Positions 1-64,000 of a stretch of 64,000 nucleotides of DNA are shown one piece after another. Numbering within the stretch: position 1 is the first letter of the stretch; each line of letters starts with the position of its first letter. Where the stretch lies: positions 744,001 through 808,000 of the forward strand of contig NZ_JAPQNS010000001.1 of the NCBI RefSeq assembly GCF_028867935.1, given 5' to 3'. This DNA comes from Flavobacterium sp. SUN052 (GTDB lineage Bacteria; Bacteroidota; Bacteroidia; Flavobacteriales; Flavobacteriaceae). Below the pieces are notes generated by a model. The model had not been told where the DNA came from, ran no database searches, and saw only the letters and a program-made list of their open reading frames with translations. Made by a program: the position numbers and the translations under genes.

Positions 1-498
1 GCAGGTCAGGTAACTCATCTCGAAAAATTCCTGGCTGACATTCGTCCGCTGCCCTACGTGATCGGTGCTTCGTGGTGGTCATTTAATGATTACAAGAGCC
101 GCCACCATGGCACCAACCCGAGTGGTTACCGACCCTGGGGTTTGGTTGGGCCAGAGCGCGAGTTGCGTCCGCTCTACAAAGCGCATCAAACGGGTATGGC
201 TCCCCTGACGGTCGAAAAAACGAACTGGACACCCGGTCCCGAAGGCGTGCATCAGTTGATTCTCCGCGTTACCGCCCGGCCTGATTTTCCGGCATATGCC
301 ATCAAAGGGTATCGCTTAAAAATGAATGGGCAAACAATAGCTATTCCCGATTTGCAACCGGGTCAAAGCACCGATCTGATTATTCCGGTACGGGGTTTTG
401 AGAAAAGCACAACCATCGAAATTAGCAAGCCAACAGGCTTTCAGATTCTTTCACAAACCATTGATTTAACGAATGATACGCGAACAAGCAACCGATAA
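1..498 (+). CDS. Glycoside hydrolase family 2-like enzyme, C-terminal fragment
   Basis: The reading frame is open from the first base of the window and ends at TAA 496-498, so only the last 165 residues are seen. The stretch ASWWSFNDY followed by NPSGYRPWGLV and ELRPLYKAH resembles the end of the GH2 TIM barrel (beta-galactosidase/beta-glucuronidase type), where the tryptophan-rich strand follows the catalytic nucleophile and the text then names the partner chain of a dimer or a C-terminal beta domain. The remaining ~100 residues look like a small beta-sandwich. The catalytic glutamates lie upstream and are not visible. The last 26 bases overlap the next gene, which suggests translational coupling with the FAD oxidoreductase. 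The family assignment is likely; the substrate is unknown. Confidence 0.75.
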   Translation, partial: AGQVTHLEKFLADIRPLPYVIGASWWSFNDYKSRHHGTNPSGYRPWGLVGPERELRPLYKAHQTGMAPLTVEKTNWTPGPEGVHQLILRVTARPDFPAYAIKGYRLKMNGQTIAIPDLQPGQSTDLIIPVRGFEKSTTIEISKPTGFQILSQTIDLTNDTRTSNR

Positions 499-2758
499 AC
501 GCAGCCTCCGGACAGTCCGGCACGAAGGAGATCTGATTGTAGTGGGAGGGGGGCTGTCGGGTGTCTGTTGTGCCATTACAGCCGCCCGGGCGGGTATTCG
601 CGTGGTGCTGGTGCAGGACCGCCCGGTGCTGGGTGGTAACTCATCCAGCGAAGTTCGGCTGTGGGTGCTTGGGGCCACTTCGCACATGGGCAACAATAAT
701 CGCTGGGCACGCGAGGGCGGTGTTATCGACGAACTCCTGCTCGAAAATCTCTACCGAAACCCCGAAGGTAACCCGCTTATTTTCGATACCATTTTGCTCG
801 AAAAGGTCATACTGGAGCCAAACCTGACGCTGCTTTTGAACACAGCCGTGTATGAGGTAGAGAAGTCGGATTCGGATACAATTAGCCAATTGAGGGCCTT
901 CTGTTCGCAGAACAGCACCGCCTATGAGCTGGTTGCGCCCCTTTTCTGCGATGCTTCGGGCGATGGTATCGTAGCCTTTCAGGCAGGTGCGGCTTTTCGG
1001 ATGGGGGCCGAGAGTAGAGAAGAATTCGACGAGAAATTTGCCCCTTCGGCTGAATACGGCGAACTGCTGGGCCACTCCATTTATTTCTATACCAAAGATA
1101 CCGGTCGTCCTGTTCGCTTTGTACCACCCGCTTACGCCCTGCAAGACATTACCCAGATTCCACGCTACCGTCGCTTCAACGCCAAAGAGTACGGCTGCCA
1201 GTTGTGGTGGATTGAATACGGCGGTCGCCTGGATACGGTTCACGATACTGAAACCATCAAGTGGGAACTTTGGAAAGTAGTATATGGCGTTTGGGATTAC
1301 ATCAAAAACTCCGGTCAGTTTCCCGAAGCCGAAACGATGACGCTCGAATGGGTCGGCCAGATTCCGGGCAAGCGCGAAAGTCGTCGGTTCGAAGGCGATT
1401 ATATGCTGAAGCAGCAGGATGTGGTGGAGCAACGAACCCACCCCGATGCGGTAGCCTTTGGGGGCTGGTCCATCGATCTGCACCCCGCCGATGGTGTCTT
1501 TTCGGAAAAACCCGGTTGCAATCAGTGGCATAGCAAAGGGTTGTATCAAATTCCGTATCGCTGCCTCTATAGTCGAAATGTGTCTAACTTGTTTCTGGCA
1601 GGCCGTATTATCAGTGCCTCGCACGTCGCGTTCGGATCGTCGCGGGTGATGGCCACAGGCGCCCATGTTGGGCAAGCGGTGGGGATGGCCGCAGCACTCA
1701 GCGCTCGCCAGAAGTTGGTTCCCCGCGACCTGACAGAGCCAGCCCAGATGCAGTCACTGCAACAGGCCTTACTCAAAGCGGGTCAGCATATTCCCGGCCT
1801 TCAACTCCAGGACGCTAATGACCTGGCTCACCACGCCAATCTGACCGCATCCAGTGAATTTGTCCTGACCGAATTACCTCCCGATGGGCCTTTGCAACCC
1901 CTAACGCACTCCACTGCTCAGATGTTGCCGTTGCCAGTAGGGGGCATCCCCCGGATGACAGCCTTTATAACTGCCGACCGGGATACAAGCCTGACGGTTG
2001 AGCTACGACGAAGCAGCAAGCCCTTTAATTATACTCCAGACGTGACACTGGAAACTCAGACGATAGCGCTCAAGAAAGGCAAGCAGGAAGTAGACCTGAC
2101 GTTTTCCAGTCAACTTGCTGAGCCGCAATATGTGTTTGTTATGTTCCTGAAAAACGAACACGTCCAACTACAGTATAGTCAGTTGAGGGTAACGGGCATC
2201 CTGTCGGTATTCAACAAAATCAATCCGGCGGTGTCGAATTACGGCAAACAGGAACCCACCGACGATATTGGCGTGGATACCTTCGAGTTCTGGTGCCCCG
2301 AACGCCGACCTGCTGGGCAGAATATCGCCCTGCGTATTACACCCGGCATCCGCTTATTTGGTCCGACAATGGTTCGGAATGGGGTTCAGCGACCCACCAA
2401 CCAGCCCAACGCTTGGGTACCCAGCCTGAGTGACGCCAACCCAACGCTAACCCTTACCTGGCCACAAACGCAACGCATTAGCCGGGTCGAATTGCGCTTC
2501 GATAGCGATTTTGATCACCCACTGGAAACGGTTATCATGATCCACCCCGAAACCGTTTCTCCGTTTTGTGTGCAGGAATACGTTCTGTGCAACGATCGGC
2601 AGGAGCGGCTCGCACATCGGACCTATAATCACCAATCAAGCAATACGATTCGGTTTGACCAGCCGATCGAAACCCGAAGCCTGACGATTCACTTAACAAA
2701 AAACAAGTCGGTTACGGCTCCCCCGGCGCTGATGGAAATCCGCTGTTACGAAGCCTAG
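473..2758 (+). CDS. FAD-dependent oxidoreductase (PF12831-type), 761 aa
   Basis: The N-terminal half is a classical FAD-binding Rossmann fold: VVGGGLSGVCCAITAARAG at about residues 23-41 carries the GxGxxG dinucleotide motif, followed by the LGGNSSSE motif typical of the FAD_oxidored family found in Bacteroidota and Planctomycetes sugar-utilisation loci. A second conserved block, NLFLAGRIISASHVAFGSSRVM (about residues 367-388), is the usual C-terminal FAD contact of this family. Residues from about 450 to 761 form an extra beta-rich region, probably carbohydrate-binding or galactose-binding-like. No signal peptide is visible. The start overlaps the GH2 gene by 26 bases, so both are likely co-transcribed and may act on the same glycan. 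The substrate cannot be told from sequence. Confidence 0.85.
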   Translation: MIREQATDKRSLRTVRHEGDLIVVGGGLSGVCCAITAARAGIRVVLVQDRPVLGGNSSSEVRLWVLGATSHMGNNNRWAREGGVIDELLLENLYRNPEGNPLIFDTILLEKVILEPNLTLLLNTAVYEVEKSDSDTISQLRAFCSQNSTAYELVAPLFCDASGDGIVAFQAGAAFRMGAESREEFDEKFAPSAEYGELLGHSIYFYTKDTGRPVRFVPPAYALQDITQIPRYRRFNAKEYGCQLWWIEYGGRLDTVHDTETIKWELWKVVYGVWDYIKNSGQFPEAETMTLEWVGQIPGKRESRRFEGDYMLKQQDVVEQRTHPDAVAFGGWSIDLHPADGVFSEKPGCNQWHSKGLYQIPYRCLYSRNVSNLFLAGRIISASHVAFGSSRVMATGAHVGQAVGMAAALSARQKLVPRDLTEPAQMQSLQQALLKAGQHIPGLQLQDANDLAHHANLTASSEFVLTELPPDGPLQPLTHSTAQMLPLPVGGIPRMTAFITADRDTSLTVELRRSSKPFNYTPDVTLETQTIALKKGKQEVDLTFSSQLAEPQYVFVMFLKNEHVQLQYSQLRVTGILSVFNKINPAVSNYGKQEPTDDIGVDTFEFWCPERRPAGQNIALRITPGIRLFGPTMVRNGVQRPTNQPNAWVPSLSDANPTLTLTWPQTQRISRVELRFDSDFDHPLETVIMIHPETVSPFCVQEYVLCNDRQERLAHRTYNHQSSNTIRFDQPIETRSLTIHLTKNKSVTAPPALMEIRCYEA

Positions 2759-2775
2759 GTAAACAAGATTTGTGA

Positions 2776-2815
2776 AACGAATGACCGGGAGAGGGGTGTC
2801 TTCCGGTCATTCGTT
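2776..2815. terminator. Bidirectional hairpin terminator
   Basis: A perfect 13-bp stem (AACGAATGACCGG at 2776-2788 with its complement at 2803-2815) encloses a 14-base loop. It fills the gap between the convergent FAD oxidoreductase and GH116 genes. There is no long T-run, so it may work as a structural barrier rather than a canonical intrinsic terminator. Confidence 0.6.
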
Positions 2816-5380
2816 CTAGGAGTCGCTGATTGTTTCATCAAGTGTAGCCCCTTCCTGAAGACTTTTGACGGCCACCCGTTTTCCCTCAATCACCAGAAAC
2901 CGGAGTGGTAGCTGACCGTGCAAAACACGCAGTGAAACCCGCAGTTTACCGGCTTGTCGGGTCTTGGTGCAGGTTCCCCAGGCGTAGCCGTTCGACCAGA
3001 AATAGGTGCCCACTTGGCCATTGAACTCCATTGTCTGGCTTACCCCCGAATAATGAAATCCGCTGAGGGCCAGCGTTGTTGCCCAACTAACCATCGCCCG
3101 GGCATAATGGTGTCCGCATTCGGCTTCATCGAACGGATTACGCTTACTGCCATCAAAACGGTTGCGGATGTTTCGGATGCACAACAAGCCGGGCTCGGTC
3201 TGGTTTTCGTAAAGCATACCAATGGCCGCTGTGTACTCAAAGCCGGTCATCACCTCCGAAAAATACGGAAAGGGCACTTTGGGACGTCCTTTTGGCCAGC
3301 TCGCCATGAGCAGAGCCGCTTCGTCGCCCAGCGCATACGACCGCATGTTGTTAAAATGGTCGGTCATAGACGCCCGGTAATTGTATTTCAGAATTGATTG
3401 CAGAGTCGTTTTGATGTTTTGCTGATTTACCAAGTAGCCCAGCCCACAAACGTGCGCCATAAACTGCGCCACTAACTGATCGACCAGGCAACCTTTTGCC
3501 AACTGATAGGCCGGGTCGTTTTGCTCCACCTTATTGAAACCGGAAAATGTTCCCTTGGCAATCAGGTGGCCTGCCGGAGAAACAACCTGTTGTTCGTAAT
3601 ACTCGCCATTGAACAGGTTGCCGTCGGTCCAGGTGCTTCCTTTTTGGAAAAGCTGATCGCAGGTTTGCGCAAACGGGCGGTCATTCATAGCCGTTGCCAT
3701 TGCCGACGCGGCTTTTAGCGCACCCAGGTACCACAATTGCATCTGTGGATTTGGACCAAAATATTCTACATCCATCGTGTTGTGCTGAGCGCCTTCCATC
3801 ACACCGTCGCTGTTGGCATCCCAGCCGCCCGGTATCCAGGCAAATGCCAGCGCTCGTTTAACCTGGGTCCAGTTCCGGCGCAAAAAATCGGTATCGCCCG
3901 AAAGTTGCCAATCGCGGTAAAACTTCATGATAGTGCCCATCTGCCCATCGGCGGCAGCCACGCCCCCACCAAAGCCTTTTTGCAACGGTAAGCCCACCCG
4001 AAAGCTCATCAGCCCCGTCGTGTCCATGGCATAATTGAACTCAACATCACGCATGGTTTTAGCCAGATTACCAAATAGGAAAGGTGTTGCCTGTTCGTAA
4101 TTCCAGACGTGCGTACACGAGCCATGACAGGAACCCACGTCATCCATGACGCCTTCCCAGCCAAACATGCGACCGTCTTCGGTGCGGAAAACAGTTTGGG
4201 ATCGCAAGGTGCTGGTGTTGAACAGGGCGGCTTCTTTTACTTCGTCGGGGTAATTGCTTTGTAGCAGGGCGTTGACGAATTGCAGCGTTTTCTGTTCGAG
4301 CTTCGGCAAGAGCGGAACAGTTTTGTCGGCTATGACCCAGGCGTCTTTATACTGCGTGGTGTAGTAATTGCCAACCCGCTCTTTCGACCAGCCGAAGCGG
4401 TTTGGGAAGTGCCAAGTCAGAAAAAACGTGAATGCTTGAGTCTCCTTCGGCCCAACTGTCTTTTGTATAGATAGGGATGCCATTGGGTCTTCGTCAGCAG
4501 AAGTTGATTTCTCACTTAGTTTACCATCGTCGCTAAAGTCATCCCAAAAATCGAGCAGGGCGTTTTCCCAGGCGTTCGTAACCGATGAGGTTCGGTAACT
4601 CACACTCTGTTGTTCGGCGGTTGTAAGGGCAATGGTGCCCCAGGCCGGGTCGCCTTTATCGACTCCGTCGGAGTACATATATATACCACTCAGGCCGTTT
4701 TCCTGCCGGAACTGATTGCGGTTCTGGGCAGCACCCTGCGGTTCCAGCTCGCCTTTCCAGGATTTTTTGCTTTTGTTACCATCTCTGCCTACGAAATTGT
4801 GCATTGACCCACAAACAGAAATAGTAAGCGGTTGATTACCCGTATTTGTGATTTCGTAGGTTAATACCGCAATCGGTAAACCACTGGCGTCGGCATCGGT
4901 TGGTATGAGCGGATTAAAGCCTTTGATACGGACAGAAACGGGCATCTGAGGATCACTCAAATTGACCTGCCCAAACGGGTAAGCGGTTTCGAAACTGGCA
5001 TTGGTAAAACGGGGCAGGCCGTGATGATCGACCGGGCGGCCTTCCATGTGTTGGTACTCGTGGGATTCGAGCGGGCCCAGCAACGCTTTCGTTTTCTTCT
5101 GTTCCAGCACATGAATAGCAAAAAATGGTGCCGTGTTTCCTGTTAGTACTGTGCTGTATCCCTTCGCCGGGCGGTTCATAATTTCCCAGTCCTGCAACTG
5201 GCCACGACCACCCAGCGAAACCGTTCCGGTACCAATTCCTCCAAGTGGTAACGCAATTCGCGTAAGGTGCTGCTGGTCATAGCGTTTCAGCATGGGCCAC
5301 GTTTGAGGACGCCATGGGACCACCTGAGAAAGCGCCGGAAATGCTGCAAGCAGAAAAAGCAGGTTCAGGTATTTTTTCAT
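2816..5380 (-). CDS. GH116 family glycosidase (GBA2-like), secreted, 854 aa
   Basis: The protein begins with a signal peptide (MKKYLNLLFLLAAFPALSQ), so it acts in the periplasm or at the cell surface. The early block LPLGGIGTGTVSLGGRGQLQDW and the later CTHVWNYEQ, DGQMGTIMKFYRDWQLSGD and MDVEYFGPNPQMQLWYLGALKAA blocks are characteristic of the GH116 family, the group of non-lysosomal glucosylceramidase and bacterial beta-glucosidases/xylosidases. The N-terminal ~330 residues would be the beta-sandwich domain and the remainder the (alpha/alpha)6 barrel. Length matches bacterial members. I cannot assign the catalytic pair with certainty. It is transcribed toward the GH2/FAD unit and away from the DUF4403 lipoprotein, with a palindrome in the shared upstream region. 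Confidence 0.85.
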   Translation of the reverse strand: MKKYLNLLFLLAAFPALSQVVPWRPQTWPMLKRYDQQHLTRIALPLGGIGTGTVSLGGRGQLQDWEIMNRPAKGYSTVLTGNTAPFFAIHVLEQKKTKALLGPLESHEYQHMEGRPVDHHGLPRFTNASFETAYPFGQVNLSDPQMPVSVRIKGFNPLIPTDADASGLPIAVLTYEITNTGNQPLTISVCGSMHNFVGRDGNKSKKSWKGELEPQGAAQNRNQFRQENGLSGIYMYSDGVDKGDPAWGTIALTTAEQQSVSYRTSSVTNAWENALLDFWDDFSDDGKLSEKSTSADEDPMASLSIQKTVGPKETQAFTFFLTWHFPNRFGWSKERVGNYYTTQYKDAWVIADKTVPLLPKLEQKTLQFVNALLQSNYPDEVKEAALFNTSTLRSQTVFRTEDGRMFGWEGVMDDVGSCHGSCTHVWNYEQATPFLFGNLAKTMRDVEFNYAMDTTGLMSFRVGLPLQKGFGGGVAAADGQMGTIMKFYRDWQLSGDTDFLRRNWTQVKRALAFAWIPGGWDANSDGVMEGAQHNTMDVEYFGPNPQMQLWYLGALKAASAMATAMNDRPFAQTCDQLFQKGSTWTDGNLFNGEYYEQQVVSPAGHLIAKGTFSGFNKVEQNDPAYQLAKGCLVDQLVAQFMAHVCGLGYLVNQQNIKTTLQSILKYNYRASMTDHFNNMRSYALGDEAALLMASWPKGRPKVPFPYFSEVMTGFEYTAAIGMLYENQTEPGLLCIRNIRNRFDGSKRNPFDEAECGHHYARAMVSWATTLALSGFHYSGVSQTMEFNGQVGTYFWSNGYAWGTCTKTRQAGKLRVSLRVLHGQLPLRFLVIEGKRVAVKSLQEGATLDETISDS

Positions 5381-5410
5381 TGTCAGGAAAGGGTAGGGAA
5401 GGCCTGGATT

Positions 5411-5446
5411 TACTTACTCATTAAGATGTCAGAAAATGAGTAAGTA
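5411..5446. promoter_or_regulatory. Perfect 12-bp inverted repeat in a divergent promoter region
   Basis: TACTTACTCATT at 5411-5422 is repeated as its exact complement at 5435-5446 with a 12-base spacer. It lies 30 bases upstream of the GH116 start and about 48 bases upstream of the DUF4403 start, between two divergent genes, which is where an operator would be expected. Function is inferred from position and symmetry only. Confidence 0.4.
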
Positions 5447-5493
5447 TTAACTGCGTGACTAACATTTATTGGCCCTGCCAGTTTACTTTATTA

Positions 5494-6885
5494 ATGAAGA
5501 GCAGACAATCTACCTACTTACTAATTTACGGACTTACGTTACTACTGCTGACTCAGTGCCAGCAAAAAGAGGCCCCGTCGGCTCCCAAGGCTGAAGGTTT
5601 CGACCCGCCCATTCCAGCTACGCTATCTTATTTAAGTTCTAAAATAACGATCCGCCTAAGCGATTTACAAGCCAAAATCAATGAGGAGCTGGACCCAGTA
5701 TTGGTGGGTAAGGGGGCTGGGAAAGAGCAGAAAAACTCGCTTTTCCCATTTAGTGTAGTGCGCTCAGGGCCAGTTCGAATTCAATATATCGACAAGCAGG
5801 TGAAGTTTTCGGCTCCGTTGCAAGTCCAGTTGCCCAAAATAGGCAGCTCGACCAAAGCCGGACCCGTCAAAAATCCCTTTTGTGCCATTGATGTCAATTT
5901 TATGAGTCCACTGACCATAACACAAACTTGGCGGTTGGCAAGCAAGGTGAAATTTGCGGGTTATGAATGGACCGTAAAGCCGAAAATCCGGTTGCTGGGA
6001 ATTAATATTTCGTTGGAAAAATTTGCCCAGCAATTATTAGAAAAGCACCAATCGGCTATCGAAACAGCCATAGATTCGGCCGTTTACAATGAACTACGGC
6101 TTGACCAGATAGTAAAGCCAATTTGGGGAGATATTCAGAAGCCTCTGCTGTTGAGTAAGCAGTATGGCCTGTGGTTGCTGCCAAAGCCCATCAGCGTCGC
6201 GGCCAGTTCAATTAGTGGCGACGATTCAACCATTACCACACCTGTTCGAATCGCCTTTAATACCCAAACTCAACTGAATCCCACAAAACCCGAACCTACC
6301 TTGACCGCGCTCCCGCCTTTGCAGAAACGGGATCAAATTCCTCAAAAATCAGATTTACGGCTGTTAAGTTACGTTCCGTATGAGGACATCAACCGAATAC
6401 TGGCCAAGCTGCTGATTGGTAAAAACAAGAAGTTGCTAGCGGGTTCTCTAACGGTTAAAAGTGCGTCGGTTTACGGGGCTCAGCGGTCTCTGATCATCAA
6501 AACGGAGCTAAGTGGGTTGGTTAATCAAACGGTCTACCTCCAGGGGCGCCCCCGTTTCGACACGCAAACCCGGACTTTACGTGTCGATAATGTAGACTTC
6601 ACGACAGGAACAAAAAATGCGTTATCCAAAGTTTCAGGCGATATGGTACACGGTGCTCTATGCAGTCTGCTGGAAAGGATGCTGACAATACCACTAGGGG
6701 AGGATATAGCCGAGTTACCCAAAAAAATTGACCAAGCCTTTGAGAAGAGCAAAGGAGGTAAAAAAACAGACCTGAATATTGAGTCATTCAAGTTTTTACC
6801 CCAGAAAATTGCCATCAGGCCCGATGGTATTCAAGCGCTCATCAAAGTAGAATCGACCGTGTCGATGAAAATTCAGCAATTGTAA
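5494..6885 (+). CDS. DUF4403 family lipoprotein, 463 aa
   Basis: The protein starts with a lipoprotein signal peptide: a basic start (MKSR), a hydrophobic run and a lipobox ending at the cysteine of LLTQC, followed by QQKE. The body matches the general pattern of DUF4403, a family of about 450-residue Bacteroidota and proteobacterial proteins of unknown function: paired motifs LSDLQAKINEEL near the N-terminus, a repeated beta-rich middle and LNIESFKFLPQKIAIRPDGI near the end. An earlier GTG at 5455 would add 13 residues ahead of the signal sequence and is unlikely. Base composition is visibly more AT-rich than in the GH116 neighbour. It ends 13 bases from the convergent propeller gene. Function unknown; a tubular lipid- or ligand-binding envelope role is only a guess. 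Confidence 0.75.
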   Translation: MKSRQSTYLLIYGLTLLLLTQCQQKEAPSAPKAEGFDPPIPATLSYLSSKITIRLSDLQAKINEELDPVLVGKGAGKEQKNSLFPFSVVRSGPVRIQYIDKQVKFSAPLQVQLPKIGSSTKAGPVKNPFCAIDVNFMSPLTITQTWRLASKVKFAGYEWTVKPKIRLLGINISLEKFAQQLLEKHQSAIETAIDSAVYNELRLDQIVKPIWGDIQKPLLLSKQYGLWLLPKPISVAASSISGDDSTITTPVRIAFNTQTQLNPTKPEPTLTALPPLQKRDQIPQKSDLRLLSYVPYEDINRILAKLLIGKNKKLLAGSLTVKSASVYGAQRSLIIKTELSGLVNQTVYLQGRPRFDTQTRTLRVDNVDFTTGTKNALSKVSGDMVHGALCSLLERMLTIPLGEDIAELPKKIDQAFEKSKGGKKTDLNIESFKFLPQKIAIRPDGIQALIKVESTVSMKIQQL

Positions 6886-6898
6886 ACCAAATAAGCTG

Positions 6899-7954
6899 TT
6901 AACAGCCTCCGAACATAGTCACAGCAAAAACGCGTTGCCCTGAAACTGATAATTCAAGGCGTGTAGGAGGTGAATCTGTAGATAGGGTCATTGGTCGTAT
7001 GAGAACCCAGCTTTTCCCTCCATCGGCAGAGCGGGAAATGCCACCTTTATGGCTGCAAAAAAGGTATTGACCCGCTTGTACGAGGTCGTAAATAGTCTGG
7101 ACTGGAGACAGTTCCGTCTCTTTGACGAGCCAATTGCGAGCGGGCGCTAACCCATCCATATGCTGCCACGTTTTGCCACCATCAACAGAGGTAGACGTGC
7201 GTAAACCCTCATTGACCCCTTTCCAGGCTCCACCCACACGAATGGCCGCAAAATGGTCCTGAATTACGCTTAATTGATAAACACTACCTTGATCTGTCAG
7301 TACGCTCTCCCAGTGTTTGCCATTGTCCGTTGAGCGCAGAAGCCCTTGTGAACTGCTGCCCACCACTGTACCGTTTAAACTCGCCAGACTGGAAACCCAA
7401 CCATCCGTATACACATGATTCCAGGTTTGACCATCGTTTGTTGATGTGTATATGCCCGTTGAGCAGCCAACAACGAGGGTTCCGTCTGAGGTCTCGACCA
7501 CGGTGTGTACGGCCTTATCGGGTAGCGACATATGCATAGCTTGCCAATGGTTCGTGCCCGGAATTCGTTTGTAAAATCCATCCCTGTAGACGCTGACGTA
7601 GGGGCCGGAATGGCCTGGGAAAATACCCGTTACTTCATAATTTGTTTTAACTCCCTCAAGAACAGCACGCTCCCAAAAGCCACTGCCTGAGCCGTTGCTA
7701 TGATAGAGACTGCCGTTATTCGCGCCTAAAAACACCTCGTCGCCCTGCGCAAAAATTGCTGTTACCTGCGTGTTTTCGGGTAACTTACTATTGAGGTTTT
7801 GCCAGGTCACGCCACCGTCGGCAGATTGAAAAAGTGTATTTTTAGTCTGCTCTTCGGCGTGAGCAGGGCGTGCTGCCACCTGGGGCGAGGCAGTTTTCTG
7901 AATCCGAAAGGCGAATATAGCCAGAGAGAGGAGCAAAAAAGCGGTGATGCGCAT
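6899..7954 (-). CDS. Exported Asp-box (BNR) beta-propeller protein, Ycf48-like, 351 aa
   Basis: From ATG at 7954 the protein begins MRITAFLLLSLAIFAFRIQ, a clear signal peptide; the open frame extends 54 residues further upstream but that part is not signal-like and is probably untranslated. The body holds at least five Asp-box repeats of the SxDxGxTW type (SADGGVTWQ, STNDGQTWN, STDNGKHWE, SVDGGKTWQ, SADGGKSWV), spaced about 50 residues apart, which predicts a six- or seven-bladed propeller as in sialidases and the photosystem II assembly factor Ycf48. The sialidase arginine triad cannot be recognised, so a binding or scaffold role is more likely than sialidase activity. It lies downstream of gltD but behind a strong terminator, so it likely has its own promoter. 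Confidence 0.75.
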   Translation of the reverse strand: MRITAFLLLSLAIFAFRIQKTASPQVAARPAHAEEQTKNTLFQSADGGVTWQNLNSKLPENTQVTAIFAQGDEVFLGANNGSLYHSNGSGSGFWERAVLEGVKTNYEVTGIFPGHSGPYVSVYRDGFYKRIPGTNHWQAMHMSLPDKAVHTVVETSDGTLVVGCSTGIYTSTNDGQTWNHVYTDGWVSSLASLNGTVVGSSSQGLLRSTDNGKHWESVLTDQGSVYQLSVIQDHFAAIRVGGAWKGVNEGLRTSTSVDGGKTWQHMDGLAPARNWLVKETELSPVQTIYDLVQAGQYLFCSHKGGISRSADGGKSWVLIRPMTLSTDSPPTRLELSVSGQRVFAVTMFGGC

Positions 7955-8080
7955 GATAGATCTGGAGCAAGAGATAAAACGATGGGTCAAATGTATAAAC
8001 AGCCTGATAACGAGGGATAATTTAGCCGTAAAAGAATGTAAACGAAATGTAAAATGATATTTCGGATAGTGCCTAAAAAC

Positions 8081-8130
8081 AAAAACTGCCGGGCAGTCGG
8101 TTTCAGAACCAACCACCGGGCAGTTTTTTT
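8081..8130. terminator. Terminator after gltD, likely bidirectional
   Basis: AAAAACTGCC at 8081-8090 pairs with GGCAGTTTTT at 8119-8128, with further small palindromes inside the loop and A/T runs on both outer sides. It lies 16 bases beyond the gltD stop codon and reads as an intrinsic terminator in the minus direction. Confidence 0.65.
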
Positions 8131-8145
8131 ATTCGTTTATCTAGT

Positions 8146-9633
8146 TTATACCGTTGCCAGCATTGACTCTGCTTTGGCTTCCAGTAAACTTTCACCCATG
8201 AGGTAGCAGTCGGCAGCACGGGCGGCTTCGCGGCCCTCCGAGATTGCCCACACTACCAGCGATTGACCACGACGGAGGTCACCGGCAGCAAATACATTCG
8301 GGACACTGGTTTGGTAGTTTGTGGCTTTCACGTTTCCGCGTTCGTCCAACTCGACACCCAGGTCGGCAACAAGACCCTCGCGTTGTGGGTGCAGGAAGCC
8401 AGCTGCCAGCAGTGCCAGTTCACAAGGAATTTCGCGTACCGAGCCTGGAACTTCAACCATTTGCATCCGGCCACCCTCATTTTTCCATTCCAGATTCACA
8501 ATCTGTAGGGCTTTCAGGTTGCCATTTTCATCCCCAATAAACGCTTTGGTATTGATCGACCATTCGCGCTCGCAACCTTCTTCATGCGAGGTGCTGGTAC
8601 GCAACATCATGGGCCAGTTGGGCCAGGGCGTATTTTCTGCCCGCTCTTTTGGAGGCATTGGCAGCAGTTCAATTTGTGTAATCGAAGCTGCACCGTGCCG
8701 GTTTGAGGTGCCTACGCAGTCTGAACCAGTGTCGCCACCGCCAATAACTACCACGTTTTTACCTGTAGCCAGAATCTCTCCGTTGGCATAGGGAGCTCCC
8801 CGGTGGTCAACCTGAACAGGCCGTTCGGCTACCCGCTTATTCTGCTGGCTCAGGAATTCCATAGCTGGATAGATCCCTTTCAACTCGCGACCAGTAATCG
8901 GGAGATCGCGGGGCACAGTTGAACCACCTGCCAGCAACACCAGATCGAAACTTTCCAGCAAGTCTTTAGCTTTGATGTCGACACCAACGTTCACACCCGT
9001 GCGGAAGGTGACGCCTTCTGCTTCCATAACGGCGAGCCGACGGTCGATCACTGCTTTTTCCAGTTTAAAATCGGGGATGCCGTAGCGTAACAGACCACCA
9101 ATCTGATCGGCCCGCTCAAAAAGCGTAACGGTATGTCCCGCTTTGTTCAACTGAGCCGCAGCAGCCAGTCCGGCAGGTCCCGAACCTACAACAGCCACCT
9201 GTTTGCCAGTGCGTTTCTTAGGCGGATTAGGCTTCACATACCCCTTCGCGAAGGCTACTTCAACAATTGACTTTTCAATGAATTCAATCGCAACAGGCGG
9301 CTTATTGATGCCCAACACGCACGACGACTCGCAGGGAGCCGGGCAAATGCGACCCGTAAACTCGGGGAAGTTGTTGGTGCTGCTCAGAATCTCGTACGCA
9401 TACTCCCAATTCTGCTCATACACAGCATCGTTGAATTCGGGAATAATGTTGCCGAGTGGGCAACCACTGTGGCAAAACGGCGTACCGCAATCCATACAAC
9501 GGGCAGCCTGTTTTTGCGTCGTGTCCTCGCTAAACGGCGTATCAATCTCTTTATAGTCGTGAACGCGTTCCTGAGCGGGACGCTTGGCGGGCAATTCACG
9601 TGTAAACTCTAAAAATCCAGTGGGCTTTCCCAT
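8146..9633 (-). CDS. gltD: Glutamate synthase (NADPH), small subunit
   Basis: GltD supplies electrons from NAD(P)H to the large subunit for the conversion of glutamine plus 2-oxoglutarate to two glutamates in nitrogen assimilation. The N-terminal domain carries the two iron-sulfur cysteine groups, C46/C49/C54/C58 (RCMDCGTPFCHSGCP) and C97/C101/C105 (CPAPCESSC). The FAD motif VVGSGPAGLAAAA spans about residues 148-160 and the NAD(P)H motif VVVIGGGDTGSDC follows near residue 296. A late GDLRRGQSLVVWAISEGR block is the second FAD contact. The length, 495 residues, is normal. It follows gltB by 23 bases, so the two subunits are co-transcribed. Confidence 0.97.
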   Translation of the reverse strand: MGKPTGFLEFTRELPAKRPAQERVHDYKEIDTPFSEDTTQKQAARCMDCGTPFCHSGCPLGNIIPEFNDAVYEQNWEYAYEILSSTNNFPEFTGRICPAPCESSCVLGINKPPVAIEFIEKSIVEVAFAKGYVKPNPPKKRTGKQVAVVGSGPAGLAAAAQLNKAGHTVTLFERADQIGGLLRYGIPDFKLEKAVIDRRLAVMEAEGVTFRTGVNVGVDIKAKDLLESFDLVLLAGGSTVPRDLPITGRELKGIYPAMEFLSQQNKRVAERPVQVDHRGAPYANGEILATGKNVVVIGGGDTGSDCVGTSNRHGAASITQIELLPMPPKERAENTPWPNWPMMLRTSTSHEEGCEREWSINTKAFIGDENGNLKALQIVNLEWKNEGGRMQMVEVPGSVREIPCELALLAAGFLHPQREGLVADLGVELDERGNVKATNYQTSVPNVFAAGDLRRGQSLVVWAISEGREAARAADCYLMGESLLEAKAESMLATV

Positions 9634-9656
9634 GATGTCTTAAACTATTTCGTCAA

Positions 9657-12600
9657 TTACCCCTGCACTACATCAACTACTATGTCTTGATAAACAACGC
9701 TCTTATCTCTGATTTGATCCGAGAGCGAGATGCCCCGGCTGGCTAAGGCCTGGCGGAAATCGGTTGGTAGTACTTTCACAAATTGGCCGATCTGCTTATC
9801 CCAATCTTGCATCAGCGACAGGGCAACGTTGCTGGTGGTGTACTGGAAATGCTTTTCGATGTACTCGCGGAGGATACCCTGATCTTCATCGTTCAACGAT
9901 TCTAGCACAACCATTTCAGGATTTACTTTGCTGGCGAATGTGCCATCCTGATCCAACACATAAGCTACCCCGCCCGACATACCGGCTGCGAAGTTGCGTC
10001 CCGTTTGTCCCAAAATAACAACTAGACCGCCGGTCATGTATTCAAGGCCGTGATCGCCCACACCTTCTACTACAACTTTGGCACCCGAGTTACGTACGCA
10101 GAAACGCTCACCCGCCATACCCCGAATGAAAGCCTCACCCGATGTGGCTCCGTAGAAAGACACGTTGCCAACGATGCTGTTTTCCTCAGGTTTGAACGTG
10201 GCTGTCCGGTCAGGATACACAATCAATTGCGCCCCGCACAACCCCTTGCCAAAGTAGTCGTTGGCATCACCTTCGAGTTCAAGCTTGATACCTTTGGTAG
10301 CGAAAGCTCCCAAACTCTGACCAGCCGTACCGCGCATTTTTATGTGAATCGTGCTGTCAGGTAAGCCAGGTCCACCGTATACTTTCGATATTTCGTTCGA
10401 CAGCATGGTGCCAATCGAGCGGTTCAGGTTGTTCACCGTGAATTCTCCATAGACCGATTCTCCACTGTCGAGGGCTGGTTTTGCCAGCTCGATGAGTTCG
10501 CGGTCAAGTACCGTGTCTATACCATGGTCTTGTTCTTCCTGCTTGTAAAGGGCCGTATCGAAACTGACGGGCTCCCGGTAAAGCAGGCTTGATAAGTTCA
10601 CATTTTTGTATTTCCAATGGGGCAGATCATCGCGAGTTTCGAGCATCTGCACCTGACCAACCATCTCATCAATCGAACGGAAGCCAAGTTCAGCCATGAT
10701 CTCCCGCATTTCCGTAGCCATGAACGTAAACATATTAACTACGTGCTCGGGCTTGCCAGTAAACATTGCACGGAGTTCCTTGTTCTGCGTAGCTACACCC
10801 ACCGGGCAGGTATTCAGGTGGCACTTACGCATCATAATACAGCCAGCCGCAACCAAAGCGGCTGTGGCTACGCCAAATTCTTCAGCGCCCAACAAAGCGG
10901 CAATAACGAGGTCGCGACCGGTGCGAATTTGACCATCGGCTTGTACCGTTACGCGGCCACGGAGTTTGTTCCGAACAAGCGTTTGGTGCGTTTCTGCCAG
11001 ACCCAGTTCCCAGGGCAAACCCGCGTGACGGATGCTGGACAGGGGAGAAGCGCCCGTTCCGCCGTCATGCCCGGCAATCAGAATATGATCGGCGTGGGCT
11101 TTGGCAACCCCGGCGGCAATAGTTCCTACGCCTGCTTCCGACACCAGTTTCACGCTGATCCGGGCAGCCCGGTTCGCGTTTTTGAGGTCAAAAATTAGCT
11201 GGGCAAGGTCTTCAATTGAATAAATGTCGTGGTGAGGTGGTGGCGAGATAAGACCTACTCCGGGGGTCGAATGACGCGTCCGACCAATCCAGTCGTCCAC
11301 TTTATGGCCGGGTAACTGACCGCCCTCGCCCGGCTTGGCACCCTGCGCCATTTTAATCTGCAATTCACGGGCATTGGTCAGGTAATGGCTTGTTACCCCA
11401 AACCGTCCTGATGCTACCTGCTTAATGGCCGAGTTGAGGTTGTCGCCGTTGGCCAGTGGGTTGAAACGCATTTCGTCTTCGCCCCCTTCGCCAGAATTGC
11501 TCTTGCCACCAATGCGGTTCATGGCAATGGCTAAGGTCGTATGGGCTTCCCACGAAATAGAACCAAACGACATAGCGCCTGTGGCAAACCGCTTAAAAAT
11601 CTGCTCGATTGACTCGACCTGATCAAGTGGAATGGACTGACCTTTTTTGAATTTGAGCAGACCACGCAGCGTAATTGCCTTTTTCGACTGATCGTCGATC
11701 AAGCGGCTGTATTTTTTGAAAAGATTATAATCATTGCGCTTGGTGGCTTCCTGCAACAGGTGGATGGTATCAGGGTTGAAAATATGCTTCTCCCCACGTT
11801 GTTTCCACTGGTAAATACCGCCCACTTCGAGCCGCTGCACCGACGAAACAGGCGTTTCGGGATAAGCGGCTCGGTGGCGCACCAAAATCTCTTTCGCGAT
11901 CTCATGCAGACCCATGCCCCCAATTCGCGACACCGTGCCGGTAAAGTAGCGTGAGACCACTTCGTCATTGAGGCCAAGGCACTCAAAAATCATGGCACCC
12001 TGATACGATTGCAGGGTTGAGATACCCATCTTCGAGAAGATTTTCAGTAACTCGCCGTTGACCGCCTTGATGTAGTTTTTATTCAGTTTATCGAGGTCAT
12101 AATCAACCTGCAACAAGCCTTTTTCCTTCATGTGGGCAATCGTCTCAAACGCCATGTACGGGTTCACCCCCGATGCGCCGTAGCCAATCAGCGTGGCCAC
12201 ATGGTGGGTTTCCCACACGTCCCCAGCTTCAACCAGAATACCCAGTTTACCCCGTAAACCCCGCCGAATCAGGTGGTGGTGGACAGCCGCGGTTGCCAGC
12301 AGCGACGGAATCGGTGCGTGGTCGGAGTCGATGGCGCGGTCGGAGAGGATAATGATCTCGAACCCATCTTCAATCGCATCTTCGGCATACCGGCAAATGC
12401 GTTCCAGGCCCCGCTCCAGCGACTTCCCGTTACCATCGGCGCGGAAATACGTGTTTACAGTTTTGGCCTGAAAATGGTGCCGGTCCATAAAGCGGAGCTT
12501 ATCGAACTCCTGCGTTGTCAGTACCGGCTGGTCAAGTTCAACCTGTTTGCAATGTTCAGGCGTTTCGGTAAGCAGGTTGTATGTAGCGCCTACAAACGAA

Positions 12601-14267
12601 ATCAGCGACATAATGGACCGTTCCCGAATCGAGTCGATCGGAGGATTCGTCACCTGAGCAAACAACTGCTTGAAATAGTGGCTCAGGTGTTGACTTTGCT
12701 CGGAGAGAACGGCCAGCGGCACGTCGGTACCCATTGAACCGAGGGCTTCTTTACCCGTCTCGACCATCGGAGCCAGAATCATGCGAAGGTCTTCAGACGT
12801 GAAGCCAAACGCTTTCTGGCGGGCCAGCAACTCGTTTTCACCGTAGTTCCGGTATGTCCGGGCGGGTGCTTCGAGTTGCGAGATATGAATCTTATATTCG
12901 TCGAGCCACTGCTGGTATGGTTGAGCCGAGCAGATGTCGTTTTTGAGTTCTTCGTCAGCAATAATACGACCCTGCTCCATGTCCACCACGAACATTTTGC
13001 CTGGCTGCAAACGACCTTTCTTCACGATTTTGGCTGGATCAATGTCAATGACACCGGCCTCGGAAGCCATAATAACAATATCGTCGTCGGTCACCCAGAA
13101 GCGGGAAGGGCGAAGGCCATTCCGGTCGAGGGTTGCACCCACAATGCGGCCATCGGTGAACGAAATCGATGCTGGACCGTCCCAGGGCTCCATCAAACCC
13201 GCATGGTATTCGTAGAAAGCCCGCCGGTTGGCATCCATCTGCGTGTTGCCGTCCCAGGCTTCGGGAATCAGCATCATCATCACGTGCGGCAACGACCGGC
13301 CACTCATCACGAGTAATTCAATGGCATTATCAAGGTTGGCTGAATCCGACTGTTTATGGTCGCAGATTGGCAGCAACATTGCCATTTCTGTCTCCGTAAA
13401 CTTCGACGATTGTAGCAGAGCCTCAGCGGCTTTCATCCAGTTGACGTTACCTTTAACCGTGTTGATTTCGCCATTGTGGGCGATATAACGGAAGGGCTGG
13501 GCCAGTTTCCAGGATGGGAACGTGTTGGTTGAGAAGCGGGAATGCACCACGCCAAGGGCCGACACAACTTCTTCGCGAGCCAGATCAGGGAAATATTCAC
13601 CCAGCTGACCAGTTGTTAACTGACCTTTGTAGGTGATGGTACGGCATGACAACGAAGCAAAGTAAAAGCCATTGTTAATGTCTTTTACGGTTTCGTTGAT
13701 AATCCGCGAACTGTAGTTTCTTAATACGTAAAGTTTTCGTTCAAAATCGTCTGAATTCGTAACTGAGTCGGGTCGTTTGATAAATACCTGCTCCATTTGA
13801 GGTTCTTCCAAACGGGAGCCGTTGCCAAGATCGCTGTTGTTAGTTGGTACTACCCGATAACCGAGCAGTTCCATACCGAGCAGGTTGATTTTGCGATTCA
13901 GAATGGCCCGACACTCCTCCCGAAGTCGAGCTTCGCGGGGGAAATTGACCATCCCAACGCCGTATTCGTCGGCTGCTGGTAATTGGATGGATTGAAGGCG
14001 ACATTCATCCACAAAAAATTCGTGGGGAATCTGGAGCAACAGACCAGCTCCATCGCCCGTGTTGGTTTCGCAGCCACAGGCACCCCGGTGTTCCATCCGG
14101 TGTAGCATGGTCAGCGAATCGGCAACAATCTGGTGCGACTTGCGGCCTTTAATATCAGCTACAAAGCCAATACCACAGTTGTCGTGTTCATACTCGGGGC
14201 GGTAAAGGCCCGTCTCCTGAGTAAACCCGGTTTGTGCGGGTTGGTCGCTTTGGTCAGACATAGACAT
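9657..14267 (-). CDS. gltB: Glutamate synthase, large subunit
   Basis: GltB carries the glutaminase and synthase sites of glutamate synthase. A 30-residue propeptide precedes C31 in HDNCGIGFVAD; in this Ntn-type amidotransferase family that cysteine becomes the N-terminal nucleophile after processing. The order is class II amidotransferase (about 31-430), central domain, FMN-binding synthase barrel with the 3Fe-4S cluster cysteines C1143, C1149 and C1154 (CIMMRKCHLNTCPVGVA), and the C-terminal beta-helix GXGXG domain (about 1290-1500). The length of 1536 residues is standard. The start is MSMSDQ; the ATG two codons later is an equally good alternative. It is the first gene of a gltB-gltD unit. 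Confidence 0.97.
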   Translation of the reverse strand: MSMSDQSDQPAQTGFTQETGLYRPEYEHDNCGIGFVADIKGRKSHQIVADSLTMLHRMEHRGACGCETNTGDGAGLLLQIPHEFFVDECRLQSIQLPAADEYGVGMVNFPREARLREECRAILNRKINLLGMELLGYRVVPTNNSDLGNGSRLEEPQMEQVFIKRPDSVTNSDDFERKLYVLRNYSSRIINETVKDINNGFYFASLSCRTITYKGQLTTGQLGEYFPDLAREEVVSALGVVHSRFSTNTFPSWKLAQPFRYIAHNGEINTVKGNVNWMKAAEALLQSSKFTETEMAMLLPICDHKQSDSANLDNAIELLVMSGRSLPHVMMMLIPEAWDGNTQMDANRRAFYEYHAGLMEPWDGPASISFTDGRIVGATLDRNGLRPSRFWVTDDDIVIMASEAGVIDIDPAKIVKKGRLQPGKMFVVDMEQGRIIADEELKNDICSAQPYQQWLDEYKIHISQLEAPARTYRNYGENELLARQKAFGFTSEDLRMILAPMVETGKEALGSMGTDVPLAVLSEQSQHLSHYFKQLFAQVTNPPIDSIRERSIMSLISFVGATYNLLTETPEHCKQVELDQPVLTTQEFDKLRFMDRHHFQAKTVNTYFRADGNGKSLERGLERICRYAEDAIEDGFEIIILSDRAIDSDHAPIPSLLATAAVHHHLIRRGLRGKLGILVEAGDVWETHHVATLIGYGASGVNPYMAFETIAHMKEKGLLQVDYDLDKLNKNYIKAVNGELLKIFSKMGISTLQSYQGAMIFECLGLNDEVVSRYFTGTVSRIGGMGLHEIAKEILVRHRAAYPETPVSSVQRLEVGGIYQWKQRGEKHIFNPDTIHLLQEATKRNDYNLFKKYSRLIDDQSKKAITLRGLLKFKKGQSIPLDQVESIEQIFKRFATGAMSFGSISWEAHTTLAIAMNRIGGKSNSGEGGEDEMRFNPLANGDNLNSAIKQVASGRFGVTSHYLTNARELQIKMAQGAKPGEGGQLPGHKVDDWIGRTRHSTPGVGLISPPPHHDIYSIEDLAQLIFDLKNANRAARISVKLVSEAGVGTIAAGVAKAHADHILIAGHDGGTGASPLSSIRHAGLPWELGLAETHQTLVRNKLRGRVTVQADGQIRTGRDLVIAALLGAEEFGVATAALVAAGCIMMRKCHLNTCPVGVATQNKELRAMFTGKPEHVVNMFTFMATEMREIMAELGFRSIDEMVGQVQMLETRDDLPHWKYKNVNLSSLLYREPVSFDTALYKQEEQDHGIDTVLDRELIELAKPALDSGESVYGEFTVNNLNRSIGTMLSNEISKVYGGPGLPDSTIHIKMRGTAGQSLGAFATKGIKLELEGDANDYFGKGLCGAQLIVYPDRTATFKPEENSIVGNVSFYGATSGEAFIRGMAGERFCVRNSGAKVVVEGVGDHGLEYMTGGLVVILGQTGRNFAAGMSGGVAYVLDQDGTFASKVNPEMVVLESLNDEDQGILREYIEKHFQYTTSNVALSLMQDWDKQIGQFVKVLPTDFRQALASRGISLSDQIRDKSVVYQDIVVDVVQG

Positions 14268-14685
14268 AACGGATAATTGTCAGGCCCTCGCTTCGGTGGG
14301 GTTGTACTAAGCGACCACCGTCGCTACGACGATTATATAATTGAAAAATCGGTAAAACAACTGGAACTCCGACTATAAATAGAAAGATGGCTGGGTGTCG
14401 GATATGCGGGCGTTTGTGATAAAGCCTTGCAATATAGTACGCATTTTATTTGGAATAAAGCGGGTTTAACCAAATTTCATTCTCAAAATCCACTTTTGTC
14501 AAATTGATTATAAATGTTCTTTGATATTGACTATTTTTCAATAAAAAAGGCGTTCAAACATGAATGTACCTAATATGCTTTCAGGCGAAAAAGGCCTGAA
14601 AATTGGCGATATTGGCAATAAAAAAGCCGATTTTGTAAATTTATGAAAATAACTATTGAAGTAGTTGACAGAAATGAACTATAAA
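14268..14685. other. 418-bp AT-rich intergenic region upstream of gltB
   Basis: No open frame of note and no RNA gene was recognised. The region lies between the gltB start and the eutC stop, so it should contain the gltB promoter. A short perfect hairpin (TTTCAGGC at 14579-14586 with GCCTGAAA at 14594-14601) sits about 310 bases upstream of gltB. It has no T-run, so it may mark the end of the eutC transcript or nothing at all. I could not identify a convincing -7/-33 pair. Confidence 0.4.
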
Positions 14686-15435
14686 CTAGCCTCTTGGCAG
14701 TTCCAGGTCCATTTCGTCCTTTATCTGGAACCCAGATAAACGCTTACTAGTAAATTCACGTAGTAAATAGACGATTTTTTGAACTGCGCCTTCGGCGGAT
14801 AGCCCTTCGGGCCGGATGTTAGAGATACAATTCCGCGATTCATCTGTCAAGCCAGGTTGCGGGGCAAACGTCAAATAAGCCCCCAAACTGTCCGGCGAAG
14901 ATAATCCTGGCCGCTCGCCAATAAGCATCACCACCATTTCAGCTTCCAGAGCATACGCTACTTCATCGGCAATGGCAACCCGCCCCTGTTGCACAACAGC
15001 CAGTGGGGCCAGTGACCAGCCAAGCCGATCAGCTTCCTGAGCCAGGCCGGATACGACGGCTGGAGCATGCGCGTTCACCGCCGTTGCCGAGAGTCCGTCG
15101 GCCAGCACAATGGATAGGGTAGGGGCTGGAGTTGGTTTAGGCTGATCAGCTAGTTGCTGTCTTGAGTCGTCATTGAGTCGTCGGCCCAGATCGGGTCGTT
15201 GGAGATACATGCGCCGGTCGACAGCCTGGCTATGCAGAACCAGTGGATTGGGGAATACTGCGTTGAGTTGAGGGAGAAGCGTGGGTAAATCTAATGTCGC
15301 AAAAACAGCATCGCGAGCGCGGGCATGATCAAGTTGAAAAGCCAGCAGAGCGCGGGTGGTCAAACTGTGACCCGTGCGGCCCTGCGCAATGCGGGCGGGT
15401 GTGTGCGAACGGAGAAATTCCCAGGGATCGTTCAT
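14686..15435 (-). CDS. eutC: Ethanolamine ammonia-lyase small subunit, without adjacent EutB
   Basis: EutC together with EutB forms the adenosylcobalamin-dependent ethanolamine ammonia-lyase, which splits ethanolamine into acetaldehyde and ammonia. Family landmarks visible here are RIAQGRTGHSLTT near residue 16, the DHARARDAVF block, the ADGLSATAV block near residue 132 and the strongly conserved VVMLIGERPGLSSPDSLGAY block near residues 188-207. The length of 249 residues is normal. The unusual point is the context: no large subunit gene, no ethanolamine permease and no microcompartment gene lies next to it; it overlaps a GNAT acetyltransferase gene by four bases (ATGA) instead. The partner must lie elsewhere, or the gene is a remnant that still has an intact frame. 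Confidence 0.9.
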   Translation of the reverse strand: MNDPWEFLRSHTPARIAQGRTGHSLTTRALLAFQLDHARARDAVFATLDLPTLLPQLNAVFPNPLVLHSQAVDRRMYLQRPDLGRRLNDDSRQQLADQPKPTPAPTLSIVLADGLSATAVNAHAPAVVSGLAQEADRLGWSLAPLAVVQQGRVAIADEVAYALEAEMVVMLIGERPGLSSPDSLGAYLTFAPQPGLTDESRNCISNIRPEGLSAEGAVQKIVYLLREFTSKRLSGFQIKDEMDLELPRG

Positions 15436-15980
15436 TGATGATTAGCTACCTCTTTACAAAGAATGACCATGCCCCGCAGTTCTTCTTTCATCTGGGGAAA
15501 CGTTAGCCTATGAGTTCCGTGAACTTGAAAGCCCATTCGCTTATAAAAACCCAAAGCTGCACTGCTGTCCATCGATTTGAGCCAGAGCGTTTGTTTGCCC
15601 TGCTCGCGAGTTATTGTTTCCACAAATTGCATGGCTGCCTGACCTACTCCGTGGCCAGTAGCAGCTTTAACCAGGTAAATGCGCTCCAGCTCAAGGCTGT
15701 TCCGTTCGGACTGAGCAGGCAGCGTACTGTTGGGTACTGCTTTATGGATGTTCATTTTGAGAAAGCCCACAGCTTCGTTGTGAAGCCGTACGGTGAAATA
15801 GCGGGCGTTCGAATCGGCCAACTCAGCTGCTAACTGAGCGGGAGCAAAAGAGTGTTGCATGTACCACTCACCCCGGTCGTACCAATAGTCAAGATAATGG
15901 TCGCGGTAGGCGCGGAGTGCTATCTCCGAAAGGGCAGGAGCATCGGAAACATGTAATTCTGTAAAGGTTACTGGGGGCAT
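15432..15980 (-). CDS. GNAT family N-acetyltransferase, 182 aa
   Basis: The sequence follows the GNAT acetyltransferase pattern: an N-terminal LHVSDAPALSEIALRAYRDHY helix, the strand pair YFTVRLHNEAVGFLKMNIH, the acetyl-CoA loop LERIYLVKAATGHGVGQAAMQ (about residues 107-127, containing the Q/RxxGxG/A core as ATGHGVGQA) and the late ALGFYKRMGFQVHGTH block. The substrate is unknown. The gene overlaps eutC by four bases (ATGA), pointing to translational coupling, and begins 18 bases after the PIN toxin gene stop, so the four genes may share one transcript. Cytoplasmic enzyme. Confidence 0.85.
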   Translation of the reverse strand: MPPVTFTELHVSDAPALSEIALRAYRDHYLDYWYDRGEWYMQHSFAPAQLAAELADSNARYFTVRLHNEAVGFLKMNIHKAVPNSTLPAQSERNSLELERIYLVKAATGHGVGQAAMQFVETITREQGKQTLWLKSMDSSAALGFYKRMGFQVHGTHRLTFPQMKEELRGMVILCKEVANHQ

Positions 15981-15998
15981 GCGAAAGCAGGTGCTTTA

Positions 15999-16382
15999 TT
16001 ATTGGTTATGCGGTATTGAATCCAAGGCAATCACCTCTACGCCTTCAATATCTAGAAAGTCGGCCGTATTGTTAGTCAGCACCGGGAGTTTATAAACCAG
16101 GGCTGTGGCTGCAATAATAGAATCACCAAGCGACCGTTTCCGCTGTTGCCGCAGGCGAATGGCTTCGGTGATGATCTCGGACGTAATAGGAAGTGTCGTG
16201 ATGACATCGAAAAAATGGTTGAACGTATCAATTTCATTCTTGGCCAGCCTGTGAAAGCCAACGACCTCCACTTTAGTAATAGCTGATGCATGAAGTTGGT
16301 CAAGATGTTCAGCCAAATAATTACTTAAATAACTGTAAGCAGGTTGTATCGAGTAGATGATAACATTGCTATCTAAAATCAT
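15999..16382 (-). CDS. PIN-domain toxin, VapC-like ribonuclease
   Basis: The 127-residue protein is a full-length PIN domain. The four acidic residues expected for the metal-dependent RNase site are present: D4 (MILDSN), E39 (TKVEV), D87 (LGDSIIAA) and D108 (NTADF). The order antitoxin then toxin, with a four-base ATGA overlap, is that of type II toxin-antitoxin modules. In the VapBC family the toxin cuts RNA, commonly tRNA, when the antitoxin is degraded. Target RNA cannot be inferred. Confidence 0.85.
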   Translation of the reverse strand: MILDSNVIIYSIQPAYSYLSNYLAEHLDQLHASAITKVEVVGFHRLAKNEIDTFNHFFDVITTLPITSEIITEAIRLRQQRKRSLGDSIIAATALVYKLPVLTNNTADFLDIEGVEVIALDSIPHNQ

Positions 16383-16618
16383 TCTTCCCGGCCAGCTAAA
16401 GGTCTATCCTGACGGGTTTCACGCTGCCATTCTGATGGATCACCATATTTTTCGGCTGTTCTGAGCTGAGCCAACTCTCTGGCTATTGCTAAAAAACTTT
16501 GTTTGCGTTCATCCATTTTCTGAGGTGACATGACAACCCGACCATTCAGTTTGGGAAGCAAGGCTAACAAAAGCTGCTTATCCTCTGGCGTATCAATTTC
16601 AATAGTTAATACTTCCAT
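16379..16618 (-). CDS. Putative antitoxin of the PIN toxin, 79 aa
   Basis: The ATG at 16618 (MEVLTIEIDTPEDKQLLLALL) is preferred; a TTG at 16636 would add six residues. The N-terminal 40 residues look like a beta-alpha fold and the C-terminal half is a charged helical tail (FLAIARELAQLRTAEKY...WQRETRQD) of the kind that wraps around a PIN toxin. No named DNA-binding fold was recognised. The stop overlaps the toxin start by four bases, which is the main evidence for its role. The promoter would be in the 250 bases shared with the divergent lipoprotein gene, where it could autoregulate the pair. Confidence 0.65.
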   Translation of the reverse strand: MEVLTIEIDTPEDKQLLLALLPKLNGRVVMSPQKMDERKQSFLAIARELAQLRTAEKYGDPSEWQRETRQDRPLAGREE

Positions 16619-16775
16619 CGCATTAGTTTTTGGCAAGATAACAAAAACGTGACTCAGTTTGTCTCATCTGACCGCTTCAGGCTGCTCAACCCAATTCATA
16701 CCGCCGAAACGTCGCTTCAAACCATAGTTCTGTCGGTTGAAACAGTCGCTGTTTCATTACGCCTGGGCGGCTCCC

Positions 16776-16783
16776 CAACTTTG
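16776..16783 (+). promoter_or_regulatory. Possible Bacteroidota -7 element
   Basis: CAACTTTG matches the phylum-type -7 consensus TAnnTTTG in seven of eight positions and lies about 87 bases upstream of the lipoprotein start at 16870. The -33 box is not convincing, so this is a weak call. Confidence 0.3.
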
Positions 16784-16869
16784 TAGCACCAGAACGGGAA
16801 AACAAACAATTTTCCGACAAAACATCCTCTTTTCCGGTACGCCGGACCGATCCAAAACAACAAATTACA

Positions 16870-17310
16870 ATGAAAACAACATTCCGCTTCCGCTTCGTAT
16901 GGTTCGCTCTTTTGCTGAGCGCTACGCTATTCGCTGCCTGTAAAAAGAACGCTGTTGAACCAGCCACACCCGCTGATGCCGCCACCCAGGCCGCCGGAAA
17001 GTACACGTATTCTGAACTGTCGTATGATGGTAAAACACTGCCCGCCGACAAGACCGATTTGAAAGGTACAATTTCAGTTACCCGCCAAACAGCTTCGACC
17101 GTATCGATTAGCCTGGACATCCGTCAGAAGTCGACGAACGACGAGTTCATGGTATTGTCGGCCAGCGATATTGAGGTGAAAGATGCTGGTAATGGAAACT
17201 TAACGTTCCACTACGATGGCGAACAGATTGGTAGCCAGAAAGGCAATAAATTGACAATCAATGGCGAAGACAGTAGCAGCGTCCGGTTTACCATCAGCGC
17301 GACAAAGTAA
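16870..17310 (+). CDS. Small lipoprotein of unknown function, 146 aa
   Basis: The protein starts with a signal peptide ending in a lipobox (LFAAC, cysteine at residue 24), so it should be lipid-anchored in the envelope. The following linker is rich in alanine, proline and threonine. The rest is about 100 residues of alternating strands (KYTYSELSYDG, TISVTRQTASTVSISLDI, NLTFHYDGEQIG, KLTINGEDSSSVRFTIS), which looks like a small lipocalin-like or META-like beta barrel. I do not recognise a named family. It is followed 37 bases later by another small lipoprotein gene on the same strand. Confidence 0.7.
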   Translation: MKTTFRFRFVWFALLLSATLFAACKKNAVEPATPADAATQAAGKYTYSELSYDGKTLPADKTDLKGTISVTRQTASTVSISLDIRQKSTNDEFMVLSASDIEVKDAGNGNLTFHYDGEQIGSQKGNKLTINGEDSSSVRFTISATK

Positions 17311-17347
17311 TCATTCCAGTTCCCTTCCTCTAAACAACCACTACACA

Positions 17348-17656
17348 ATGAAATCGCTCAAGAAATTTACCATGCTGGCTCTGGCAGCGCTCACTTTAAC
17401 TAGCTCTCTATCATCTTGCGCCACTGTTTTTGGGGGCCGTGTTACGGCCGAGCAAAAACAAAAACCTCAGGCTGGCGAACCCACCCGGCAGGTTCGGGTT
17501 GGGGCGCTCATCGCCGACATCCTGTTGTTTCCGCTAGTGAGTATCCCGGTTGATTTTGCAACGGGGGCTATTTATAAACCCAAACAGGGCGTTGCGCAGA
17601 AAGCTCCGGCCGCCCAAAAAATGACCGCCGAGAACAAAGCGAAAAAGTCAAAATAG
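17348..17656 (+). CDS. Small lipoprotein, 102 aa
   Basis: The start at ATG 17348 gives a clean lipoprotein signal (MKSLKKFTMLALAALTLTSSLSSC with the cysteine at 24); a longer open frame from 17261 lies inside the previous gene and is rejected. After the cysteine come ATVFGGRVT and a second hydrophobic segment, ADILLFPLVSIPVDFATGAIY, then a lysine- and alanine-rich tail. The pattern CATVFGG...hydrophobic segment recalls small YceK/Rz1-like envelope lipoproteins, but this is a loose likeness. It probably forms an operon with the lipoprotein upstream and ends at a strong hairpin. Confidence 0.65.
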   Translation: MKSLKKFTMLALAALTLTSSLSSCATVFGGRVTAEQKQKPQAGEPTRQVRVGALIADILLFPLVSIPVDFATGAIYKPKQGVAQKAPAAQKMTAENKAKKSK

Positions 17657-17675
17657 GTAAGTTAGGGTAGGAGTG

Positions 17676-17707
17676 AAAATCCCGGTGCAATTGCGCCGGG
17701 ATTTTTT
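17676..17707. terminator. Bidirectional intrinsic terminator
   Basis: AAAATCCCGG (17676-17685) pairs with CCGGGATTTT (17696-17705), followed by further Ts to 17707; the 10-base centre can pair with itself. It lies between the convergent lipoprotein and serine hydrolase genes and has A and T runs suitable for both directions. Confidence 0.75.
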
Positions 17708-17708
17708 G

Positions 17709-19313
17709 TTACCGGCCAGCTACTATAATCCCTTCAACGGCAGGGCGCTGTTCTTTGCGGCCCATCACTTCCGACATACTGTCGCGGGGGGTAAGTTGCA
17801 CCGTATTACCGTCAAAGCGGCAGGTTAGGGTGTCGTAGTGAGCGGTGTCAATGAATCGCCACGTCATCACAAACGTATTGGTGTCGCGCCAGACCCCACT
17901 GGCAGCAATGGGATGGCGGGCTTCATTCGGAACTGGTGTTGGAATAAGTTTTAGTGGCAGGGGCGACAGATCGGTGATGCTCTCGCGCCAGCTAGCCAGG
18001 CCACCTTTAATAAGGTGTTTGCCTTGTTTATCGGTCAACTCCATTGTCCAGCCACCGCCCGCAAACGCCAGACTGAACTGACTGATTCCCGACTTATTTT
18101 CTGCAATTGAAAAACGCTTGCCATTCACCTGTGAGGCAATTGATGAGGCAACGCTTCCCGGCGGAGGAGTGATTACCAGACTCTCCATTGTCTTCTGAAA
18201 GCTTTTTTGGGTAGCTTCAGTGGTTTGGTTGTTTCGTTGGAAAGCCGGTAACAGGTGATTCCAAACCTCATCGAGAACGGCCTGCATATCGGCCTGTTCG
18301 GCGGTGATGGCAATAACGGCATCCTCGTCGGGTAGCACAATGCAAAACTGGCCACAAGCTCCGTCGGCGCGGTAAGCCCCATTGCGGCAGCCCCACAGCT
18401 GGTAACCATATCCCTGAAGCCAGTCGTCCTGTTCAACGGGACGTTTGGGTGAGGTAGGGCGGGGTTGCACAATCTGAACCTGCGTAGCGGCATCGACCCA
18501 GGCTGACGAAACAACTTGTTTTTCGTTCCAGACACCGTTTTGCAGGAGCAACTGCCCAAACTTGGCAATATCTTCGGTCCGTAACCGCAATCCCCATCCG
18601 CCAACGTTGTTGCGTTGCGTGTCAATCTCCCAGTCAGCTCCTTCAATGCCCAGCGGTTCGAACAAACGGGGTGTCAGGTATTCCATAAGCGTTTGTTTGG
18701 CCTGTTTCTGCACAATGCGTCCCAGCATATACGTAGCCATCGTATTGTATTGAAACCGGGTGCCCGGCTCGTGGGCAATAGGGAGCGCCAAAAACGTTCG
18801 GGCCCAGTTATCATTGGGCGTTCCGACCAAACGCGGGAAAATTTCGGCATCCGTCAGCGCATGACCGGTCGACATGGTCAGGAGGTGTTTCACCCGCAAG
18901 TTGGCCAGTAAGTTGTCGGCATCGGCGGGAAGGTCTTCCGGGAAAAAGGAAACAACCTGATCTTCAATATCCAGTAAGCGCTCACTAACAGCCAGGCCAA
19001 CAGCCATGGCCGTTACACTTTTACTCAGCGAATAGAGTGAGTGTTTGAGATCAGCGCGGTAAGGGCCCCACCAACCCTCGGCAACCACGTGCCCATGGCG
19101 CAACACCATCAGGCTATGCAACCGAAACCGCCGACGTTCGGCTACCTGAATGAAATTTACAATGCCTGCCGAGGACACACCCTGCTGGTCGGGCGAGCTT
19201 CGGGGTAAACTGGTGTCTTTCTCGGCGGTTGAGCCAGGAATTGCCGACAATAAACTGATACCGGCTAAACCAACTCCCACTTTTTCAAGAAACTCACGAC
19301 GGGTCTGAAACAT
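17709..19313 (-). CDS. Serine hydrolase, class C beta-lactamase/esterase fold, exported
   Basis: The N-terminus MFQTRREFLEKVGVGLAGISLL contains a TRREFL twin-arginine motif followed by a hydrophobic stretch, so export by the Tat pathway is likely. The Ser-x-x-Lys motif is S95-L-S-K98, preceded by the usual LYS strand, and the tyrosine motif is Y189-N-T in FQYNTMATYMLG, as in many Bacteroidota penicillin-binding-protein-like hydrolases. DWLQGYGYQLWG and GACGQF near residues 298-324 are further family marks. Residues after about 390 form an extra C-terminal beta-rich domain. Likely roles are esterase or peptidase action on cell-wall or small-molecule substrates; true beta-lactamase activity is not implied. 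Confidence 0.85.
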   Translation of the reverse strand: MFQTRREFLEKVGVGLAGISLLSAIPGSTAEKDTSLPRSSPDQQGVSSAGIVNFIQVAERRRFRLHSLMVLRHGHVVAEGWWGPYRADLKHSLYSLSKSVTAMAVGLAVSERLLDIEDQVVSFFPEDLPADADNLLANLRVKHLLTMSTGHALTDAEIFPRLVGTPNDNWARTFLALPIAHEPGTRFQYNTMATYMLGRIVQKQAKQTLMEYLTPRLFEPLGIEGADWEIDTQRNNVGGWGLRLRTEDIAKFGQLLLQNGVWNEKQVVSSAWVDAATQVQIVQPRPTSPKRPVEQDDWLQGYGYQLWGCRNGAYRADGACGQFCIVLPDEDAVIAITAEQADMQAVLDEVWNHLLPAFQRNNQTTEATQKSFQKTMESLVITPPPGSVASSIASQVNGKRFSIAENKSGISQFSLAFAGGGWTMELTDKQGKHLIKGGLASWRESITDLSPLPLKLIPTPVPNEARHPIAASGVWRDTNTFVMTWRFIDTAHYDTLTCRFDGNTVQLTPRDSMSEVMGRKEQRPAVEGIIVAGR

Positions 19314-19481
19314 GACTCATATTATTGACGAATTACAAAGATGGGGGTGTGCGACAAGTTTCTAAACGGTTAAGGCTAATTTTCTATTTTCTTTGTAACA
19401 ATGGAGCGGCCACTCAAAAACTTATTTCCCGCTAAAGCGCCCATCCATGTTCATTAAAGCCCATATTTCGTTATTCGTGAA

Positions 19482-20570
19482 ATGGAAAAACCACCAACCA
19501 GCTTTTGGGATCAGTTGACTGGTCTGCTCGTGCCGAAGCGAGAACAGCAAACGAATTCGACAGTTAAGAACGAACGAATTCTGGCTGAACTGATTCGCTG
19601 TTTTGAAGCATCCCTGAACCGTGAAAGTATAGGTACAAGCATACTGTTCGATGCTCACTTTGTCATCATTTTACATCCAACGAGCTACGCTGAACGGCTG
19701 GCCGCGCTGCCGGTCATTGTCAATGAAGCAGTGAAAGCTTTTTATGACCGCATTGCTACCCGTAAAAAAGGGACAGACCGAATCGTTACGGTAGCTTCAC
19801 ACTGGCATTTTAAGTTTGGACCGGGAACAGAGTTCGACGGTCGGACTATTTCGCCAGCCGACGTTGAGGTAGTTGGTTCACTAACCGGTGCCGCGCTCGA
19901 AAACGACAGCCTGTCGAACACGCCCGTTGGCGGCAATCTGAAAGCGACGCGCAAAGTGAAAAATACCAACGTCTACCAAAAGTTAGATGTAAACTTGCCT
20001 TCGTTCAGCCATATTGACTTCCGCGAGTCGGGGGCTTTCGCGGTTCGAATGGACCCTGCTCTGTTTAACAACCCCGAAGAGGACGCCCCAAAACTGCAAA
20101 TGCCCAAAGCTGCGGAAGTGACGGCACCACCGCAACAATCGGCTTCTGCATCAGTGGCTCTGGCAGCTCCTCAACCGGTGCCTGCCCGATCCGAACAACC
20201 GGCAGTGGTACAACAGCAACCGGCTGCGCTGGCTCGTATCGACTGTTTTATTGCTGATCAGAATACCGACGAAACGTATTGGATGCACGACCGTGAAGTG
20301 GTTATTGCCCGTCGCGAGCCCGACAATGAGGCTTTTGCTAATTATATACGACTAGTATCACCTTATGTGTCGAACCCTCATGCCCGAATTCGGTATAGTG
20401 AGGCCGAAGGGCAGTTTCAACTGGCTTCGTTTAGCCAGCACGAGACCCGCCTGAACGAGAAGGTTGTCGCCCGCAGTGAGCCAAGTAGCCCGGTATGGGT
20501 ACCTTTGCCCAGTCCCTCACAGATTTTGCTCAACGGCATTGTTACACTTTCTTTTCAAAGCACTCTCTAG
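19482..20570 (+). CDS. FHA-domain-like signalling protein, 362 aa
   Basis: The N-terminal ~170 residues (from NERILAELIRCFEASL through RIVTVASHWHFKFGPGTEF) are predicted alpha/beta and recall the FhaA N-terminal (DUF3662-like) region. A proline-, alanine- and glutamine-rich linker follows (about residues 200-250). The C-terminal ~100 residues (DREVVIARREPDN...IRLVSPYVSNPHARIRYSEAEGQFQLASFS...ILLNGIVTLSFQ) follow the FHA pattern, with an R/S/H-type phosphothreonine-binding series (ARREP, SNPHARI). FHA domains bind phosphothreonine made by Hanks-type kinases, and a kinase and phosphatase gene follow directly. Assignment by pattern, not by alignment. Confidence 0.65.
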   Translation: MEKPPTSFWDQLTGLLVPKREQQTNSTVKNERILAELIRCFEASLNRESIGTSILFDAHFVIILHPTSYAERLAALPVIVNEAVKAFYDRIATRKKGTDRIVTVASHWHFKFGPGTEFDGRTISPADVEVVGSLTGAALENDSLSNTPVGGNLKATRKVKNTNVYQKLDVNLPSFSHIDFRESGAFAVRMDPALFNNPEEDAPKLQMPKAAEVTAPPQQSASASVALAAPQPVPARSEQPAVVQQQPAALARIDCFIADQNTDETYWMHDREVVIARREPDNEAFANYIRLVSPYVSNPHARIRYSEAEGQFQLASFSQHETRLNEKVVARSEPSSPVWVPLPSPSQILLNGIVTLSFQSTL

Positions 20571-20573
20571 CGT

Positions 20574-20657
20574 ATGATCGATACACTGTTTGCCATCCTG
20601 CTGGGTGCCTTTGTGGTATTGCTGCTAGTGCGGCATTTTCGCACTTTACCAAAATAG
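20574..20657 (+). CDS. 27-residue single-span membrane peptide
   Basis: ATG at 20574 opens a 28-codon frame ending at TAG 20655-20657. It starts three bases after the stop of the FHA gene, as expected for translational coupling. The peptide has a hydrophobic span (LFAILLGAFVVLLLV) ending in positive residues (RHFRTLPK), giving a predicted N-out, C-in single-pass topology. No family is recognised. Its reality rests on position, composition and a clean start and stop; it may tether or tune the neighbouring kinase or phosphatase. Confidence 0.45.
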   Translation: MIDTLFAILLGAFVVLLLVRHFRTLPK

Positions 20658-20750
20658 ACATTCGTCACTGGTCATTTTGCTACGCGGTTATTCGTCATTG
20701 AGTACGGGTAAGCAGCTATACAAATGACCAAGTCCTAACCCCAAAACTCA

Positions 20751-21914
20751 ATGATTACATCGCTCCTACACACCGCCGGACAAACTAATGTTGGCCGAGC
20801 TAGAAAGGATAACCAGGACGCCTTTGTTTGTATGCCCCTTTGGTCGGACAAGGATGCCCTGTTGATCGTGATTGACGGGGTGGGGGGGTATGCTGGTGGA
20901 GCAGAAGCGGCAGCATTGGCCAAAGAATCTATCGTGCAATACATGGCTGCGCCCACGGGCGACACACTCACGATGCTCCGCGAGGCCGTTGTTTATGCCA
21001 ATAATCAGATTGTAAAGCAACGGCAGCAGGACCCCGCTCTTGCCCGGATGTGCTGTGTGCTGACGGTTGCTGTTGCCAATATAGAGGCTCGCAAACTTCT
21101 GTATGTACATGTAGGAGACACCCGCCTGTATCGGTTTCGGGCTGGCCAGTTAGAAAAAATTACCCACGATCATTCGCTCGTTGGTGTTCGGGAAGATGCT
21201 AATCAACTCACCGAGCGTGAGGCTATGAGCCACCCTCGACGGAACGAGATTTTGCGGGATGTTGGCTCGATACCCCACCGGCTCGATGATCCCGATTTTC
21301 TGGAATCAGGCGAAACGGATTTTTTACCCGGCGATGGACTGCTCCTATGCAGCGATGGGCTGACCGATATGATCACTCGGGCGCAGATTACCGATGTATT
21401 GACCCAACCTTTGTCGGCAGAAGAACAAAGTACTGAATTAATACGGCAAGCCAACGAATATGGCGGCCACGATAACATAACCGTGGTGTTAGCCTGGTAT
21501 CCGGTTGAAACAACGGTGGACAACGGTTTACCCGCTATAAAACTCACGCCCGAACAAGCTAGCCCTGAATCAACAACCCCCCTGAAACCAGAAGATGCGA
21601 CTGCTGTTGTCTTAACTGGCGTTGCTGGCACGACTGTTGCGCCAACAACGGGTGAGCCTGCGAAGCCGAAGAAGGCTTCGTTAAGATGGCTTGGGATACT
21701 GATGGGAGTAATCGTTATCGTAGTAGTGGCGGGAATAACCTGGTGGCAAACCAATGCGCCCCCCCGTGTCGAGCCAGACGCTGTAGCCCAGCCGGCTCCC
21801 GTTTTGAAAGATTCTGTTCGATCTATTGCAACGGATACTGTACGGCCAGTGCCCACAGATTCGTTGAACAAGTTTACACTGAAAAAACAACCCAACTCAA
21901 CAAACAAGCCATAA
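20751..21914 (+). CDS. PP2C-family protein phosphatase with C-terminal membrane anchor
   Basis: Residues 1-240 form a PP2C (PPM) Ser/Thr phosphatase: TNVGRARKDNQDAF with the metal-binding aspartate, VIDGVGGYAGGAEAA with the DGxGG motif, VHVGDTRLYRFR, LLLCSDGLTDMI and GGHDNITVVL, which together carry the usual metal-coordinating aspartates. A low-complexity linker of about 80 residues leads to one transmembrane helix (WLGILMGVIVIVVVAGITWW) near residue 323 and a short tail that would be outside the cytoplasm. It would reverse the action of the kinase encoded five bases downstream, with which it forms an operon. Confidence 0.92.
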   Translation: MITSLLHTAGQTNVGRARKDNQDAFVCMPLWSDKDALLIVIDGVGGYAGGAEAAALAKESIVQYMAAPTGDTLTMLREAVVYANNQIVKQRQQDPALARMCCVLTVAVANIEARKLLYVHVGDTRLYRFRAGQLEKITHDHSLVGVREDANQLTEREAMSHPRRNEILRDVGSIPHRLDDPDFLESGETDFLPGDGLLLCSDGLTDMITRAQITDVLTQPLSAEEQSTELIRQANEYGGHDNITVVLAWYPVETTVDNGLPAIKLTPEQASPESTTPLKPEDATAVVLTGVAGTTVAPTTGEPAKPKKASLRWLGILMGVIVIVVVAGITWWQTNAPPRVEPDAVAQPAPVLKDSVRSIATDTVRPVPTDSLNKFTLKKQPNSTNKP

Positions 21915-21919
21915 TCCAC

Positions 21920-23533
21920 ATGCCAACGGTCAGCTTTAACACACATTTTCCGGGCTATGACGTGCTGGGTGAAATTAGCCGCAGCAACGCTCGTGTGCTG
22001 AAGGCCCGGCACATTGCCACTGGCGACATTGTGGCCATTAAGCACTTTTCGCTTAACACAGATGCCGATACGCTTCGCCGGTTTGAGCGCGAATCGACTA
22101 TAATGACCCAGATGGAGCATCCCAACATTGTAAAGGTGCGGGAGGTACGTCTGGATGCCGAATTGCCCTATATCGTGATGGATTACGTGCAGGGCGGTAG
22201 CGTTCGTCAACTCATTGAACAAGGTAGTTTATCCGTCGAACTGACAATCAGGCTGGGTTTGCAGATGCTGAATGCGTTTCGGTTGATTCATGCGCAGGGT
22301 ATTGTTCACCGCGATGTGAAGCCCGAAAATATTCTGTTTCACCGGTTGGCCAGTGGTGAACTGCATTTTTTGCTGACCGACTTTGGCGTGGCTCGCTTGC
22401 ACCAGCAACCCGTTACCATGACCGGGCAGTCGTTAATGACGTATGAGTACGCAGCTCCCGAACAGTTCGACAATCCGCGTCAGGTAAGCGAAATGGCCGA
22501 TTATTATGCCCTTGGCGTGGTGATTTACGAATGCCTGACGGGTAATGTGCCGTTTCCAATGCGGGGCGAAACGGGGATGGTCACGTTCATGAACGCCGTG
22601 ATGAACAACCCGCCCCCTCCGCCGGTGCTGCCAACCAATCAGCCCTTGCCAGGAAGTTTGGAAACTCTACTCACGCAATTACTGGCGAAGAACCCCACGG
22701 AGCGACTGCACAATCCAGACGCGGTGAAACTCTTGCTGAAACAGGCAGAAGTAGAACAACTGCACCGCGAAACTGGCCAGCTACCCACGCCTGCTCCTGT
22801 TCGGAAAGAGAGTTCGGTGACTGTTGCTCCAGTTGTGCAGGATCGGCCGGTGGCAGCGGCACCCCAACCTACGCGCACGGCTACGTTCAACACGCCGACG
22901 CCACCACCAGTTGCGGTCAAACCCCGTCGGCAATATCTGCCTATTGCCATTTTGGCAGGTGCTCTACTGTTAACCGGACTCTGGGCGTACTGGTATTTTA
23001 CCCAGCCAAACACCTCATCTGCAAATTCTCCTTCGGCTTCAGTACCAACTCAAGAGACTACATCAATTCCAGATGAAGACCTTCCAGAGGAAGTTGAATC
23101 GACTGAAATTACGGATTTGACCGTTCCCCCGGCTGTTCGAAAAGCTGAGGATCTGAAACAGAAGCAGGCTCAGGCTGAAATTTCTGAGAAACAATATCAG
23201 CAGGAGGTTTCGGATGCGATCAAGCAGTTGGAAGCAACCACGTTTGGCGGTAAAGTGGGCTTTCTAGGCGGGGTTAAAGGACTGTCTGTCAAGCTCGAAA
23301 ACCCAACGACGGTGATGTTTAAACAGGTAGCTGTGCAGGTGGAGTACGTAAAAGACAACGGCGACACGTACAAATCGCCGATCATGTATTTCAACAATAT
23401 TGGCCCCGGTGGTAGCATTACCAGGAAAGCCCCCGACAGTCCTCGCGGAACACGGTTCAGTGCGCGGGTGCTTCGGGCCGATGCCGCTCCCCGACCAGCT
23501 ACACTGAATACGTCCATACTCCAAAATTCGTAG
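21920..23533 (+). CDS. Hanks-type Ser/Thr protein kinase, membrane-anchored, 537 aa
   Basis: From ATG at 21920 (MPTVSFNTHFPGY) the kinase domain spans about residues 13-280. Catalytic residues are present: K41 in AIKHF, E58 in the C-helix, HRD 130-132 with K134 and N137, and DFG 154-156; the APE motif is AAPEQF. The glycine-rich loop is reduced to GEISRSNARV, having lost the second and third glycines. A proline-rich linker, one transmembrane helix (LPIAILAGALLLTGLWAYWYF) and a ~100-residue extracytoplasmic domain follow. The open frame extends upstream into the PP2C gene but that part is not kinase sequence. It is co-transcribed with PP2C and paralogous to the kinase at 50989. Confidence 0.92.
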   Translation: MPTVSFNTHFPGYDVLGEISRSNARVLKARHIATGDIVAIKHFSLNTDADTLRRFERESTIMTQMEHPNIVKVREVRLDAELPYIVMDYVQGGSVRQLIEQGSLSVELTIRLGLQMLNAFRLIHAQGIVHRDVKPENILFHRLASGELHFLLTDFGVARLHQQPVTMTGQSLMTYEYAAPEQFDNPRQVSEMADYYALGVVIYECLTGNVPFPMRGETGMVTFMNAVMNNPPPPPVLPTNQPLPGSLETLLTQLLAKNPTERLHNPDAVKLLLKQAEVEQLHRETGQLPTPAPVRKESSVTVAPVVQDRPVAAAPQPTRTATFNTPTPPPVAVKPRRQYLPIAILAGALLLTGLWAYWYFTQPNTSSANSPSASVPTQETTSIPDEDLPEEVESTEITDLTVPPAVRKAEDLKQKQAQAEISEKQYQQEVSDAIKQLEATTFGGKVGFLGGVKGLSVKLENPTTVMFKQVAVQVEYVKDNGDTYKSPIMYFNNIGPGGSITRKAPDSPRGTRFSARVLRADAAPRPATLNTSILQNS

Positions 23534-23540
23534 ATACGGA

Positions 23541-25997
23541 TTAGCTATTGAGATAGTGCAATTGCATGTGCGTTACCACGTCACCAATTGTCTTTTCGAA
23601 ATCGATGATAAGCTGTTCCAACTCGGGTGAGCTGGTTCCGGCAGTGGCCAGTTGTTCGAGTTGGCGGATGGCTTCTTTCTGGCTGTGGAGCCCTATGTTA
23701 TCGATCGATGGTTTAATTCGGTGGGACAGGGACTGTACTTTTTCGAAATCACCTGATTCGTACGCTAGTTTCATTTGGCTGGCAACAACGGGCGCATCTG
23801 CACAGAACAAGCTGGCCATTTTCTGAATAAATGCCCTGTTGCCCCGGCCAATCGCTTCCAGTGTCGAGAGGTCATACAAAGGTGTCTCGACTGTTGTTCG
23901 TTTGATGTCTGTGCCTTCTGTGGCGGGCGACGGTAGCCATTTGGCCAGTTTTGCAACCAGCTCGTTTTCCTCAAATGGTTTAGCCAAAAAGTCATTCATG
24001 CCTGCTGCAAAGCAGGCTTCTTTTTCGCTTCGTATAGCACTGGCCGTCAGTGCAATAATAGGAATAGTTGTGTTTATCTGGCTGCGGATAAGGCGGGTCG
24101 CTTCCAGCCCATCCATAACAGGCATTTGAACATCCATAAGCACCAGATCAAACGATTCGGATTGTAGGATGTTGACTGCTCCCAACCCATTGGTAACCTC
24201 GGTGATGGTAACGCCGTAGGGCTCCAGAATGGTAGTGGCCACCAACCGATTCATGTCATTGTCTTCCACCAGCAAAATGCGTTTGGCTAACAAAGCGGCA
24301 TGGCTTTGCGGATTTTTTTGCTCAAGCGTAGCCGGGCTTGTTTCGTTGCTGACTGGAAAGGGGAGCTGAATGTGGACGGTAGTTCCTTGGTTCTTCAGGC
24401 TCTCTACCCGAATGGTGCCACCCATCAGATCAACCAATTGCTTGGTGATGCTCATACCCAAGCCTGTTCCGCCATACTGTCGGCCAATGCTGGTATCTTC
24501 CTGGGTGAATTTGGCAAACAGGTTTTGCTGAAAACGCGGGTCGATACCAATGCCGGTGTCAGAAACGGTTATGTCGACGAGTTGATGAGCTCCCCTGAGT
24601 TGGCTCGCACAGCGGACATGCACGCTGCCCGTATCGGTGAACTTGATAGCATTGCCAATCAGGTTCATCAGAATTTGATTCAGCCGAAACGGGTCTCCCA
24701 ACAGCGTAGGAGCGAGTCCAGGGTCAATTGATGTGGTCAATTGTAACCCTTTTTCAGTAGCGCTGTGCGTCATTACGTGAACCGCCCGCTGGAGTAGCTC
24801 GGGCAGGTTGAACCCAATATGCTCCAACGTAAGCTGACCTGCCTCAATCTTCGAAAAGTCCAGTACATCGTTGATAATCACCAGCAAGTTACTGGCTGCG
24901 GTGTTCATCATGTTTAGGAAAAAAAGCTGCTGCTCGGTGAGGGTAGTTTTTGTCAATTGTTGGCCCAGGTTCAGAATGGCGTTCATTGGCGTACGGATCT
25001 CGTGGCTCATATTGGCTAGGAAAAGCTCTTTTGCCCGCGCTGAATGTTCCGCTTCCTGTTTCGCAATCCGTAACTCCGATTCGAGTTGTTTCTGATTGGT
25101 GATGTCGAGGTGGATACCCGTTGAGCCGATCACCTTTCCCGTTTCTGACATAAGGGGCGCTCCGCTAATGAGCCACCACATGGCTTCGCCCCGCTTGTTT
25201 TTAATAGCTACCTCATATGCGTCCGACGCGCCTTTCAGCCGACTGTCGTTTTTTTCTTTCATAAATTCGGCGTTTTGCCCTTTGAGCAAAATCTCCGTGG
25301 CAATGTTGCCAATCAGTTCGTCAGGTTCGTAGCCACTCATGGTACAGAAACTCTGATTGGTATACACGATACGCTCGTCCAGGTCAACTTCAATCAGACC
25401 CAGATTCATGTTTTCGATAATTCGCTGGTACTTCTCTTTTTGCCGAAGGGCGGCATCCTCCGCGCGTTTACGCTTGGTGATGTCGGCGTACCGCCAGAGG
25501 TGCCCTGAGTAAATATTGTTGGTGAAAATGGGGACGTAATCACGCTCGAAAATGCGACCATCCGCCAGATCGAGTTCTTCGCCAATAACTGGCTTTTGAT
25601 CGTACAGAAGCTGGTTAACCCGCTCTACAAACAGGGTCGGTTCTTTGAAATAATCTTTACTCTGCTCAGCCATACCCGAGCAATCCAGGCCTTCTAATTG
25701 GTTGGGGGTAACGGGAATAGCAAACAGGTCGCAGAAATGCTGATTGACCAGTATGATCGTTCGGTGTTCACTCTCCAATAAAACACCATCCTGTAGGTTT
25801 GCAATGACGTTTGAAAGCCGATCAATGGTTATATTCCGGGCGGCTTCCCGGCTATTTTGCCGAGCAAGTTCCGCTTGCTGCTCACGTATGATGTCGAGCA
25901 GCCGCTGATTCTCCCGCCGGAGCTGTTCATTTTCCTGAATCAAAAGCAGATCCGCCGATTGTTGCCCTGCAAAAGGAGTGGTAACGACATTTTCCAT
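23541..25997 (-). CDS. Hybrid histidine kinase: PAS-PAS-HisKA-HATPase-REC-Hpt
   Basis: An N-terminal coiled coil (residues ~15-60) leads into two PAS domains (about 65-175 and 185-310). The dimerisation helix carries the phospho-histidine H332 in ANMSHEIRTPMN. The ATPase domain has the N box (NQILMNLIGNAIKF), DTGIGID and GGTGLGMSI. The receiver has D622 in LVLMDVQMP and the C-terminal Hpt has H759 in LSHRIKPSIDN. No transmembrane segment is seen, so it should sense a cytoplasmic signal. A terminal Hpt can pass phosphate to a separate receiver, and the sigma-54 response regulator is encoded 40 bases upstream in the same operon. It is clearly paralogous to the kinase at 31283. Confidence 0.92.
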   Translation of the reverse strand: MENVVTTPFAGQQSADLLLIQENEQLRRENQRLLDIIREQQAELARQNSREAARNITIDRLSNVIANLQDGVLLESEHRTIILVNQHFCDLFAIPVTPNQLEGLDCSGMAEQSKDYFKEPTLFVERVNQLLYDQKPVIGEELDLADGRIFERDYVPIFTNNIYSGHLWRYADITKRKRAEDAALRQKEKYQRIIENMNLGLIEVDLDERIVYTNQSFCTMSGYEPDELIGNIATEILLKGQNAEFMKEKNDSRLKGASDAYEVAIKNKRGEAMWWLISGAPLMSETGKVIGSTGIHLDITNQKQLESELRIAKQEAEHSARAKELFLANMSHEIRTPMNAILNLGQQLTKTTLTEQQLFFLNMMNTAASNLLVIINDVLDFSKIEAGQLTLEHIGFNLPELLQRAVHVMTHSATEKGLQLTTSIDPGLAPTLLGDPFRLNQILMNLIGNAIKFTDTGSVHVRCASQLRGAHQLVDITVSDTGIGIDPRFQQNLFAKFTQEDTSIGRQYGGTGLGMSITKQLVDLMGGTIRVESLKNQGTTVHIQLPFPVSNETSPATLEQKNPQSHAALLAKRILLVEDNDMNRLVATTILEPYGVTITEVTNGLGAVNILQSESFDLVLMDVQMPVMDGLEATRLIRSQINTTIPIIALTASAIRSEKEACFAAGMNDFLAKPFEENELVAKLAKWLPSPATEGTDIKRTTVETPLYDLSTLEAIGRGNRAFIQKMASLFCADAPVVASQMKLAYESGDFEKVQSLSHRIKPSIDNIGLHSQKEAIRQLEQLATAGTSSPELEQLIIDFEKTIGDVVTHMQLHYLNS

Positions 25998-26037
25998 ACC
26001 CGTTCACGTGAGCCAATGCTCTTGCTATTGTTGTGAT

Positions 26038-27402
26038 TCAGGAGAGCGAAAGCTCATTGGTCTGAATCATTTTATAAATCGTTGATTTGCCAATATCCAG
26101 CTTATCGGCAACCAGCACAACATTGTTATCGTACTTTTTCAGATAAGACTTAATAATCTGAATGGTGTAATCGCGCAGAGTTTTTTCGTCATTATTTACC
26201 GAAACCCCCTCGGATTCAGAGGCAAGCATCACATCGTCGGGTTTTACTTCGGTGCCGTCGCACATAACAGCGGCCAGTTGCATCACCGACTTTAGCTCGC
26301 GCACGTTGCCCGGAAAACTGTACCGGAGCAACTTGTCGGTGGCCAAGGGTGAAATTGCCATCGAGGGCAGTCGATTATCCTGGCAAAAATCGTCCAGAAA
26401 ATAACGGGCCAACACCATAATGTCGGTTGAGCGATCGCGCAAGGGGGGTAGCGAAATAGGAAGGCCCATAAGCCGATAATAGAGATCTTCCCGGAAACGC
26501 CCCTGCCGAACTTCGTCCAGTAAGTTTTTGTGCGAAGCAATAATCAGACGAATATCCAGCGGAATTCGTTCGGTACCGCCCACCCGCATCAGTTCGCGTT
26601 CCTGCAACACGCGCAGTAATTTGCTTTGTAAAGTGAGGTCCAACTCGGCAATCTCGTCCAAAAAAAGGGTGCCTTTGTTGGCTTCTTCAAACCGGCCAAT
26701 CTTTCGGTTTACAGCGCCCGTGAACGCGCCTTTTTCGTGACCAAACAGTTCGCTTTCGGCCAGATCGTGCGGAATGGCCGCCATATTAACGGCTACGAAT
26801 GGTTTCTTTTTACGGTCTGAATGATAATGAATAGCCTGAGCAACCAGCTCTTTCCCCGTTCCGGTTTCACCAGTTATGGAGATATTGATATTAGTACGAA
26901 CGGCTTTCTCAACCAGCGAGAACACTTTTTGAATAGCCGGACTGTTGCCTTTTATGATGGAACCAAAGTCATATTTCTGTCCCAGCTTTTCGTGCAGCAG
27001 TTCGATTTCCTGCTTCAGGCTCTGATTTTCGCGAATTTTGAGAATAGCGTTCCAAAGCAAATCTTTTGTTCGGTCGTCCTTCACGAAATAATCGCGAACG
27101 CCAGCCTGCAATAAACCTACCGCTGTTTCGACATCATTCTGCCCACTTATGACAATTACCGGAGTATCGGGTAACCGCTCATGAATACGGCGGAACAGGT
27201 CGCTTCCATTGGTATCGGGTAGCGAATAGTCGATGGTAATCAGGTGCGGCTGGCAGATAGCCAACTGAGCCAGACACTCGGCCCCAGTGGTAAACCGGTA
27301 GAGTTCATAATCGGGGTTGAGCGATAGATGGTATTTCAGCACTTCGCCGTACCAGGGGTCGTCTTCAACTATAAAAATACGGTAGGTGGAGGATTCGCTC
27401 AT
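26038..27402 (-). CDS. Sigma-54 enhancer-binding response regulator (NtrC family)
   Basis: The receiver (residues 1-125) has D58 as the phosphorylation site. The AAA+ domain follows, with GETGTGKELVA as Walker A and GAFTGA at 225-230, the loop that contacts sigma-54. The C-terminal Fis-type helix-turn-helix (KYDNNVVLVADKLDIGKSTIYKMI) binds an upstream palindrome. It is the third gene of an operon with a glycosyltransferase and the EPS initiating transferase, and the kinase gene follows. The sigma-54 promoter and palindrome upstream of that operon suggest that it controls its own synthesis. It is the best candidate to bind TTTCCA-N5-TGGAAA. Its receiver resembles that of the receiver-only protein at 50052 (both have SGQxDV in place of the more common SA). 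Confidence 0.95.
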   Translation of the reverse strand: MSESSTYRIFIVEDDPWYGEVLKYHLSLNPDYELYRFTTGAECLAQLAICQPHLITIDYSLPDTNGSDLFRRIHERLPDTPVIVISGQNDVETAVGLLQAGVRDYFVKDDRTKDLLWNAILKIRENQSLKQEIELLHEKLGQKYDFGSIIKGNSPAIQKVFSLVEKAVRTNINISITGETGTGKELVAQAIHYHSDRKKKPFVAVNMAAIPHDLAESELFGHEKGAFTGAVNRKIGRFEEANKGTLFLDEIAELDLTLQSKLLRVLQERELMRVGGTERIPLDIRLIIASHKNLLDEVRQGRFREDLYYRLMGLPISLPPLRDRSTDIMVLARYFLDDFCQDNRLPSMAISPLATDKLLRYSFPGNVRELKSVMQLAAVMCDGTEVKPDDVMLASESEGVSVNNDEKTLRDYTIQIIKSYLKKYDNNVVLVADKLDIGKSTIYKMIQTNELSLS

Positions 27403-27423
27403 CAGTTAACCTGTAGCATGGAT

Positions 27424-28515
27424 TCAAGTTGTCTCTAACTTTTTAACAAGGCGATAGCTTCGCAGAAAAGCATGGCTGAGTTGTATCATCAGGGTGTAGA
27501 TAAGAACCAAACTAACCTGAAGAATAAACACCATTGACATACTAGCCATGAAAGAAGCTATAAATGAAAGAAAAAGCAAAACAATATGCAGCCATACTAC
27601 CCGAAGCGTTACTTGTGAGTGCGCGAAGTGATGTTTTAATAACCAGTGATGCATGTGATTTCTGTCGGCCGAAAAGGGTGATAAACCCTGACGAATGCGC
27701 GTGCTGAATACCCGAAGGGCGTCCATAACGGGAATCATGCAGCTTGCTGTGATCAGTACAACGAGCTGATGAGCCATTGGGGCCGACTGGTTGTAGGCGC
27801 CCTCGATAAGGGCGATACCCAGACTGGCCATCAGAAAACCGAGCACTACCGAGCCGCCATCGCCCATAAACAGCCGCGCGGGTCGCCAGTTGAATTTCAA
27901 AAAGGCCAGCAAAGCTCCCGATAGCGGGAACAACAAAAAGAGCCAGTGCGGCTGATTGGTCAGCCATGCCAGCAGGCTTAATAACAGGCAGTTGGCCAGG
28001 GCCAAGCTTCCCGCCAGGCCATCGATGCCGTCGATCAGGTTAAAGGCGTTGGCCATGCCGGTCAGAATCAGAACCGTTAACGCGTATTGCACCAATAAAG
28101 GGAGTTCGGTAATACCGAAAACACCGTGTAACGAACTTAGCCGAATACCATAATGCGCCACGGCTACCGAACAGCCGATCTGAATCAGCAACCGGACCGA
28201 TGCCCGAATATTCAGCCGGTCGTCGATAACCCCGGTTGCCACTAGCACCAGAAGAGCCAGTGTTAGGGCGGAGTACTGACTAAAAAGAGTTTGTAAGGGA
28301 CTATAAATTAGCGCAGTAATAAGTATGGCAAATCCGATGGTTAACCCGCCAATGGCTGGCACAAGTTGGTGGTGGACTTTTCTGTCGTTGGGCCGGTCGA
28401 CCAGACCCAAAACCGGACTCAGTCGAATAAGCAGAGGGAGCAATGCCCAGCAGGCCACTATGGCGAAGGCGAAACCGAAAAAAAGACTTGTAATCGTGTA
28501 TGGGTTAGCGTTCAT
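27424..28515 (-). CDS. Polyprenyl-phosphate glycosyl-1-phosphate transferase (WecA/MraY family)
   Basis: This membrane enzyme of about ten transmembrane helices starts a polysaccharide by transferring a sugar-1-phosphate, typically GlcNAc-1-P, to undecaprenyl phosphate. Visible landmarks are GLVDRPNDRKVHHQLVPAIGG (residues ~38-57), the catalytic D98-D99 in VIDDRLNIR, NAFNLIDGIDGLAG near residue 158, a GDGGSVVLGF block near 217 and MHHWLLKHHFAHSQ near the end. Length (363 residues) is normal for the WecA branch. It sits four bases after the DUF1972 glycosyltransferase and 21 bases before the sigma-54 regulator, all in one operon, so it is probably the initiating enzyme of the EPS made by the gene cluster around it. 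Confidence 0.92.
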   Translation of the reverse strand: MNANPYTITSLFFGFAFAIVACWALLPLLIRLSPVLGLVDRPNDRKVHHQLVPAIGGLTIGFAILITALIYSPLQTLFSQYSALTLALLVLVATGVIDDRLNIRASVRLLIQIGCSVAVAHYGIRLSSLHGVFGITELPLLVQYALTVLILTGMANAFNLIDGIDGLAGSLALANCLLLSLLAWLTNQPHWLFLLFPLSGALLAFLKFNWRPARLFMGDGGSVVLGFLMASLGIALIEGAYNQSAPMAHQLVVLITASCMIPVMDALRVFSTRIRQGLSPFSADRNHMHHWLLKHHFAHSQVTLRVVWLHIVLLFLSFIASFMASMSMVFILQVSLVLIYTLMIQLSHAFLRSYRLVKKLETT

Positions 28516-28519
28516 TAGG

Positions 28520-29731
28520 TTATTCGTAGAAGTAAATAGGGATTTGGAGATGAGCCAGCTCCGATTGCATCAGCCAATCTGATGACAGCCGTGAACCGGC
28601 CAGCGACATGAGGTTATTTTTCGAAGACGACCTATTCATCACGGTGCGCACCAGAAAAGCGTATTTCTGGGCAATAACCGACCAGCTATACCGACGGAGA
28701 GCAATTGCCTTTAAGGTGGCTGCCTGTTGCTTCAAGTCGGCAATGGACGTATGCCGAACATGGCCAACCAGTTCATCAGCTGTTCTGAAAAACAAAGCCT
28801 TGCCTTCTGTTGTCGTGCGGTTATACGTCACGTCGAATGCAATGACCGGCAGGCCCAGGTACATCGCTTCGACCAGCGACGGATTGGTGCCCCCCGCACT
28901 ATGCCCATGCACGTAGACTAAACAATTACTACGCAACAGATCGAGTTGGCGCTGGTCGTAAATCGGATCGAGCAATCGGATGTTGGCATGTTGCTGATGG
29001 CGCTGGCGCAGGGAAATGCCGTAATCACTATTGGCCCAGTTGCCAACCATAACGAGCATATGCTTCGGTAACTGAGCAAAGGCGTCGAGGATCAGGTGGA
29101 TATTATTTTCGGGTTCGATCCGACAGACGGTGAACGCATAGGGTCTGGCAAGAAACGGGTACTGCTCACGGTCGGCGGGGGTTGGTCTAACGGCCATCGT
29201 GTGATCGGCTCCGTATTCGATAATCTGACTTAGCGTTTTGTAACGAATCGCTGTATAATTCTGAATCGACTCATTATCGGAAATATCGACGTGCGAGTAC
29301 CGTACCGCCATCCACTCAGCGGCCCACAAATACCACTTGGCTATTTTGCTCCATTTGTTACGTTTCCACTCGATGCCGTCAATAGAGATGATAATCTTTT
29401 TGCGGGTGAACCAACGGACGAAAGGAACCATGAAACCACCGCTTACGCCCAGAATGAGCAGTACATCGGCATAAAATAGTGCATGCAAAATACTAAGGCA
29501 GTCGTAAAAGATGCTCTGAATACCGTTGGCGTCAAAAGGAAGATAAATCAGCCGGGCTCCCTTGTAGTGGCTTTGGCGCTGTGCCGGCCCATATTTTTTG
29601 GTGGTGCAGTATACGGATATGTCTAACTCGTTACCTAACTGGTCGACTAAGTGTTCGGCTAGGGTTTCAAAACCGCCGTATTTGGCTGGGATTCCAACAG
29701 TGCCAATAATGGCTACGTTCGTTTTTTTCAT
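28520..29731 (-). CDS. Glycosyltransferase, DUF1972 plus GT4 type, 403 aa
   Basis: The N-terminal region (VAIIGTVGIPAKYGGFETLAEHLVDQL) is the DUF1972 domain found in rhamnosyltransferase-like EPS enzymes, and the C-terminal half is the GT-B glycosyl transferase group 1 domain, ending with the nucleotide-sugar site GTNPSLVEAMYLGLPVIAFDV. It acts in the cytoplasm on the lipid-linked intermediate. It is the first gene of the operon glycosyltransferase - WecA-type transferase - sigma-54 regulator - hybrid kinase, and its upstream region has the best sigma-54 promoter in the window. Sugar specificity cannot be told. Confidence 0.9.
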   Translation of the reverse strand: MKKTNVAIIGTVGIPAKYGGFETLAEHLVDQLGNELDISVYCTTKKYGPAQRQSHYKGARLIYLPFDANGIQSIFYDCLSILHALFYADVLLILGVSGGFMVPFVRWFTRKKIIISIDGIEWKRNKWSKIAKWYLWAAEWMAVRYSHVDISDNESIQNYTAIRYKTLSQIIEYGADHTMAVRPTPADREQYPFLARPYAFTVCRIEPENNIHLILDAFAQLPKHMLVMVGNWANSDYGISLRQRHQQHANIRLLDPIYDQRQLDLLRSNCLVYVHGHSAGGTNPSLVEAMYLGLPVIAFDVTYNRTTTEGKALFFRTADELVGHVRHTSIADLKQQAATLKAIALRRYSWSVIAQKYAFLVRTVMNRSSSKNNLMSLAGSRLSSDWLMQSELAHLQIPIYFYE

Positions 29732-29764
29732 GCTTGTTTATGGGTAAGTATTGCCAGCCTTGTA

Positions 29765-29780
29765 GCTGAATACGTGCCAA
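29765..29780 (-). promoter_or_regulatory. Sigma-54 promoter P1 for the EPS initiation/regulator operon
   Basis: Read on the minus strand the sequence is TTGGCACGTATTCAGC, with a perfect -24 box (TTGGCACG) and GC at -12, spaced GG-N10-GC as required by sigma-54. The -12 box ends 34 bases before the glycosyltransferase ATG, giving a leader of about 20 bases. The palindromic activator site centred near 29840 lies about 60 bases further upstream. Confidence 0.8.
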
Positions 29781-29831
29781 ACTCGCAAATGAGCCCTATT
29801 TCGCCTATTTCAACAGTTTAACATAGTTTCG

Positions 29832-29848
29832 TTTCCAAATTCTGGAAA
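29832..29848. promoter_or_regulatory. Activator-site palindrome, P1 copy
   Basis: TTTCCAAATTCTGGAAA is a perfect inverted repeat TTTCCA-N5-TGGAAA, and an additional half site (TTCCA) follows at 29853. It differs from the copy at 50609 at one base in 17. The distance to the -24 box is typical of an enhancer-binding protein site. Confidence 0.7.
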
Positions 29849-29999
29849 TTTATTCCAAAAAGGACAGCAGGGAACAAAAGAAAGTGTTAGGTAACCTGAA
29901 GGTTGAAATCGTAACTGGTGGTCGCAAATGAGAAGATTATTTTTATGCGACTATTAATGTTGGTAGAGTGGCAAGTTGAGCAGGATTGGGGAATTGCTA

Positions 30000-30034
30000 T
30001 TCCGAAAATTGGATAGTTTTCCATAAAATGGAAT
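30000..30034. promoter_or_regulatory. Tandem activator-site palindromes, P2 copies
   Basis: Two copies start 19 bases apart: a degenerate one at 30000-30014 (TTCCGAAAATTGGAT) and a near-perfect one at 30018-30034 (TTTCCATAAAATGGAAT). They lie about 75-95 bases upstream of the sigma-54 promoter P2. Two sites about two helical turns apart suit cooperative binding of an NtrC-type oligomer. Confidence 0.6.
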
Positions 30035-30096
30035 CGCGTCACTGCTATAAAGTGAGTAAGTGATTGTTAAATAGGGTATTAACCGTTTATTGATTA

Positions 30097-30113
30097 TTGG
30101 TTCCGATTTTGCT
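30097..30113 (+). promoter_or_regulatory. Sigma-54 promoter P2 for the FIST-kinase operon
   Basis: TTGGTTCCGATTTTGCT has GG-N10-GC with a full -12 box (TTTTGCT) and TTGG at -24; the CACG part of -24 is replaced by TTCC. The expected transcription start is near 30124, leaving about 33 bases before the FIST ATG. An alternative TTG start codon at 30097 would lie inside the -24 box and is therefore rejected. Confidence 0.65.
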
Positions 30114-30156
30114 GGTTTACACCTTTTGCTTTAACCTGACTTATATAATCGTTTCA

Positions 30157-31296
30157 ATGGTAGCGTCAATTGTTCAGTTTTCAGATAATACCTGGTCTAA
30201 GCACGCAGTTAGTCAATCAGCAGAAGACAAAAATGCACAGCTGGTATTATGCTTCGGGGCAAAAGGAGTTTTACAGCAACCGACGATCTTTGATACTGTT
30301 AAAAAACGATTTCCCAAGTCAGAAATAGCTATGTGTAGCACGGCGGGTGAAATTTATCATGACACGGTGCAGGATGACTCGCTCGTGGCCGTTGCCATAA
30401 CGTTCAGCAGTACCCGAATAAAAACAGCTTCCGTCAATATTCGTGATTTTAACACCAGTTTCGACGCAGCTCAAGGGTTGATCAACAACCTGATAGCCAA
30501 AGACCTGGCCTATGTGCTGGTATTGTCAGATGGCAATCTGGTTAACGGCAGCGAATTGGTAAAAGGGTTAAACACAGGCGATAAAAAAGTATTGGTTACG
30601 GGGGGCCTGGCCGCGGATGCTGCTAATTTTAAATCGACGCTGGTGGGCCTGAATGAACAACCCTCCGAAGGTAAGATTGTGGGTATAGGGTTTTACGGGA
30701 AGAAGTTGGTCGTATCCCATGGGTCACAGGGAGGTTGGGATACATTTGGGTTGGAAAAAGAAATAACCAGCGCCGAGGCCAACGTTTTGTACGAAATTGA
30801 CCATGAGAATGCGTTGGATATTTATAAAAAATATTTGGGACCCGACGCCGAAAATCTACCGGGTTCTGCTTTATTTTTTCCGTTGTCGGTTACTATTCCC
30901 GGCACAACAAAATCAATAGTCCGAACGATTCTGTCGATCGACGAGGAGAAAAAAAGTATGACGTTCGCGGGCGATGTTCCCATTGGTTCTACGGTACGGT
31001 TTATGAAAGCGAATTTTGATAAACTTACCGTTGCAGCGGCTATGGCTGCGCAGGAAACCAGTTCATACAGCGATCTAAAGCCGGATCTAGCCTTGTTGAT
31101 CAGTTGCGTTGGTCGGAAACTGATTTATGGCCCCCGTATCGACGAAGAGGTCGAAGCCGTAAGCGAAACATTAGGTAAGAATGTGCCTTTAATTGGTTTT
31201 TATGCCAACGGAGAAATATCGCCCTTCCGTGATCGTGGCAATTGTCAGTTGCATAATCAAACCATGACTATCACTTCCTTTTATGAACTACCATAA
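30157..31296 (+). CDS. FIST domain sensory protein, 379 aa
   Basis: FIST (F-box and intracellular signal transduction) domains are predicted to bind small ligands such as amino acids and often feed histidine kinases. The N-terminal part shows the FIST_N pattern (LVLCFGAKGVL, KSEIAMCSTAGEIYHD, VLVLSDGNLVNGSELVKGLN, VLVTGGLAADAANF) and the C-terminal part the FIST_C pattern (YEIDHENALDIYKKYLG, LLISCVGRKLIYGPRIDEEVEAV, VPLIGFYANGEISP). ATG 30157 is chosen as start because upstream TTG lies in the promoter. It is cytoplasmic and overlaps the following hybrid kinase gene by 14 bases, so the two are made together; it is probably the input module of that kinase. Confidence 0.9.
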   Translation: MVASIVQFSDNTWSKHAVSQSAEDKNAQLVLCFGAKGVLQQPTIFDTVKKRFPKSEIAMCSTAGEIYHDTVQDDSLVAVAITFSSTRIKTASVNIRDFNTSFDAAQGLINNLIAKDLAYVLVLSDGNLVNGSELVKGLNTGDKKVLVTGGLAADAANFKSTLVGLNEQPSEGKIVGIGFYGKKLVVSHGSQGGWDTFGLEKEITSAEANVLYEIDHENALDIYKKYLGPDAENLPGSALFFPLSVTIPGTTKSIVRTILSIDEEKKSMTFAGDVPIGSTVRFMKANFDKLTVAAAMAAQETSSYSDLKPDLALLISCVGRKLIYGPRIDEEVEAVSETLGKNVPLIGFYANGEISPFRDRGNCQLHNQTMTITSFYELP

Positions 31297-34200
31297 ATTA
31301 CTGTCAAAACAGGTAGCCAGATATTTACCCGAAGAGCTAAGGGATAACCCTGCAATGGACAAATTTCTGGAAACGATCAGTGAGACGTACAGGGTACTTG
31401 ACCGAGGGAAGGAATTAGCCGAACGAGCGTTTACGATCAGTGAAGAAGAATATGTTGACCTGAATAATAGGCTTAAACATGAAGTTGACGTAAAGAAATT
31501 ATCGATTGAAAAGTTAAAGGAAGCCGTAAAAACAATATCGGGCGTTGACGAGCAAAATGATTCAGATGATTTACTGGCAATTGCCCGTCTTCTGAATCAA
31601 CAGGTGAATAAACGGAAAAATGCGGAAGAGGTATTTGTCTCGTTTATTACTAATATGAACAGTGGGGTATTGCTTGAAGACGAGAATCGGAAAATAGTAT
31701 TTACCAATCAGGTTTTTTGTGATTTTTTTTCGATCCCTGTCTCACCAGATTTATTAAGAGGGGTAGATTGTAGTAACACCGCTGAGGAAATAAAAGGGTT
31801 GTTTGAAAATTCGGAATTATTTGTAAAAGATATTCACTCAATTCTTGAAAAGCGTGAACTAGTTACTGGTGATGTACTTAAGTTAGTGAATGGTACTATT
31901 TTTCAACGAGACTATATCCCGATTTATATCGATGATAAATACAAAGGGCACCTATGGAGCTATACAGATATTACAGAACGTAAAAAAAGTCAGGATGCCA
32001 TTATTCAGAGCGAGTTGAAAAACCGCCTGATTATGAATGCGGCTTTGGATGCTATTATTACAATTGATAAAGCTGGCTTCATAACCTTCTGGAATCCGCA
32101 GGCAGAACTGATATTTGGATGGAAAGCAGAGGAGGTGCTTGGTCGTAAACTATCTGATCTGATTATCCCAGATGTGCACCGGCTTTCTCATGAACGCGGC
32201 ATGAAACAATATGCCAGCACTGGGAACGGACCTGCCTTGGGTAAACAAATGGAGTTGCCGGCAATTAACCGGGATGGCAAACTATTTCCGATTGAATTAT
32301 ATATTATTCCCGTTAAACAAGGTGAAGACGAATTCTTTTGCTCGTTTATTCGGGATATTTCCGAACGGAAAAAGAATGAATCCGAACTGGAAAAACTATC
32401 CCTGGTTGCTAGTGCCAATAAAAACGGTGTTGTGTTTGTTGGCATGGATGGCAAAATTTTCTGGTCTAATGAAGGATTCAGTAAACAAACGGGTTATTCT
32501 ACGAGTGAAATTATTGGCAAAACCCCAATTGAGCTGTGTAGGGGACCCTTTTCAGATCGGGAAAGTCTGAAAACCATGGTCACCTCCTTTGAAACGGGCA
32601 GGCCATTTGATATTGAAGGTATCCACTACAAAAAAGATGGTACCTGGTTCTGGGGTCGGACCAATGGACAGCCCGTAGTTGATAAGCAAGGGAATATTAC
32701 CCATTTTTTTTCGCTAATCGAAGATATATCAGCGGAAAAGGTAACACAGAAAAAATTAAAAGAATACGAAGAGCGCTTACGAATGGCTTTGGCCAATGTT
32801 GGTGATAATTATTGGGAACATGATTTTCGGACGGGAAAAACTTATTTTTCAAATCCAGGCAATAATTTATTAGGTTTTCAATTAGAAGAGTTTACAAACG
32901 TAGCTAGTTTGTGGTGGAAACAGATTCACCCTGATGATAAAAAAATATTAGAAATAAATGATAAGAATTACAAATCTGGAATAATTCATCACCACCATCA
33001 GGAATACCGAATGATTCACAGTGATGGCACTATTCATTGGGTGCTTGATCGGGGTGTAGTTACCGAAAAAGATGATGATGGGAAACCGCTAAAAATAATT
33101 GGAACGCACATTGATATTACCCGGCAAAAAGCCCTGGAGATGGAGCTTACACTGGCTAAAGAAATGGCGGAAGAATCGACCAGGACGAAGGAGATGTTTC
33201 TGGCTAATATGAGCCATGAAATACGAACGCCGATGAACGCCATTATGGGCATGGCAAATCAATTAACCAAAACGCCCCTGAATACAGATCAGCAGTTTTA
33301 TTTGAGTGCTATTCAATCGGCCACGGACAATTTATTAATTATTATCAATGATATTCTGGATCTGTCAAAAATTGAAGCTGGCAAATTGTCTCTTGAAAAA
33401 ATAGGCTTCGATCCGAAATTAGTTGTAGGCCGATCAATGCAGGTGATGATGCACAAAGCTGAAGAAAAAGGACTTTTGTTTACAAATTCGTTTTGTGATA
33501 CTTTATTGTCACCGGTATTGATTGGAGATCCGTACCGCCTAAATCAGATTTTGCTTAATCTGATTTCAAACGCCATAAAGTTTACGCAGAAAGGTCAGGT
33601 AGATATTAGTTGCCGGGTTGTTCAGGATTCGGAGGGATTTCAGACGATTGAAGCAACCGTTAGTGATACCGGAATAGGGATGGACGATTCGTTCAGTAAA
33701 AATTTGTTTCAAAAATTTAAGCAGGAAGACGAATCGGTTACCCGTCGGTTTGGTGGTACGGGGCTTGGTTTGAGTATCAGTAAAAATTTAGTGGAACTGA
33801 TGGGTGGCACCATGAAAGTGCACAGTAAAAAAGGAATCGGAACATCCATCTCATTTACCATACCGTTTCGGAAAGGCGATCAGAGCAATTTACCCGTCAA
33901 AGAAATCGATAGCGTCAATACCGATATTATCTCGGGAAAGCGAATTTTGATGGCTGACGATAATGAAATGAATCGCCTTGTTGCGTCAACTATATTGATC
34001 AATTACGGCGCTTTTGTCGACGAGGCTCAGACTGGACGTGAAGCTGTAGAAAAGCTACAAAACCAACCTTATGACCTTGTTCTGATGGACATACAAATGC
34101 CGGAAATGGATGGGGTAGAAGCTACCCGGAAAATACGAGCGGAGATAAGTGATCAGGTACCTGTTATAGCCTTGACCGCGCTCGCTGTTAAAGGAGATCG

Positions 34201-34666
34201 TAAGAAATTTATTGCCGCAGGCATGAGTGATTATTTGTCGAAGCCATTTGAAGAGAGCCAGTTACTCGCTGTTGTTTCGAAGTGGCTAAGTCAATTAGAA
34301 ACTCCTGATCAAAACATAACCACTGAAGCCATTCCCTTATTTGACTTGTCGAAACTGGAAAGCATTGCCCGAGGCAACGATGCGTTTGTCAGTAAAATGA
34401 TTGATTTGTTTGTGGTGTACGGGCCCGAATCGGTTCAGGAAATAAAAGAGGCTTATGTGGCAGGCGACTTCGAAAAAATCAGGAAAACGGCACACCGCAT
34501 TAAGCCATCGATTGATAATCTGGGGATCACCTCCTTAACTGAGGACATCAGAACTATTGAAACAAAAGCCGAAGTCTATCAGACATCAACACAACTGGAA
34601 AAATTGATTTCCAAGCTGGAGACCGTATTGACAAAGGTTGTCAATGAACTGAAAGCTAGATCGTGA
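31283..34666 (+). CDS. Hybrid histidine kinase with several PAS domains, REC and Hpt, 1127 aa
   Basis: After a coiled coil (about residues 20-110) come four PAS or PAC segments (about 115-235, 245-360, 370-490, 495-625). H645 in ANMSHEIRTPMN is the autophosphorylation site. The ATPase has NQILLNLISNAIKF, DTGIGMD and GGTGLGLSI. The receiver has D936 (LVLMDIQMP) and the C-terminal Hpt H1071 (TAHRIKPSIDNLG). No membrane segment is visible. The first PAS (FTNQVFCDFFSIPVSPDLL) closely resembles that of the kinase at 23541, so the two are paralogs and may converge on the same regulator. It overlaps the FIST gene by 14 bases. Base composition is clearly more AT-rich than that of the surrounding EPS genes. 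Confidence 0.93.
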   Translation: MNYHKLLSKQVARYLPEELRDNPAMDKFLETISETYRVLDRGKELAERAFTISEEEYVDLNNRLKHEVDVKKLSIEKLKEAVKTISGVDEQNDSDDLLAIARLLNQQVNKRKNAEEVFVSFITNMNSGVLLEDENRKIVFTNQVFCDFFSIPVSPDLLRGVDCSNTAEEIKGLFENSELFVKDIHSILEKRELVTGDVLKLVNGTIFQRDYIPIYIDDKYKGHLWSYTDITERKKSQDAIIQSELKNRLIMNAALDAIITIDKAGFITFWNPQAELIFGWKAEEVLGRKLSDLIIPDVHRLSHERGMKQYASTGNGPALGKQMELPAINRDGKLFPIELYIIPVKQGEDEFFCSFIRDISERKKNESELEKLSLVASANKNGVVFVGMDGKIFWSNEGFSKQTGYSTSEIIGKTPIELCRGPFSDRESLKTMVTSFETGRPFDIEGIHYKKDGTWFWGRTNGQPVVDKQGNITHFFSLIEDISAEKVTQKKLKEYEERLRMALANVGDNYWEHDFRTGKTYFSNPGNNLLGFQLEEFTNVASLWWKQIHPDDKKILEINDKNYKSGIIHHHHQEYRMIHSDGTIHWVLDRGVVTEKDDDGKPLKIIGTHIDITRQKALEMELTLAKEMAEESTRTKEMFLANMSHEIRTPMNAIMGMANQLTKTPLNTDQQFYLSAIQSATDNLLIIINDILDLSKIEAGKLSLEKIGFDPKLVVGRSMQVMMHKAEEKGLLFTNSFCDTLLSPVLIGDPYRLNQILLNLISNAIKFTQKGQVDISCRVVQDSEGFQTIEATVSDTGIGMDDSFSKNLFQKFKQEDESVTRRFGGTGLGLSISKNLVELMGGTMKVHSKKGIGTSISFTIPFRKGDQSNLPVKEIDSVNTDIISGKRILMADDNEMNRLVASTILINYGAFVDEAQTGREAVEKLQNQPYDLVLMDIQMPEMDGVEATRKIRAEISDQVPVIALTALAVKGDRKKFIAAGMSDYLSKPFEESQLLAVVSKWLSQLETPDQNITTEAIPLFDLSKLESIARGNDAFVSKMIDLFVVYGPESVQEIKEAYVAGDFEKIRKTAHRIKPSIDNLGITSLTEDIRTIETKAEVYQTSTQLEKLISKLETVLTKVVNELKARS

Positions 34667-34826
34667 AGTAATTAATTTTTCGATGGAGATAACAGGCTGC
34701 CTCAACTTTGACAATGCTGCTCGATGAATTACAAATTCGATCTAACAAGCGTATTCAGGATTTCCTCAGTTAATACCTAAAATGTTTATAGTGAGACGTT
34801 TGTAAGGGAATTTGTGCTGATAAGTT

Positions 34827-34862
34827 ACCGCTTGGACCCACAACGTTGTGTGTCCAAGCGGT
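34827..34862. repeat. Long intergenic hairpin
   Basis: ACCGCTTGGAC pairs with GTCCAAGCGGT around an inner stem CACAA/TTGTG, with one C/T mismatch between the two stems and a minimal CG apex. The hairpin lies between the convergent FIST-linked kinase and CocE genes, 33 bases from the latter. It lacks a T-run on either side, so it may be a structural terminator or a mobile REP-like element. Confidence 0.5.
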
Positions 34863-34894
34863 GCGGTCTAATCAGAGCCTGTCACTCGCGAACA

Positions 34895-36658
34895 CTAAAC
34901 GGGTTTGACAGGAAATTGCAGGTACGACGAGTGCGAGCCGCCCGTGTGGATGATGTGCTGTCCTTTGTTGTCGGGTACATAACCGGGTGTGCCGGGCATG
35001 ATTGCACCTAAATCATTTTTTGAGCTAATCACCAATCGCAGCTGTTCGCCGGGGTAAAACGCCATGCCAATAGGGAAGAGGTCAATCTCAATGTCCGCTA
35101 TCTTGCCCGCTTGCAGTTTTTCAACCCGGTCGAAGCTGTGTGCAGGCACCTCGTCTGTCGAAAGCGTTTCGTCCAGATGCCGGGCCGAAACCCGTAACCG
35201 GCCATTTGACCCCTTGTAGCGGAGAACAGACCCGCCCCGTTCAGTGAGGTCCTGCATCAACGCACCCTGATTGGGTACGATAAATTGTTGCAGATGATTG
35301 CCGTGAATATCGAGCTTCTGGACTAAAATAAACAGATCCATGTCGTCTGCCCCTTTGGCTTCTACCCATAGGTGCGCTTTGGGATAGCCAACCAGAACGG
35401 TTTGCTTGTCAAAACGAATCGTGAATGAGGCCAAACCGGGGTCGCCCTGGGTATCATACAATACAGGTACCTCCTGCGCGGGCGCTTCGAGGGTCAGGCT
35501 GCGTGACCGGCCGTTGAGGTAGTACTTCTGAGTAATCACGTCTACAGGTGGGAATTCACCAGCGGGCTGGTTGATCAGGTCGCCACCTTCGAAGTCATGC
35601 ACAGCATACCGAACGCGCGGTGTTGTCTCCCAACCGTTATCTTCTCCTTTTAGGTAATAATCGAAAAAACGACGCAAATCCTCTTTGTTGGCTTCTTCGT
35701 AGTAATCGGGCCATTCCTGCGTGTTGTGAATGCGTAGCCACTTCTCCGTTGAAGCCATCCGTCGCCAGGCGCGGAACGTACCTGCCGTGTGCAAGGTATT
35801 CGAATAGCTGGCCACCACGTAGGCGGGCACCGTAATCTTATCGAACTTCGGGATCTTATCTTCCCACAAATCATTATTGGCTAACGGATAGCGTAGAGCT
35901 TCTTCATACACATTCTCGCGCTTGCCTTTACCAACATGGTTTACTTGTAGTCGCTTTGTGAAATGAAGGTCGGGCATTCCGCCCCGCATCGTAAGATCAC
36001 GATACCCGTCACTCAGGCCTTCCCAGGGGTTGATGGCGGCCAGATGTGGGGGTTGTTCGGCGGCTGTGAACCATTGCGAGAAGGCCAGATACGACGTGCC
36101 GCTCATTGCCACCTTGCTGTTGCACCAATCCTGTACGGCGAGCCATTCAATCAGGTCGTGGCAATCTTTCCCCTCCTGTGTTCCGATCATGGCAATGTCA
36201 CCGTCCGAATGGGCTATACCACGTGCATCGGGGTTACAGACCGCGTATCCCTGCGCACACCAGTAAGCTGGGTCCGGCCCTTCGAATTTTGCCAGCCCGG
36301 ACAGCATCCCGTTGTCGAGGCCAAGCATATTGAAAAGGCCGGTTGTTTTGGGGGCCGTGCCACCGCTTTTGCCGTAGGGGCTCCAGGCGACAATAACAGG
36401 TACTTTCTCACTACCTACCGGCCGGAATACATCGACGTAAATTATTGCACCGTCGCGCAGGGTAACGGGAACGTCTTTTTCAAATACTATATCAACTGGC
36501 AGCGGCAGAAATTGGGGGTCTGCCTGATACCCTGCGGGCAGGATTCGGGTACCCGGATCGAATGGACTGAAGATGCCGTGTGCAAACCCTTCTTCGTAGG
36601 TGTAAGCTGGTTCATAAACTGGCATCACCTTTTCTGTGAGTGTCGCTAGATTTTCCAT
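34895..36658 (-). CDS. CocE/NonD family alpha/beta hydrolase (S15 type), 587 aa
   Basis: Residues 60-330 are an alpha/beta hydrolase of the X-Pro dipeptidyl-peptidase/CocE family: VTLRDGAIIYVDVFRPVG, the Ser motif GTSYLAFSQW with S189 as nucleophile, and NPWEGLSDGYRD. The C-terminal ~230 residues are the jelly-roll domain typical of the family (TQKYYLNGRSRSL, DMDLFILVQKLD, GEQLRLVISSKNDLG). No signal peptide is visible. The start chosen is ATG 36658 (MENLATLTEKVM); the open frame runs 42 residues further but into non-family sequence. Members cleave esters, amides or dipeptides; the natural substrate is unknown. It lies 147 bases downstream of an AraC regulator gene on the same strand. Confidence 0.87.
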   Translation of the reverse strand: MENLATLTEKVMPVYEPAYTYEEGFAHGIFSPFDPGTRILPAGYQADPQFLPLPVDIVFEKDVPVTLRDGAIIYVDVFRPVGSEKVPVIVAWSPYGKSGGTAPKTTGLFNMLGLDNGMLSGLAKFEGPDPAYWCAQGYAVCNPDARGIAHSDGDIAMIGTQEGKDCHDLIEWLAVQDWCNSKVAMSGTSYLAFSQWFTAAEQPPHLAAINPWEGLSDGYRDLTMRGGMPDLHFTKRLQVNHVGKGKRENVYEEALRYPLANNDLWEDKIPKFDKITVPAYVVASYSNTLHTAGTFRAWRRMASTEKWLRIHNTQEWPDYYEEANKEDLRRFFDYYLKGEDNGWETTPRVRYAVHDFEGGDLINQPAGEFPPVDVITQKYYLNGRSRSLTLEAPAQEVPVLYDTQGDPGLASFTIRFDKQTVLVGYPKAHLWVEAKGADDMDLFILVQKLDIHGNHLQQFIVPNQGALMQDLTERGGSVLRYKGSNGRLRVSARHLDETLSTDEVPAHSFDRVEKLQAGKIADIEIDLFPIGMAFYPGEQLRLVISSKNDLGAIMPGTPGYVPDNKGQHIIHTGGSHSSYLQFPVKPV

Positions 36659-36746
36659 TTTATTTAAGTTTTTGTGAATTGTGAATCTCTTTTTACCTGT
36701 TGAGTGCTGCCAGGAACTGATGCGATTAGCAGCCCGATCAGTGAGA

Positions 36747-36754
36747 CAAAGGTA
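36747..36754 (-). promoter_or_regulatory. Bacteroidota-type -7 box upstream of the CocE gene
   Basis: On the minus strand TACCTTTG matches TAnnTTTG exactly. A partial -33 (TTTA) lies about 22 bases upstream. The predicted leader is about 80 bases. This suggests that the hydrolase has its own promoter rather than depending only on the AraC gene transcript. Confidence 0.4.
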
Positions 36755-36805
36755 TTGGGAGGTCATCCCGGAGAGATAAACCATTCAAACCAAAAACTAT
36801 AAATT

Positions 36806-37684
36806 TCAAACCTCGCGGACGCGGTAAAATTTGGGTGTATTACCCGTTCCCTTTTTAATGAAATTACTGAAGTAGTTGGGATATTCAAACCCCAGCGCAT
36901 AGGCAATATCAGCTACACTCCAATCGGTATAACGCAGTAAGGTTGTAGCTTCCGCCGTGATCCGCTCGGCGATGAGCGTGGTAGTCGATTTCCCGGTTAT
37001 TTCTTTGACAGCGCGGTTCAGGTAGTTTACATGAATGGAGAGGAGGCTCGCATAGTCCTGGGCCGTTTTGAGTTTCAAAGGCGCATTCATGTTTTCAATC
37101 GGAAACTGCCGCTCAAGCAGTTCCATAAACTGGGTGGTAATTCGTAACGAGGCACTGCTGAATTGTACAAAGTGCTCAGTTGGCTGCATCTGCAAGGCTT
37201 CATGAACAATGAGCTGGATATAATTGCGCATCAGATCGTCTTTATACAGGTAATCAGTCGAATCGCTGGCAATCATTGTGTCAAAAATTCCGGCGAGCCT
37301 GGCTTGCTGCTGTGCGTCGAGTTTGAAGGCGGGCGTCCCGTTTACGTTAAATAAGGGGGATTGCTGAAGGCTTTCTAAACGCTCAAGAGGCTTCATGAAA
37401 GCTTCAGTGAAAACGCAGGAATAGCCGGTATGATTCTCCGACAGGATTTCGGTGGCGTAGGGCACGCGGGAATTGGCAAAGAACAGGTACACGCCGTCGA
37501 GGTGGATAACCCGGTCGTCGTAGTGTATCTTACTGTTCCCCATACTAAGCAGAATCAAATAGAAGTGCCGCCGACCGAAGGCTGTCGGTTTACTTTTCGG
37601 TACGTTGTTCCGACTGACTTTAAAACCTTTAAGCTTTAAGACGGATTTTAAGGCTGGATCTGGAAATTCAACAGGAGATTTCAT
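36806..37684 (-). CDS. AraC family transcriptional regulator, 292 aa
   Basis: The last ~100 residues are an AraC-type double helix-turn-helix (LLSIHVNYLNRAVKEITGKSTTTLIAERITAEATTLLRYTDWSVADIAYALGFEYPNYFSNFIKKGTG), with the family pattern IAYALGF.YPNYFSNFIKK in the second helix-turn-helix. The N-terminal part is a cupin-like ligand domain (HFYLILLSMGNSKIHYDDRVIHLDGVYLFFANSRVPY). ATG 37684 gives a start at MKSPVEFPDPALKSVL; an upstream TTG-like extension to 37726 overlaps the following gene region and is less likely. The adjacent CocE hydrolase, transcribed in the same direction, is the natural candidate target. Confidence 0.9.
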   Translation of the reverse strand: MKSPVEFPDPALKSVLKLKGFKVSRNNVPKSKPTAFGRRHFYLILLSMGNSKIHYDDRVIHLDGVYLFFANSRVPYATEILSENHTGYSCVFTEAFMKPLERLESLQQSPLFNVNGTPAFKLDAQQQARLAGIFDTMIASDSTDYLYKDDLMRNYIQLIVHEALQMQPTEHFVQFSSASLRITTQFMELLERQFPIENMNAPLKLKTAQDYASLLSIHVNYLNRAVKEITGKSTTTLIAERITAEATTLLRYTDWSVADIAYALGFEYPNYFSNFIKKGTGNTPKFYRVREV

Positions 37685-37716
37685 AGGTCGTAAAAGTACA
37701 GAAATCAATACAAACT

Positions 37717-38862
37717 CTAACGCCAATTCGCAGTTGTAGTGGTTACAACTTCACAAAGGGTGTCAACCTCTCCAGACAGGTTGAAAACACTCATGATCTG
37801 CTGGCGAAATGTGTTTGCAGAGAAATGATACGCCCGCTCACGGGCTGCTTCTGCCATGTGTAGATAGATGGCCATGGTTGATGATAGTCGCTGAAGCGTT
37901 GCTACCAGTGCGTCGGAGTCAAAGACATTGATCTTGAACCCCTCAACGCCATCCTCAATTAGTTCGCAAATACCCCCAACGGGTGGCACAATTACTGGTC
38001 GGCCGCAGGCCATAGCCTCTAGAATGGTCATGCCGAAGGTTTCGATCCAGGCGTCGGGGTGCGACAGATTGAGAACCACATGCGCCTGTTGATAGAAGGG
38101 GAGCGTATCGGTTTGAGCCGGAAATACGAAACAGTTAGCAGACGGGTTTGTCCGCTGCATAAACCCCTCGAAACCAGTTTTAGATTCGTTCAAAACGAGC
38201 AAAAACCGGATATTCGGTAATTGGCGAGCTGTCTCAATAAACTCGTATACGCCTTTGTAGGCTTTGTTAGAGCAGAGCATGAGCGCCGTAAATGGATCGT
38301 TCATGTTTGGAGTATATACCTGACTGGCTCTACTGGTGAATGACTCGGGTAAGGAGTTGTAGATCAAGCGAGAGACAGGCCGGACGAGGGCCGTTTGCCG
38401 ACGGGTATATTCGGATACAAATACCACCTGTTGGGCTGTTAAGTCGGCAATGGCAATTAGCCATGCTTTTAATAGCCAGGGTTTTATACTTACCTCGTGT
38501 ACATGATACACTACCCGGCAACCACGCAGCCAACCCGCCAATGCGGCCCCAAACGGCAATAAAGTATTGATATAAACCTGATCCGTTGACCGGAGAATGA
38601 ATAGAAATTTGACGAACAGGCGAAGCTGAACACTCAGGTAATACCAGAGCGTCAATACCTTGGACGGGTGCCATTTATACCGAATTTCAGTGGTAGTTAT
38701 ACCATCAATGTTGCTCAGAAAGCCGCTTTCCAAGGGTGTTGCTGTGAATAATAGAACGTCAGTAGAGGCCTGTTGCAAGGCTTCAAGTGCCTGCCGGAAA
38801 ACCAATGGACTCCCGCTCCAATCGTTAAGCAGATGGACCGCAATAATTCGCTTCGGTTGCAT
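37717..38862 (-). CDS. Glycosyltransferase family 4, 381 aa
   Basis: A GT-B fold glycosyltransferase: N-terminal acceptor domain from MQPKRIIAVHLLNDWSGSPLV, and a C-terminal group 1 domain with FTALMLCSNKAYKGVYEFIETA, HVVLNLSHPDAWIETFGMTILEAMACGRPVIVPP, in which the E-x7-E type donor site is TFGMTILEAMACG. ATG 38862 is taken as start; it overlaps the end of the preceding glycosyltransferase by 38 bases, and the frame continuing to 39045 is antisense-free coding overlap without family likeness. It is the last gene of the operon that begins with the three-domain fusion at 43342. Sugar specificity is unknown. Confidence 0.87.
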   Translation of the reverse strand: MQPKRIIAVHLLNDWSGSPLVFRQALEALQQASTDVLLFTATPLESGFLSNIDGITTTEIRYKWHPSKVLTLWYYLSVQLRLFVKFLFILRSTDQVYINTLLPFGAALAGWLRGCRVVYHVHEVSIKPWLLKAWLIAIADLTAQQVVFVSEYTRRQTALVRPVSRLIYNSLPESFTSRASQVYTPNMNDPFTALMLCSNKAYKGVYEFIETARQLPNIRFLLVLNESKTGFEGFMQRTNPSANCFVFPAQTDTLPFYQQAHVVLNLSHPDAWIETFGMTILEAMACGRPVIVPPVGGICELIEDGVEGFKINVFDSDALVATLQRLSSTMAIYLHMAEAARERAYHFSANTFRQQIMSVFNLSGEVDTLCEVVTTTTANWR

Positions 38863-40120
38863 AGAATGAGTTGACTGTAAGAGGATTGTTTTCCAGGACG
38901 GCGCTGTACACTTGCCGGAGTTGATGACCACGCACCGACCAGTTGAAGGCGGTATCGAATCGTTGGCGGGCCAGCTGTTGTTCGTGCTTATACAAAGCTG
39001 GTGACTGGAACAGATTGTGAAGACGAGTGGCCAGTTGCTTTTCACCGGTGATTAGATCCGTTTCGGCAACTCGCAAAGACGAATCGGGATGCGTGAAGCG
39101 GCCGGGGCCTTCGTTATCCCAACAGACCACGGGGAGACCATAACTCATGGCTTCGGCCACCACCATGCCTGCCCCCTCATGCGAGGGAAATAGAAAAACT
39201 GAGGCTGACTCGTAACAGGCGGCTACACCAGCTTTGGGAAGCCAGTTAATAACGTCCGTGCAATGCCCGATTTGCTCGCTTTCGATAAGTGCCCGAATTA
39301 GGGACTCAGCCGGTCCGCTACCTACCAACGTCAGGCGAGTCCGGTGCTGATCGGCGGGGGTAAGCTCACGGTAAAAACGCGCAAACGCCCGAATCGTACT
39401 GGTAAACCCTTTCAAGGCCACAAACCGCCCTACCGAAAGTATGTGGAAGCAATCCGTTCCTGAATCGGGGACATCAGCGACTGGCTCAGACGCAACAGAA
39501 GGGACAATACTGTATTTATGCGCAGGCAGTCTTAGGGCATCGGCTGCTGCATGATTCATGCATAGTATATGAGCCGCCCGCCGTTTACTCAGCTGTAAAA
39601 ATGGATCTATTTTCCAGAAAGCTTGTTTCAAGGTCCACAATGCCCGGTCCTGAAACCATGCCTTCCTGCCAAATTCCCGTAAAGCATTTTTGGGAATGGC
39701 CGGATGGTGCCCCACGGGTCCCCAAACGAGTGGTTTGCCTAATAACCACAGGAATGTTGGCGTCCAGTCGTTATGAAAATTTACATTATGCACCAGGTCG
39801 ATTGGGAGTTTTTTGCGCCAAAGCCAAATCGCGAGTGTGAATTGCCAGCCGTAGTAATAAATCATTGACAAGAGCGGCCCCTTTTTCCAGAAACGCAGCC
39901 AGAACGGCCAGTCAAAATACAGGAACTGAACCCGTTGCTGAAGTTCGTTCAGTTCGGGATGTTCCGCCCAGTAACGGTCAATTGCCTCCTGATTGTTGGG
40001 CCGAGTTACGGCGATAACGCGCTGGAAGCGGGCAATTTGTACAATAAAATTCCAGCCCATGCCATCTTCTGAACCTTTGTAAGGATTCACGGCGTAAGCG
40101 GTAGCAAGTATGGTTTTCAA
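38825..40120 (-). CDS. Glycosyltransferase family 4, 431 aa (TTG start)
   Basis: The family sequence starts at KTILATAYAVNPYKGSEDGMGWN; no ATG precedes it, but a TTG at 40120 overlaps the stop codon of the acyltransferase gene as TTGA, a typical translational coupling arrangement, so TTG is chosen. GT-B landmarks are DLVHNVNFHNDWTP, FHILSVGRFVALKGFTSTIRAF and ASVFLFPSHEGAGMVVAEAMSYGLPVVCWDNEGP. Related enzymes extend EPS or O-antigen chains in the cytoplasm. It lies in the EPS operon between the hexapeptide acyltransferase and a second GT4 gene. Confidence 0.87.
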   Translation of the reverse strand: MKTILATAYAVNPYKGSEDGMGWNFIVQIARFQRVIAVTRPNNQEAIDRYWAEHPELNELQQRVQFLYFDWPFWLRFWKKGPLLSMIYYYGWQFTLAIWLWRKKLPIDLVHNVNFHNDWTPTFLWLLGKPLVWGPVGHHPAIPKNALREFGRKAWFQDRALWTLKQAFWKIDPFLQLSKRRAAHILCMNHAAADALRLPAHKYSIVPSVASEPVADVPDSGTDCFHILSVGRFVALKGFTSTIRAFARFYRELTPADQHRTRLTLVGSGPAESLIRALIESEQIGHCTDVINWLPKAGVAACYESASVFLFPSHEGAGMVVAEAMSYGLPVVCWDNEGPGRFTHPDSSLRVAETDLITGEKQLATRLHNLFQSPALYKHEQQLARQRFDTAFNWSVRGHQLRQVYSAVLENNPLTVNSFYATEANYCGPSA

Positions 40121-40860
40121 GCGTGAATGAGTGAAAGAGTGGCGGTCCGGTGTTCTGGAGAGTGAACGTGTGAGTCCCGTTGGCGAAGCAGGCGGGCGGG
40201 AACGCCCCCGATGACACTGTTGGCGGGGAAACTTTGTGTGACAACTGCACCGGCAGCTATCACGCAACCATCACCAATAGTGACTCCGTTGAGTACGGTA
40301 ACTTTGCTGCCAATCCAGCAATTGCGGCCAATGGAAATGGGTTTACGATCGACGCCCTGCAACCGGATGGGTACGTCCAAACTGTCGAACTGGTGATTTT
40401 CGGGGTGACAACTGAAGTACTGGCCAATGATACAATCGTCGTCGATGGTTAGGCCACCCGCTCCACCCAGATAAGCAAACTCGCCAATACCCACTCGGTG
40501 TCCAATGCGAATGTAGCGGCCGGGATTGTCGAGCGTTGTGGAAACCACCACCCTGCTAAAAGCCCCAATACTGACCTGATTTCCCAGCCAGATTCCGTCG
40601 GTGCTGATGGCTGATAAATGGACGAAATCGCCTAATTTAAGAAAAGGCCCCCACCGGATTTTGGATAGATTAAAGAACCGAACGCCCCGGCCCCGAATCA
40701 TCCAATTGGATTGCCGCCCCCGAAAGATCAACAGCCCTCCCCGGATCAGAGCCAGGCCCTGTTGCCAGCAGAATGCCAGGATAACGGAGCTAGTCAGCGT
40801 AGAGGAGAAGCGGAAGTTTGGATTGCGGCTCTGGATAATTCGTTCGAGTATCTTTTTCAT
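40117..40860 (-). CDS. Left-handed beta-helix acyltransferase (WcaF/serine acetyltransferase type)
   Basis: The C-terminal ~130 residues are hexapeptide repeats forming a left-handed parallel beta helix (IRIGHRVGIGEFAYLGG, LTIDDDCIIGQYFSCHPENHQF, ISIGRNCWIGSKVTVLNGVTIGDGCVIAAGAVVTQSFPANSVIGGVPARLL). The histidine in SCHPENH corresponds to the catalytic base in this family. The N-terminal region has a hydrophobic helix (LTSSVILAFCWQQGLALIRGGLLIF), so it may be peripheral to the inner membrane. In EPS loci such enzymes acetylate sugar residues. It follows the fusion gene by 28 bases and is coupled by TTGA overlap to a glycosyltransferase. Confidence 0.88.
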   Translation of the reverse strand: MKKILERIIQSRNPNFRFSSTLTSSVILAFCWQQGLALIRGGLLIFRGRQSNWMIRGRGVRFFNLSKIRWGPFLKLGDFVHLSAISTDGIWLGNQVSIGAFSRVVVSTTLDNPGRYIRIGHRVGIGEFAYLGGAGGLTIDDDCIIGQYFSCHPENHQFDSLDVPIRLQGVDRKPISIGRNCWIGSKVTVLNGVTIGDGCVIAAGAVVTQSFPANSVIGGVPARLLRQRDSHVHSPEHRTATLSLIHA

Positions 40861-40888
40861 AATTGTTATCGGTTGATGTGCCCCCGCA

Positions 40889-43342
40889 CTAACTCAATCG
40901 TTGAATGCGGTTAAAAATCCGACTAAGAGTCAGCGACAAATCCTGATTCAGAAGGGGCATATAATCCGACTTCGGATACTGTTTTTGCAAGGTGTCGAAA
41001 AGGCCGAGGTAGCTCTGGGTCAGGTGGGTGATGGTAGCCGAGTCGAGCTCTTGTTTCCGGCGCAGAATCTCTTCGGGTGGGGCGTATAAAAAAATGTTAA
41101 GTCGGGGTTTCAATAACAGGCTATACAACCGTCCTGCCAGACCCGAAGGTAGTTGTAGGTTGCTCCGGCGACTGTCGTTGATGAAGTCGAAATAATAGCG
41201 GTCGTACAGCACGATGTAGCCACGCCACACATATTTGATCTGTATGTAGAACTGCCCCAGCAGGTAATCGGCAAAGTAATACCCGAAGCGCAACAGCGAC
41301 GAAACCCCGCTCTGGTTGGTGCCTTGCCGGGGAAGTCGGTCAGCCGATCGTTGTTCGGCTGCTTTCCGCCCGTATTTCCAGGCGCTGAGAATGGGCAGCA
41401 GTGACGGGCGATGGCGGAGCACAACTACCCGTTGCCGTAGTCGCTTTTCAATTTCGTACTTCGTCTGCTCAATCACAGTCGACTTGCCCGCCCCATCGAC
41501 TCCGCTGAATGTGACAATCATGCCCCGCCGGAACCCAAATGACCGCAGCGTATCCCATCCATAAGCCAATGTGTTGATCATTCCCCGCCAGCCTCTGTTT
41601 TGGGGTAATTTGCGAACGGTTTTGGTAAGCTCTTTGGAGGTTGACCCTGGGGCCTCGGCTCCAAACAAAGCCAGGTAACGTGCAGGGACAGGGGCGTTGT
41701 TGAGGCCGTAAAAAAGGCGTACGTAAGTTTTGTCGGTTTCGAAAGTTGGCACTTTCAGGCCGTGGGAAGCCAGGGTTGCCTGTTCCCAAACGGACTTGGC
41801 AGGCATAAACTCCAACTGCTTCCGTTTGAAGGCCCAAATCAGATCGAGGTGGAGAAATGTACCATCATGACACTGGAAATGAAGCTGTTTCATAAAGCTG
41901 CGGTGCTCTACAACCACCTGATTTATGCAGGGATGCTGCTGGAGATACCGAGTCAATTGATTCGCTACAGACTGTGGCATACACAAATCCAGGTCCGACG
42001 CTTCGGACAAGGCATCCAACTGGGTAGGCATAAATTTGAGAGCCGCATACGGTTGCTGATGCAGCCATACCGACACATCGTGCAGAACCAACTGACGGTC
42101 GGTAGGGCCGTTTTTCTGACTCAGCCAATACGTGAGCGCATCGTTCCAGGTTGTCAGTAGCCAGCTTACCTGTTGGTGCCATTCGGCCTGCCGACTGTAT
42201 ACCGATAGGTAGTAGGTTACGGTATGAACCAGGTAAAGCATCTCGGCCAGATCGGTATCTACCCGATACGACTCACTAAACAATTGCCACTCCGGTTGGC
42301 TCAAGGTGGCGTCAACATCGCGCCGGACAGCGGTAAAGCCCTGATTACCCAAAAGGGTGTTTGACTGGTACAAGAAATGGAATAGATCGTATAAGCCCGG
42401 TAACTCGGCCCGGTACAATTCCCAATCGATGACAACGAGTTTGTTCTCGTTTAACATCATGTTCCAGGGGGTGAAATCACCGTGGGCTGCTGCTACCGAC
42501 ACCAGCATTTGTTCGTTCAAACTAGTCATCAGATGGTCAAGTTTGTCGAGCAGGCTGACCGGTATGCGGGGGTCGTTGGCCCGCCGAACCTGGATAAGCG
42601 TATCTTTTGCTTCCTGCCAAAAGGTCGCCTGACGTAGCGGCTTATTTCGCCAGTTGCGGCTAAGTAGTTCGCTCAGGGCACCCGTAGGTAAATCGGCGAG
42701 TTGATTTACTGGTCGGGTCGTGGTTGCCCCCATATCCTGTTGAACCAGAACACTCTGAGCTAACGACTGCTGCTTATAAGCGTTGAGTCTGGGCACATAA
42801 ATTTGCTCAAACGGTTGGCGCTGATTGCGTCGCAGGGCAACCGCTTCGGTTTGCAGGTTGGCCGTAGCAGCGGGCATAAGGGCGATTTTGGCAAAGAAAC
42901 TCTGGTTAGCATGGGTGCTGTACCAAAGCACCAGTTTACGGTTGGGCCCTGCTGTACCCGTAAACAACGCCCACCGGCTTAGCTGAGTGCGTTTCAGCAG
43001 TCGATAACCAGCTTCGGTGGTGTAAAACGTAAGCCGGTCCTGAGCTGCCCAACGCCCTAGTTTTAACCGAAAAAGAAGCCGCACCAGCCAAACGAATGCC
43101 TTTGCTTTACGGGTGCCGCCATGATAAAACCGGAGAAAGTCGGGTTGTTCGGCCCTGACTGGCCAGAGCCAGCGTATACTGCCATCAGCGTTGCGAATCA
43201 GCGAACAGGAGATAGGGCAAGTGTGGGTTAGCGACGGTTTATCTGTGATCGGAAGATCAATCGTTGCCAGCCCCGTCTGCAAGCGTTGAACGTCTGATGA
43301 GTAGTCGTAGTGGGTCATGCCAACATGTATTACCAGTTCCAT
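40889..43342 (-). CDS. Three-domain fusion: APH-like kinase, nucleotidyltransferase-like and thymidylate-kinase-like domains, 817 aa
   Basis: The N-terminal half ends in a phosphotransferase (APH/choline kinase) fold: H287-GDFTPWN294 is the catalytic HxDxxxxN motif, with D289 as catalytic base, and VVIDW at 303-307 gives the metal aspartate D306. Residues ~430-560 resemble a nucleotidyltransferase, with S449-DLDL. The C-terminus is a P-loop kinase of thymidylate-kinase type: G614-VDGAGKST622, then YDRYYFDFINDSRR as a DRY/DRH-like lid region. I know of no single named family with this order. A sigma-54 promoter lies only 17 bases upstream of this ATG, so the ATG at 43318 (MTHYDYSSDV) is a credible alternative. 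It heads the operon with the acyltransferase and two glycosyltransferases, so a role in preparing an activated EPS building block is inferred. Confidence 0.8.
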   Translation of the reverse strand: MELVIHVGMTHYDYSSDVQRLQTGLATIDLPITDKPSLTHTCPISCSLIRNADGSIRWLWPVRAEQPDFLRFYHGGTRKAKAFVWLVRLLFRLKLGRWAAQDRLTFYTTEAGYRLLKRTQLSRWALFTGTAGPNRKLVLWYSTHANQSFFAKIALMPAATANLQTEAVALRRNQRQPFEQIYVPRLNAYKQQSLAQSVLVQQDMGATTTRPVNQLADLPTGALSELLSRNWRNKPLRQATFWQEAKDTLIQVRRANDPRIPVSLLDKLDHLMTSLNEQMLVSVAAAHGDFTPWNMMLNENKLVVIDWELYRAELPGLYDLFHFLYQSNTLLGNQGFTAVRRDVDATLSQPEWQLFSESYRVDTDLAEMLYLVHTVTYYLSVYSRQAEWHQQVSWLLTTWNDALTYWLSQKNGPTDRQLVLHDVSVWLHQQPYAALKFMPTQLDALSEASDLDLCMPQSVANQLTRYLQQHPCINQVVVEHRSFMKQLHFQCHDGTFLHLDLIWAFKRKQLEFMPAKSVWEQATLASHGLKVPTFETDKTYVRLFYGLNNAPVPARYLALFGAEAPGSTSKELTKTVRKLPQNRGWRGMINTLAYGWDTLRSFGFRRGMIVTFSGVDGAGKSTVIEQTKYEIEKRLRQRVVVLRHRPSLLPILSAWKYGRKAAEQRSADRLPRQGTNQSGVSSLLRFGYYFADYLLGQFYIQIKYVWRGYIVLYDRYYFDFINDSRRSNLQLPSGLAGRLYSLLLKPRLNIFLYAPPEEILRRKQELDSATITHLTQSYLGLFDTLQKQYPKSDYMPLLNQDLSLTLSRIFNRIQRLS

Positions 43343-43358
43343 GCCAAGGCCCGGAAAA

Positions 43359-43375
43359 GGCGAAATGAATGCCTG
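43359..43375 (-). promoter_or_regulatory. Sigma-54 promoter P3 upstream of the fusion-gene operon
   Basis: On the minus strand CAGGCATTCATTTCGCC has GG-N10-GC, GGCA at -24 and TTTCGC at -12, a fair sigma-54 match. It lies in the 101-base gap between the wzy-like gene and the fusion gene. The predicted start near 43348 gives a very short leader to ATG 43342 or about 30 bases to ATG 43318. Confidence 0.6.
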
Positions 43376-43418
43376 GAGGCTGTTTTTGGGTGGATGCAGT
43401 TCCGCCGGTGGGAAAGTG

Positions 43419-43435
43419 GTTCCAGAAATTGGAAA
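43419..43435. promoter_or_regulatory. Activator-site palindrome, P3 copy
   Basis: GTTCCAGAAATTGGAAA matches TTTCCA-N5-TGGAAA with one change at the outermost left base. It is centred about 54 bases upstream of the -24 box of P3 and just beyond the stop codon side of the wzy-like gene. Confidence 0.6.
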
Positions 43436-43443
43436 GCCGTCTG

Positions 43444-44751
43444 TTATGCGTTTCGGAGATCGGGGCGACGGCGGAAGAGAAACAGCTTCTCGCGGGGAGT
43501 GAGCAGCGGATTGATCGACAGGCTGATGTAGAAAATCAGAAGCTGGTAAAACAGAATACCGTAGTTGGTTTCGCCGAAGATGCCAAACTCGGTGAATGAG
43601 TTAATCATAATGGGAATGAGCACTCCAACGCAAATCAGGCTTTTTTCGCGCACCGTAACCTGCAAAAATCCCCGGATGGTGAACACAAGCTGGAAGAGGA
43701 CAATGGTGAACCCAACAAAACCCAGGTTCATCAGCACCTGAATAAACGTGTTGTGCGTCATTTTGGCCGCGTAGGTGAAAATGTGTTCGCCCTGAAAATA
43801 ATCGGTGGTGGCAATACGCATAAACCCAAAGCCAAAGAACGGGGCTTCGGGTAGACCTTCTGTGAGGAGGGCTGTCCAGAACGGGAGCCGCCCGGTCATA
43901 CTCATCACTTCGTCGAGCCCACCGCCATGTTCTTTAATCAGCAGTTTCTGTACCGCCAAGGGCACGGCCAAGGCGGCCCCGGCATACATCAACAGTTTCA
44001 GCCGGGTATTCGACGATTGTCGGATGTGGAAAAAGGCGATCAGCAGACAACCAATGGTCGACGAGCGGGAGCCCGTCAGTACAACAGCCCACATCAGCAG
44101 GCCAATTTTGATAAACGTCCAGACAAGCTGATGCTTTCGGTAGATATTGAAAATAAAACACGACACGCCCACCGCGCACAACATGCCTAACTCATTGGGA
44201 TTCATGATGAAACCGCCCAGTCGCGCTTCTTCGCCACCGTGGGTAAGCCGGTAAAATGTATCGGGATCAACGTACATGCCCACCAGAAAAATGCTGATCA
44301 TCATCATGACCGCATCGCCAATAACCTGGTACATTTTAAGGGTACTCCCCGGAAAATAGTGGTCGATCAGAATGAAACAGGCGATGAAATAATAGCAGAA
44401 GACCAGCCCTTCCAGATCCATAAACCACTGGAGACCAGAATAGCCCGGATCGGTAGACCAGATTACGGATAGCAAGCCCAAAAACAAGTAAGCCACGTAC
44501 AAAAACGGCGACAGGCTGTGGTTCCAGCCAAATGACGCTACGGCTCCCCGGTTGATGATCGTCCGGTACAAATACCAGATCGAACCCGTCATGGCAATGC
44601 GGCTAATCACTTTAATGACCCGCGTAATAGAGATGTTGTTGCTCCAGGTGAAAAACCCGCCCAGTTTGATAAACAGGATGATGGTGAGCCAGAAACCAAC
44701 CTGTTTCAGAAAACGGGTATGATCCGTTTTAATGGTCAGTTGGCGTGCCAT
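43444..44751 (-). CDS. Wzy/O-antigen-ligase family membrane protein, 435 aa
   Basis: The sequence has about ten to twelve hydrophobic segments with one long extracytoplasmic region (MSMTGRLPFWTALLTEGLPEAPFFGFGFMRIATTDYF...HTFIQVLMNLGFVG, about residues 270-355), the layout of the O-antigen polymerase/ligase (Wzy_C/WaaL) family; the R and H residues of the large periplasmic loop are the ones expected to matter in this family. In EPS systems this enzyme polymerises repeat units at the periplasmic face. The gene overlaps the preceding GT4 gene by 16 bases. It ends the operon that begins at the receiver-only gene. Confidence 0.8.
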   Translation of the reverse strand: MARQLTIKTDHTRFLKQVGFWLTIILFIKLGGFFTWSNNISITRVIKVISRIAMTGSIWYLYRTIINRGAVASFGWNHSLSPFLYVAYLFLGLLSVIWSTDPGYSGLQWFMDLEGLVFCYYFIACFILIDHYFPGSTLKMYQVIGDAVMMMISIFLVGMYVDPDTFYRLTHGGEEARLGGFIMNPNELGMLCAVGVSCFIFNIYRKHQLVWTFIKIGLLMWAVVLTGSRSSTIGCLLIAFFHIRQSSNTRLKLLMYAGAALAVPLAVQKLLIKEHGGGLDEVMSMTGRLPFWTALLTEGLPEAPFFGFGFMRIATTDYFQGEHIFTYAAKMTHNTFIQVLMNLGFVGFTIVLFQLVFTIRGFLQVTVREKSLICVGVLIPIMINSFTEFGIFGETNYGILFYQLLIFYISLSINPLLTPREKLFLFRRRPDLRNA

Positions 44752-45854
44752 ACCTGTTGATACAACTCGTGGAACTGCTTCAGCTGACGTGACCAGTTGA
44801 AGTGTTTATCGACCATCGTTCGGGCGTTTTTGCCCAGTTGAGCCAGTTTTCCCGTCTGCCACTGCTCATGCAAAACGGATAACCCCTCCGCTACCTGGGG
44901 TGCAGTTCCCTTAGCGATCACGTAGCCCGCATCGAACGACCGGATGGCATCACCCACGTTGGTGGCTTCGGACACCAGGCAGGGTAACCCCAAAGAGGCT
45001 GCTTCGAGCACCGAAACCGGGAGGCCTTCGTAGCGCGAGGAATGTACAAAAATGCTGCACAGCCCTAGAAGCTGAAGTTTTTCGTCGCCAAACCGGCTGC
45101 CCCAAAACGTAACCCGATGCTGTATGCCTCGCTGATCGACCATCTTCTTCAGGAGCTGCCGATGGGGTCCATCTCCAATCAGCCAAAGGCGCGCCGTGGG
45201 AACCGTTTTGTGAAACTGGGCAAAGCCTTCAACCAACCAGTCTAAACCCTTATGGTCAATGTCGAGCCGACCGCAGAACCCGATGATAAACGCGTTGTCA
45301 ATAGGTTCGGTGGATAGGTCTGGTGCGGAAAATCCGTACGGAATCATCACCGATTTCTGATTAGGAAAAATGGCTTGTAAGCCGTCGATTTCGCTTTTAC
45401 CCAATACATGAACTGCTCGCGCTCCCGAAAGGATTTTTTGCTCAAAAAGCTTAAAATAGACTTGTTTGGCCAGCCGGTTTCGCTGCAAGGCATGGCTGTT
45501 ATAATTGCCGTGGGGCGTTACCAGGTAGGGGATTTTGTGTTGCTGCAAAAAGCGGGCAGCGGCATAGAAACGAGGAATAAATCCACCGTGAAACTGCACA
45601 ACGGCTTTCTCTTTCCGCGCCAGAATGGCCTGTTTCCAGCTTGCTCCAACCCAAAACGGATTCCGACTCGCTCCGTACAGACGAGTGGTATAGGTTCGTT
45701 CGGGGTAGTCGTGGATTTGGTTGGCCGAAAAGCCCCAAACCTCTACCGCATGACCGGCCTGCTGCTGTTGCGTAGCCAATTCATGCACCACTTTATTGAC
45801 GCCGTTCATTCGGGCCGGATTGGCCTTACCGAGAACAAGGTGAATGATTTCCAT
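44736..45854 (-). CDS. Glycosyltransferase family 4, 372 aa
   Basis: GT-B fold: N-terminal MNGVNKVVHELATQQQQAGHAVEVWGF as the acceptor-side start; YLVTPHGNY; C-terminal donor domain with IIGFCGRLDIDHKGLDWLVEGF and SIFVHSSRYEGLPVSVLEAASLGLPCLVSEATNVGD. Likely extends the EPS repeat unit on the cytoplasmic side. It overlaps the flippase gene by 49 bases and the wzy-like gene by 16 bases, which shows tight translational coupling. Confidence 0.9.
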   Translation of the reverse strand: MEIIHLVLGKANPARMNGVNKVVHELATQQQQAGHAVEVWGFSANQIHDYPERTYTTRLYGASRNPFWVGASWKQAILARKEKAVVQFHGGFIPRFYAAARFLQQHKIPYLVTPHGNYNSHALQRNRLAKQVYFKLFEQKILSGARAVHVLGKSEIDGLQAIFPNQKSVMIPYGFSAPDLSTEPIDNAFIIGFCGRLDIDHKGLDWLVEGFAQFHKTVPTARLWLIGDGPHRQLLKKMVDQRGIQHRVTFWGSRFGDEKLQLLGLCSIFVHSSRYEGLPVSVLEAASLGLPCLVSEATNVGDAIRSFDAGYVIAKGTAPQVAEGLSVLHEQWQTGKLAQLGKNARTMVDKHFNWSRQLKQFHELYQQVWHAN

Positions 45855-47098
45855 GTGAATAAGCCGTTACGATGTAAAATCAAAAGCCAGTAACTGATTA
45901 AGATTGCCTGTGTAAAAAAGAGCCCGGTCAGTACACCACTAAGGCCGTAGCGCGTGATGAGCCAAGAAGCCGTTGCCAGGCTGAACCCGGTTGCCAGTGC
46001 GTAGCCCGCGAAATAATGTCTGTTGAGCAGCCGCACGCGGAGAATAATTCGGATCGGGAATCCACTAAGTACCAGGACGTACACCGCCGACAAGCCATAC
46101 ATCACGTACCCAAAGGCGCGGTAGTCGCTGCCACCGGCGAGGGTCAGTATCGGTTCGGCGGCAAGGGTTAGTAGGATCAAAATCGGTAGCAAGCCAATCA
46201 GACTTTTGAGGAGTACTGAACGTAGATAGGCCATTAACTTTTTGGGGGTCTGAGCCAACTGAGCTGCCCGGGGCACCACATAGCTTTCGAGAGCCTGAAG
46301 CCCCACATTCAGCAAACCGAATATGTATTGGGCTAAACGCAACGCACCCAGTGCTGCGGCCCCTAACGACCAGCCTGCGGCCACAATGAAGAAATTGCCC
46401 GCCAGCCATTGTGTTATTGCCGATAGAAGCATCCAGCCGCCCTGATCCCGGTGCTTCTGCCAGACCAGTTGGCAATGTGCCCACCGGAACGCACCGGGTT
46501 TTAACCAGATTATTCCCAGTATTACAGAGGGCAAAAACGTGAGCCCGATTATCCATAAAGCCGTGAGTAGCGACAGGTTTTCGGTGAGTTGAAAAGCCAG
46601 AAGTAACACCAGCTGACTACCATTTGTTAGGCCGTCTATGAGCATGGCCTGACCGGCTCGCTGTTGCACTAACAGCGTTTTGCGCAGAAAATCCTGGAAT
46701 AAAAATAAACCCGTTGCTAGTGCAGCCGGAACCAGAAATTGGCTCGTAAACGGGATGAATCCTGTCGGTAATAGGGCATAGATAGCTGCACAAACGGATA
46801 GAAGAACGGTGAGTCCAACTGCCTGAAGCCAGAAAAGCCCGTTTGTATATGGTTTTTGAACCACTACCCATAAACCCGGCCACGTAACCTGGTAGATGCC
46901 GCTACCCACCGCTTGCTGAACCGACAGGAGAAACAATTGAGCGAGAATAACCGCCGAAAACTGACCGTATTCGGCAAGCCCAAGCCCCCTTGCCAGTAAT
47001 AGGTTGGTGGCAAAAGCAGAGCCGCTAATCACGATCTGATCGGCCAGCACCAGCCCTTTCTGCGACACCATTAATTGACGATCTTGTTGACGGTTCAT
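45806..47098 (-). CDS. Wzx-type flippase/polysaccharide exporter, 430 aa
   Basis: About twelve transmembrane segments and no long soluble region, with the start QKGLVLADQIVISGSAFATNLLLARGLGLAEYGQF that is typical of polysaccharide synthesis membrane proteins (the PST/MATE-like branch of the MOP superfamily). Wzx proteins flip undecaprenyl-linked repeat units to the periplasm. The gene overlaps the Wzc-like gene by four bases and the following GT4 gene by 49 bases. Confidence 0.87.
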   Translation of the reverse strand: MNRQQDRQLMVSQKGLVLADQIVISGSAFATNLLLARGLGLAEYGQFSAVILAQLFLLSVQQAVGSGIYQVTWPGLWVVVQKPYTNGLFWLQAVGLTVLLSVCAAIYALLPTGFIPFTSQFLVPAALATGLFLFQDFLRKTLLVQQRAGQAMLIDGLTNGSQLVLLLAFQLTENLSLLTALWIIGLTFLPSVILGIIWLKPGAFRWAHCQLVWQKHRDQGGWMLLSAITQWLAGNFFIVAAGWSLGAAALGALRLAQYIFGLLNVGLQALESYVVPRAAQLAQTPKKLMAYLRSVLLKSLIGLLPILILLTLAAEPILTLAGGSDYRAFGYVMYGLSAVYVLVLSGFPIRIILRVRLLNRHYFAGYALATGFSLATASWLITRYGLSGVLTGLFFTQAILISYWLLILHRNGLFTWKSFTLFSVRPIRPE

Positions 47099-49290
47099 AC
47101 GCTGGCGAGGGCTAGTTTAGATTTCATAGTACGTTGGCGAATGAACCTGATCAGAGGTTTGAAAAGCTCGCTAATCAGCGAAGGGGTGTATCCGGCCCGG
47201 TTTAGCACGAACTGCATGAGCGGCAGGTTCAGGTTGTCGCGAAGGAGGTCGGCTTCCAGAATCCGGTTCTGTTTTGTTCGGCGACTGTCGAGCAGCATCA
47301 GATTCAGCGTAGCCGAGGCCATCATCATTACGGCTGTTGGCTCGGTGGCCACGGGCGAATTCTTAATGATCACCACATCGAAGCGGTTGCGCCAGTCGGT
47401 TATTAGTTGCTGCCACACCGAAGGCCGTTCCCAGTAGGCGTCAACCGACTGGGGGGTTATGTAGGTAACATCGTCTGTATTTTCCTGGTCGGTTAGGGTG
47501 CCATCTGCATCAATAACAAGCACTGTTTTGCCGAGGTTGAGTACGGCATTGGCCAGCCCGTTCGTCAGGGTTCGTTTGCCTTCCCGTTTGTCGAATGACG
47601 AAACGGTTACCACTGCACCCGGTAGCAGCCACTGTTTAAGGTCCATGTGCAATGCCCACTGCCGGAAAAATGCGCGTTGCTGCACCGGTTTAGTAAAATA
47701 GGGCACGGTGCCAGCCACTGCCGTTTCCGACGTTTTTTGAATGTTAACCTCATTATTGACCCTTGCTTTCATGAAATGAATACCATAGATCACCACAATG
47801 CTGATCAGCAAACTCAGAAAACCGGCCAGTACCTTTATGAGCGTTGGGTTGGGCGATACGGGTGTACGAGCCACTTTTCCTTCAGTAATGACCCGGTGAA
47901 ACGAGATGGTAGCCGCCCTGGCAATGTCGGCTTCGGTGCGTTTTTGATGCAGAAACCGGTATATCTGTTCGTCGAGGCTGAAGTTGCGCTCCAGCACCGT
48001 CATGGTTTTTTCTTTGGTAGGAAGTCCAATAAACTCAGCCTCGGCCACGCGAATGGTTTTGTCGAGGTCTTTGTGCTTGATTTTCAGGTTGGTGAGCGTA
48101 TTGTTGATGCTCTCTTTCATGTACTCGGACAAATCGCTCATTTGCGTGTCCAACAGCTTCACTTTCTCATGCTCAGGCGTATAGCGGGTCAGCAGTTCGC
48201 GCCGGTCGCCCTGTAACTGCTTCATTTTCTTGACAATTTCCGTTGAAAGAAGGTCGTTGAAGGCTTCGAAATTGGGCGCCGATTTAAGGAAATCGGGATT
48301 CTGGCGGACGTACCGATTCAGGCTGTCGATGGCCAGTACGTTCATGTGAACGCTGGACAGCTGTTTTTGTAGGTCGGCAATCTGGCGAAGATCGGTTTCG
48401 GTTTCCTGCCGGATGTTGATGATGTTTTTGGCGTTCCGATATCCTTCAATGGCCTTTTCGCTGGCTGTAAGCCGACCCTGGTAGTCGGTCAATTGTTTGT
48501 TCAGAAAGTCAACGGTGGTATCGGCCGTGCGGAACCGGTCTTCCACACCATCAGCGATATAGGCCGCAGCCACACTATTCACCACATCGGCGGCTTTTTG
48601 GGGCACCGAGCTTCGGTAACTAATTCGCAGCACCGGAATGTCCTTGTCGACGGCCATAACGTCGAGATCGCCAACAATCGATTCAACGACGCTTTCCTGC
48701 GTGCGGACAACAAATTCGTATTGATCATTGATAACCAGCCGATGGCGTTTTTTTAATAGCGCTTCGTTGCGGCTAAAAAATAGAGTGCCCCCGTCCAGGT
48801 TCACGATCCGGTTAAGTTCGCACTCAACGGCTTTGCCGCCGGGTAAAGTGATGGTCAGGAGTGAGTCGCGCCGAATGGCCAACTTAAACGTTTGATTGTA
48901 CCAGCCTGGATTGGTAAAAGCGGCCGTAATTCGAATAGGCGACTGTCCATACAGATCGGTCTTGCGGATTTTGCCGATTCGGTAAATGGTAACGGCCAAG
49001 TCCAGGTTTGAGAACGCTTTGCTTAGTAGTACGTTGGATTTTAACAGTTCAACCTCAGCCAGAATTTTGTTGGTGTTCGCAAACACATCGAAATCTTTGT
49101 AGAGGTTGGCGCTCGGAGCTCCTTCATTGGCGTCGGCCAGTTTAATTTTTGCCATGCTATCGTACATAGGCGTAGCGTAGCGCAGGTACCGGCCTGCCAA
49201 AAACAGGGCAATGCTCATCACCAGAGCAATTAGCGGTAAGCCTCTTACGAACGGCCCCAGAATCCCCAGCGTTTTCGATAACTCAGACAT
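47095..49290 (-). CDS. Wzc/Wzz-type polysaccharide co-polymerase with degenerate BY-kinase domain
   Basis: Layout: an N-terminal transmembrane helix (GLPLIALVMSIALFLAGRYL), a Wzz periplasmic region with a long coiled coil (about residues 270-440), the GNVR-like segment, a second transmembrane helix (VLAGFLSLLISIVVIYGIHF) near residue 505 and a cytoplasmic P-loop domain from about 560. In active bacterial tyrosine kinases the Walker A motif ends GK(S/T) and Walker B is a DxxP type. Here Walker A reads EGKR at 570-573 and Walker B reads VVIIKNSP with K643 where the aspartate is expected. The C-terminus has no tyrosine cluster. The domain therefore looks inactive as a kinase. Operon: receiver-only protein, Wza, this gene, Wzx, GT4, Wzy. 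Confidence 0.87.
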   Translation of the reverse strand: MSELSKTLGILGPFVRGLPLIALVMSIALFLAGRYLRYATPMYDSMAKIKLADANEGAPSANLYKDFDVFANTNKILAEVELLKSNVLLSKAFSNLDLAVTIYRIGKIRKTDLYGQSPIRITAAFTNPGWYNQTFKLAIRRDSLLTITLPGGKAVECELNRIVNLDGGTLFFSRNEALLKKRHRLVINDQYEFVVRTQESVVESIVGDLDVMAVDKDIPVLRISYRSSVPQKAADVVNSVAAAYIADGVEDRFRTADTTVDFLNKQLTDYQGRLTASEKAIEGYRNAKNIINIRQETETDLRQIADLQKQLSSVHMNVLAIDSLNRYVRQNPDFLKSAPNFEAFNDLLSTEIVKKMKQLQGDRRELLTRYTPEHEKVKLLDTQMSDLSEYMKESINNTLTNLKIKHKDLDKTIRVAEAEFIGLPTKEKTMTVLERNFSLDEQIYRFLHQKRTEADIARAATISFHRVITEGKVARTPVSPNPTLIKVLAGFLSLLISIVVIYGIHFMKARVNNEVNIQKTSETAVAGTVPYFTKPVQQRAFFRQWALHMDLKQWLLPGAVVTVSSFDKREGKRTLTNGLANAVLNLGKTVLVIDADGTLTDQENTDDVTYITPQSVDAYWERPSVWQQLITDWRNRFDVVIIKNSPVATEPTAVMMMASATLNLMLLDSRRTKQNRILEADLLRDNLNLPLMQFVLNRAGYTPSLISELFKPLIRFIRQRTMKSKLALASV

Positions 49291-49299
49291 GCCCGATGA

Positions 49300-50052
49300 T
49301 CAGATAAAAAACTTGACTAAAACCAGAATGGTCGTGATAGCGCTGGCCACGGGTAGCACACTGGGCCCGGCTCGCTTGTCCCACAGCTTAGCCTTTTTGG
49401 CGGGTACATACACCACATCGCCGGGTAGAATCTGGATATTACGGGTGGCAAACTGGTCCATACGCGTCAGGTCAATGCTGATGGTGTGCGGCTGATTGTC
49501 AATAGTGCGAATCACCTGAATGGCCTGACGGTCTGCGTACAGATCAAAATCACCCGCCCGCCCCAGCAATTCAACCAGAGAGTTGGACTCCTTTTCGAGC
49601 AGGAACTTGCCAGGGTTTTTCAACTCACCCAGTACGGTCACCTCTCGGTTCAGCACTTTCACGTCGATAATCGGATCAACTACCCACTTTTTAAACTCGG
49701 TCAGCAGTTGTTGCCGCGCTTGCAGGAGGGTCAAACCAACCAGCTTAACTTTTCCTATTTTCGGGATGGGTACTTCGCCATTGGGGTCAACCATCACCCA
49801 TTTGCCATACACTTCGTTGGCGCTATAAATGCTGTACAGCGAGCCCACGCTCAGGTCGTCGTGGTTCCAGACGCTAATGCTGATTTTGTCGTCTTTACGA
49901 ATCGTGTACTGGGTGTTTTCCTGCCCGAGAAATGTTGAGTCGATTTGTGTAGAGACTGAGCTAGGCCGAAAGAGGTTCTGCGTCGCACAGCCCGACAGCC
50001 AGCACGTGAAACTGGTTAGTAACAGGCTGATCAATAATGATTTGATTTGCAT
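49300..50052 (-). CDS. Wza-type polysaccharide export lipoprotein, 250 aa
   Basis: A lipobox (WLSGC, C22) shows outer-membrane lipoprotein sorting. The poly-export domain (YTIRKDDKISISVWNHDDLSV and VDPNGEVPIPKIGKVKLVGLTLLQA) is followed by an SLBB-type block (TVLGELKNPGKFLLEKESNSLVELLGRAG). A short hydrophobic segment near the end (LPVASAITTILVLVKFF) replaces the long C-terminal helix that forms the outer-membrane pore in E. coli Wza. It forms the export channel with the Wzc-type protein, whose gene starts nine bases after this gene. The TAATG overlap with the upstream receiver gene points to one operon. Confidence 0.92.
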   Translation of the reverse strand: MQIKSLLISLLLTSFTCWLSGCATQNLFRPSSVSTQIDSTFLGQENTQYTIRKDDKISISVWNHDDLSVGSLYSIYSANEVYGKWVMVDPNGEVPIPKIGKVKLVGLTLLQARQQLLTEFKKWVVDPIIDVKVLNREVTVLGELKNPGKFLLEKESNSLVELLGRAGDFDLYADRQAIQVIRTIDNQPHTISIDLTRMDQFATRNIQILPGDVVYVPAKKAKLWDKRAGPSVLPVASAITTILVLVKFFI

Positions 50053-50495
50053 TATGCCGCCGTAAGGAATGAGAGGAATTTTTGCAATTTGCCTTGCGGC
50101 CGTTGTTGCAGCAGGGAGATAACACCCTGAATTTTTTTCAGAACGGCCTCGATTTTATCCAGGTCATTCTCCCCCTTGATGATGTAATCGAATGCACCGT
50201 ATTTCAGAGCGTTCACGGCTACCTGCACATCGTCCTGCCCCGAAATAATCACCAGATAGATGTTTGGGTTGAATCGCTTGATTTTTCGCAGCACATCCAA
50301 GCCGTCGAGTGGTTCCATCCGGTAATCCAGAAGAATGATGTCTGGCTGTTCGATCAGTTGGTTCAGGCAGTCTTGGCCATCGCTGAACAAAGTGATGTTG
50401 CCGTAACCCAGATTAAGGATATGTTGCTCGTAGAGACTCCGGCAAAATGGGTCGTCGTCGACAATGAAAATGGATAATTCGTCCTTGGCTTTCAT
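50052..50495 (-). CDS. Receiver-only response regulator, 147 aa
   Basis: The protein is one CheY-like receiver: acidic DDD at residues 13-15, D57 as the phospho-acceptor (IILLDYRMEP), and IISGQDDVQVAV in the place of the usual threonine/serine switch loop. The ~20 residue tail (LLQQRPQGKLQKFLSFLTAA) is not a known output domain. Its sequence is closest in pattern to the receiver of the sigma-54 regulator at 26038. It is the first gene of the EPS export operon, with a TAATG overlap to the wza-like gene. It may accept phosphate from the Hpt domains of the two hybrid kinases, either as a phosphate sink or as an activator acting on the export machinery. Confidence 0.9.
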   Translation of the reverse strand: MKAKDELSIFIVDDDPFCRSLYEQHILNLGYGNITLFSDGQDCLNQLIEQPDIILLDYRMEPLDGLDVLRKIKRFNPNIYLVIISGQDDVQVAVNALKYGAFDYIIKGENDLDKIEAVLKKIQGVISLLQQRPQGKLQKFLSFLTAA

Positions 50496-50521
50496 AAACT
50501 AGTTGTTTGGCTACCAACTAC

Positions 50522-50536
50522 TCTAATTCTATGCCA
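50522..50536 (-). promoter_or_regulatory. Weak sigma-54-like element P4 for the EPS export operon
   Basis: On the minus strand TGGCATAGAATTAGA has an intact -24 TGGCA, but the -12 box reads TAGA instead of TTGC. It lies 27 bases upstream of the receiver gene start, and a perfect palindrome lies 75-90 bases further upstream. The palindrome is stronger evidence than the promoter itself. Confidence 0.35.
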
Positions 50537-50608
50537 TTGACTTTGTTTGTTGATAATCAGTTGATTGTATGCTGAGGGCGACGCTTTTTATCTATGTGCG
50601 GGAATCTC

Positions 50609-50625
50609 TTTCCAAAATCTGGAAA
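50609..50625. promoter_or_regulatory. Activator-site palindrome, EPS export operon copy
   Basis: TTTCCAAAATCTGGAAA is a perfect TTTCCA-N5-TGGAAA repeat, differing from the P1 copy by one base in the spacer. It lies about 115 bases upstream of the receiver gene start. Confidence 0.65.
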
Positions 50626-50680
50626 AGGATTGGTCTGGGATTTGAGATGAGTTTATTAATTGAGCAATGGTTAAGTTGAG

Positions 50681-50799
50681 TTGCTGACGCTTGTGGGCTT
50701 CGACTCCGCTCAGCCTGACGGTTAACCTGGGTGCAATTTCCTATATTGAGTCAACTGTCAAGTCAGGCTGAGCGGAGTCGAAGCCCTTCGCGTCAGCAA
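50681..50799. repeat. Long near-perfect inverted repeat
   Basis: The arms are 50681-50719 and 50762-50799, about 38-39 bases each, complementary except for a short central mismatch (four bases in the left arm against three in the right), with a 42-base loop. It lies between divergent genes, not after a gene, so it is not a standard terminator. The motif CTTCGACTCCGCTCAG is common in intergenic repeats of Bacteroidota, so a mobile repeat is a possible origin. Confidence 0.7.
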
Positions 50800-50988
50800 T
50801 TTTTACTAATTTCTGTCCCATTGACGGTCTACTAGAAACCGTTCCTGCGTACATAAACGAGCCACTTGGATAAGCAGAAAGTAATAGGGAGAAAGACAAT
50901 TCGTTAGGTTGAAGGTTATTCCTTTTATTAAGTTTTGAATACCTTGCTTTACCATAAAAAGTCAACTCAACCCCTTTATTAGTGGCCA

Positions 50989-52302
50989 ATGCCGACTGTT
51001 AGCTATACGACACATCTGCCCGATTACGAAATTTTGTCAGAACTGGGACGGGGAAATACACGAGTGCTAAAAGCCCGACATATACCCTCGGGCGACATTG
51101 TTGCCATTAAACAGTATGCTTTTGCGGCTGATGCCGATACCCTCCGACGTTTTGAACGGGAGTCGCAGATAATGACTCAAATCAACCACCCGAATGTGGT
51201 ACGGGTGCGTGAGGTACAACTGGCAGCATCTATGCCGTATGTGGTCATGGACTTTATTGAAGGGGGCGATTTGCGGAGTTTGCTCCGTCAGGAAGGACAT
51301 TTGGATGTACCCACCACCATTCGGCTGGGATTGCAGATGACGGGGGCTTTTCGGGCCATCAACGCCACGAAGGTAATTCACCGCGATATTAAGCCCGAAA
51401 ATGTTTTGTATCGGCGGCTCATCAGTGGCGAACTCCATTTTCTGCTTTCTGACTTTGGGATTGCCAAATTCTGGGCCGACGACAGTATCCGTACGCTCAC
51501 CGGCCAGTCGCTGATGACGTACGAATATGCGGCTCCCGAACAGTTTGACAACCCCCGCCTGGTCGATGAAGCAGCTGACTATTATGCACTTGGTGTGGTG
51601 CTATACGAATGCCTGATGGGGCAAGTTCCGTATGTGCTACAGAACGAAAAAGGACTGGCCCAATTTGTGCAACAGGTGCTGACTGCCCCTTTACCAGCCT
51701 TGACGCTTCCATCAGGCCAACCCTTGCCACCCAGTTTGGTAACCCTGCTAACCGGTTTATTGACGCGTGACCCCCAAACCCGGCTTCGCAACACCGACCA
51801 GATGGAGCTCCTGCTCGAACAGAGCCGGGTGGAGCAGTTGCAAGCCAAATGGTCGGGGCAGGCACCGCCGGTAAGCACCACAAAAACGTTGGCTGGTCTA
51901 GTGGTAACGCCTTCCGGGCAGCACGCCGTTGCTGATGAGCCCGTGGAGGAATTGGTGGAAGAAAGGCCAAGTACGAGCTGGCAATGGTGGGGAATTGGTG
52001 GAATTGTACTGGCGGCAGCGCTAGGATTCTGGTTGTACACCCGTTCTGCCAATCAGACTTCCGACGGCTCGGCCATGCCCGTGGATTCAATGGCAATAAT
52101 GCCAGTCGATAGTAATCAAATCGGAACTGATACGGAAGCCGTTTTTGATAGCACCAGCACCAATGAGCCAGTAGAAGAAGAGGTCATCGAGGAACAAACG
52201 CCTACTGATTCAACTCCCCCAACGCCGAGAGATTCGAGTACCATCAATACCATTGTAATTCCCGATTTGAAGCAGGTATCTCCGCCAGATACCACGCAGT
52301 AA
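50989..52302 (+). CDS. Hanks-type Ser/Thr protein kinase, membrane-anchored, 437 aa
   Basis: Starts MPTVSYTTHLPDYEILSELGRGNTRV, closely parallel to the kinase at 21920. The glycine loop has LGRGNTRV with two glycines; catalytic K41, HRD with D133, DFG with D155 and AAPEQF are all present. The kinase domain ends near residue 285. A linker and one transmembrane helix (WQWWGIGGIVLAAALGFWLY) follow, then a short acidic Ser/Thr/Pro-rich tail with no fold. It has no adjacent phosphatase and is divergent from the EPS export operon; a regulatory link to EPS is possible but not shown. Confidence 0.9.
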   Translation: MPTVSYTTHLPDYEILSELGRGNTRVLKARHIPSGDIVAIKQYAFAADADTLRRFERESQIMTQINHPNVVRVREVQLAASMPYVVMDFIEGGDLRSLLRQEGHLDVPTTIRLGLQMTGAFRAINATKVIHRDIKPENVLYRRLISGELHFLLSDFGIAKFWADDSIRTLTGQSLMTYEYAAPEQFDNPRLVDEAADYYALGVVLYECLMGQVPYVLQNEKGLAQFVQQVLTAPLPALTLPSGQPLPPSLVTLLTGLLTRDPQTRLRNTDQMELLLEQSRVEQLQAKWSGQAPPVSTTKTLAGLVVTPSGQHAVADEPVEELVEERPSTSWQWWGIGGIVLAAALGFWLYTRSANQTSDGSAMPVDSMAIMPVDSNQIGTDTEAVFDSTSTNEPVEEEVIEEQTPTDSTPPTPRDSSTINTIVIPDLKQVSPPDTTQ

Positions 52303-52342
52303 AACAAAGCCTTTCAGTTAAAAGCCCAATTGCCCCACAAAC

Positions 52343-53680
52343 CTAATCTCGCCAGCCGGCAGGTTTAAACGGCGTTTGATTGTCTGTCAGAACGCAGGGT
52401 GTCAGCGGAGGTCGATCGTTGAAAGGCCATAGCTTCACGTATGGAGAGGCTCGCTCACCCAGGTAGGGTGGAGACGGCTCTGGATTCGGTTGCCGGGAGT
52501 GGAAGGCATAAAACAACTCGTCTCCGCTTTTGCCGTATGAACTCGTTGACTGGATTGTATCGACCCGCCCTGTTGCGCCGTACGAAATCCCCTGTACATC
52601 TTTCCGGTCCAGCCAATAATGCACCAGCGAAACGGCCGACGCCGAGAAATAACCCACTACGCTAACCTGATGATTATCAGACCGATGAACGTTTCCGCCC
52701 AACGCGGTAGGTGGCGTATCGGCCAACCCGCCCGAATGCTGCGTCTGTTCTTCGAAACGTTTGAAGTATCGGAAGGCGTCGGCGGTTAGCGAGAGCTGCC
52801 GAATATCGACCAGACCCGGTTGCGAATCATAAAAGGGAATCTGCGCCACGCGTTGCCGGGTCAGGTTGCCTCCATTGATCGACTGATCGTCGAGCACCAG
52901 AATATCATATCCATTGATAATCTGCCAACAGGGCGATTGGCACTGGTAATCATAAATCCAGTCCTTTTTGGGTACGTCTGGGGCCTCTTCGCCTGCCTTC
53001 CCCGCCGGGGGGCTGAAACAATCGTTGAACGGTTCGGTACCCGTCACAAAATAGTCGCGTCCCCGGTAGGTATTAGGTAGTATTTTGTAGTACGAATAAA
53101 CGCCCTGCCGACAGCTATGACACCAAAATTGACGTTCCCACAGCTGCCAGGTCCAGCGGTAGTAGTTATGCTGGTCGGCGGGGTCCTGACTGTCAATAAA
53201 AATGTCGTGAGCGGCTGTATATCCGTCGAGCTGTTGCACCGATAAACTGTTGGGATTGAACTGAGCGCTGGTTTTTGTGATAGGCGCAACAGGCTGCATC
53301 ACCTGCTGGGTAGAAACATACTTAGTACCGTCAGCAAGGGTAAACCGGAGCTGATAGGCATGCCCCACCTTACCTCTGAAGTCGCTGGGGAGCTGATAAC
53401 TTCCATCAATAGTCTCGTGGCAGGCAACCACCTCCGACGAATCCACCACCACACTTACCGATGCTTTTGTGAGCGCAACGGTGCTGAACTGCCCCGTCAG
53501 CCTGTCAGCCTTCGACTGGTTCAGTTTGATGATCTGCGGTTCGGGTAAGTTCGTTATAGTGCCATCTACAACAATAAGGGCTGTTGTGCTACGCAATGGA
53601 TTATCGGCCGGATCAATGCAGGCAGTTGGTACTACGAGTAAGATTGAATAAAGCAGCAAAAGGAGGGGGAGTGAGCGCAT
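52343..53680 (-). CDS. DUF4249 lipoprotein, paralog 1, 445 aa
   Basis: A signal peptide ends at a lipobox (VPTAC, C21). The body is DUF4249: LIVVDGTITNLPEPQIIKLNQSKADRLTGQF near the N-terminus, HETIDGSYQLPSDFRGKVGHAYQL, and a TQHSGGLADTPPTALGGNVHR block near residue 330. Cysteines are conserved with the two paralogs at 56268 and 57590: FWCHSCRQG and CQSPCWQI. DUF4249 proteins are found beside TonB-dependent receptors and probably act with them in uptake or surface binding. This copy is transcribed away from the receptor gene, sharing a 169-base upstream region with it. Confidence 0.85.
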   Translation of the reverse strand: MRSLPLLLLLYSILLVVPTACIDPADNPLRSTTALIVVDGTITNLPEPQIIKLNQSKADRLTGQFSTVALTKASVSVVVDSSEVVACHETIDGSYQLPSDFRGKVGHAYQLRFTLADGTKYVSTQQVMQPVAPITKTSAQFNPNSLSVQQLDGYTAAHDIFIDSQDPADQHNYYRWTWQLWERQFWCHSCRQGVYSYYKILPNTYRGRDYFVTGTEPFNDCFSPPAGKAGEEAPDVPKKDWIYDYQCQSPCWQIINGYDILVLDDQSINGGNLTRQRVAQIPFYDSQPGLVDIRQLSLTADAFRYFKRFEEQTQHSGGLADTPPTALGGNVHRSDNHQVSVVGYFSASAVSLVHYWLDRKDVQGISYGATGRVDTIQSTSSYGKSGDELFYAFHSRQPNPEPSPPYLGERASPYVKLWPFNDRPPLTPCVLTDNQTPFKPAGWRD

Positions 53681-53849
53681 GGACTAGCGACTGTACACTT
53701 TATTGTGTTGTATTATATACAAAAATAATACCTTTTCTACTGTTTGTTTACATAGATATTCAAGGTGTTTTACTTTTACAAATACTGCAAACAGGCCAGC
53801 TGAACGTTCAGACTGCTTATCCTCTTTTGCCTGTGCCACATGCCATATT

Positions 53850-56246
53850 ATGAACCGATATTTTCCCTTTGTTCTTCTTTTTTTTCTGATTCCTACCAGC
53901 TTAGTTGCCCAGATTACATACACCCTCTCCGGTGTCGTGCGCGATTCGGCAACCAATCAGCCGCTCAACCGGGCCGCAGTGGTGCTTAACTACGAGCGAT
54001 TTACGACTGGTACCTATACCAACGCTGAGGGTGAGTTTTCCATCAAGATTGAGTCGGGGGTGCATGTGATTGTGGTACGGCACGTTGGGTATGTACCCAG
54101 TCGGCAAAGCATTCGTGTTCGGGGCAACACCGAGCTCAACGTGCGGCTACCCAGCGTGTCGAGTCAGTTAGAAGAGGTTGTAGTGACTAGCAAAGGTTAC
54201 GACCGTAACGTTCGTCAGCCGCTGCTGGGCGTTAGCCAGATCAATATCACTACCTTGAAGAGGATGCCAGCCGCTTTGGGCGAGTCGGATATTTTGCGGA
54301 GTCTGCAATTGCTGCCGGGGGTTACCAGCGTGGGCGAAGCCGCCAACGGCGTCAACATCCGGGGTGGCACCACTGATCAAAACCTGATTTTGCTCGACGA
54401 TACGCCCATTTTTAACCCGACGCACATGTTCGGGTTATTCTCGGTGTTTCCGCCCGATGCTGTCAGCGGTCTCGACCTTTACAAAGGCAACGTACCGGCT
54501 CGTTACGGCGGACGGGCAGCCTCGGTGCTCGACATTAGTCTGCGCAATCCCGACCTGAACCAGTTTAAACTAAGCGGGGGAATTAGTCTGGTGGCCAACC
54601 GGCTAACGGTAGAAACGCCCATTATAAAAGGGAAACTTGCCCTGATGGTATCGGGTAGGGGGGCCTTCAACGACTTTCTACTCCGGCTGGTTTCGCCCCG
54701 CTTCGAAAATATACGGGCCAAATTTGGGGATGGAACGGCTAAGCTTTTCTGGCGGATCAACGACCGCAATACTGTGACGGCCATGACCTATTACGGGGCC
54801 GATCTGTTCCAGACCAACCTGCTGGGGAGCCTGGCTAACGTCAACGCGTCGGCCACGAAGTATGAGCAGCAGACACTCAACGGCATGGTCCGCTGGTTTC
54901 ACGCGTTCAACCCGAAGCTGAACCTCCAGACTACCGCCCTGGTAGCTCAGTACGTACCTAAAATTCTGTCTATCGAAGATAGTACGAACAATGCTGTGGT
55001 GCTGAAACAGTCGCTATTGCAGCGGCAGGTGAAATCGAACCTGAACTACCAGTTAGCCAACCAGAAAATTGAACTGGGCATCAGTGCAACACACTATCGG
55101 CTCAACCCCGGCGAGTTGATACCCGGTAGCAGCCCGGCTGTAAACTACCGGAGCACACCCATCGAAAACGCACTCGAACTGGCTCTCCACGCCGAAGACG
55201 AATGGAACGTGTCGGACCAACTGTCGGTATCGGCGGGGCTTCGCTACTCCCATTTTCTGAATCTCGGCCCCTCGGTGGTTCGTCAGTATGCCGTCGGCGA
55301 AACGCCCGACATAACCACTCTGGTTGACTCGGTACGCTACGGGGCCGGGCAGGTGAGTAAGCAATACGGTGGGTTGGAACCCCGGCTGGGTCTGCGGTAT
55401 ACACTTGGCCCCAATGCTTCGGTGAAGGTTGGCTACAATCTCATGCGGCAATATTTGCAGACCATCACGAGCACAACCACACCGTTGCCCACCGCTCGCT
55501 GGAAAACGGCCGACGCCCACATTTTGCCCCAGGTTAGTCAGCTTGTATCAGCAGGATATTTTCGAAATAGCACCAACAACATTTACGAGGCATCGGCTGA
55601 GGTGTACTGGCGAAGCACGCAACATGTGCTGGATTACAAACCCGGTGCCGATTTTATTCTGCAACCGTATCCAGAAACCCAGTTACTGGCAGGCCGCAGC
55701 CGGGCTTACGGTATGGAGTTGATGGTGGCCAAAAAGAAAGGTGAGATGACAGGCTGGATAAACTATACGTACTCCAGAACGCAGAATCAGGTTAATCAGG
55801 GCGCCAATTTCCAACAGCAGATTAACGGCGGCAACTGGTATTCGGCCAACTACGACCGGCCGCATAGCGTCAATATTAGCCTGAACATTAATCAGACGCG
55901 CCACCACAGTTTCTCGTTCAATTTTGCCTACAGCACAGGTCGGCCTTTCACCGCGCCCGAAGGGTTTATCCGGTATCAGGGCCGCACGTATCCGTACTAC
56001 AACGAGCGCAACCAGTACCGGCTACCCGCTTATCACCGGCTCGACTTCGCCTGGAACATCTACAACCCGAGTATGAAAAACCGGAGTTGGCAGGGGCACT
56101 GGACGTTTACGGTCTATAATCTGTACGGTCGTAAAAACGCGTACTCAATCTATTACCGTACCGAAGGACAAGCCACCAACCCCTACCGACTGGCCATTTT
56201 TGCCGCCCCTATTCCAAGCCTGACCTATAATTTCGAGTTTAAGTAA
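53850..56246 (+). CDS. TonB-dependent receptor with carboxypeptidase-regulatory-like domain
   Basis: ATG at 53850 starts a signal peptide (MNRYFPFVLLFFLIPTSLVAQ); the frame upstream to 53703 is not signal-like. Residues 24-110 are a CarboxypepD_reg-like domain (YTLSGVVRDSATNQPLNRAAVVL, TNAEGEFSIKI). The plug domain follows (TLKRMPAALGESDILRSLQLLPGVTSVGEAANGVNIRGG, LYKGNVPARYGGRAASVLDI), and the remaining ~530 residues are the outer-membrane barrel ending in an aromatic strand (SLTYNFEFK). It imports a ligand using the TonB system; DUF4249 lipoproteins flank it on both sides, one divergent and two downstream (21 bases to the first), so they probably work as one uptake complex. Confidence 0.92.
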   Translation: MNRYFPFVLLFFLIPTSLVAQITYTLSGVVRDSATNQPLNRAAVVLNYERFTTGTYTNAEGEFSIKIESGVHVIVVRHVGYVPSRQSIRVRGNTELNVRLPSVSSQLEEVVVTSKGYDRNVRQPLLGVSQINITTLKRMPAALGESDILRSLQLLPGVTSVGEAANGVNIRGGTTDQNLILLDDTPIFNPTHMFGLFSVFPPDAVSGLDLYKGNVPARYGGRAASVLDISLRNPDLNQFKLSGGISLVANRLTVETPIIKGKLALMVSGRGAFNDFLLRLVSPRFENIRAKFGDGTAKLFWRINDRNTVTAMTYYGADLFQTNLLGSLANVNASATKYEQQTLNGMVRWFHAFNPKLNLQTTALVAQYVPKILSIEDSTNNAVVLKQSLLQRQVKSNLNYQLANQKIELGISATHYRLNPGELIPGSSPAVNYRSTPIENALELALHAEDEWNVSDQLSVSAGLRYSHFLNLGPSVVRQYAVGETPDITTLVDSVRYGAGQVSKQYGGLEPRLGLRYTLGPNASVKVGYNLMRQYLQTITSTTTPLPTARWKTADAHILPQVSQLVSAGYFRNSTNNIYEASAEVYWRSTQHVLDYKPGADFILQPYPETQLLAGRSRAYGMELMVAKKKGEMTGWINYTYSRTQNQVNQGANFQQQINGGNWYSANYDRPHSVNISLNINQTRHHSFSFNFAYSTGRPFTAPEGFIRYQGRTYPYYNERNQYRLPAYHRLDFAWNIYNPSMKNRSWQGHWTFTVYNLYGRKNAYSIYYRTEGQATNPYRLAIFAAPIPSLTYNFEFK

Positions 56247-56267
56247 ATCAACGTTATTACATGAATC

Positions 56268-57545
56268 ATGCGCTCAACCTTCACCCGTTTACTTGGCGGT
56301 TTGGCTTGCCTTTTTGTGCCACTGGCCTGCGTTGATCTGCTGGATCTTCGTCTGCGTGGTACCGTAGACGTGGTGGTAGTGGATGGCACCATCACCAATC
56401 TGGCCGAGCCACAAATTATCCGGCTCAACCGCTCCAAAGCCGAGCCGGTGACGGGCCGCTTTGGTATGAGGCCCATTACCAAAGCTACTGTCGAGGTGGT
56501 TGTCGATTCCTCAGCGGTCATCGCCTGTCACGAAACGGTCGATGGGAGCTACCAGTTGCCCAGTGATTTTAAGGGACAGATCGGGCATGCGTATCAACTG
56601 CGCTTCACCCTTGCCGACGGTACGCGCTACGTATCCAGTCAGCAGGTTATGGCTGATGTACCGGCCATTGCGGCTGTCGAGGCCAAGTTTAACCCAAGGA
56701 GTCTGTCGCCCGCCTTGGATGGTTTTTTCACGGCTGGACACGATATTTTCATTGACTTTACCGACCCCGCTGATAAGCATAATTACTACCGCTGGGACTG
56801 GAATCTGTACGAACCTCAGAAATGGTGTCGGACGTGTGTAAGCGGGTTTTACTCGATCTTCGAGCCGCTCGATACAATTCCGATTGGATTTTATAAGTCA
56901 GGCACCAAGTTATATGAAGAATGCTTTTATCCCCCCGCAATTCCAGGCAGGCCGGTAAGCGAATACCGATTAGATTATGCGTGTCGCACGCAATGCTGGG
57001 AAATCCTACATAGCTATTCCATTAACGTGTTCGACGACCAGTTGACTAACGGCGGCCCAGTTAGTAAGCGTCGAGTTGCCCAGATCCCCTTTTATCAAAG
57101 CGGGCCGTGTCTGGTGGAGCTTCGACAATTGTCGCTGACTAAAGATGCTTATATATACTACAAACTGTTTCAGGATCAGACAGAGAACACCGGCGGATTG
57201 GCGGATACGCCCCCAACCGTCCTTTCGGGGAACGTGCATAACGTAGCCAACGAGAAGGAGGCTGTCATTGGCTATTTCACCGCTGCTGCCGTTTCTAAAA
57301 AATCTCATTACCTCGACCGAAAAGATACCGAGGGTCGCTCTTTCGGGGCTATGATAAATCCTGATCCGCCCAAATTTGATGGTGAGGAGTTGTTTTTTGC
57401 TCTGAACAGGCGCAAACCCAGTCCAGAACCCCCACCGCCCAATGATTTTCGAATATTCATTGATGGCACACCGCGCCCACCCTTGGCTGTCTGTGGCCCT
57501 ATCGACCAACGAACACCATTTAAGCCACCGGGCTGGCCTGACTAA
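56268..57545 (+). CDS. DUF4249 lipoprotein, paralog 2, 425 aa
   Basis: Lipobox VPLAC. The sequence is closely parallel to paralog 1 and 3: VVVVDGTITNLAEPQIIRLNRSKAEPVTGRFG, HETVDGSYQLPSDFKGQIGHAYQL, a QKWCRTCVSGFYS motif, CRTQCWEI, and NTGGLADTPPTVLSGNVHNVAN. It starts 21 bases after the receptor gene and is followed 44 bases later by paralog 3, so the three genes form an operon. Confidence 0.88.
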   Translation: MRSTFTRLLGGLACLFVPLACVDLLDLRLRGTVDVVVVDGTITNLAEPQIIRLNRSKAEPVTGRFGMRPITKATVEVVVDSSAVIACHETVDGSYQLPSDFKGQIGHAYQLRFTLADGTRYVSSQQVMADVPAIAAVEAKFNPRSLSPALDGFFTAGHDIFIDFTDPADKHNYYRWDWNLYEPQKWCRTCVSGFYSIFEPLDTIPIGFYKSGTKLYEECFYPPAIPGRPVSEYRLDYACRTQCWEILHSYSINVFDDQLTNGGPVSKRRVAQIPFYQSGPCLVELRQLSLTKDAYIYYKLFQDQTENTGGLADTPPTVLSGNVHNVANEKEAVIGYFTAAAVSKKSHYLDRKDTEGRSFGAMINPDPPKFDGEELFFALNRRKPSPEPPPPNDFRIFIDGTPRPPLAVCGPIDQRTPFKPPGWPD

Positions 57546-57589
57546 TTACTGTTGACTACTTTGACATTTCGACTAAAAATATCCATGCC

Positions 57590-58912
57590 ATGCACAGACT
57601 TTGCCGATCAATACTCTTTTGTATCAGTGTTGAACTATTGGCATTCGGTTGCGTAGATCCGTACGAGCCCGACACCACAAATACCGTCAATGTGGTGGTG
57701 GTAGATGGCACAATTACCAACCTGCCAGAAGAGCAGATTATCCGGCTCAATCGGTCGAGAGCCGATTCGCTCACGGGTCGATTTGGAACGAGGCCTATCA
57801 CCAAAGCGAGGGTTGAGGTTATCGTTGATTCATCGCAGGTTATCGCCTGTCATGAGACGGTTGACGGGAGTTATCAACTTCCTGCTGATTTCAGAGGGCA
57901 GGTGGGCCATGCCTATCAGCTCCATTTTGTGTTGGCTAATGGCACCGAATACCGGTCGAACCAACAAGTAATGCAGCCAGTGCCGCCTATCGACAAGGTA
58001 TCGTCGCAGTTTAATACGAAAAGCATTTTTCCACCCATTGCCGGTTTTTACACGGCTGGGCATGACTTATTTATTGATTTCAAGGACCCAACGCAAACTC
58101 GCAATTTTTACCGTTGGGACTGGAAACTGTACGAAAAGCAGGAATGGTGCAAAACCTGTTACCAGGGCGAATACGTCATCTACGGCGACATTACGGCTAC
58201 CCTGATGAATTATTCCGGGCCTGTTGGGAATGTGTATACCTACACATCGGGCAATACCAAACTTCTGGAAGATTGTTTTTATGAACTGACCCCACCCCCG
58301 CCTTCGATCCGAAATCCACTGCCGGAGTATAAGTACGATTACAGTTGCCGAAGTCAATGCTGGGAAATTATCTACAGTCACGACATTAACATCTTCGCTG
58401 ATGAGCGCAGTAATGGCGGGCTGATTCAGAGCCGGAAAGTAGCTCAGATTCCGTTTTACGATCACAACCCCGGCCTGGTTGAGATTCGGCAAAGCTCGCT
58501 TTCTGCTGACGCGTACCGGTATTTCAATCTGTTTCAACAACAGACCCAGAATACGGGTGGTCTGGCCGACACGCCCCCAACGGCCCTGATCGGTAATGTA
58601 CACAACGTTGCCAATTCAAGAGAGGCTGTTGTCGGCTATTTTGCGGCATCGGGGGTGGCCACCGTGCGCTACTGGCTCGATCGAAAAGACGTGTCGGGTA
58701 TATCGTTGGGTAATTCCAGCCCCGAAGGGAGTTCTGCTCTGCCCGGTGCCGAATTATTCTACGCCCTAAACCTGCGGATGCCCCAACCGGAACCGTCTCC
58801 CCCCCAGCAGCCCCAAATGATATTTCTGTATGGACCACCCCGTCCACCAACCGCCATTTGTGCCCCCAGCGATAGTAAAACGCCGTTCAAACCCGAAGGC
58901 TGGCGCGAATAA
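57590..58912 (+). CDS. DUF4249 lipoprotein, paralog 3, 440 aa
   Basis: Lipobox LAFGC followed by VDPYEP. Shared blocks with the other two: NVVVVDGTITNLPEEQIIRLNRSRADSLTGRFG, HETVDGSYQLPADFRGQVGHAYQL, WCKTCYQGEYV, CRSQCWEI, and NTGGLADTPPTALIGNVHNVAN. The high repeat similarity to paralog 2 suggests a fairly recent tandem duplication. It is probably the last gene of the receptor operon. Confidence 0.88.
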   Translation: MHRLCRSILFCISVELLAFGCVDPYEPDTTNTVNVVVVDGTITNLPEEQIIRLNRSRADSLTGRFGTRPITKARVEVIVDSSQVIACHETVDGSYQLPADFRGQVGHAYQLHFVLANGTEYRSNQQVMQPVPPIDKVSSQFNTKSIFPPIAGFYTAGHDLFIDFKDPTQTRNFYRWDWKLYEKQEWCKTCYQGEYVIYGDITATLMNYSGPVGNVYTYTSGNTKLLEDCFYELTPPPPSIRNPLPEYKYDYSCRSQCWEIIYSHDINIFADERSNGGLIQSRKVAQIPFYDHNPGLVEIRQSSLSADAYRYFNLFQQQTQNTGGLADTPPTALIGNVHNVANSREAVVGYFAASGVATVRYWLDRKDVSGISLGNSSPEGSSALPGAELFYALNLRMPQPEPSPPQQPQMIFLYGPPRPPTAICAPSDSKTPFKPEGWRE

Positions 58913-59011
58913 TAGAGGTTAGTTTAGGGATTAAGCGAAGTGAACACGTTAAATTCTGCCTAAAATTTCCTTAGGTAAGAAACCTGATCTGCTACTTTCG
59001 ACTTGCCCCGC

Positions 59012-59914
59012 ATGAAACCCAACCGCCGAACGTTTCTTCACTACTCGGCCAGTTTACTGGCCCTGAGCCCGTTAACCCTGGCTGACGCTGTTGCCAGCCA
59101 TACCAAAAAAATAGGGTCCGCTGCCGGTAAGCCGTATGTTGTCTTTGTTACAGGCGACCACGAATACAGCGGGGAGCTAACTCTGCCGCTCATTGCCGCC
59201 GAACTGGAAAAAAACTACGGTATGCGGACGAAAGTCCTCAAAGCCTCTCCTGACCAAAACAGTGAAAAAAACCTGCCTGGTCTGGAAGCCCTGAAAGAAG
59301 CTGACCTGGCCGTTTTCTTTTTGCGCTGGCGGCAACTGCCGAAAGAGCAACTTCAATACATTGATGAGTACCTGAAATCGGGTAAGCCGGTGATGGGTTT
59401 CCGCACCACGACCCACGCATTCAATTTCCCCGAGGGCGACGAGCAGAAACGGTGGAACGCCTTCGGGGAGTTTGCCTTCGGAAGCCCGCCGGGTTGGGGA
59501 GGTAAAGCCCAGCACACGCACTACGGCCACAAAAGTACCACCGATGTTACCATCATTCCCGAAGCGGCCAAACACCCTATCCTGACTGGGGTTGATCCAT
59601 CCTTTCATGCTTCTTCGTGGTTGTATCGAGTTTTGCCCGATTATCCGGCGAAGGGCTCCACCTGGCTGCTGATGGGTAAATCTGTCAACCCTGACAAAGC
59701 AGCCATTGATAATCCTGTTGCCTGGACCTGGAAAAATGAGTGGGGCGGCAAAACGTTCTTTACAACCCTCGGTCACCCCGAAGATTTTCAGGTTGAATCG
59801 TTTCAACGATTAGTGGTGAACGCGATTCATTGGGAATTAGGCATGCCCGTTCCAAAACGATGGAAAGGTAAAGTAGCTATTAATGTCCCCTATCGGGGCA
59901 TAGTCAAATCTTGA
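59012..59914 (+). CDS. ThuA-like domain protein, exported, 300 aa
   Basis: The start MKPNRRTFLHYSASLLALSPLTL has an NRRTFLHY twin-arginine motif with a following hydrophobic segment, so export by the Tat pathway is likely. The core is a ThuA-like (trehalose utilisation) flavodoxin-like fold: KPYVVFVTGDHEYSGELTLPLIAAEL, GLEALKEADLAVFFLRWRQLP, and GKPVMGFRTTTHAFNFPEG; then NEWGGKTFFTTLGHPEDFQ close to the end. ATG 59012 is preferred over a TTG three codons upstream. In many Bacteroidota and Planctomycetes ThuA proteins sit with PVC-type cytochromes and sugar isomerases, as here. The reaction is not established in the family. Confidence 0.87.
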   Translation: MKPNRRTFLHYSASLLALSPLTLADAVASHTKKIGSAAGKPYVVFVTGDHEYSGELTLPLIAAELEKNYGMRTKVLKASPDQNSEKNLPGLEALKEADLAVFFLRWRQLPKEQLQYIDEYLKSGKPVMGFRTTTHAFNFPEGDEQKRWNAFGEFAFGSPPGWGGKAQHTHYGHKSTTDVTIIPEAAKHPILTGVDPSFHASSWLYRVLPDYPAKGSTWLLMGKSVNPDKAAIDNPVAWTWKNEWGGKTFFTTLGHPEDFQVESFQRLVVNAIHWELGMPVPKRWKGKVAINVPYRGIVKS

Positions 59915-59961
59915 TTTTTAACAGTTTGCAAAGCGGTAATTGAGGTAAATTGGTAATTAAT

Positions 59962-62900
59962 ATGACCCTGCTCACCAACAAGAAATTTACGTTTAAGCAA
60001 CTGCTGATAGCCGTACTGCTATGTGCCGTCGGTTTCAGCGCGTTTCAGTTCAGCGCCCCCAGCGCACTGAAAATCAACAAAGGGTCGCGCATTGTGCTGC
60101 TGGGCGATAACCTGGGCTCGCGGCTGATGAACTATGATCATTTCGAAACCGAAATGCAGGTTCGCTACCCCGATAGCCAGCTCTTTATCCGCAACATGTG
60201 CGATGGGGGCGACACGCCCGGCTTTCGGCCTCATGCCAGTCGGTTCTCGCCCTGGGCGTTTCCCGGTGCCGAAAAATTCCAGACGGAATTAGCCAATAAC
60301 TCGCAAAGCGAAGGGCATTTCGATAACCCGGACCAGTGGCTTACCCGGCTCAAAGCCGATGTGATCGTTGCCTTTTTCGGGTCGCCTGAATCATTTCAGG
60401 GTAAAGAGGGGCTAGCCAACTACCGGGGTGAACTGGATGCATTCATCAAGCATACATTGGCCCAGAAATACAACGGAACGACCCCTCCACAGCTGGCCAT
60501 TATTTCGCCGATTGCCTTCGAAGATCTGTCGGGTACGTATGATCTGCCGAACGGCAAAAAAGAAAACGAAAACCTCGCCCTATACACGCAGGCGATGAAA
60601 GAGGTGGTGGCCGCCAACAACAAAAACGCCGAACAGGTGCTTTTTGTGGATGCCTTTACGCCCTCGCAGCAGTGGTACGATTCCAGCGCCGAACCGCTCA
60701 CTATCGACGGCTTACAACTTAATGATGCGGGCTATAAGCGACTGAGCTTATTACTGGCCGACGCCGTTTTTGGTCGCACGCAGCCTAAAGCTGAAGCCAA
60801 CCGGAAACTGGTTTTCGACGCCGTGAAAGAGAAAAACTGGATGTGGCACAACGACATCAAGATTCCCAACGGGGTTCACGTCTACGGGCGACGGTACAAC
60901 CCATTTGGCCCCGATAATTACCCGGCGGAGATCGAGAAAATCCGGCAAATGACCGCTATCCGGGATACGGCTATCTGGCTGGCAGCTTCGAAAGGGCAGA
61001 CGATGGACGTGGCCGCTGCGGATGAGAAAACACGGGTGCTGCCTCCGGTAAAAACCAATTTCAACCCCGAGAAAAACGGAAGCCTCACCTACCTCAGCGG
61101 TCAGGACGCGCTGGCCAAACTGAAGGTGCCACAGGGCTACAAAATTGAGTTGTTTGCTTCCGAAGCAGAATTTCCTGATCTGGCGAAACCCATGCAGATG
61201 TCCTTCGACGGAAAGGGTCGGTTGTGGGTAGCGGTCATGCCGAGTTACCCACACTACAAACCCGGTGATGCCAAGCCCAACGACAAAATCCTGATTCTGG
61301 AAGATACCAACAACGACGGCAAAGCCGATAAGCAAACCGTGTTTGCGGATGGTCTGCACCTGCCGCTGGGCTTCGAAATCGCGAAAGAAGGGGTTTATGT
61401 GTCGCAAGGAACGAACCTGAAACTGTTTACCGATACCAACGGCGACGACCGGGCTGATAAATCTGAGATTCTGCTGAGCGGCTACGACGACCACGATACG
61501 CACCACAATAGCCATGCCTTTTGCGTGGACCCATCAGGAGCTATTTATTCGGGCGAAGGCGTGTTTTTGCATACCAACGTCGAAACACCTTACGGCCCCG
61601 TGCGGGCTACCAACGGTGGTTTTTATCGCTATAGCCCACAACTGCACAAGCTGGAGCGTACGGCCCAGCTATCAATTCCGAACCCCTGGGGTATTGCCTT
61701 TGACGATTGGGGACAACCCTTTTTCGCCGAGACCTCAAGTCCCGATGTTCGCTGGATGATGCCGGGTTCGGTGTTGCCCCGCTACGGCGAAGCGACCCAC
61801 AAATCGGTGCAGTTGATTGAAGAAGCGCATCGGGTGCGGCCAACGTCGGGCCTCGAATTTGTGTCGAGTCGACACTTTCCTGATGATATTCAGGGTGATT
61901 TCCTGATCAACAATACCATCGGGTTTCTGGGTATGAAAGAGCATACGCTGGTAGACGATGGAACGGGCTACAAGAGCAAGCATCGGGCGGATCTGGTGGT
62001 TAGTGAAGACCGTAACTTCCGTCCCGTCGACATGGAGTTTGCCCCCGATGGCTCGCTGTACCTCATCGACTGGCACAACATTCTGATTGGGCATATGCAG
62101 CACAACGCCCGCGACCCCCTGCGCGACCATTCACACGGGCGGGTGTACCGAATTACCTATCCGTCGCGGCCACTGGTGACCCCCGCCCAAATCGACGGTG
62201 CTTCTATCGAGACGTTGCTGGATAACCTGAAACTGCCTGAATACCGCACGCGCTACCGTACCCGCCGTGAATTGCGGGGCCGCAGTGCCGCCGAGGTATT
62301 GCCAAAGTTGACCGCCTGGGTAGCCAAACTCGACAAAAACGATCCCCGCTACGAGCACTACCTGCTCGAAGGTTTGTGGGTAAGTTGGGGAATGAATAAA
62401 GTCGACCAGAATTTGCTGAAGCGGGTACTCAAGTCACCCGATTATCATGCCCGGGCCGCTGCGGTTCAGGTGGTGCGTTACACGGGCCACCAGGTCCCTG
62501 ACCAGGCTGATTTGCTGATGCAGGCCGTCCGCGATGACAACAGCCGGGTTCGACTGGATGCTATTGTGGCTGCCTCGTGGATTGGGAAAGAAAAAGGCTT
62601 ACCCATCCTGGCTGAAGCGAATAAGAAGCCCATGGACGATTGGATGATTCACGCCTATGAAACGGCGGTGGCTCACCTAAACGGGGTACCCGTCAAGAAG
62701 AAGAAAGAGATTACTCAAACATCGAGCCTCAAAGGTGAGGAGCTAGCCTTGTACACCAAAGGCCGCGAGATCTTTGCCAAAGAGGGCTACTGTATCACCT
62801 GCCACCAACCCGACGGCAAGGGGCTCGCTGCCTCTGGATTTCCACCCCTGGCTGGCACAAACTGGGTATCGGGTAGCGAAGAACGGCTGATAAAGCTAAC

Positions 62901-63153
62901 CCTGAAGGGTTTGCTTGGCCCGGTCGAAGTGGTGGGTAAAACCTATCCCGGCCAGGTGCCCATGACTCCGTTCGGGGGCTTGCTCAAAGACGATGAAATT
63001 GCTGCCGTGTTGACCTATGTTCGCAATTCATTTGGCAATCAGGCACCCGCCGTGATGCCCGAAAAGGTGAAGCAGGTTAGGGCTGCGGTTGCCCGTAAAC
63101 AGGATTTCTATTCTCCAGAGCAGTTGCTCAAAGAACATCCAATGGAAAAATAA
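59962..63153 (+). CDS. SGNH hydrolase, PVC-type propeller, HEAT and cytochrome c fusion, 1063 aa
   Basis: After an N-terminal hydrophobic signal (LLIAVLLCAVGFSAFQF) an SGNH/GDSL-like hydrolase domain spans about 30-270 (RIVLLGDNLGSRLMN, LNDAGYKRLSLLLADAVFG). The PVC-type membrane-bound dehydrogenase propeller spans ~360-730 (GYKIELFASEAEFPDLAKPMQMSFDGKGRLWV and later QPFFAETSSPDVRWMMPG). Then comes a HEAT-like helical repeat region (~750-910) and a C-terminal cytochrome c domain with C944-I-T-C947-H948. ATG 59962 is preferred over a TTG 12 bases upstream. Such proteins are thought to oxidise sugars or glycosides in the periplasm and pass electrons to haem. It lies 47 bases after the ThuA gene and 19 bases before the isomerase gene. 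Confidence 0.85.
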   Translation: MTLLTNKKFTFKQLLIAVLLCAVGFSAFQFSAPSALKINKGSRIVLLGDNLGSRLMNYDHFETEMQVRYPDSQLFIRNMCDGGDTPGFRPHASRFSPWAFPGAEKFQTELANNSQSEGHFDNPDQWLTRLKADVIVAFFGSPESFQGKEGLANYRGELDAFIKHTLAQKYNGTTPPQLAIISPIAFEDLSGTYDLPNGKKENENLALYTQAMKEVVAANNKNAEQVLFVDAFTPSQQWYDSSAEPLTIDGLQLNDAGYKRLSLLLADAVFGRTQPKAEANRKLVFDAVKEKNWMWHNDIKIPNGVHVYGRRYNPFGPDNYPAEIEKIRQMTAIRDTAIWLAASKGQTMDVAAADEKTRVLPPVKTNFNPEKNGSLTYLSGQDALAKLKVPQGYKIELFASEAEFPDLAKPMQMSFDGKGRLWVAVMPSYPHYKPGDAKPNDKILILEDTNNDGKADKQTVFADGLHLPLGFEIAKEGVYVSQGTNLKLFTDTNGDDRADKSEILLSGYDDHDTHHNSHAFCVDPSGAIYSGEGVFLHTNVETPYGPVRATNGGFYRYSPQLHKLERTAQLSIPNPWGIAFDDWGQPFFAETSSPDVRWMMPGSVLPRYGEATHKSVQLIEEAHRVRPTSGLEFVSSRHFPDDIQGDFLINNTIGFLGMKEHTLVDDGTGYKSKHRADLVVSEDRNFRPVDMEFAPDGSLYLIDWHNILIGHMQHNARDPLRDHSHGRVYRITYPSRPLVTPAQIDGASIETLLDNLKLPEYRTRYRTRRELRGRSAAEVLPKLTAWVAKLDKNDPRYEHYLLEGLWVSWGMNKVDQNLLKRVLKSPDYHARAAAVQVVRYTGHQVPDQADLLMQAVRDDNSRVRLDAIVAASWIGKEKGLPILAEANKKPMDDWMIHAYETAVAHLNGVPVKKKKEITQTSSLKGEELALYTKGREIFAKEGYCITCHQPDGKGLAASGFPPLAGTNWVSGSEERLIKLTLKGLLGPVEVVGKTYPGQVPMTPFGGLLKDDEIAAVLTYVRNSFGNQAPAVMPEKVKQVRAAVARKQDFYSPEQLLKEHPMEK

Positions 63154-63172
63154 AGTATAACCCTTACATTTT

Positions 63173-64000
63173 ATGACTTCGTCGACCACGTCACCCTATC
63201 GTCCGCCCATCGGGTTTAATCTGTTAGTCTGGACGGCCGCTATCTCCGAACAAATGAACCCCATTGCGGAGCGGCTAAAAACAATTGGCTACGACGGTAT
63301 TGAGTGTTTTATTGATAATCAGGATGTTTCTGTTTATAAACAGTTTGGTGACCACCTGACTCAGCTTGGGCTGGGTAGCACTTGTGTTACAGTTGTGGGG
63401 CCCGACGAAAACCCGGCTAGTGAGTCCGTATTGGTGCGTCAGCAGGCCATTGATCACCTGAAGGGCGTTGTTGATCGGGCTCATGCTCTGGGTGCATCTG
63501 TTATTTGCGGGCCGTTCCATTCTGCTTTTGCTGTTTTTAGCCGCCGGGAGCCACAAGCCAGCGAATATGCCCATAGCGCTGAAGTGCTCCACGCCGTTGG
63601 CGACTATGCCCAGCAGGCAAACATCATTCTGGCCCCTGAAGCACTAAACCGATTTGAGTGTTACCTCTGCAACACCATGGCGCAGTTGTCAGATCTGGTA
63701 CACCGTGCCGACCACCCTAATGTTCGGGCAATGTTCGATACGCACCACGCCAATATGGAAGAAAAACGGTTTCCAGAGGCTATCAAAACTATTGCCCCGG
63801 TACTGGCGCATGTTCACATCAGCGAAAACGACCGGGGAACGCCTGGTTCTGGTCATATTCCCTGGGACGATACGTTCAAGACGCTGGCTGAAGTGGATTA
63901 CCGCGGTTGGATGACCATTGAAGCTTTCACCCGCAATGATATCAACTTTGCCAACTCCATCAACGTATGGCGGGAATATAACGAACCCTGGCACATCGCT
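63173..64000 (+). CDS. Sugar phosphate isomerase/epimerase, TIM barrel (partial, runs off the window)
   Basis: ATG 63173 opens a frame that is open to the last base of the window (276 codons, no stop). The sequence is of the xylose-isomerase-like TIM barrel/tagatose-3-epimerase family: IGFNLLVWTAAIS at the start, TIGYDGIECFI, then metal ligands in APEALNRFE (Glu), MFDTHHANM (Asp), HVHISENDRG (His) and MTIEAFTRN (Glu). These four are the standard Mn-binding set of the family. It lies 19 bases after the cytochrome fusion, so it should belong to the same operon and take the oxidised sugar product. Only a few residues are likely missing at the C-terminus. Confidence 0.9.
   Translation, partial: MTSSTTSPYRPPIGFNLLVWTAAISEQMNPIAERLKTIGYDGIECFIDNQDVSVYKQFGDHLTQLGLGSTCVTVVGPDENPASESVLVRQQAIDHLKGVVDRAHALGASVICGPFHSAFAVFSRREPQASEYAHSAEVLHAVGDYAQQANIILAPEALNRFECYLCNTMAQLSDLVHRADHPNVRAMFDTHHANMEEKRFPEAIKTIAPVLAHVHISENDRGTPGSGHIPWDDTFKTLAEVDYRGWMTIEAFTRNDINFANSINVWREYNEPWHIA

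Follow-up and report, generated by a model that had tools for sequence, protein, structure and literature searches.

Background

Classical sigma-54 activators, NtrC among them, combine a receiver, an AAA+ domain and a C-terminal helix-turn-helix (HTH), and act from palindromic sites upstream of -24/-12 promoters. The regulator considered here, encoded at 26038-27402, appears to share that layout with them; its site and its targets differ. As far as the accessible part of its description goes, the closest system in design is PrsK/PrsR of the PEP-CTERM system, which has sigma-54 boxes and is described for Proteobacteria only (Haft et al. 2006, PMC1569441). Like the present locus, it has an NtrC-type response regulator and a kinase, usually near exopolysaccharide (EPS) genes, and a 17-nt motif, sometimes repeated, followed by a spacer of about 63 nt and then a -24/-12 motif; its motif 1 ends in TTTACA and its targets are PEP-CTERM genes (PMC1569441). 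Unlike PrsR, the site here is TTTCCA-N5-TGGAAA, and the targets are genes of EPS synthesis and export together with a FIST kinase. On the PrsR model TIGR02915 the regulator scores 362.9 bits, below the cut-off of 502.6, and on the NtrC model TIGR01818 388.4 bits, below that of 558.6.

Sigma-54 control of EPS has been reported in other phyla (PMC3162934, PMC4641369, both in the portions available). In one of them, Desulfovibrio vulgaris, the sigma-54 response regulators DVU0110 and DVUA0057 have been assigned to EPS and biofilm operons; no word beginning with TTTCC was found in the main text of that paper (PMC4641369). In Flavobacterium psychrophilum, -24/-12 promoters of sigma-54 (SM4) have been mapped and envelope-related genes are concerned: the text at hand gives chaperones, gliding and exported proteins as targets, and activators without assigned targets (PMC9723704). 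Within the accessible parts of that account and of a second one on sigma-54 in Bacteroidota (PMC12316311), a site of the TTTCCA-N5-TGGAAA type is not described. Finally, Myxococcus EpsW is, according to the available text, a receiver-only protein of an EPS pathway, as the receiver encoded at 50052 in our locus would be; EpsW acts post-translationally on an initiating enzyme (PMC12802240). No description of the regulon was found among literature titles and abstract openings, subscription papers being largely outside reach. We regard it as a new example of a familiar type of regulon, whose most novel feature is a third element locked to the promoter.

The locus and its four transcription units

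The window, that is, the whole stretch of 64 kb that was analysed, belongs to a genome of 8.1 Mb (G000) and contains the following genes of interest:

23541-25997, minus strand: hybrid histidine kinase (PAS, HisKA, HATPase, receiver and Hpt; Pfam), adjoining the regulator
26038-27402, minus strand: NtrC-type regulator of 454 aa (by Pfam a receiver and a sigma-54 interaction AAA+ domain, the latter with GAFTGA; at the C-terminus a putative, divergent HTH)
27424-28515, minus strand: WecA-like initiating sugar-phosphate transferase, below the curated WecA cut-off
28520-29731, minus strand: glycosyltransferase of the DUF1972 type, which opens the regulator unit
30157-31296, plus strand: FIST-domain sensor protein, likely start 30157
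31283-34666, plus strand: hybrid histidine kinase carrying PAS domains, a receiver and an Hpt domain (family match)
40889-43318, minus strand: APH-like/thymidylate-kinase-like protein, probable start placed from the conserved promoter box
43444-44751, minus strand: Wzy/O-antigen-ligase-type polymerase, export unit
47095-49290, minus strand: Wzz/Wzc-type chain-length protein, export unit
49300-50052, minus strand: Wza-type polysaccharide export protein, export unit
50052-50495, minus strand: single-domain response regulator heading the export unit

The FIST protein resembles the NosP model weakly and falls short of that model's cut-off. Further glycosyltransferases are carried by the APH-like unit, and the export unit would also include a flippase-like membrane protein, read without any family match.

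The regulator matches PF00158 at 233 bits and its translation keeps GAFTGA intact; the C-terminal match to HTH_8 is sub-threshold (E 0.09). Its structure model was weak overall (mean pLDDT 61, pTM 0.34), and only the C-terminal helices were used from it: those predicted at residues 409-423, 428-435 and 439-447, with pLDDT of 82 to 87 over residues 411-450, fit an HTH. In the Spirosoma clade, a homolog of the adjoining kinase stands after the regulator in 11 of the 12 loci, the window included, and this kinase is likely the partner of the regulator. The genome has one RpoN (a single PF04552 match) and nine strong matches to sigma-54 activators, counting the 26038 regulator.

Palindromes and promoters in the window

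The first-pass annotation had pointed out four near-identical palindromes and a degenerate copy near 30000, each said to lie upstream of an EPS or signalling unit. All four are present where it placed them, the degenerate copy corresponds to 29999-30015, and the four sites are all intergenic and precede such units:

29832-29848, no strand: palindrome without mismatch to TTTCCA-N5-TGGAAA, upstream of the unit glycosyltransferase (DUF1972)-WecA-like enzyme-regulator; predicted enhancer
29999-30015, no strand: partner of the 30018 site at 19 bp, a degenerate palindrome with 3 mismatches
30018-30034, no strand: palindrome with 1 mismatch; predicted enhancer of the FIST-hybrid kinase unit
43399-43415, no strand: partner palindrome, 3 mismatches, 20 bp from the 43419 site
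43419-43435, no strand: palindrome with 1 mismatch; predicted enhancer of the APH-like unit
50589-50605, no strand: degenerate partner palindrome, 4 mismatches, 20 bp from the 50609 site
50609-50625, no strand: palindrome without mismatch; predicted enhancer of the receiver-Wza-Wzz export unit

Three of the four sites thus have a partner palindrome (3 to 4 mismatches, at 19 to 20 bp); none was found at 19 to 21 bp from the 29832 site. Downstream of each site lies a -24-type box, whose distance is given throughout as the number of bases between the palindrome centre and TGG:

29765-29779, minus strand: -24/-12-type promoter TGGCACGTATTCAGC of the DUF1972 glycosyltransferase unit, 60 bases from the centre of the 29832 palindrome
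30098-30113, plus strand: -24/-12-type promoter TGGTTCCGATTTTGCT ahead of the FIST unit, with 71 bases to the centre of the 30018 palindrome
43332-43346, minus strand: conserved -24/-12-type promoter TGGCATGGAACTGGT of the APH-like unit, 80 bases from the centre of the 43419 palindrome
50522-50536, minus strand: -24-type promoter TGGCATAGAATTAGA with relaxed -12, of the export unit, 80 bases from the centre of the 50609 palindrome

The -12 GC is present in the glycosyltransferase and FIST promoters, and relaxed or absent in those of the export unit (the RR promoter) and the APH-like unit. The GG-N10-GC elements announced by the annotation are found at 29779-29765 (minus strand) and 30098-30113 (plus strand). 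A third one, proposed within 43359-43375, does exist as a pattern, but it is not common to the aligned relatives, which share the box at 43346-43332 (minus strand) instead. As for the TGGCA box at 50522-50536, it is present, and at the same distance in relatives, but it is not merely a partial element: it is a conserved form with a relaxed -12.

Because the conserved box of the APH-like unit overlaps the listed start codon at 43342, the true start, as read from the sequence, is probably 43318. In the APH-like units of five other loci (L070, L081, L195, L199 and L207), 27 to 28 bp lead from the T of the -24 box to the ATG, and the same spacing probably holds in the window (43318-43346); the transcript of the unit would therefore be almost leaderless. 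The stretch that separates the export enhancer from the kinase gene at 50989 holds, at positions 50695-50786, a perfect inverted repeat with arms of 25 nt and a spacer of 42 nt (GGGCTTCGACTCCGCTCAGCCTGAC), which looks like a dispersed extragenic repeat or a terminator.

Distribution in the genome

Within the window, 10 matches with at most two mismatches are found where 4.4 are expected, a weak enrichment that 2 of 100 shuffles reach. In the whole genome there are 38 sites with at most one mismatch, versus 9 for the pattern read backward. The locus is enriched, 4 of the 38 sites falling in a window that makes up 0.8% of the genome (binomial P = 2.3e-4), but elsewhere the palindrome stays at background: beyond the window there are 34 sites, 29 in coding sequence and 5 between genes, and all of them lack a partner palindrome at 19 to 21 bp. 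A TGGYA box is in range of five outside sites, all coding, so that none of the 34 is both intergenic and provided with a box. The same test is passed by three of the four window sites; the FIST promoter fails it, its box reading TGGTT, and is left out of the TGGYA counts. The composite pattern is matched by 5 palindromes of this genome, 3 in the window and 2 elsewhere in coding sequence. A genome-wide regulon is accordingly rejected for this genome, and we consider the regulon to be local to this locus.

The bare palindrome was rejected as a marker. Of 296 genomes sampled from the order under which G000 is placed, 176 have a perfect copy, small genomes among them, and so do 16 of the 17 genomes behind the analysed loci; one of these copy sets (G332) comprises seven perfect copies of identical sequence, several near contig ends, and is repeat-like. 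Only the geometry of palindrome and promoter is informative.

Conservation in relatives

In a set of 39 genomes listed as related to G000, the regulator's best match reaches only 58% identity, and for that reason the choice of relatives was re-centred on G320. Identity to named Spirosoma and Fibrivirga is 81 to 84%. The group label of the G000 assembly may be wrong, the regulator being closest to these two genera. The genomes listed under its genus (2.4 to 5.7 Mb) or its order (down to 0.3 to 0.6 Mb) are unlike Spirosoma relatives. In the family, the seven genomes with an ortholog of the DUF1972 glycosyltransferase at 80% or above all have the regulator as well; the other 21 regulator-bearing genomes are without such an ortholog.

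As to conservation in related strains, on which the annotation had made its case depend, the Spirosoma clade was covered with 12 genomes, G000 among them; in 9, strict sites (at most one mismatch) precede the orthologous targets. The remaining three (G337, G373 and G464) have no such site before these targets, though in G464, as in G413, looser versions can be seen upstream of the receiver gene. All nine receiver-type promoters of the clade that have a strict site show a distance to the box of 80 or 81 bases. The APH-like unit has a distance of 80 in G000, G413 and Fibrivirga, and of 60 in G488.

Statistics across Bacteroidota

We analysed 107 regulator loci, four named loci being replaced by longer pieces of the same genomes; in the 80 loci from named genomes, the regulator is 58 to 84% identical in the best segment. 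When all inverted 5-mers with spacers of 0 to 20 were ranked in about 400 bp upstream of the 107 orthologs, TTCCA-N5-TGGAA came first (24 of 107), the best inverted repeat in one shuffle of the same sequences reaching 5. The full palindrome with at most one mismatch is found in the 400 bp upstream of 29 of the 107 orthologs, versus none of 30 sigma-54 activators of other kinds, of which 8 belong to this genome and 22 to relatives, and 55 of the 107 have an intergenic strict site somewhere in the analysed locus. Perfect sites number 18 in 87 ortholog loci; across the 60 rearrangements of the half-site, the real order counted in, the mean is 0.67 and the next best reaches 3. Sites around the 107 orthologs are intergenic in 93 of 117 cases, and in 29 of 30 cases when perfect, while a crude ORF call makes 10% of the bases in these loci intergenic and 90% coding. 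A partner palindrome with at most four mismatches stands at 19 or 20 bp from 45 of the 93 intergenic sites.

In a first profile of boxes, the peaks at 91-92 and 104 were partly due to the -12 element itself and to coding starts, so the range was narrowed and the box was scored. A scored -24/-12-like box is then in range of 53 of the 93 intergenic sites; among 5913 random intergenic positions, rated by the identical score, 335 have one. The promoters had been inspected before that score was fixed. The distances of the 54 scored promoters (38 loci) cluster at 59-62, 71-73, 79-82 and 88-92 bases, and the -12 C is often missing. Since the score is post hoc and related loci are not independent, the periodicity is given for the subset outside the Spirosoma clade (37 promoters, 30 loci): the Rayleigh p for 10 bp, the best of five periods tried, is about 5e-11, and it is 6.5e-10 at 10.5. 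Such phasing over 59 to 92 bases suggests enhancer looping rather than direct contact.

Outside the window, once repeated first genes were removed, there were 56 enhancer-promoter pairs, with an ORF found for 52. Receiver domains are matched by 28 of the 52 products, two glycosyltransferase models by 4 each, and FIST, bacterial sugar transferase and DUF4402 by 3 each, besides others; by our reading of the list, short receiver-like proteins are the commonest target (24 of 52). The module also precedes small proteins beginning with MKN- that have a probable signal sequence (L063:14388-14909, L071:5330-5854 and L095:13728-14246). These are probably the three DUF4402 matches, and they may be exported partners of EPS.

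A third element

The spacer between palindrome and box contains the word TGAWWWTCA in 19 of the 54 promoters, versus a shuffled mean of 0.36. Of the 37 promoters from outside the Spirosoma clade, 13 have it. In the window it is represented by one copy:

50551-50559, no strand: third element TGATAATCA, standing 23 bp ahead of the export unit's -24 box

If any three middle bases are allowed, 15 of 19 occurrences start exactly 23 bp before TGG, and 2 at 33. The word resembles part of an IHF site, judging by sequence. With WATCARNNNNTTR, which we take to be the IHF consensus, 10 of the 54 spacers match in forward and 19 in reverse orientation, for a shuffled mean of 0.45. However, IHF is not supported as the binder of the third element, because the genome has a single match to the HU/IHF family (PF00216).

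It is possible, though on balance rather doubtful, that these features add up to a three-part enhancer used for EPS throughout the phylum. Such an enhancer would comprise paired palindromes, a phased -24 with a relaxed -12, and TGAWWWTCA 23 bp before it, bound by an architectural or co-regulatory protein other than classical IHF; the specificity of the activator would be switched by one residue of the recognition helix (Lys or Asn versus Arg).

Which protein binds the palindromes?

We are confident, short of certainty, that the palindromes are enhancers (upstream activating sequences) of the NtrC-type sigma-54 activator encoded at 26038-27402. Through them, one activator would very probably switch on the EPS cluster, here and in relatives across the phylum. 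Of the original proposal of a sigma-54 EPS regulon, phased -24 boxes, paired sites, conserved targets and the top-ranking inverted repeat speak for the core; what had to be revised is the position of the APH promoter, which lies elsewhere, and the extent of the regulon, which is local. Binding by this regulator and the use of RpoN are what we infer from the sequence data.

A count over genomes agrees only moderately, and crudely, with the idea that the palindrome goes with the regulator: coding and intergenic matches pooled, the composite pattern is found 57 times in 28 genomes with the regulator and 194 times in 172 genomes without it (2.04 versus 1.13 per genome, p = 0.0035), the backward control showing no difference. 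The sites could be enhancers of another of the eight other full-length activators, the adjacent regulator controlling something else; we think this unlikely. The genome does offer nine strong candidates, adjacency of a regulator and its sites is no proof, and 78 of the 107 orthologs are without a strict site upstream of their own gene. Yet the palindrome is absent upstream of all 30 other activators, this genome's eight included, and is the top inverted repeat upstream of the orthologs of the 26038 regulator. The predicted recognition helix gives a further hint: intergenic sites occur in none of the 22 loci, mostly from Pontibacter, in which it reads STIYR, versus 55 of the 85 with Lys or Asn at the same position. 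We rejected this swap as proof of the binder, however, because it amounts to only 2 to 3 independent changes, and a phylogeny-aware test was not significant.

Less likely still is that an activator or repressor unrelated to sigma-54 binds the palindrome, TGGYA then belonging to that system or to another promoter type. The missing -12 GC of the export and APH promoters would suit such a scenario, as would a third palindromic element close to the promoter, but the phased boxes suggest looping, and the site is linked to a sigma-54 activator whose GAFTGA is intact. That the palindromes are chance matches or a functionless dispersed repeat is hardly credible, chiefly because of the cross-species footprints, to which intergenic bias, phasing and pairing are added, even though the window count at two mismatches is weakly above chance, the sites elsewhere in the genome are mostly coding and the bare palindrome is common in other genomes.

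Proposed mechanism and significance

With the 26038 regulator as activator, the phosphorylated protein would bind the palindromes and form its AAA+ ring there. The bound regulator would then loop to the RpoN-RNA polymerase and open the promoters of four units: receiver-Wza-Wzz export, APH-like, FIST-hybrid kinase, and the regulator's own unit, to which the WecA-like initiating enzyme belongs. As the regulator would control itself and a kinase would lie inside the regulon, positive feedback would result.

The analysis thus provides a candidate activator, a DNA site and a defined promoter geometry for the control of EPS in Bacteroidota. The rule formed by the site, its pairing at 19 to 20 bp and its phasing at 60, 72 or 80 bases can be scanned for in any genome of the phylum, and it predicts which EPS clusters would respond together.
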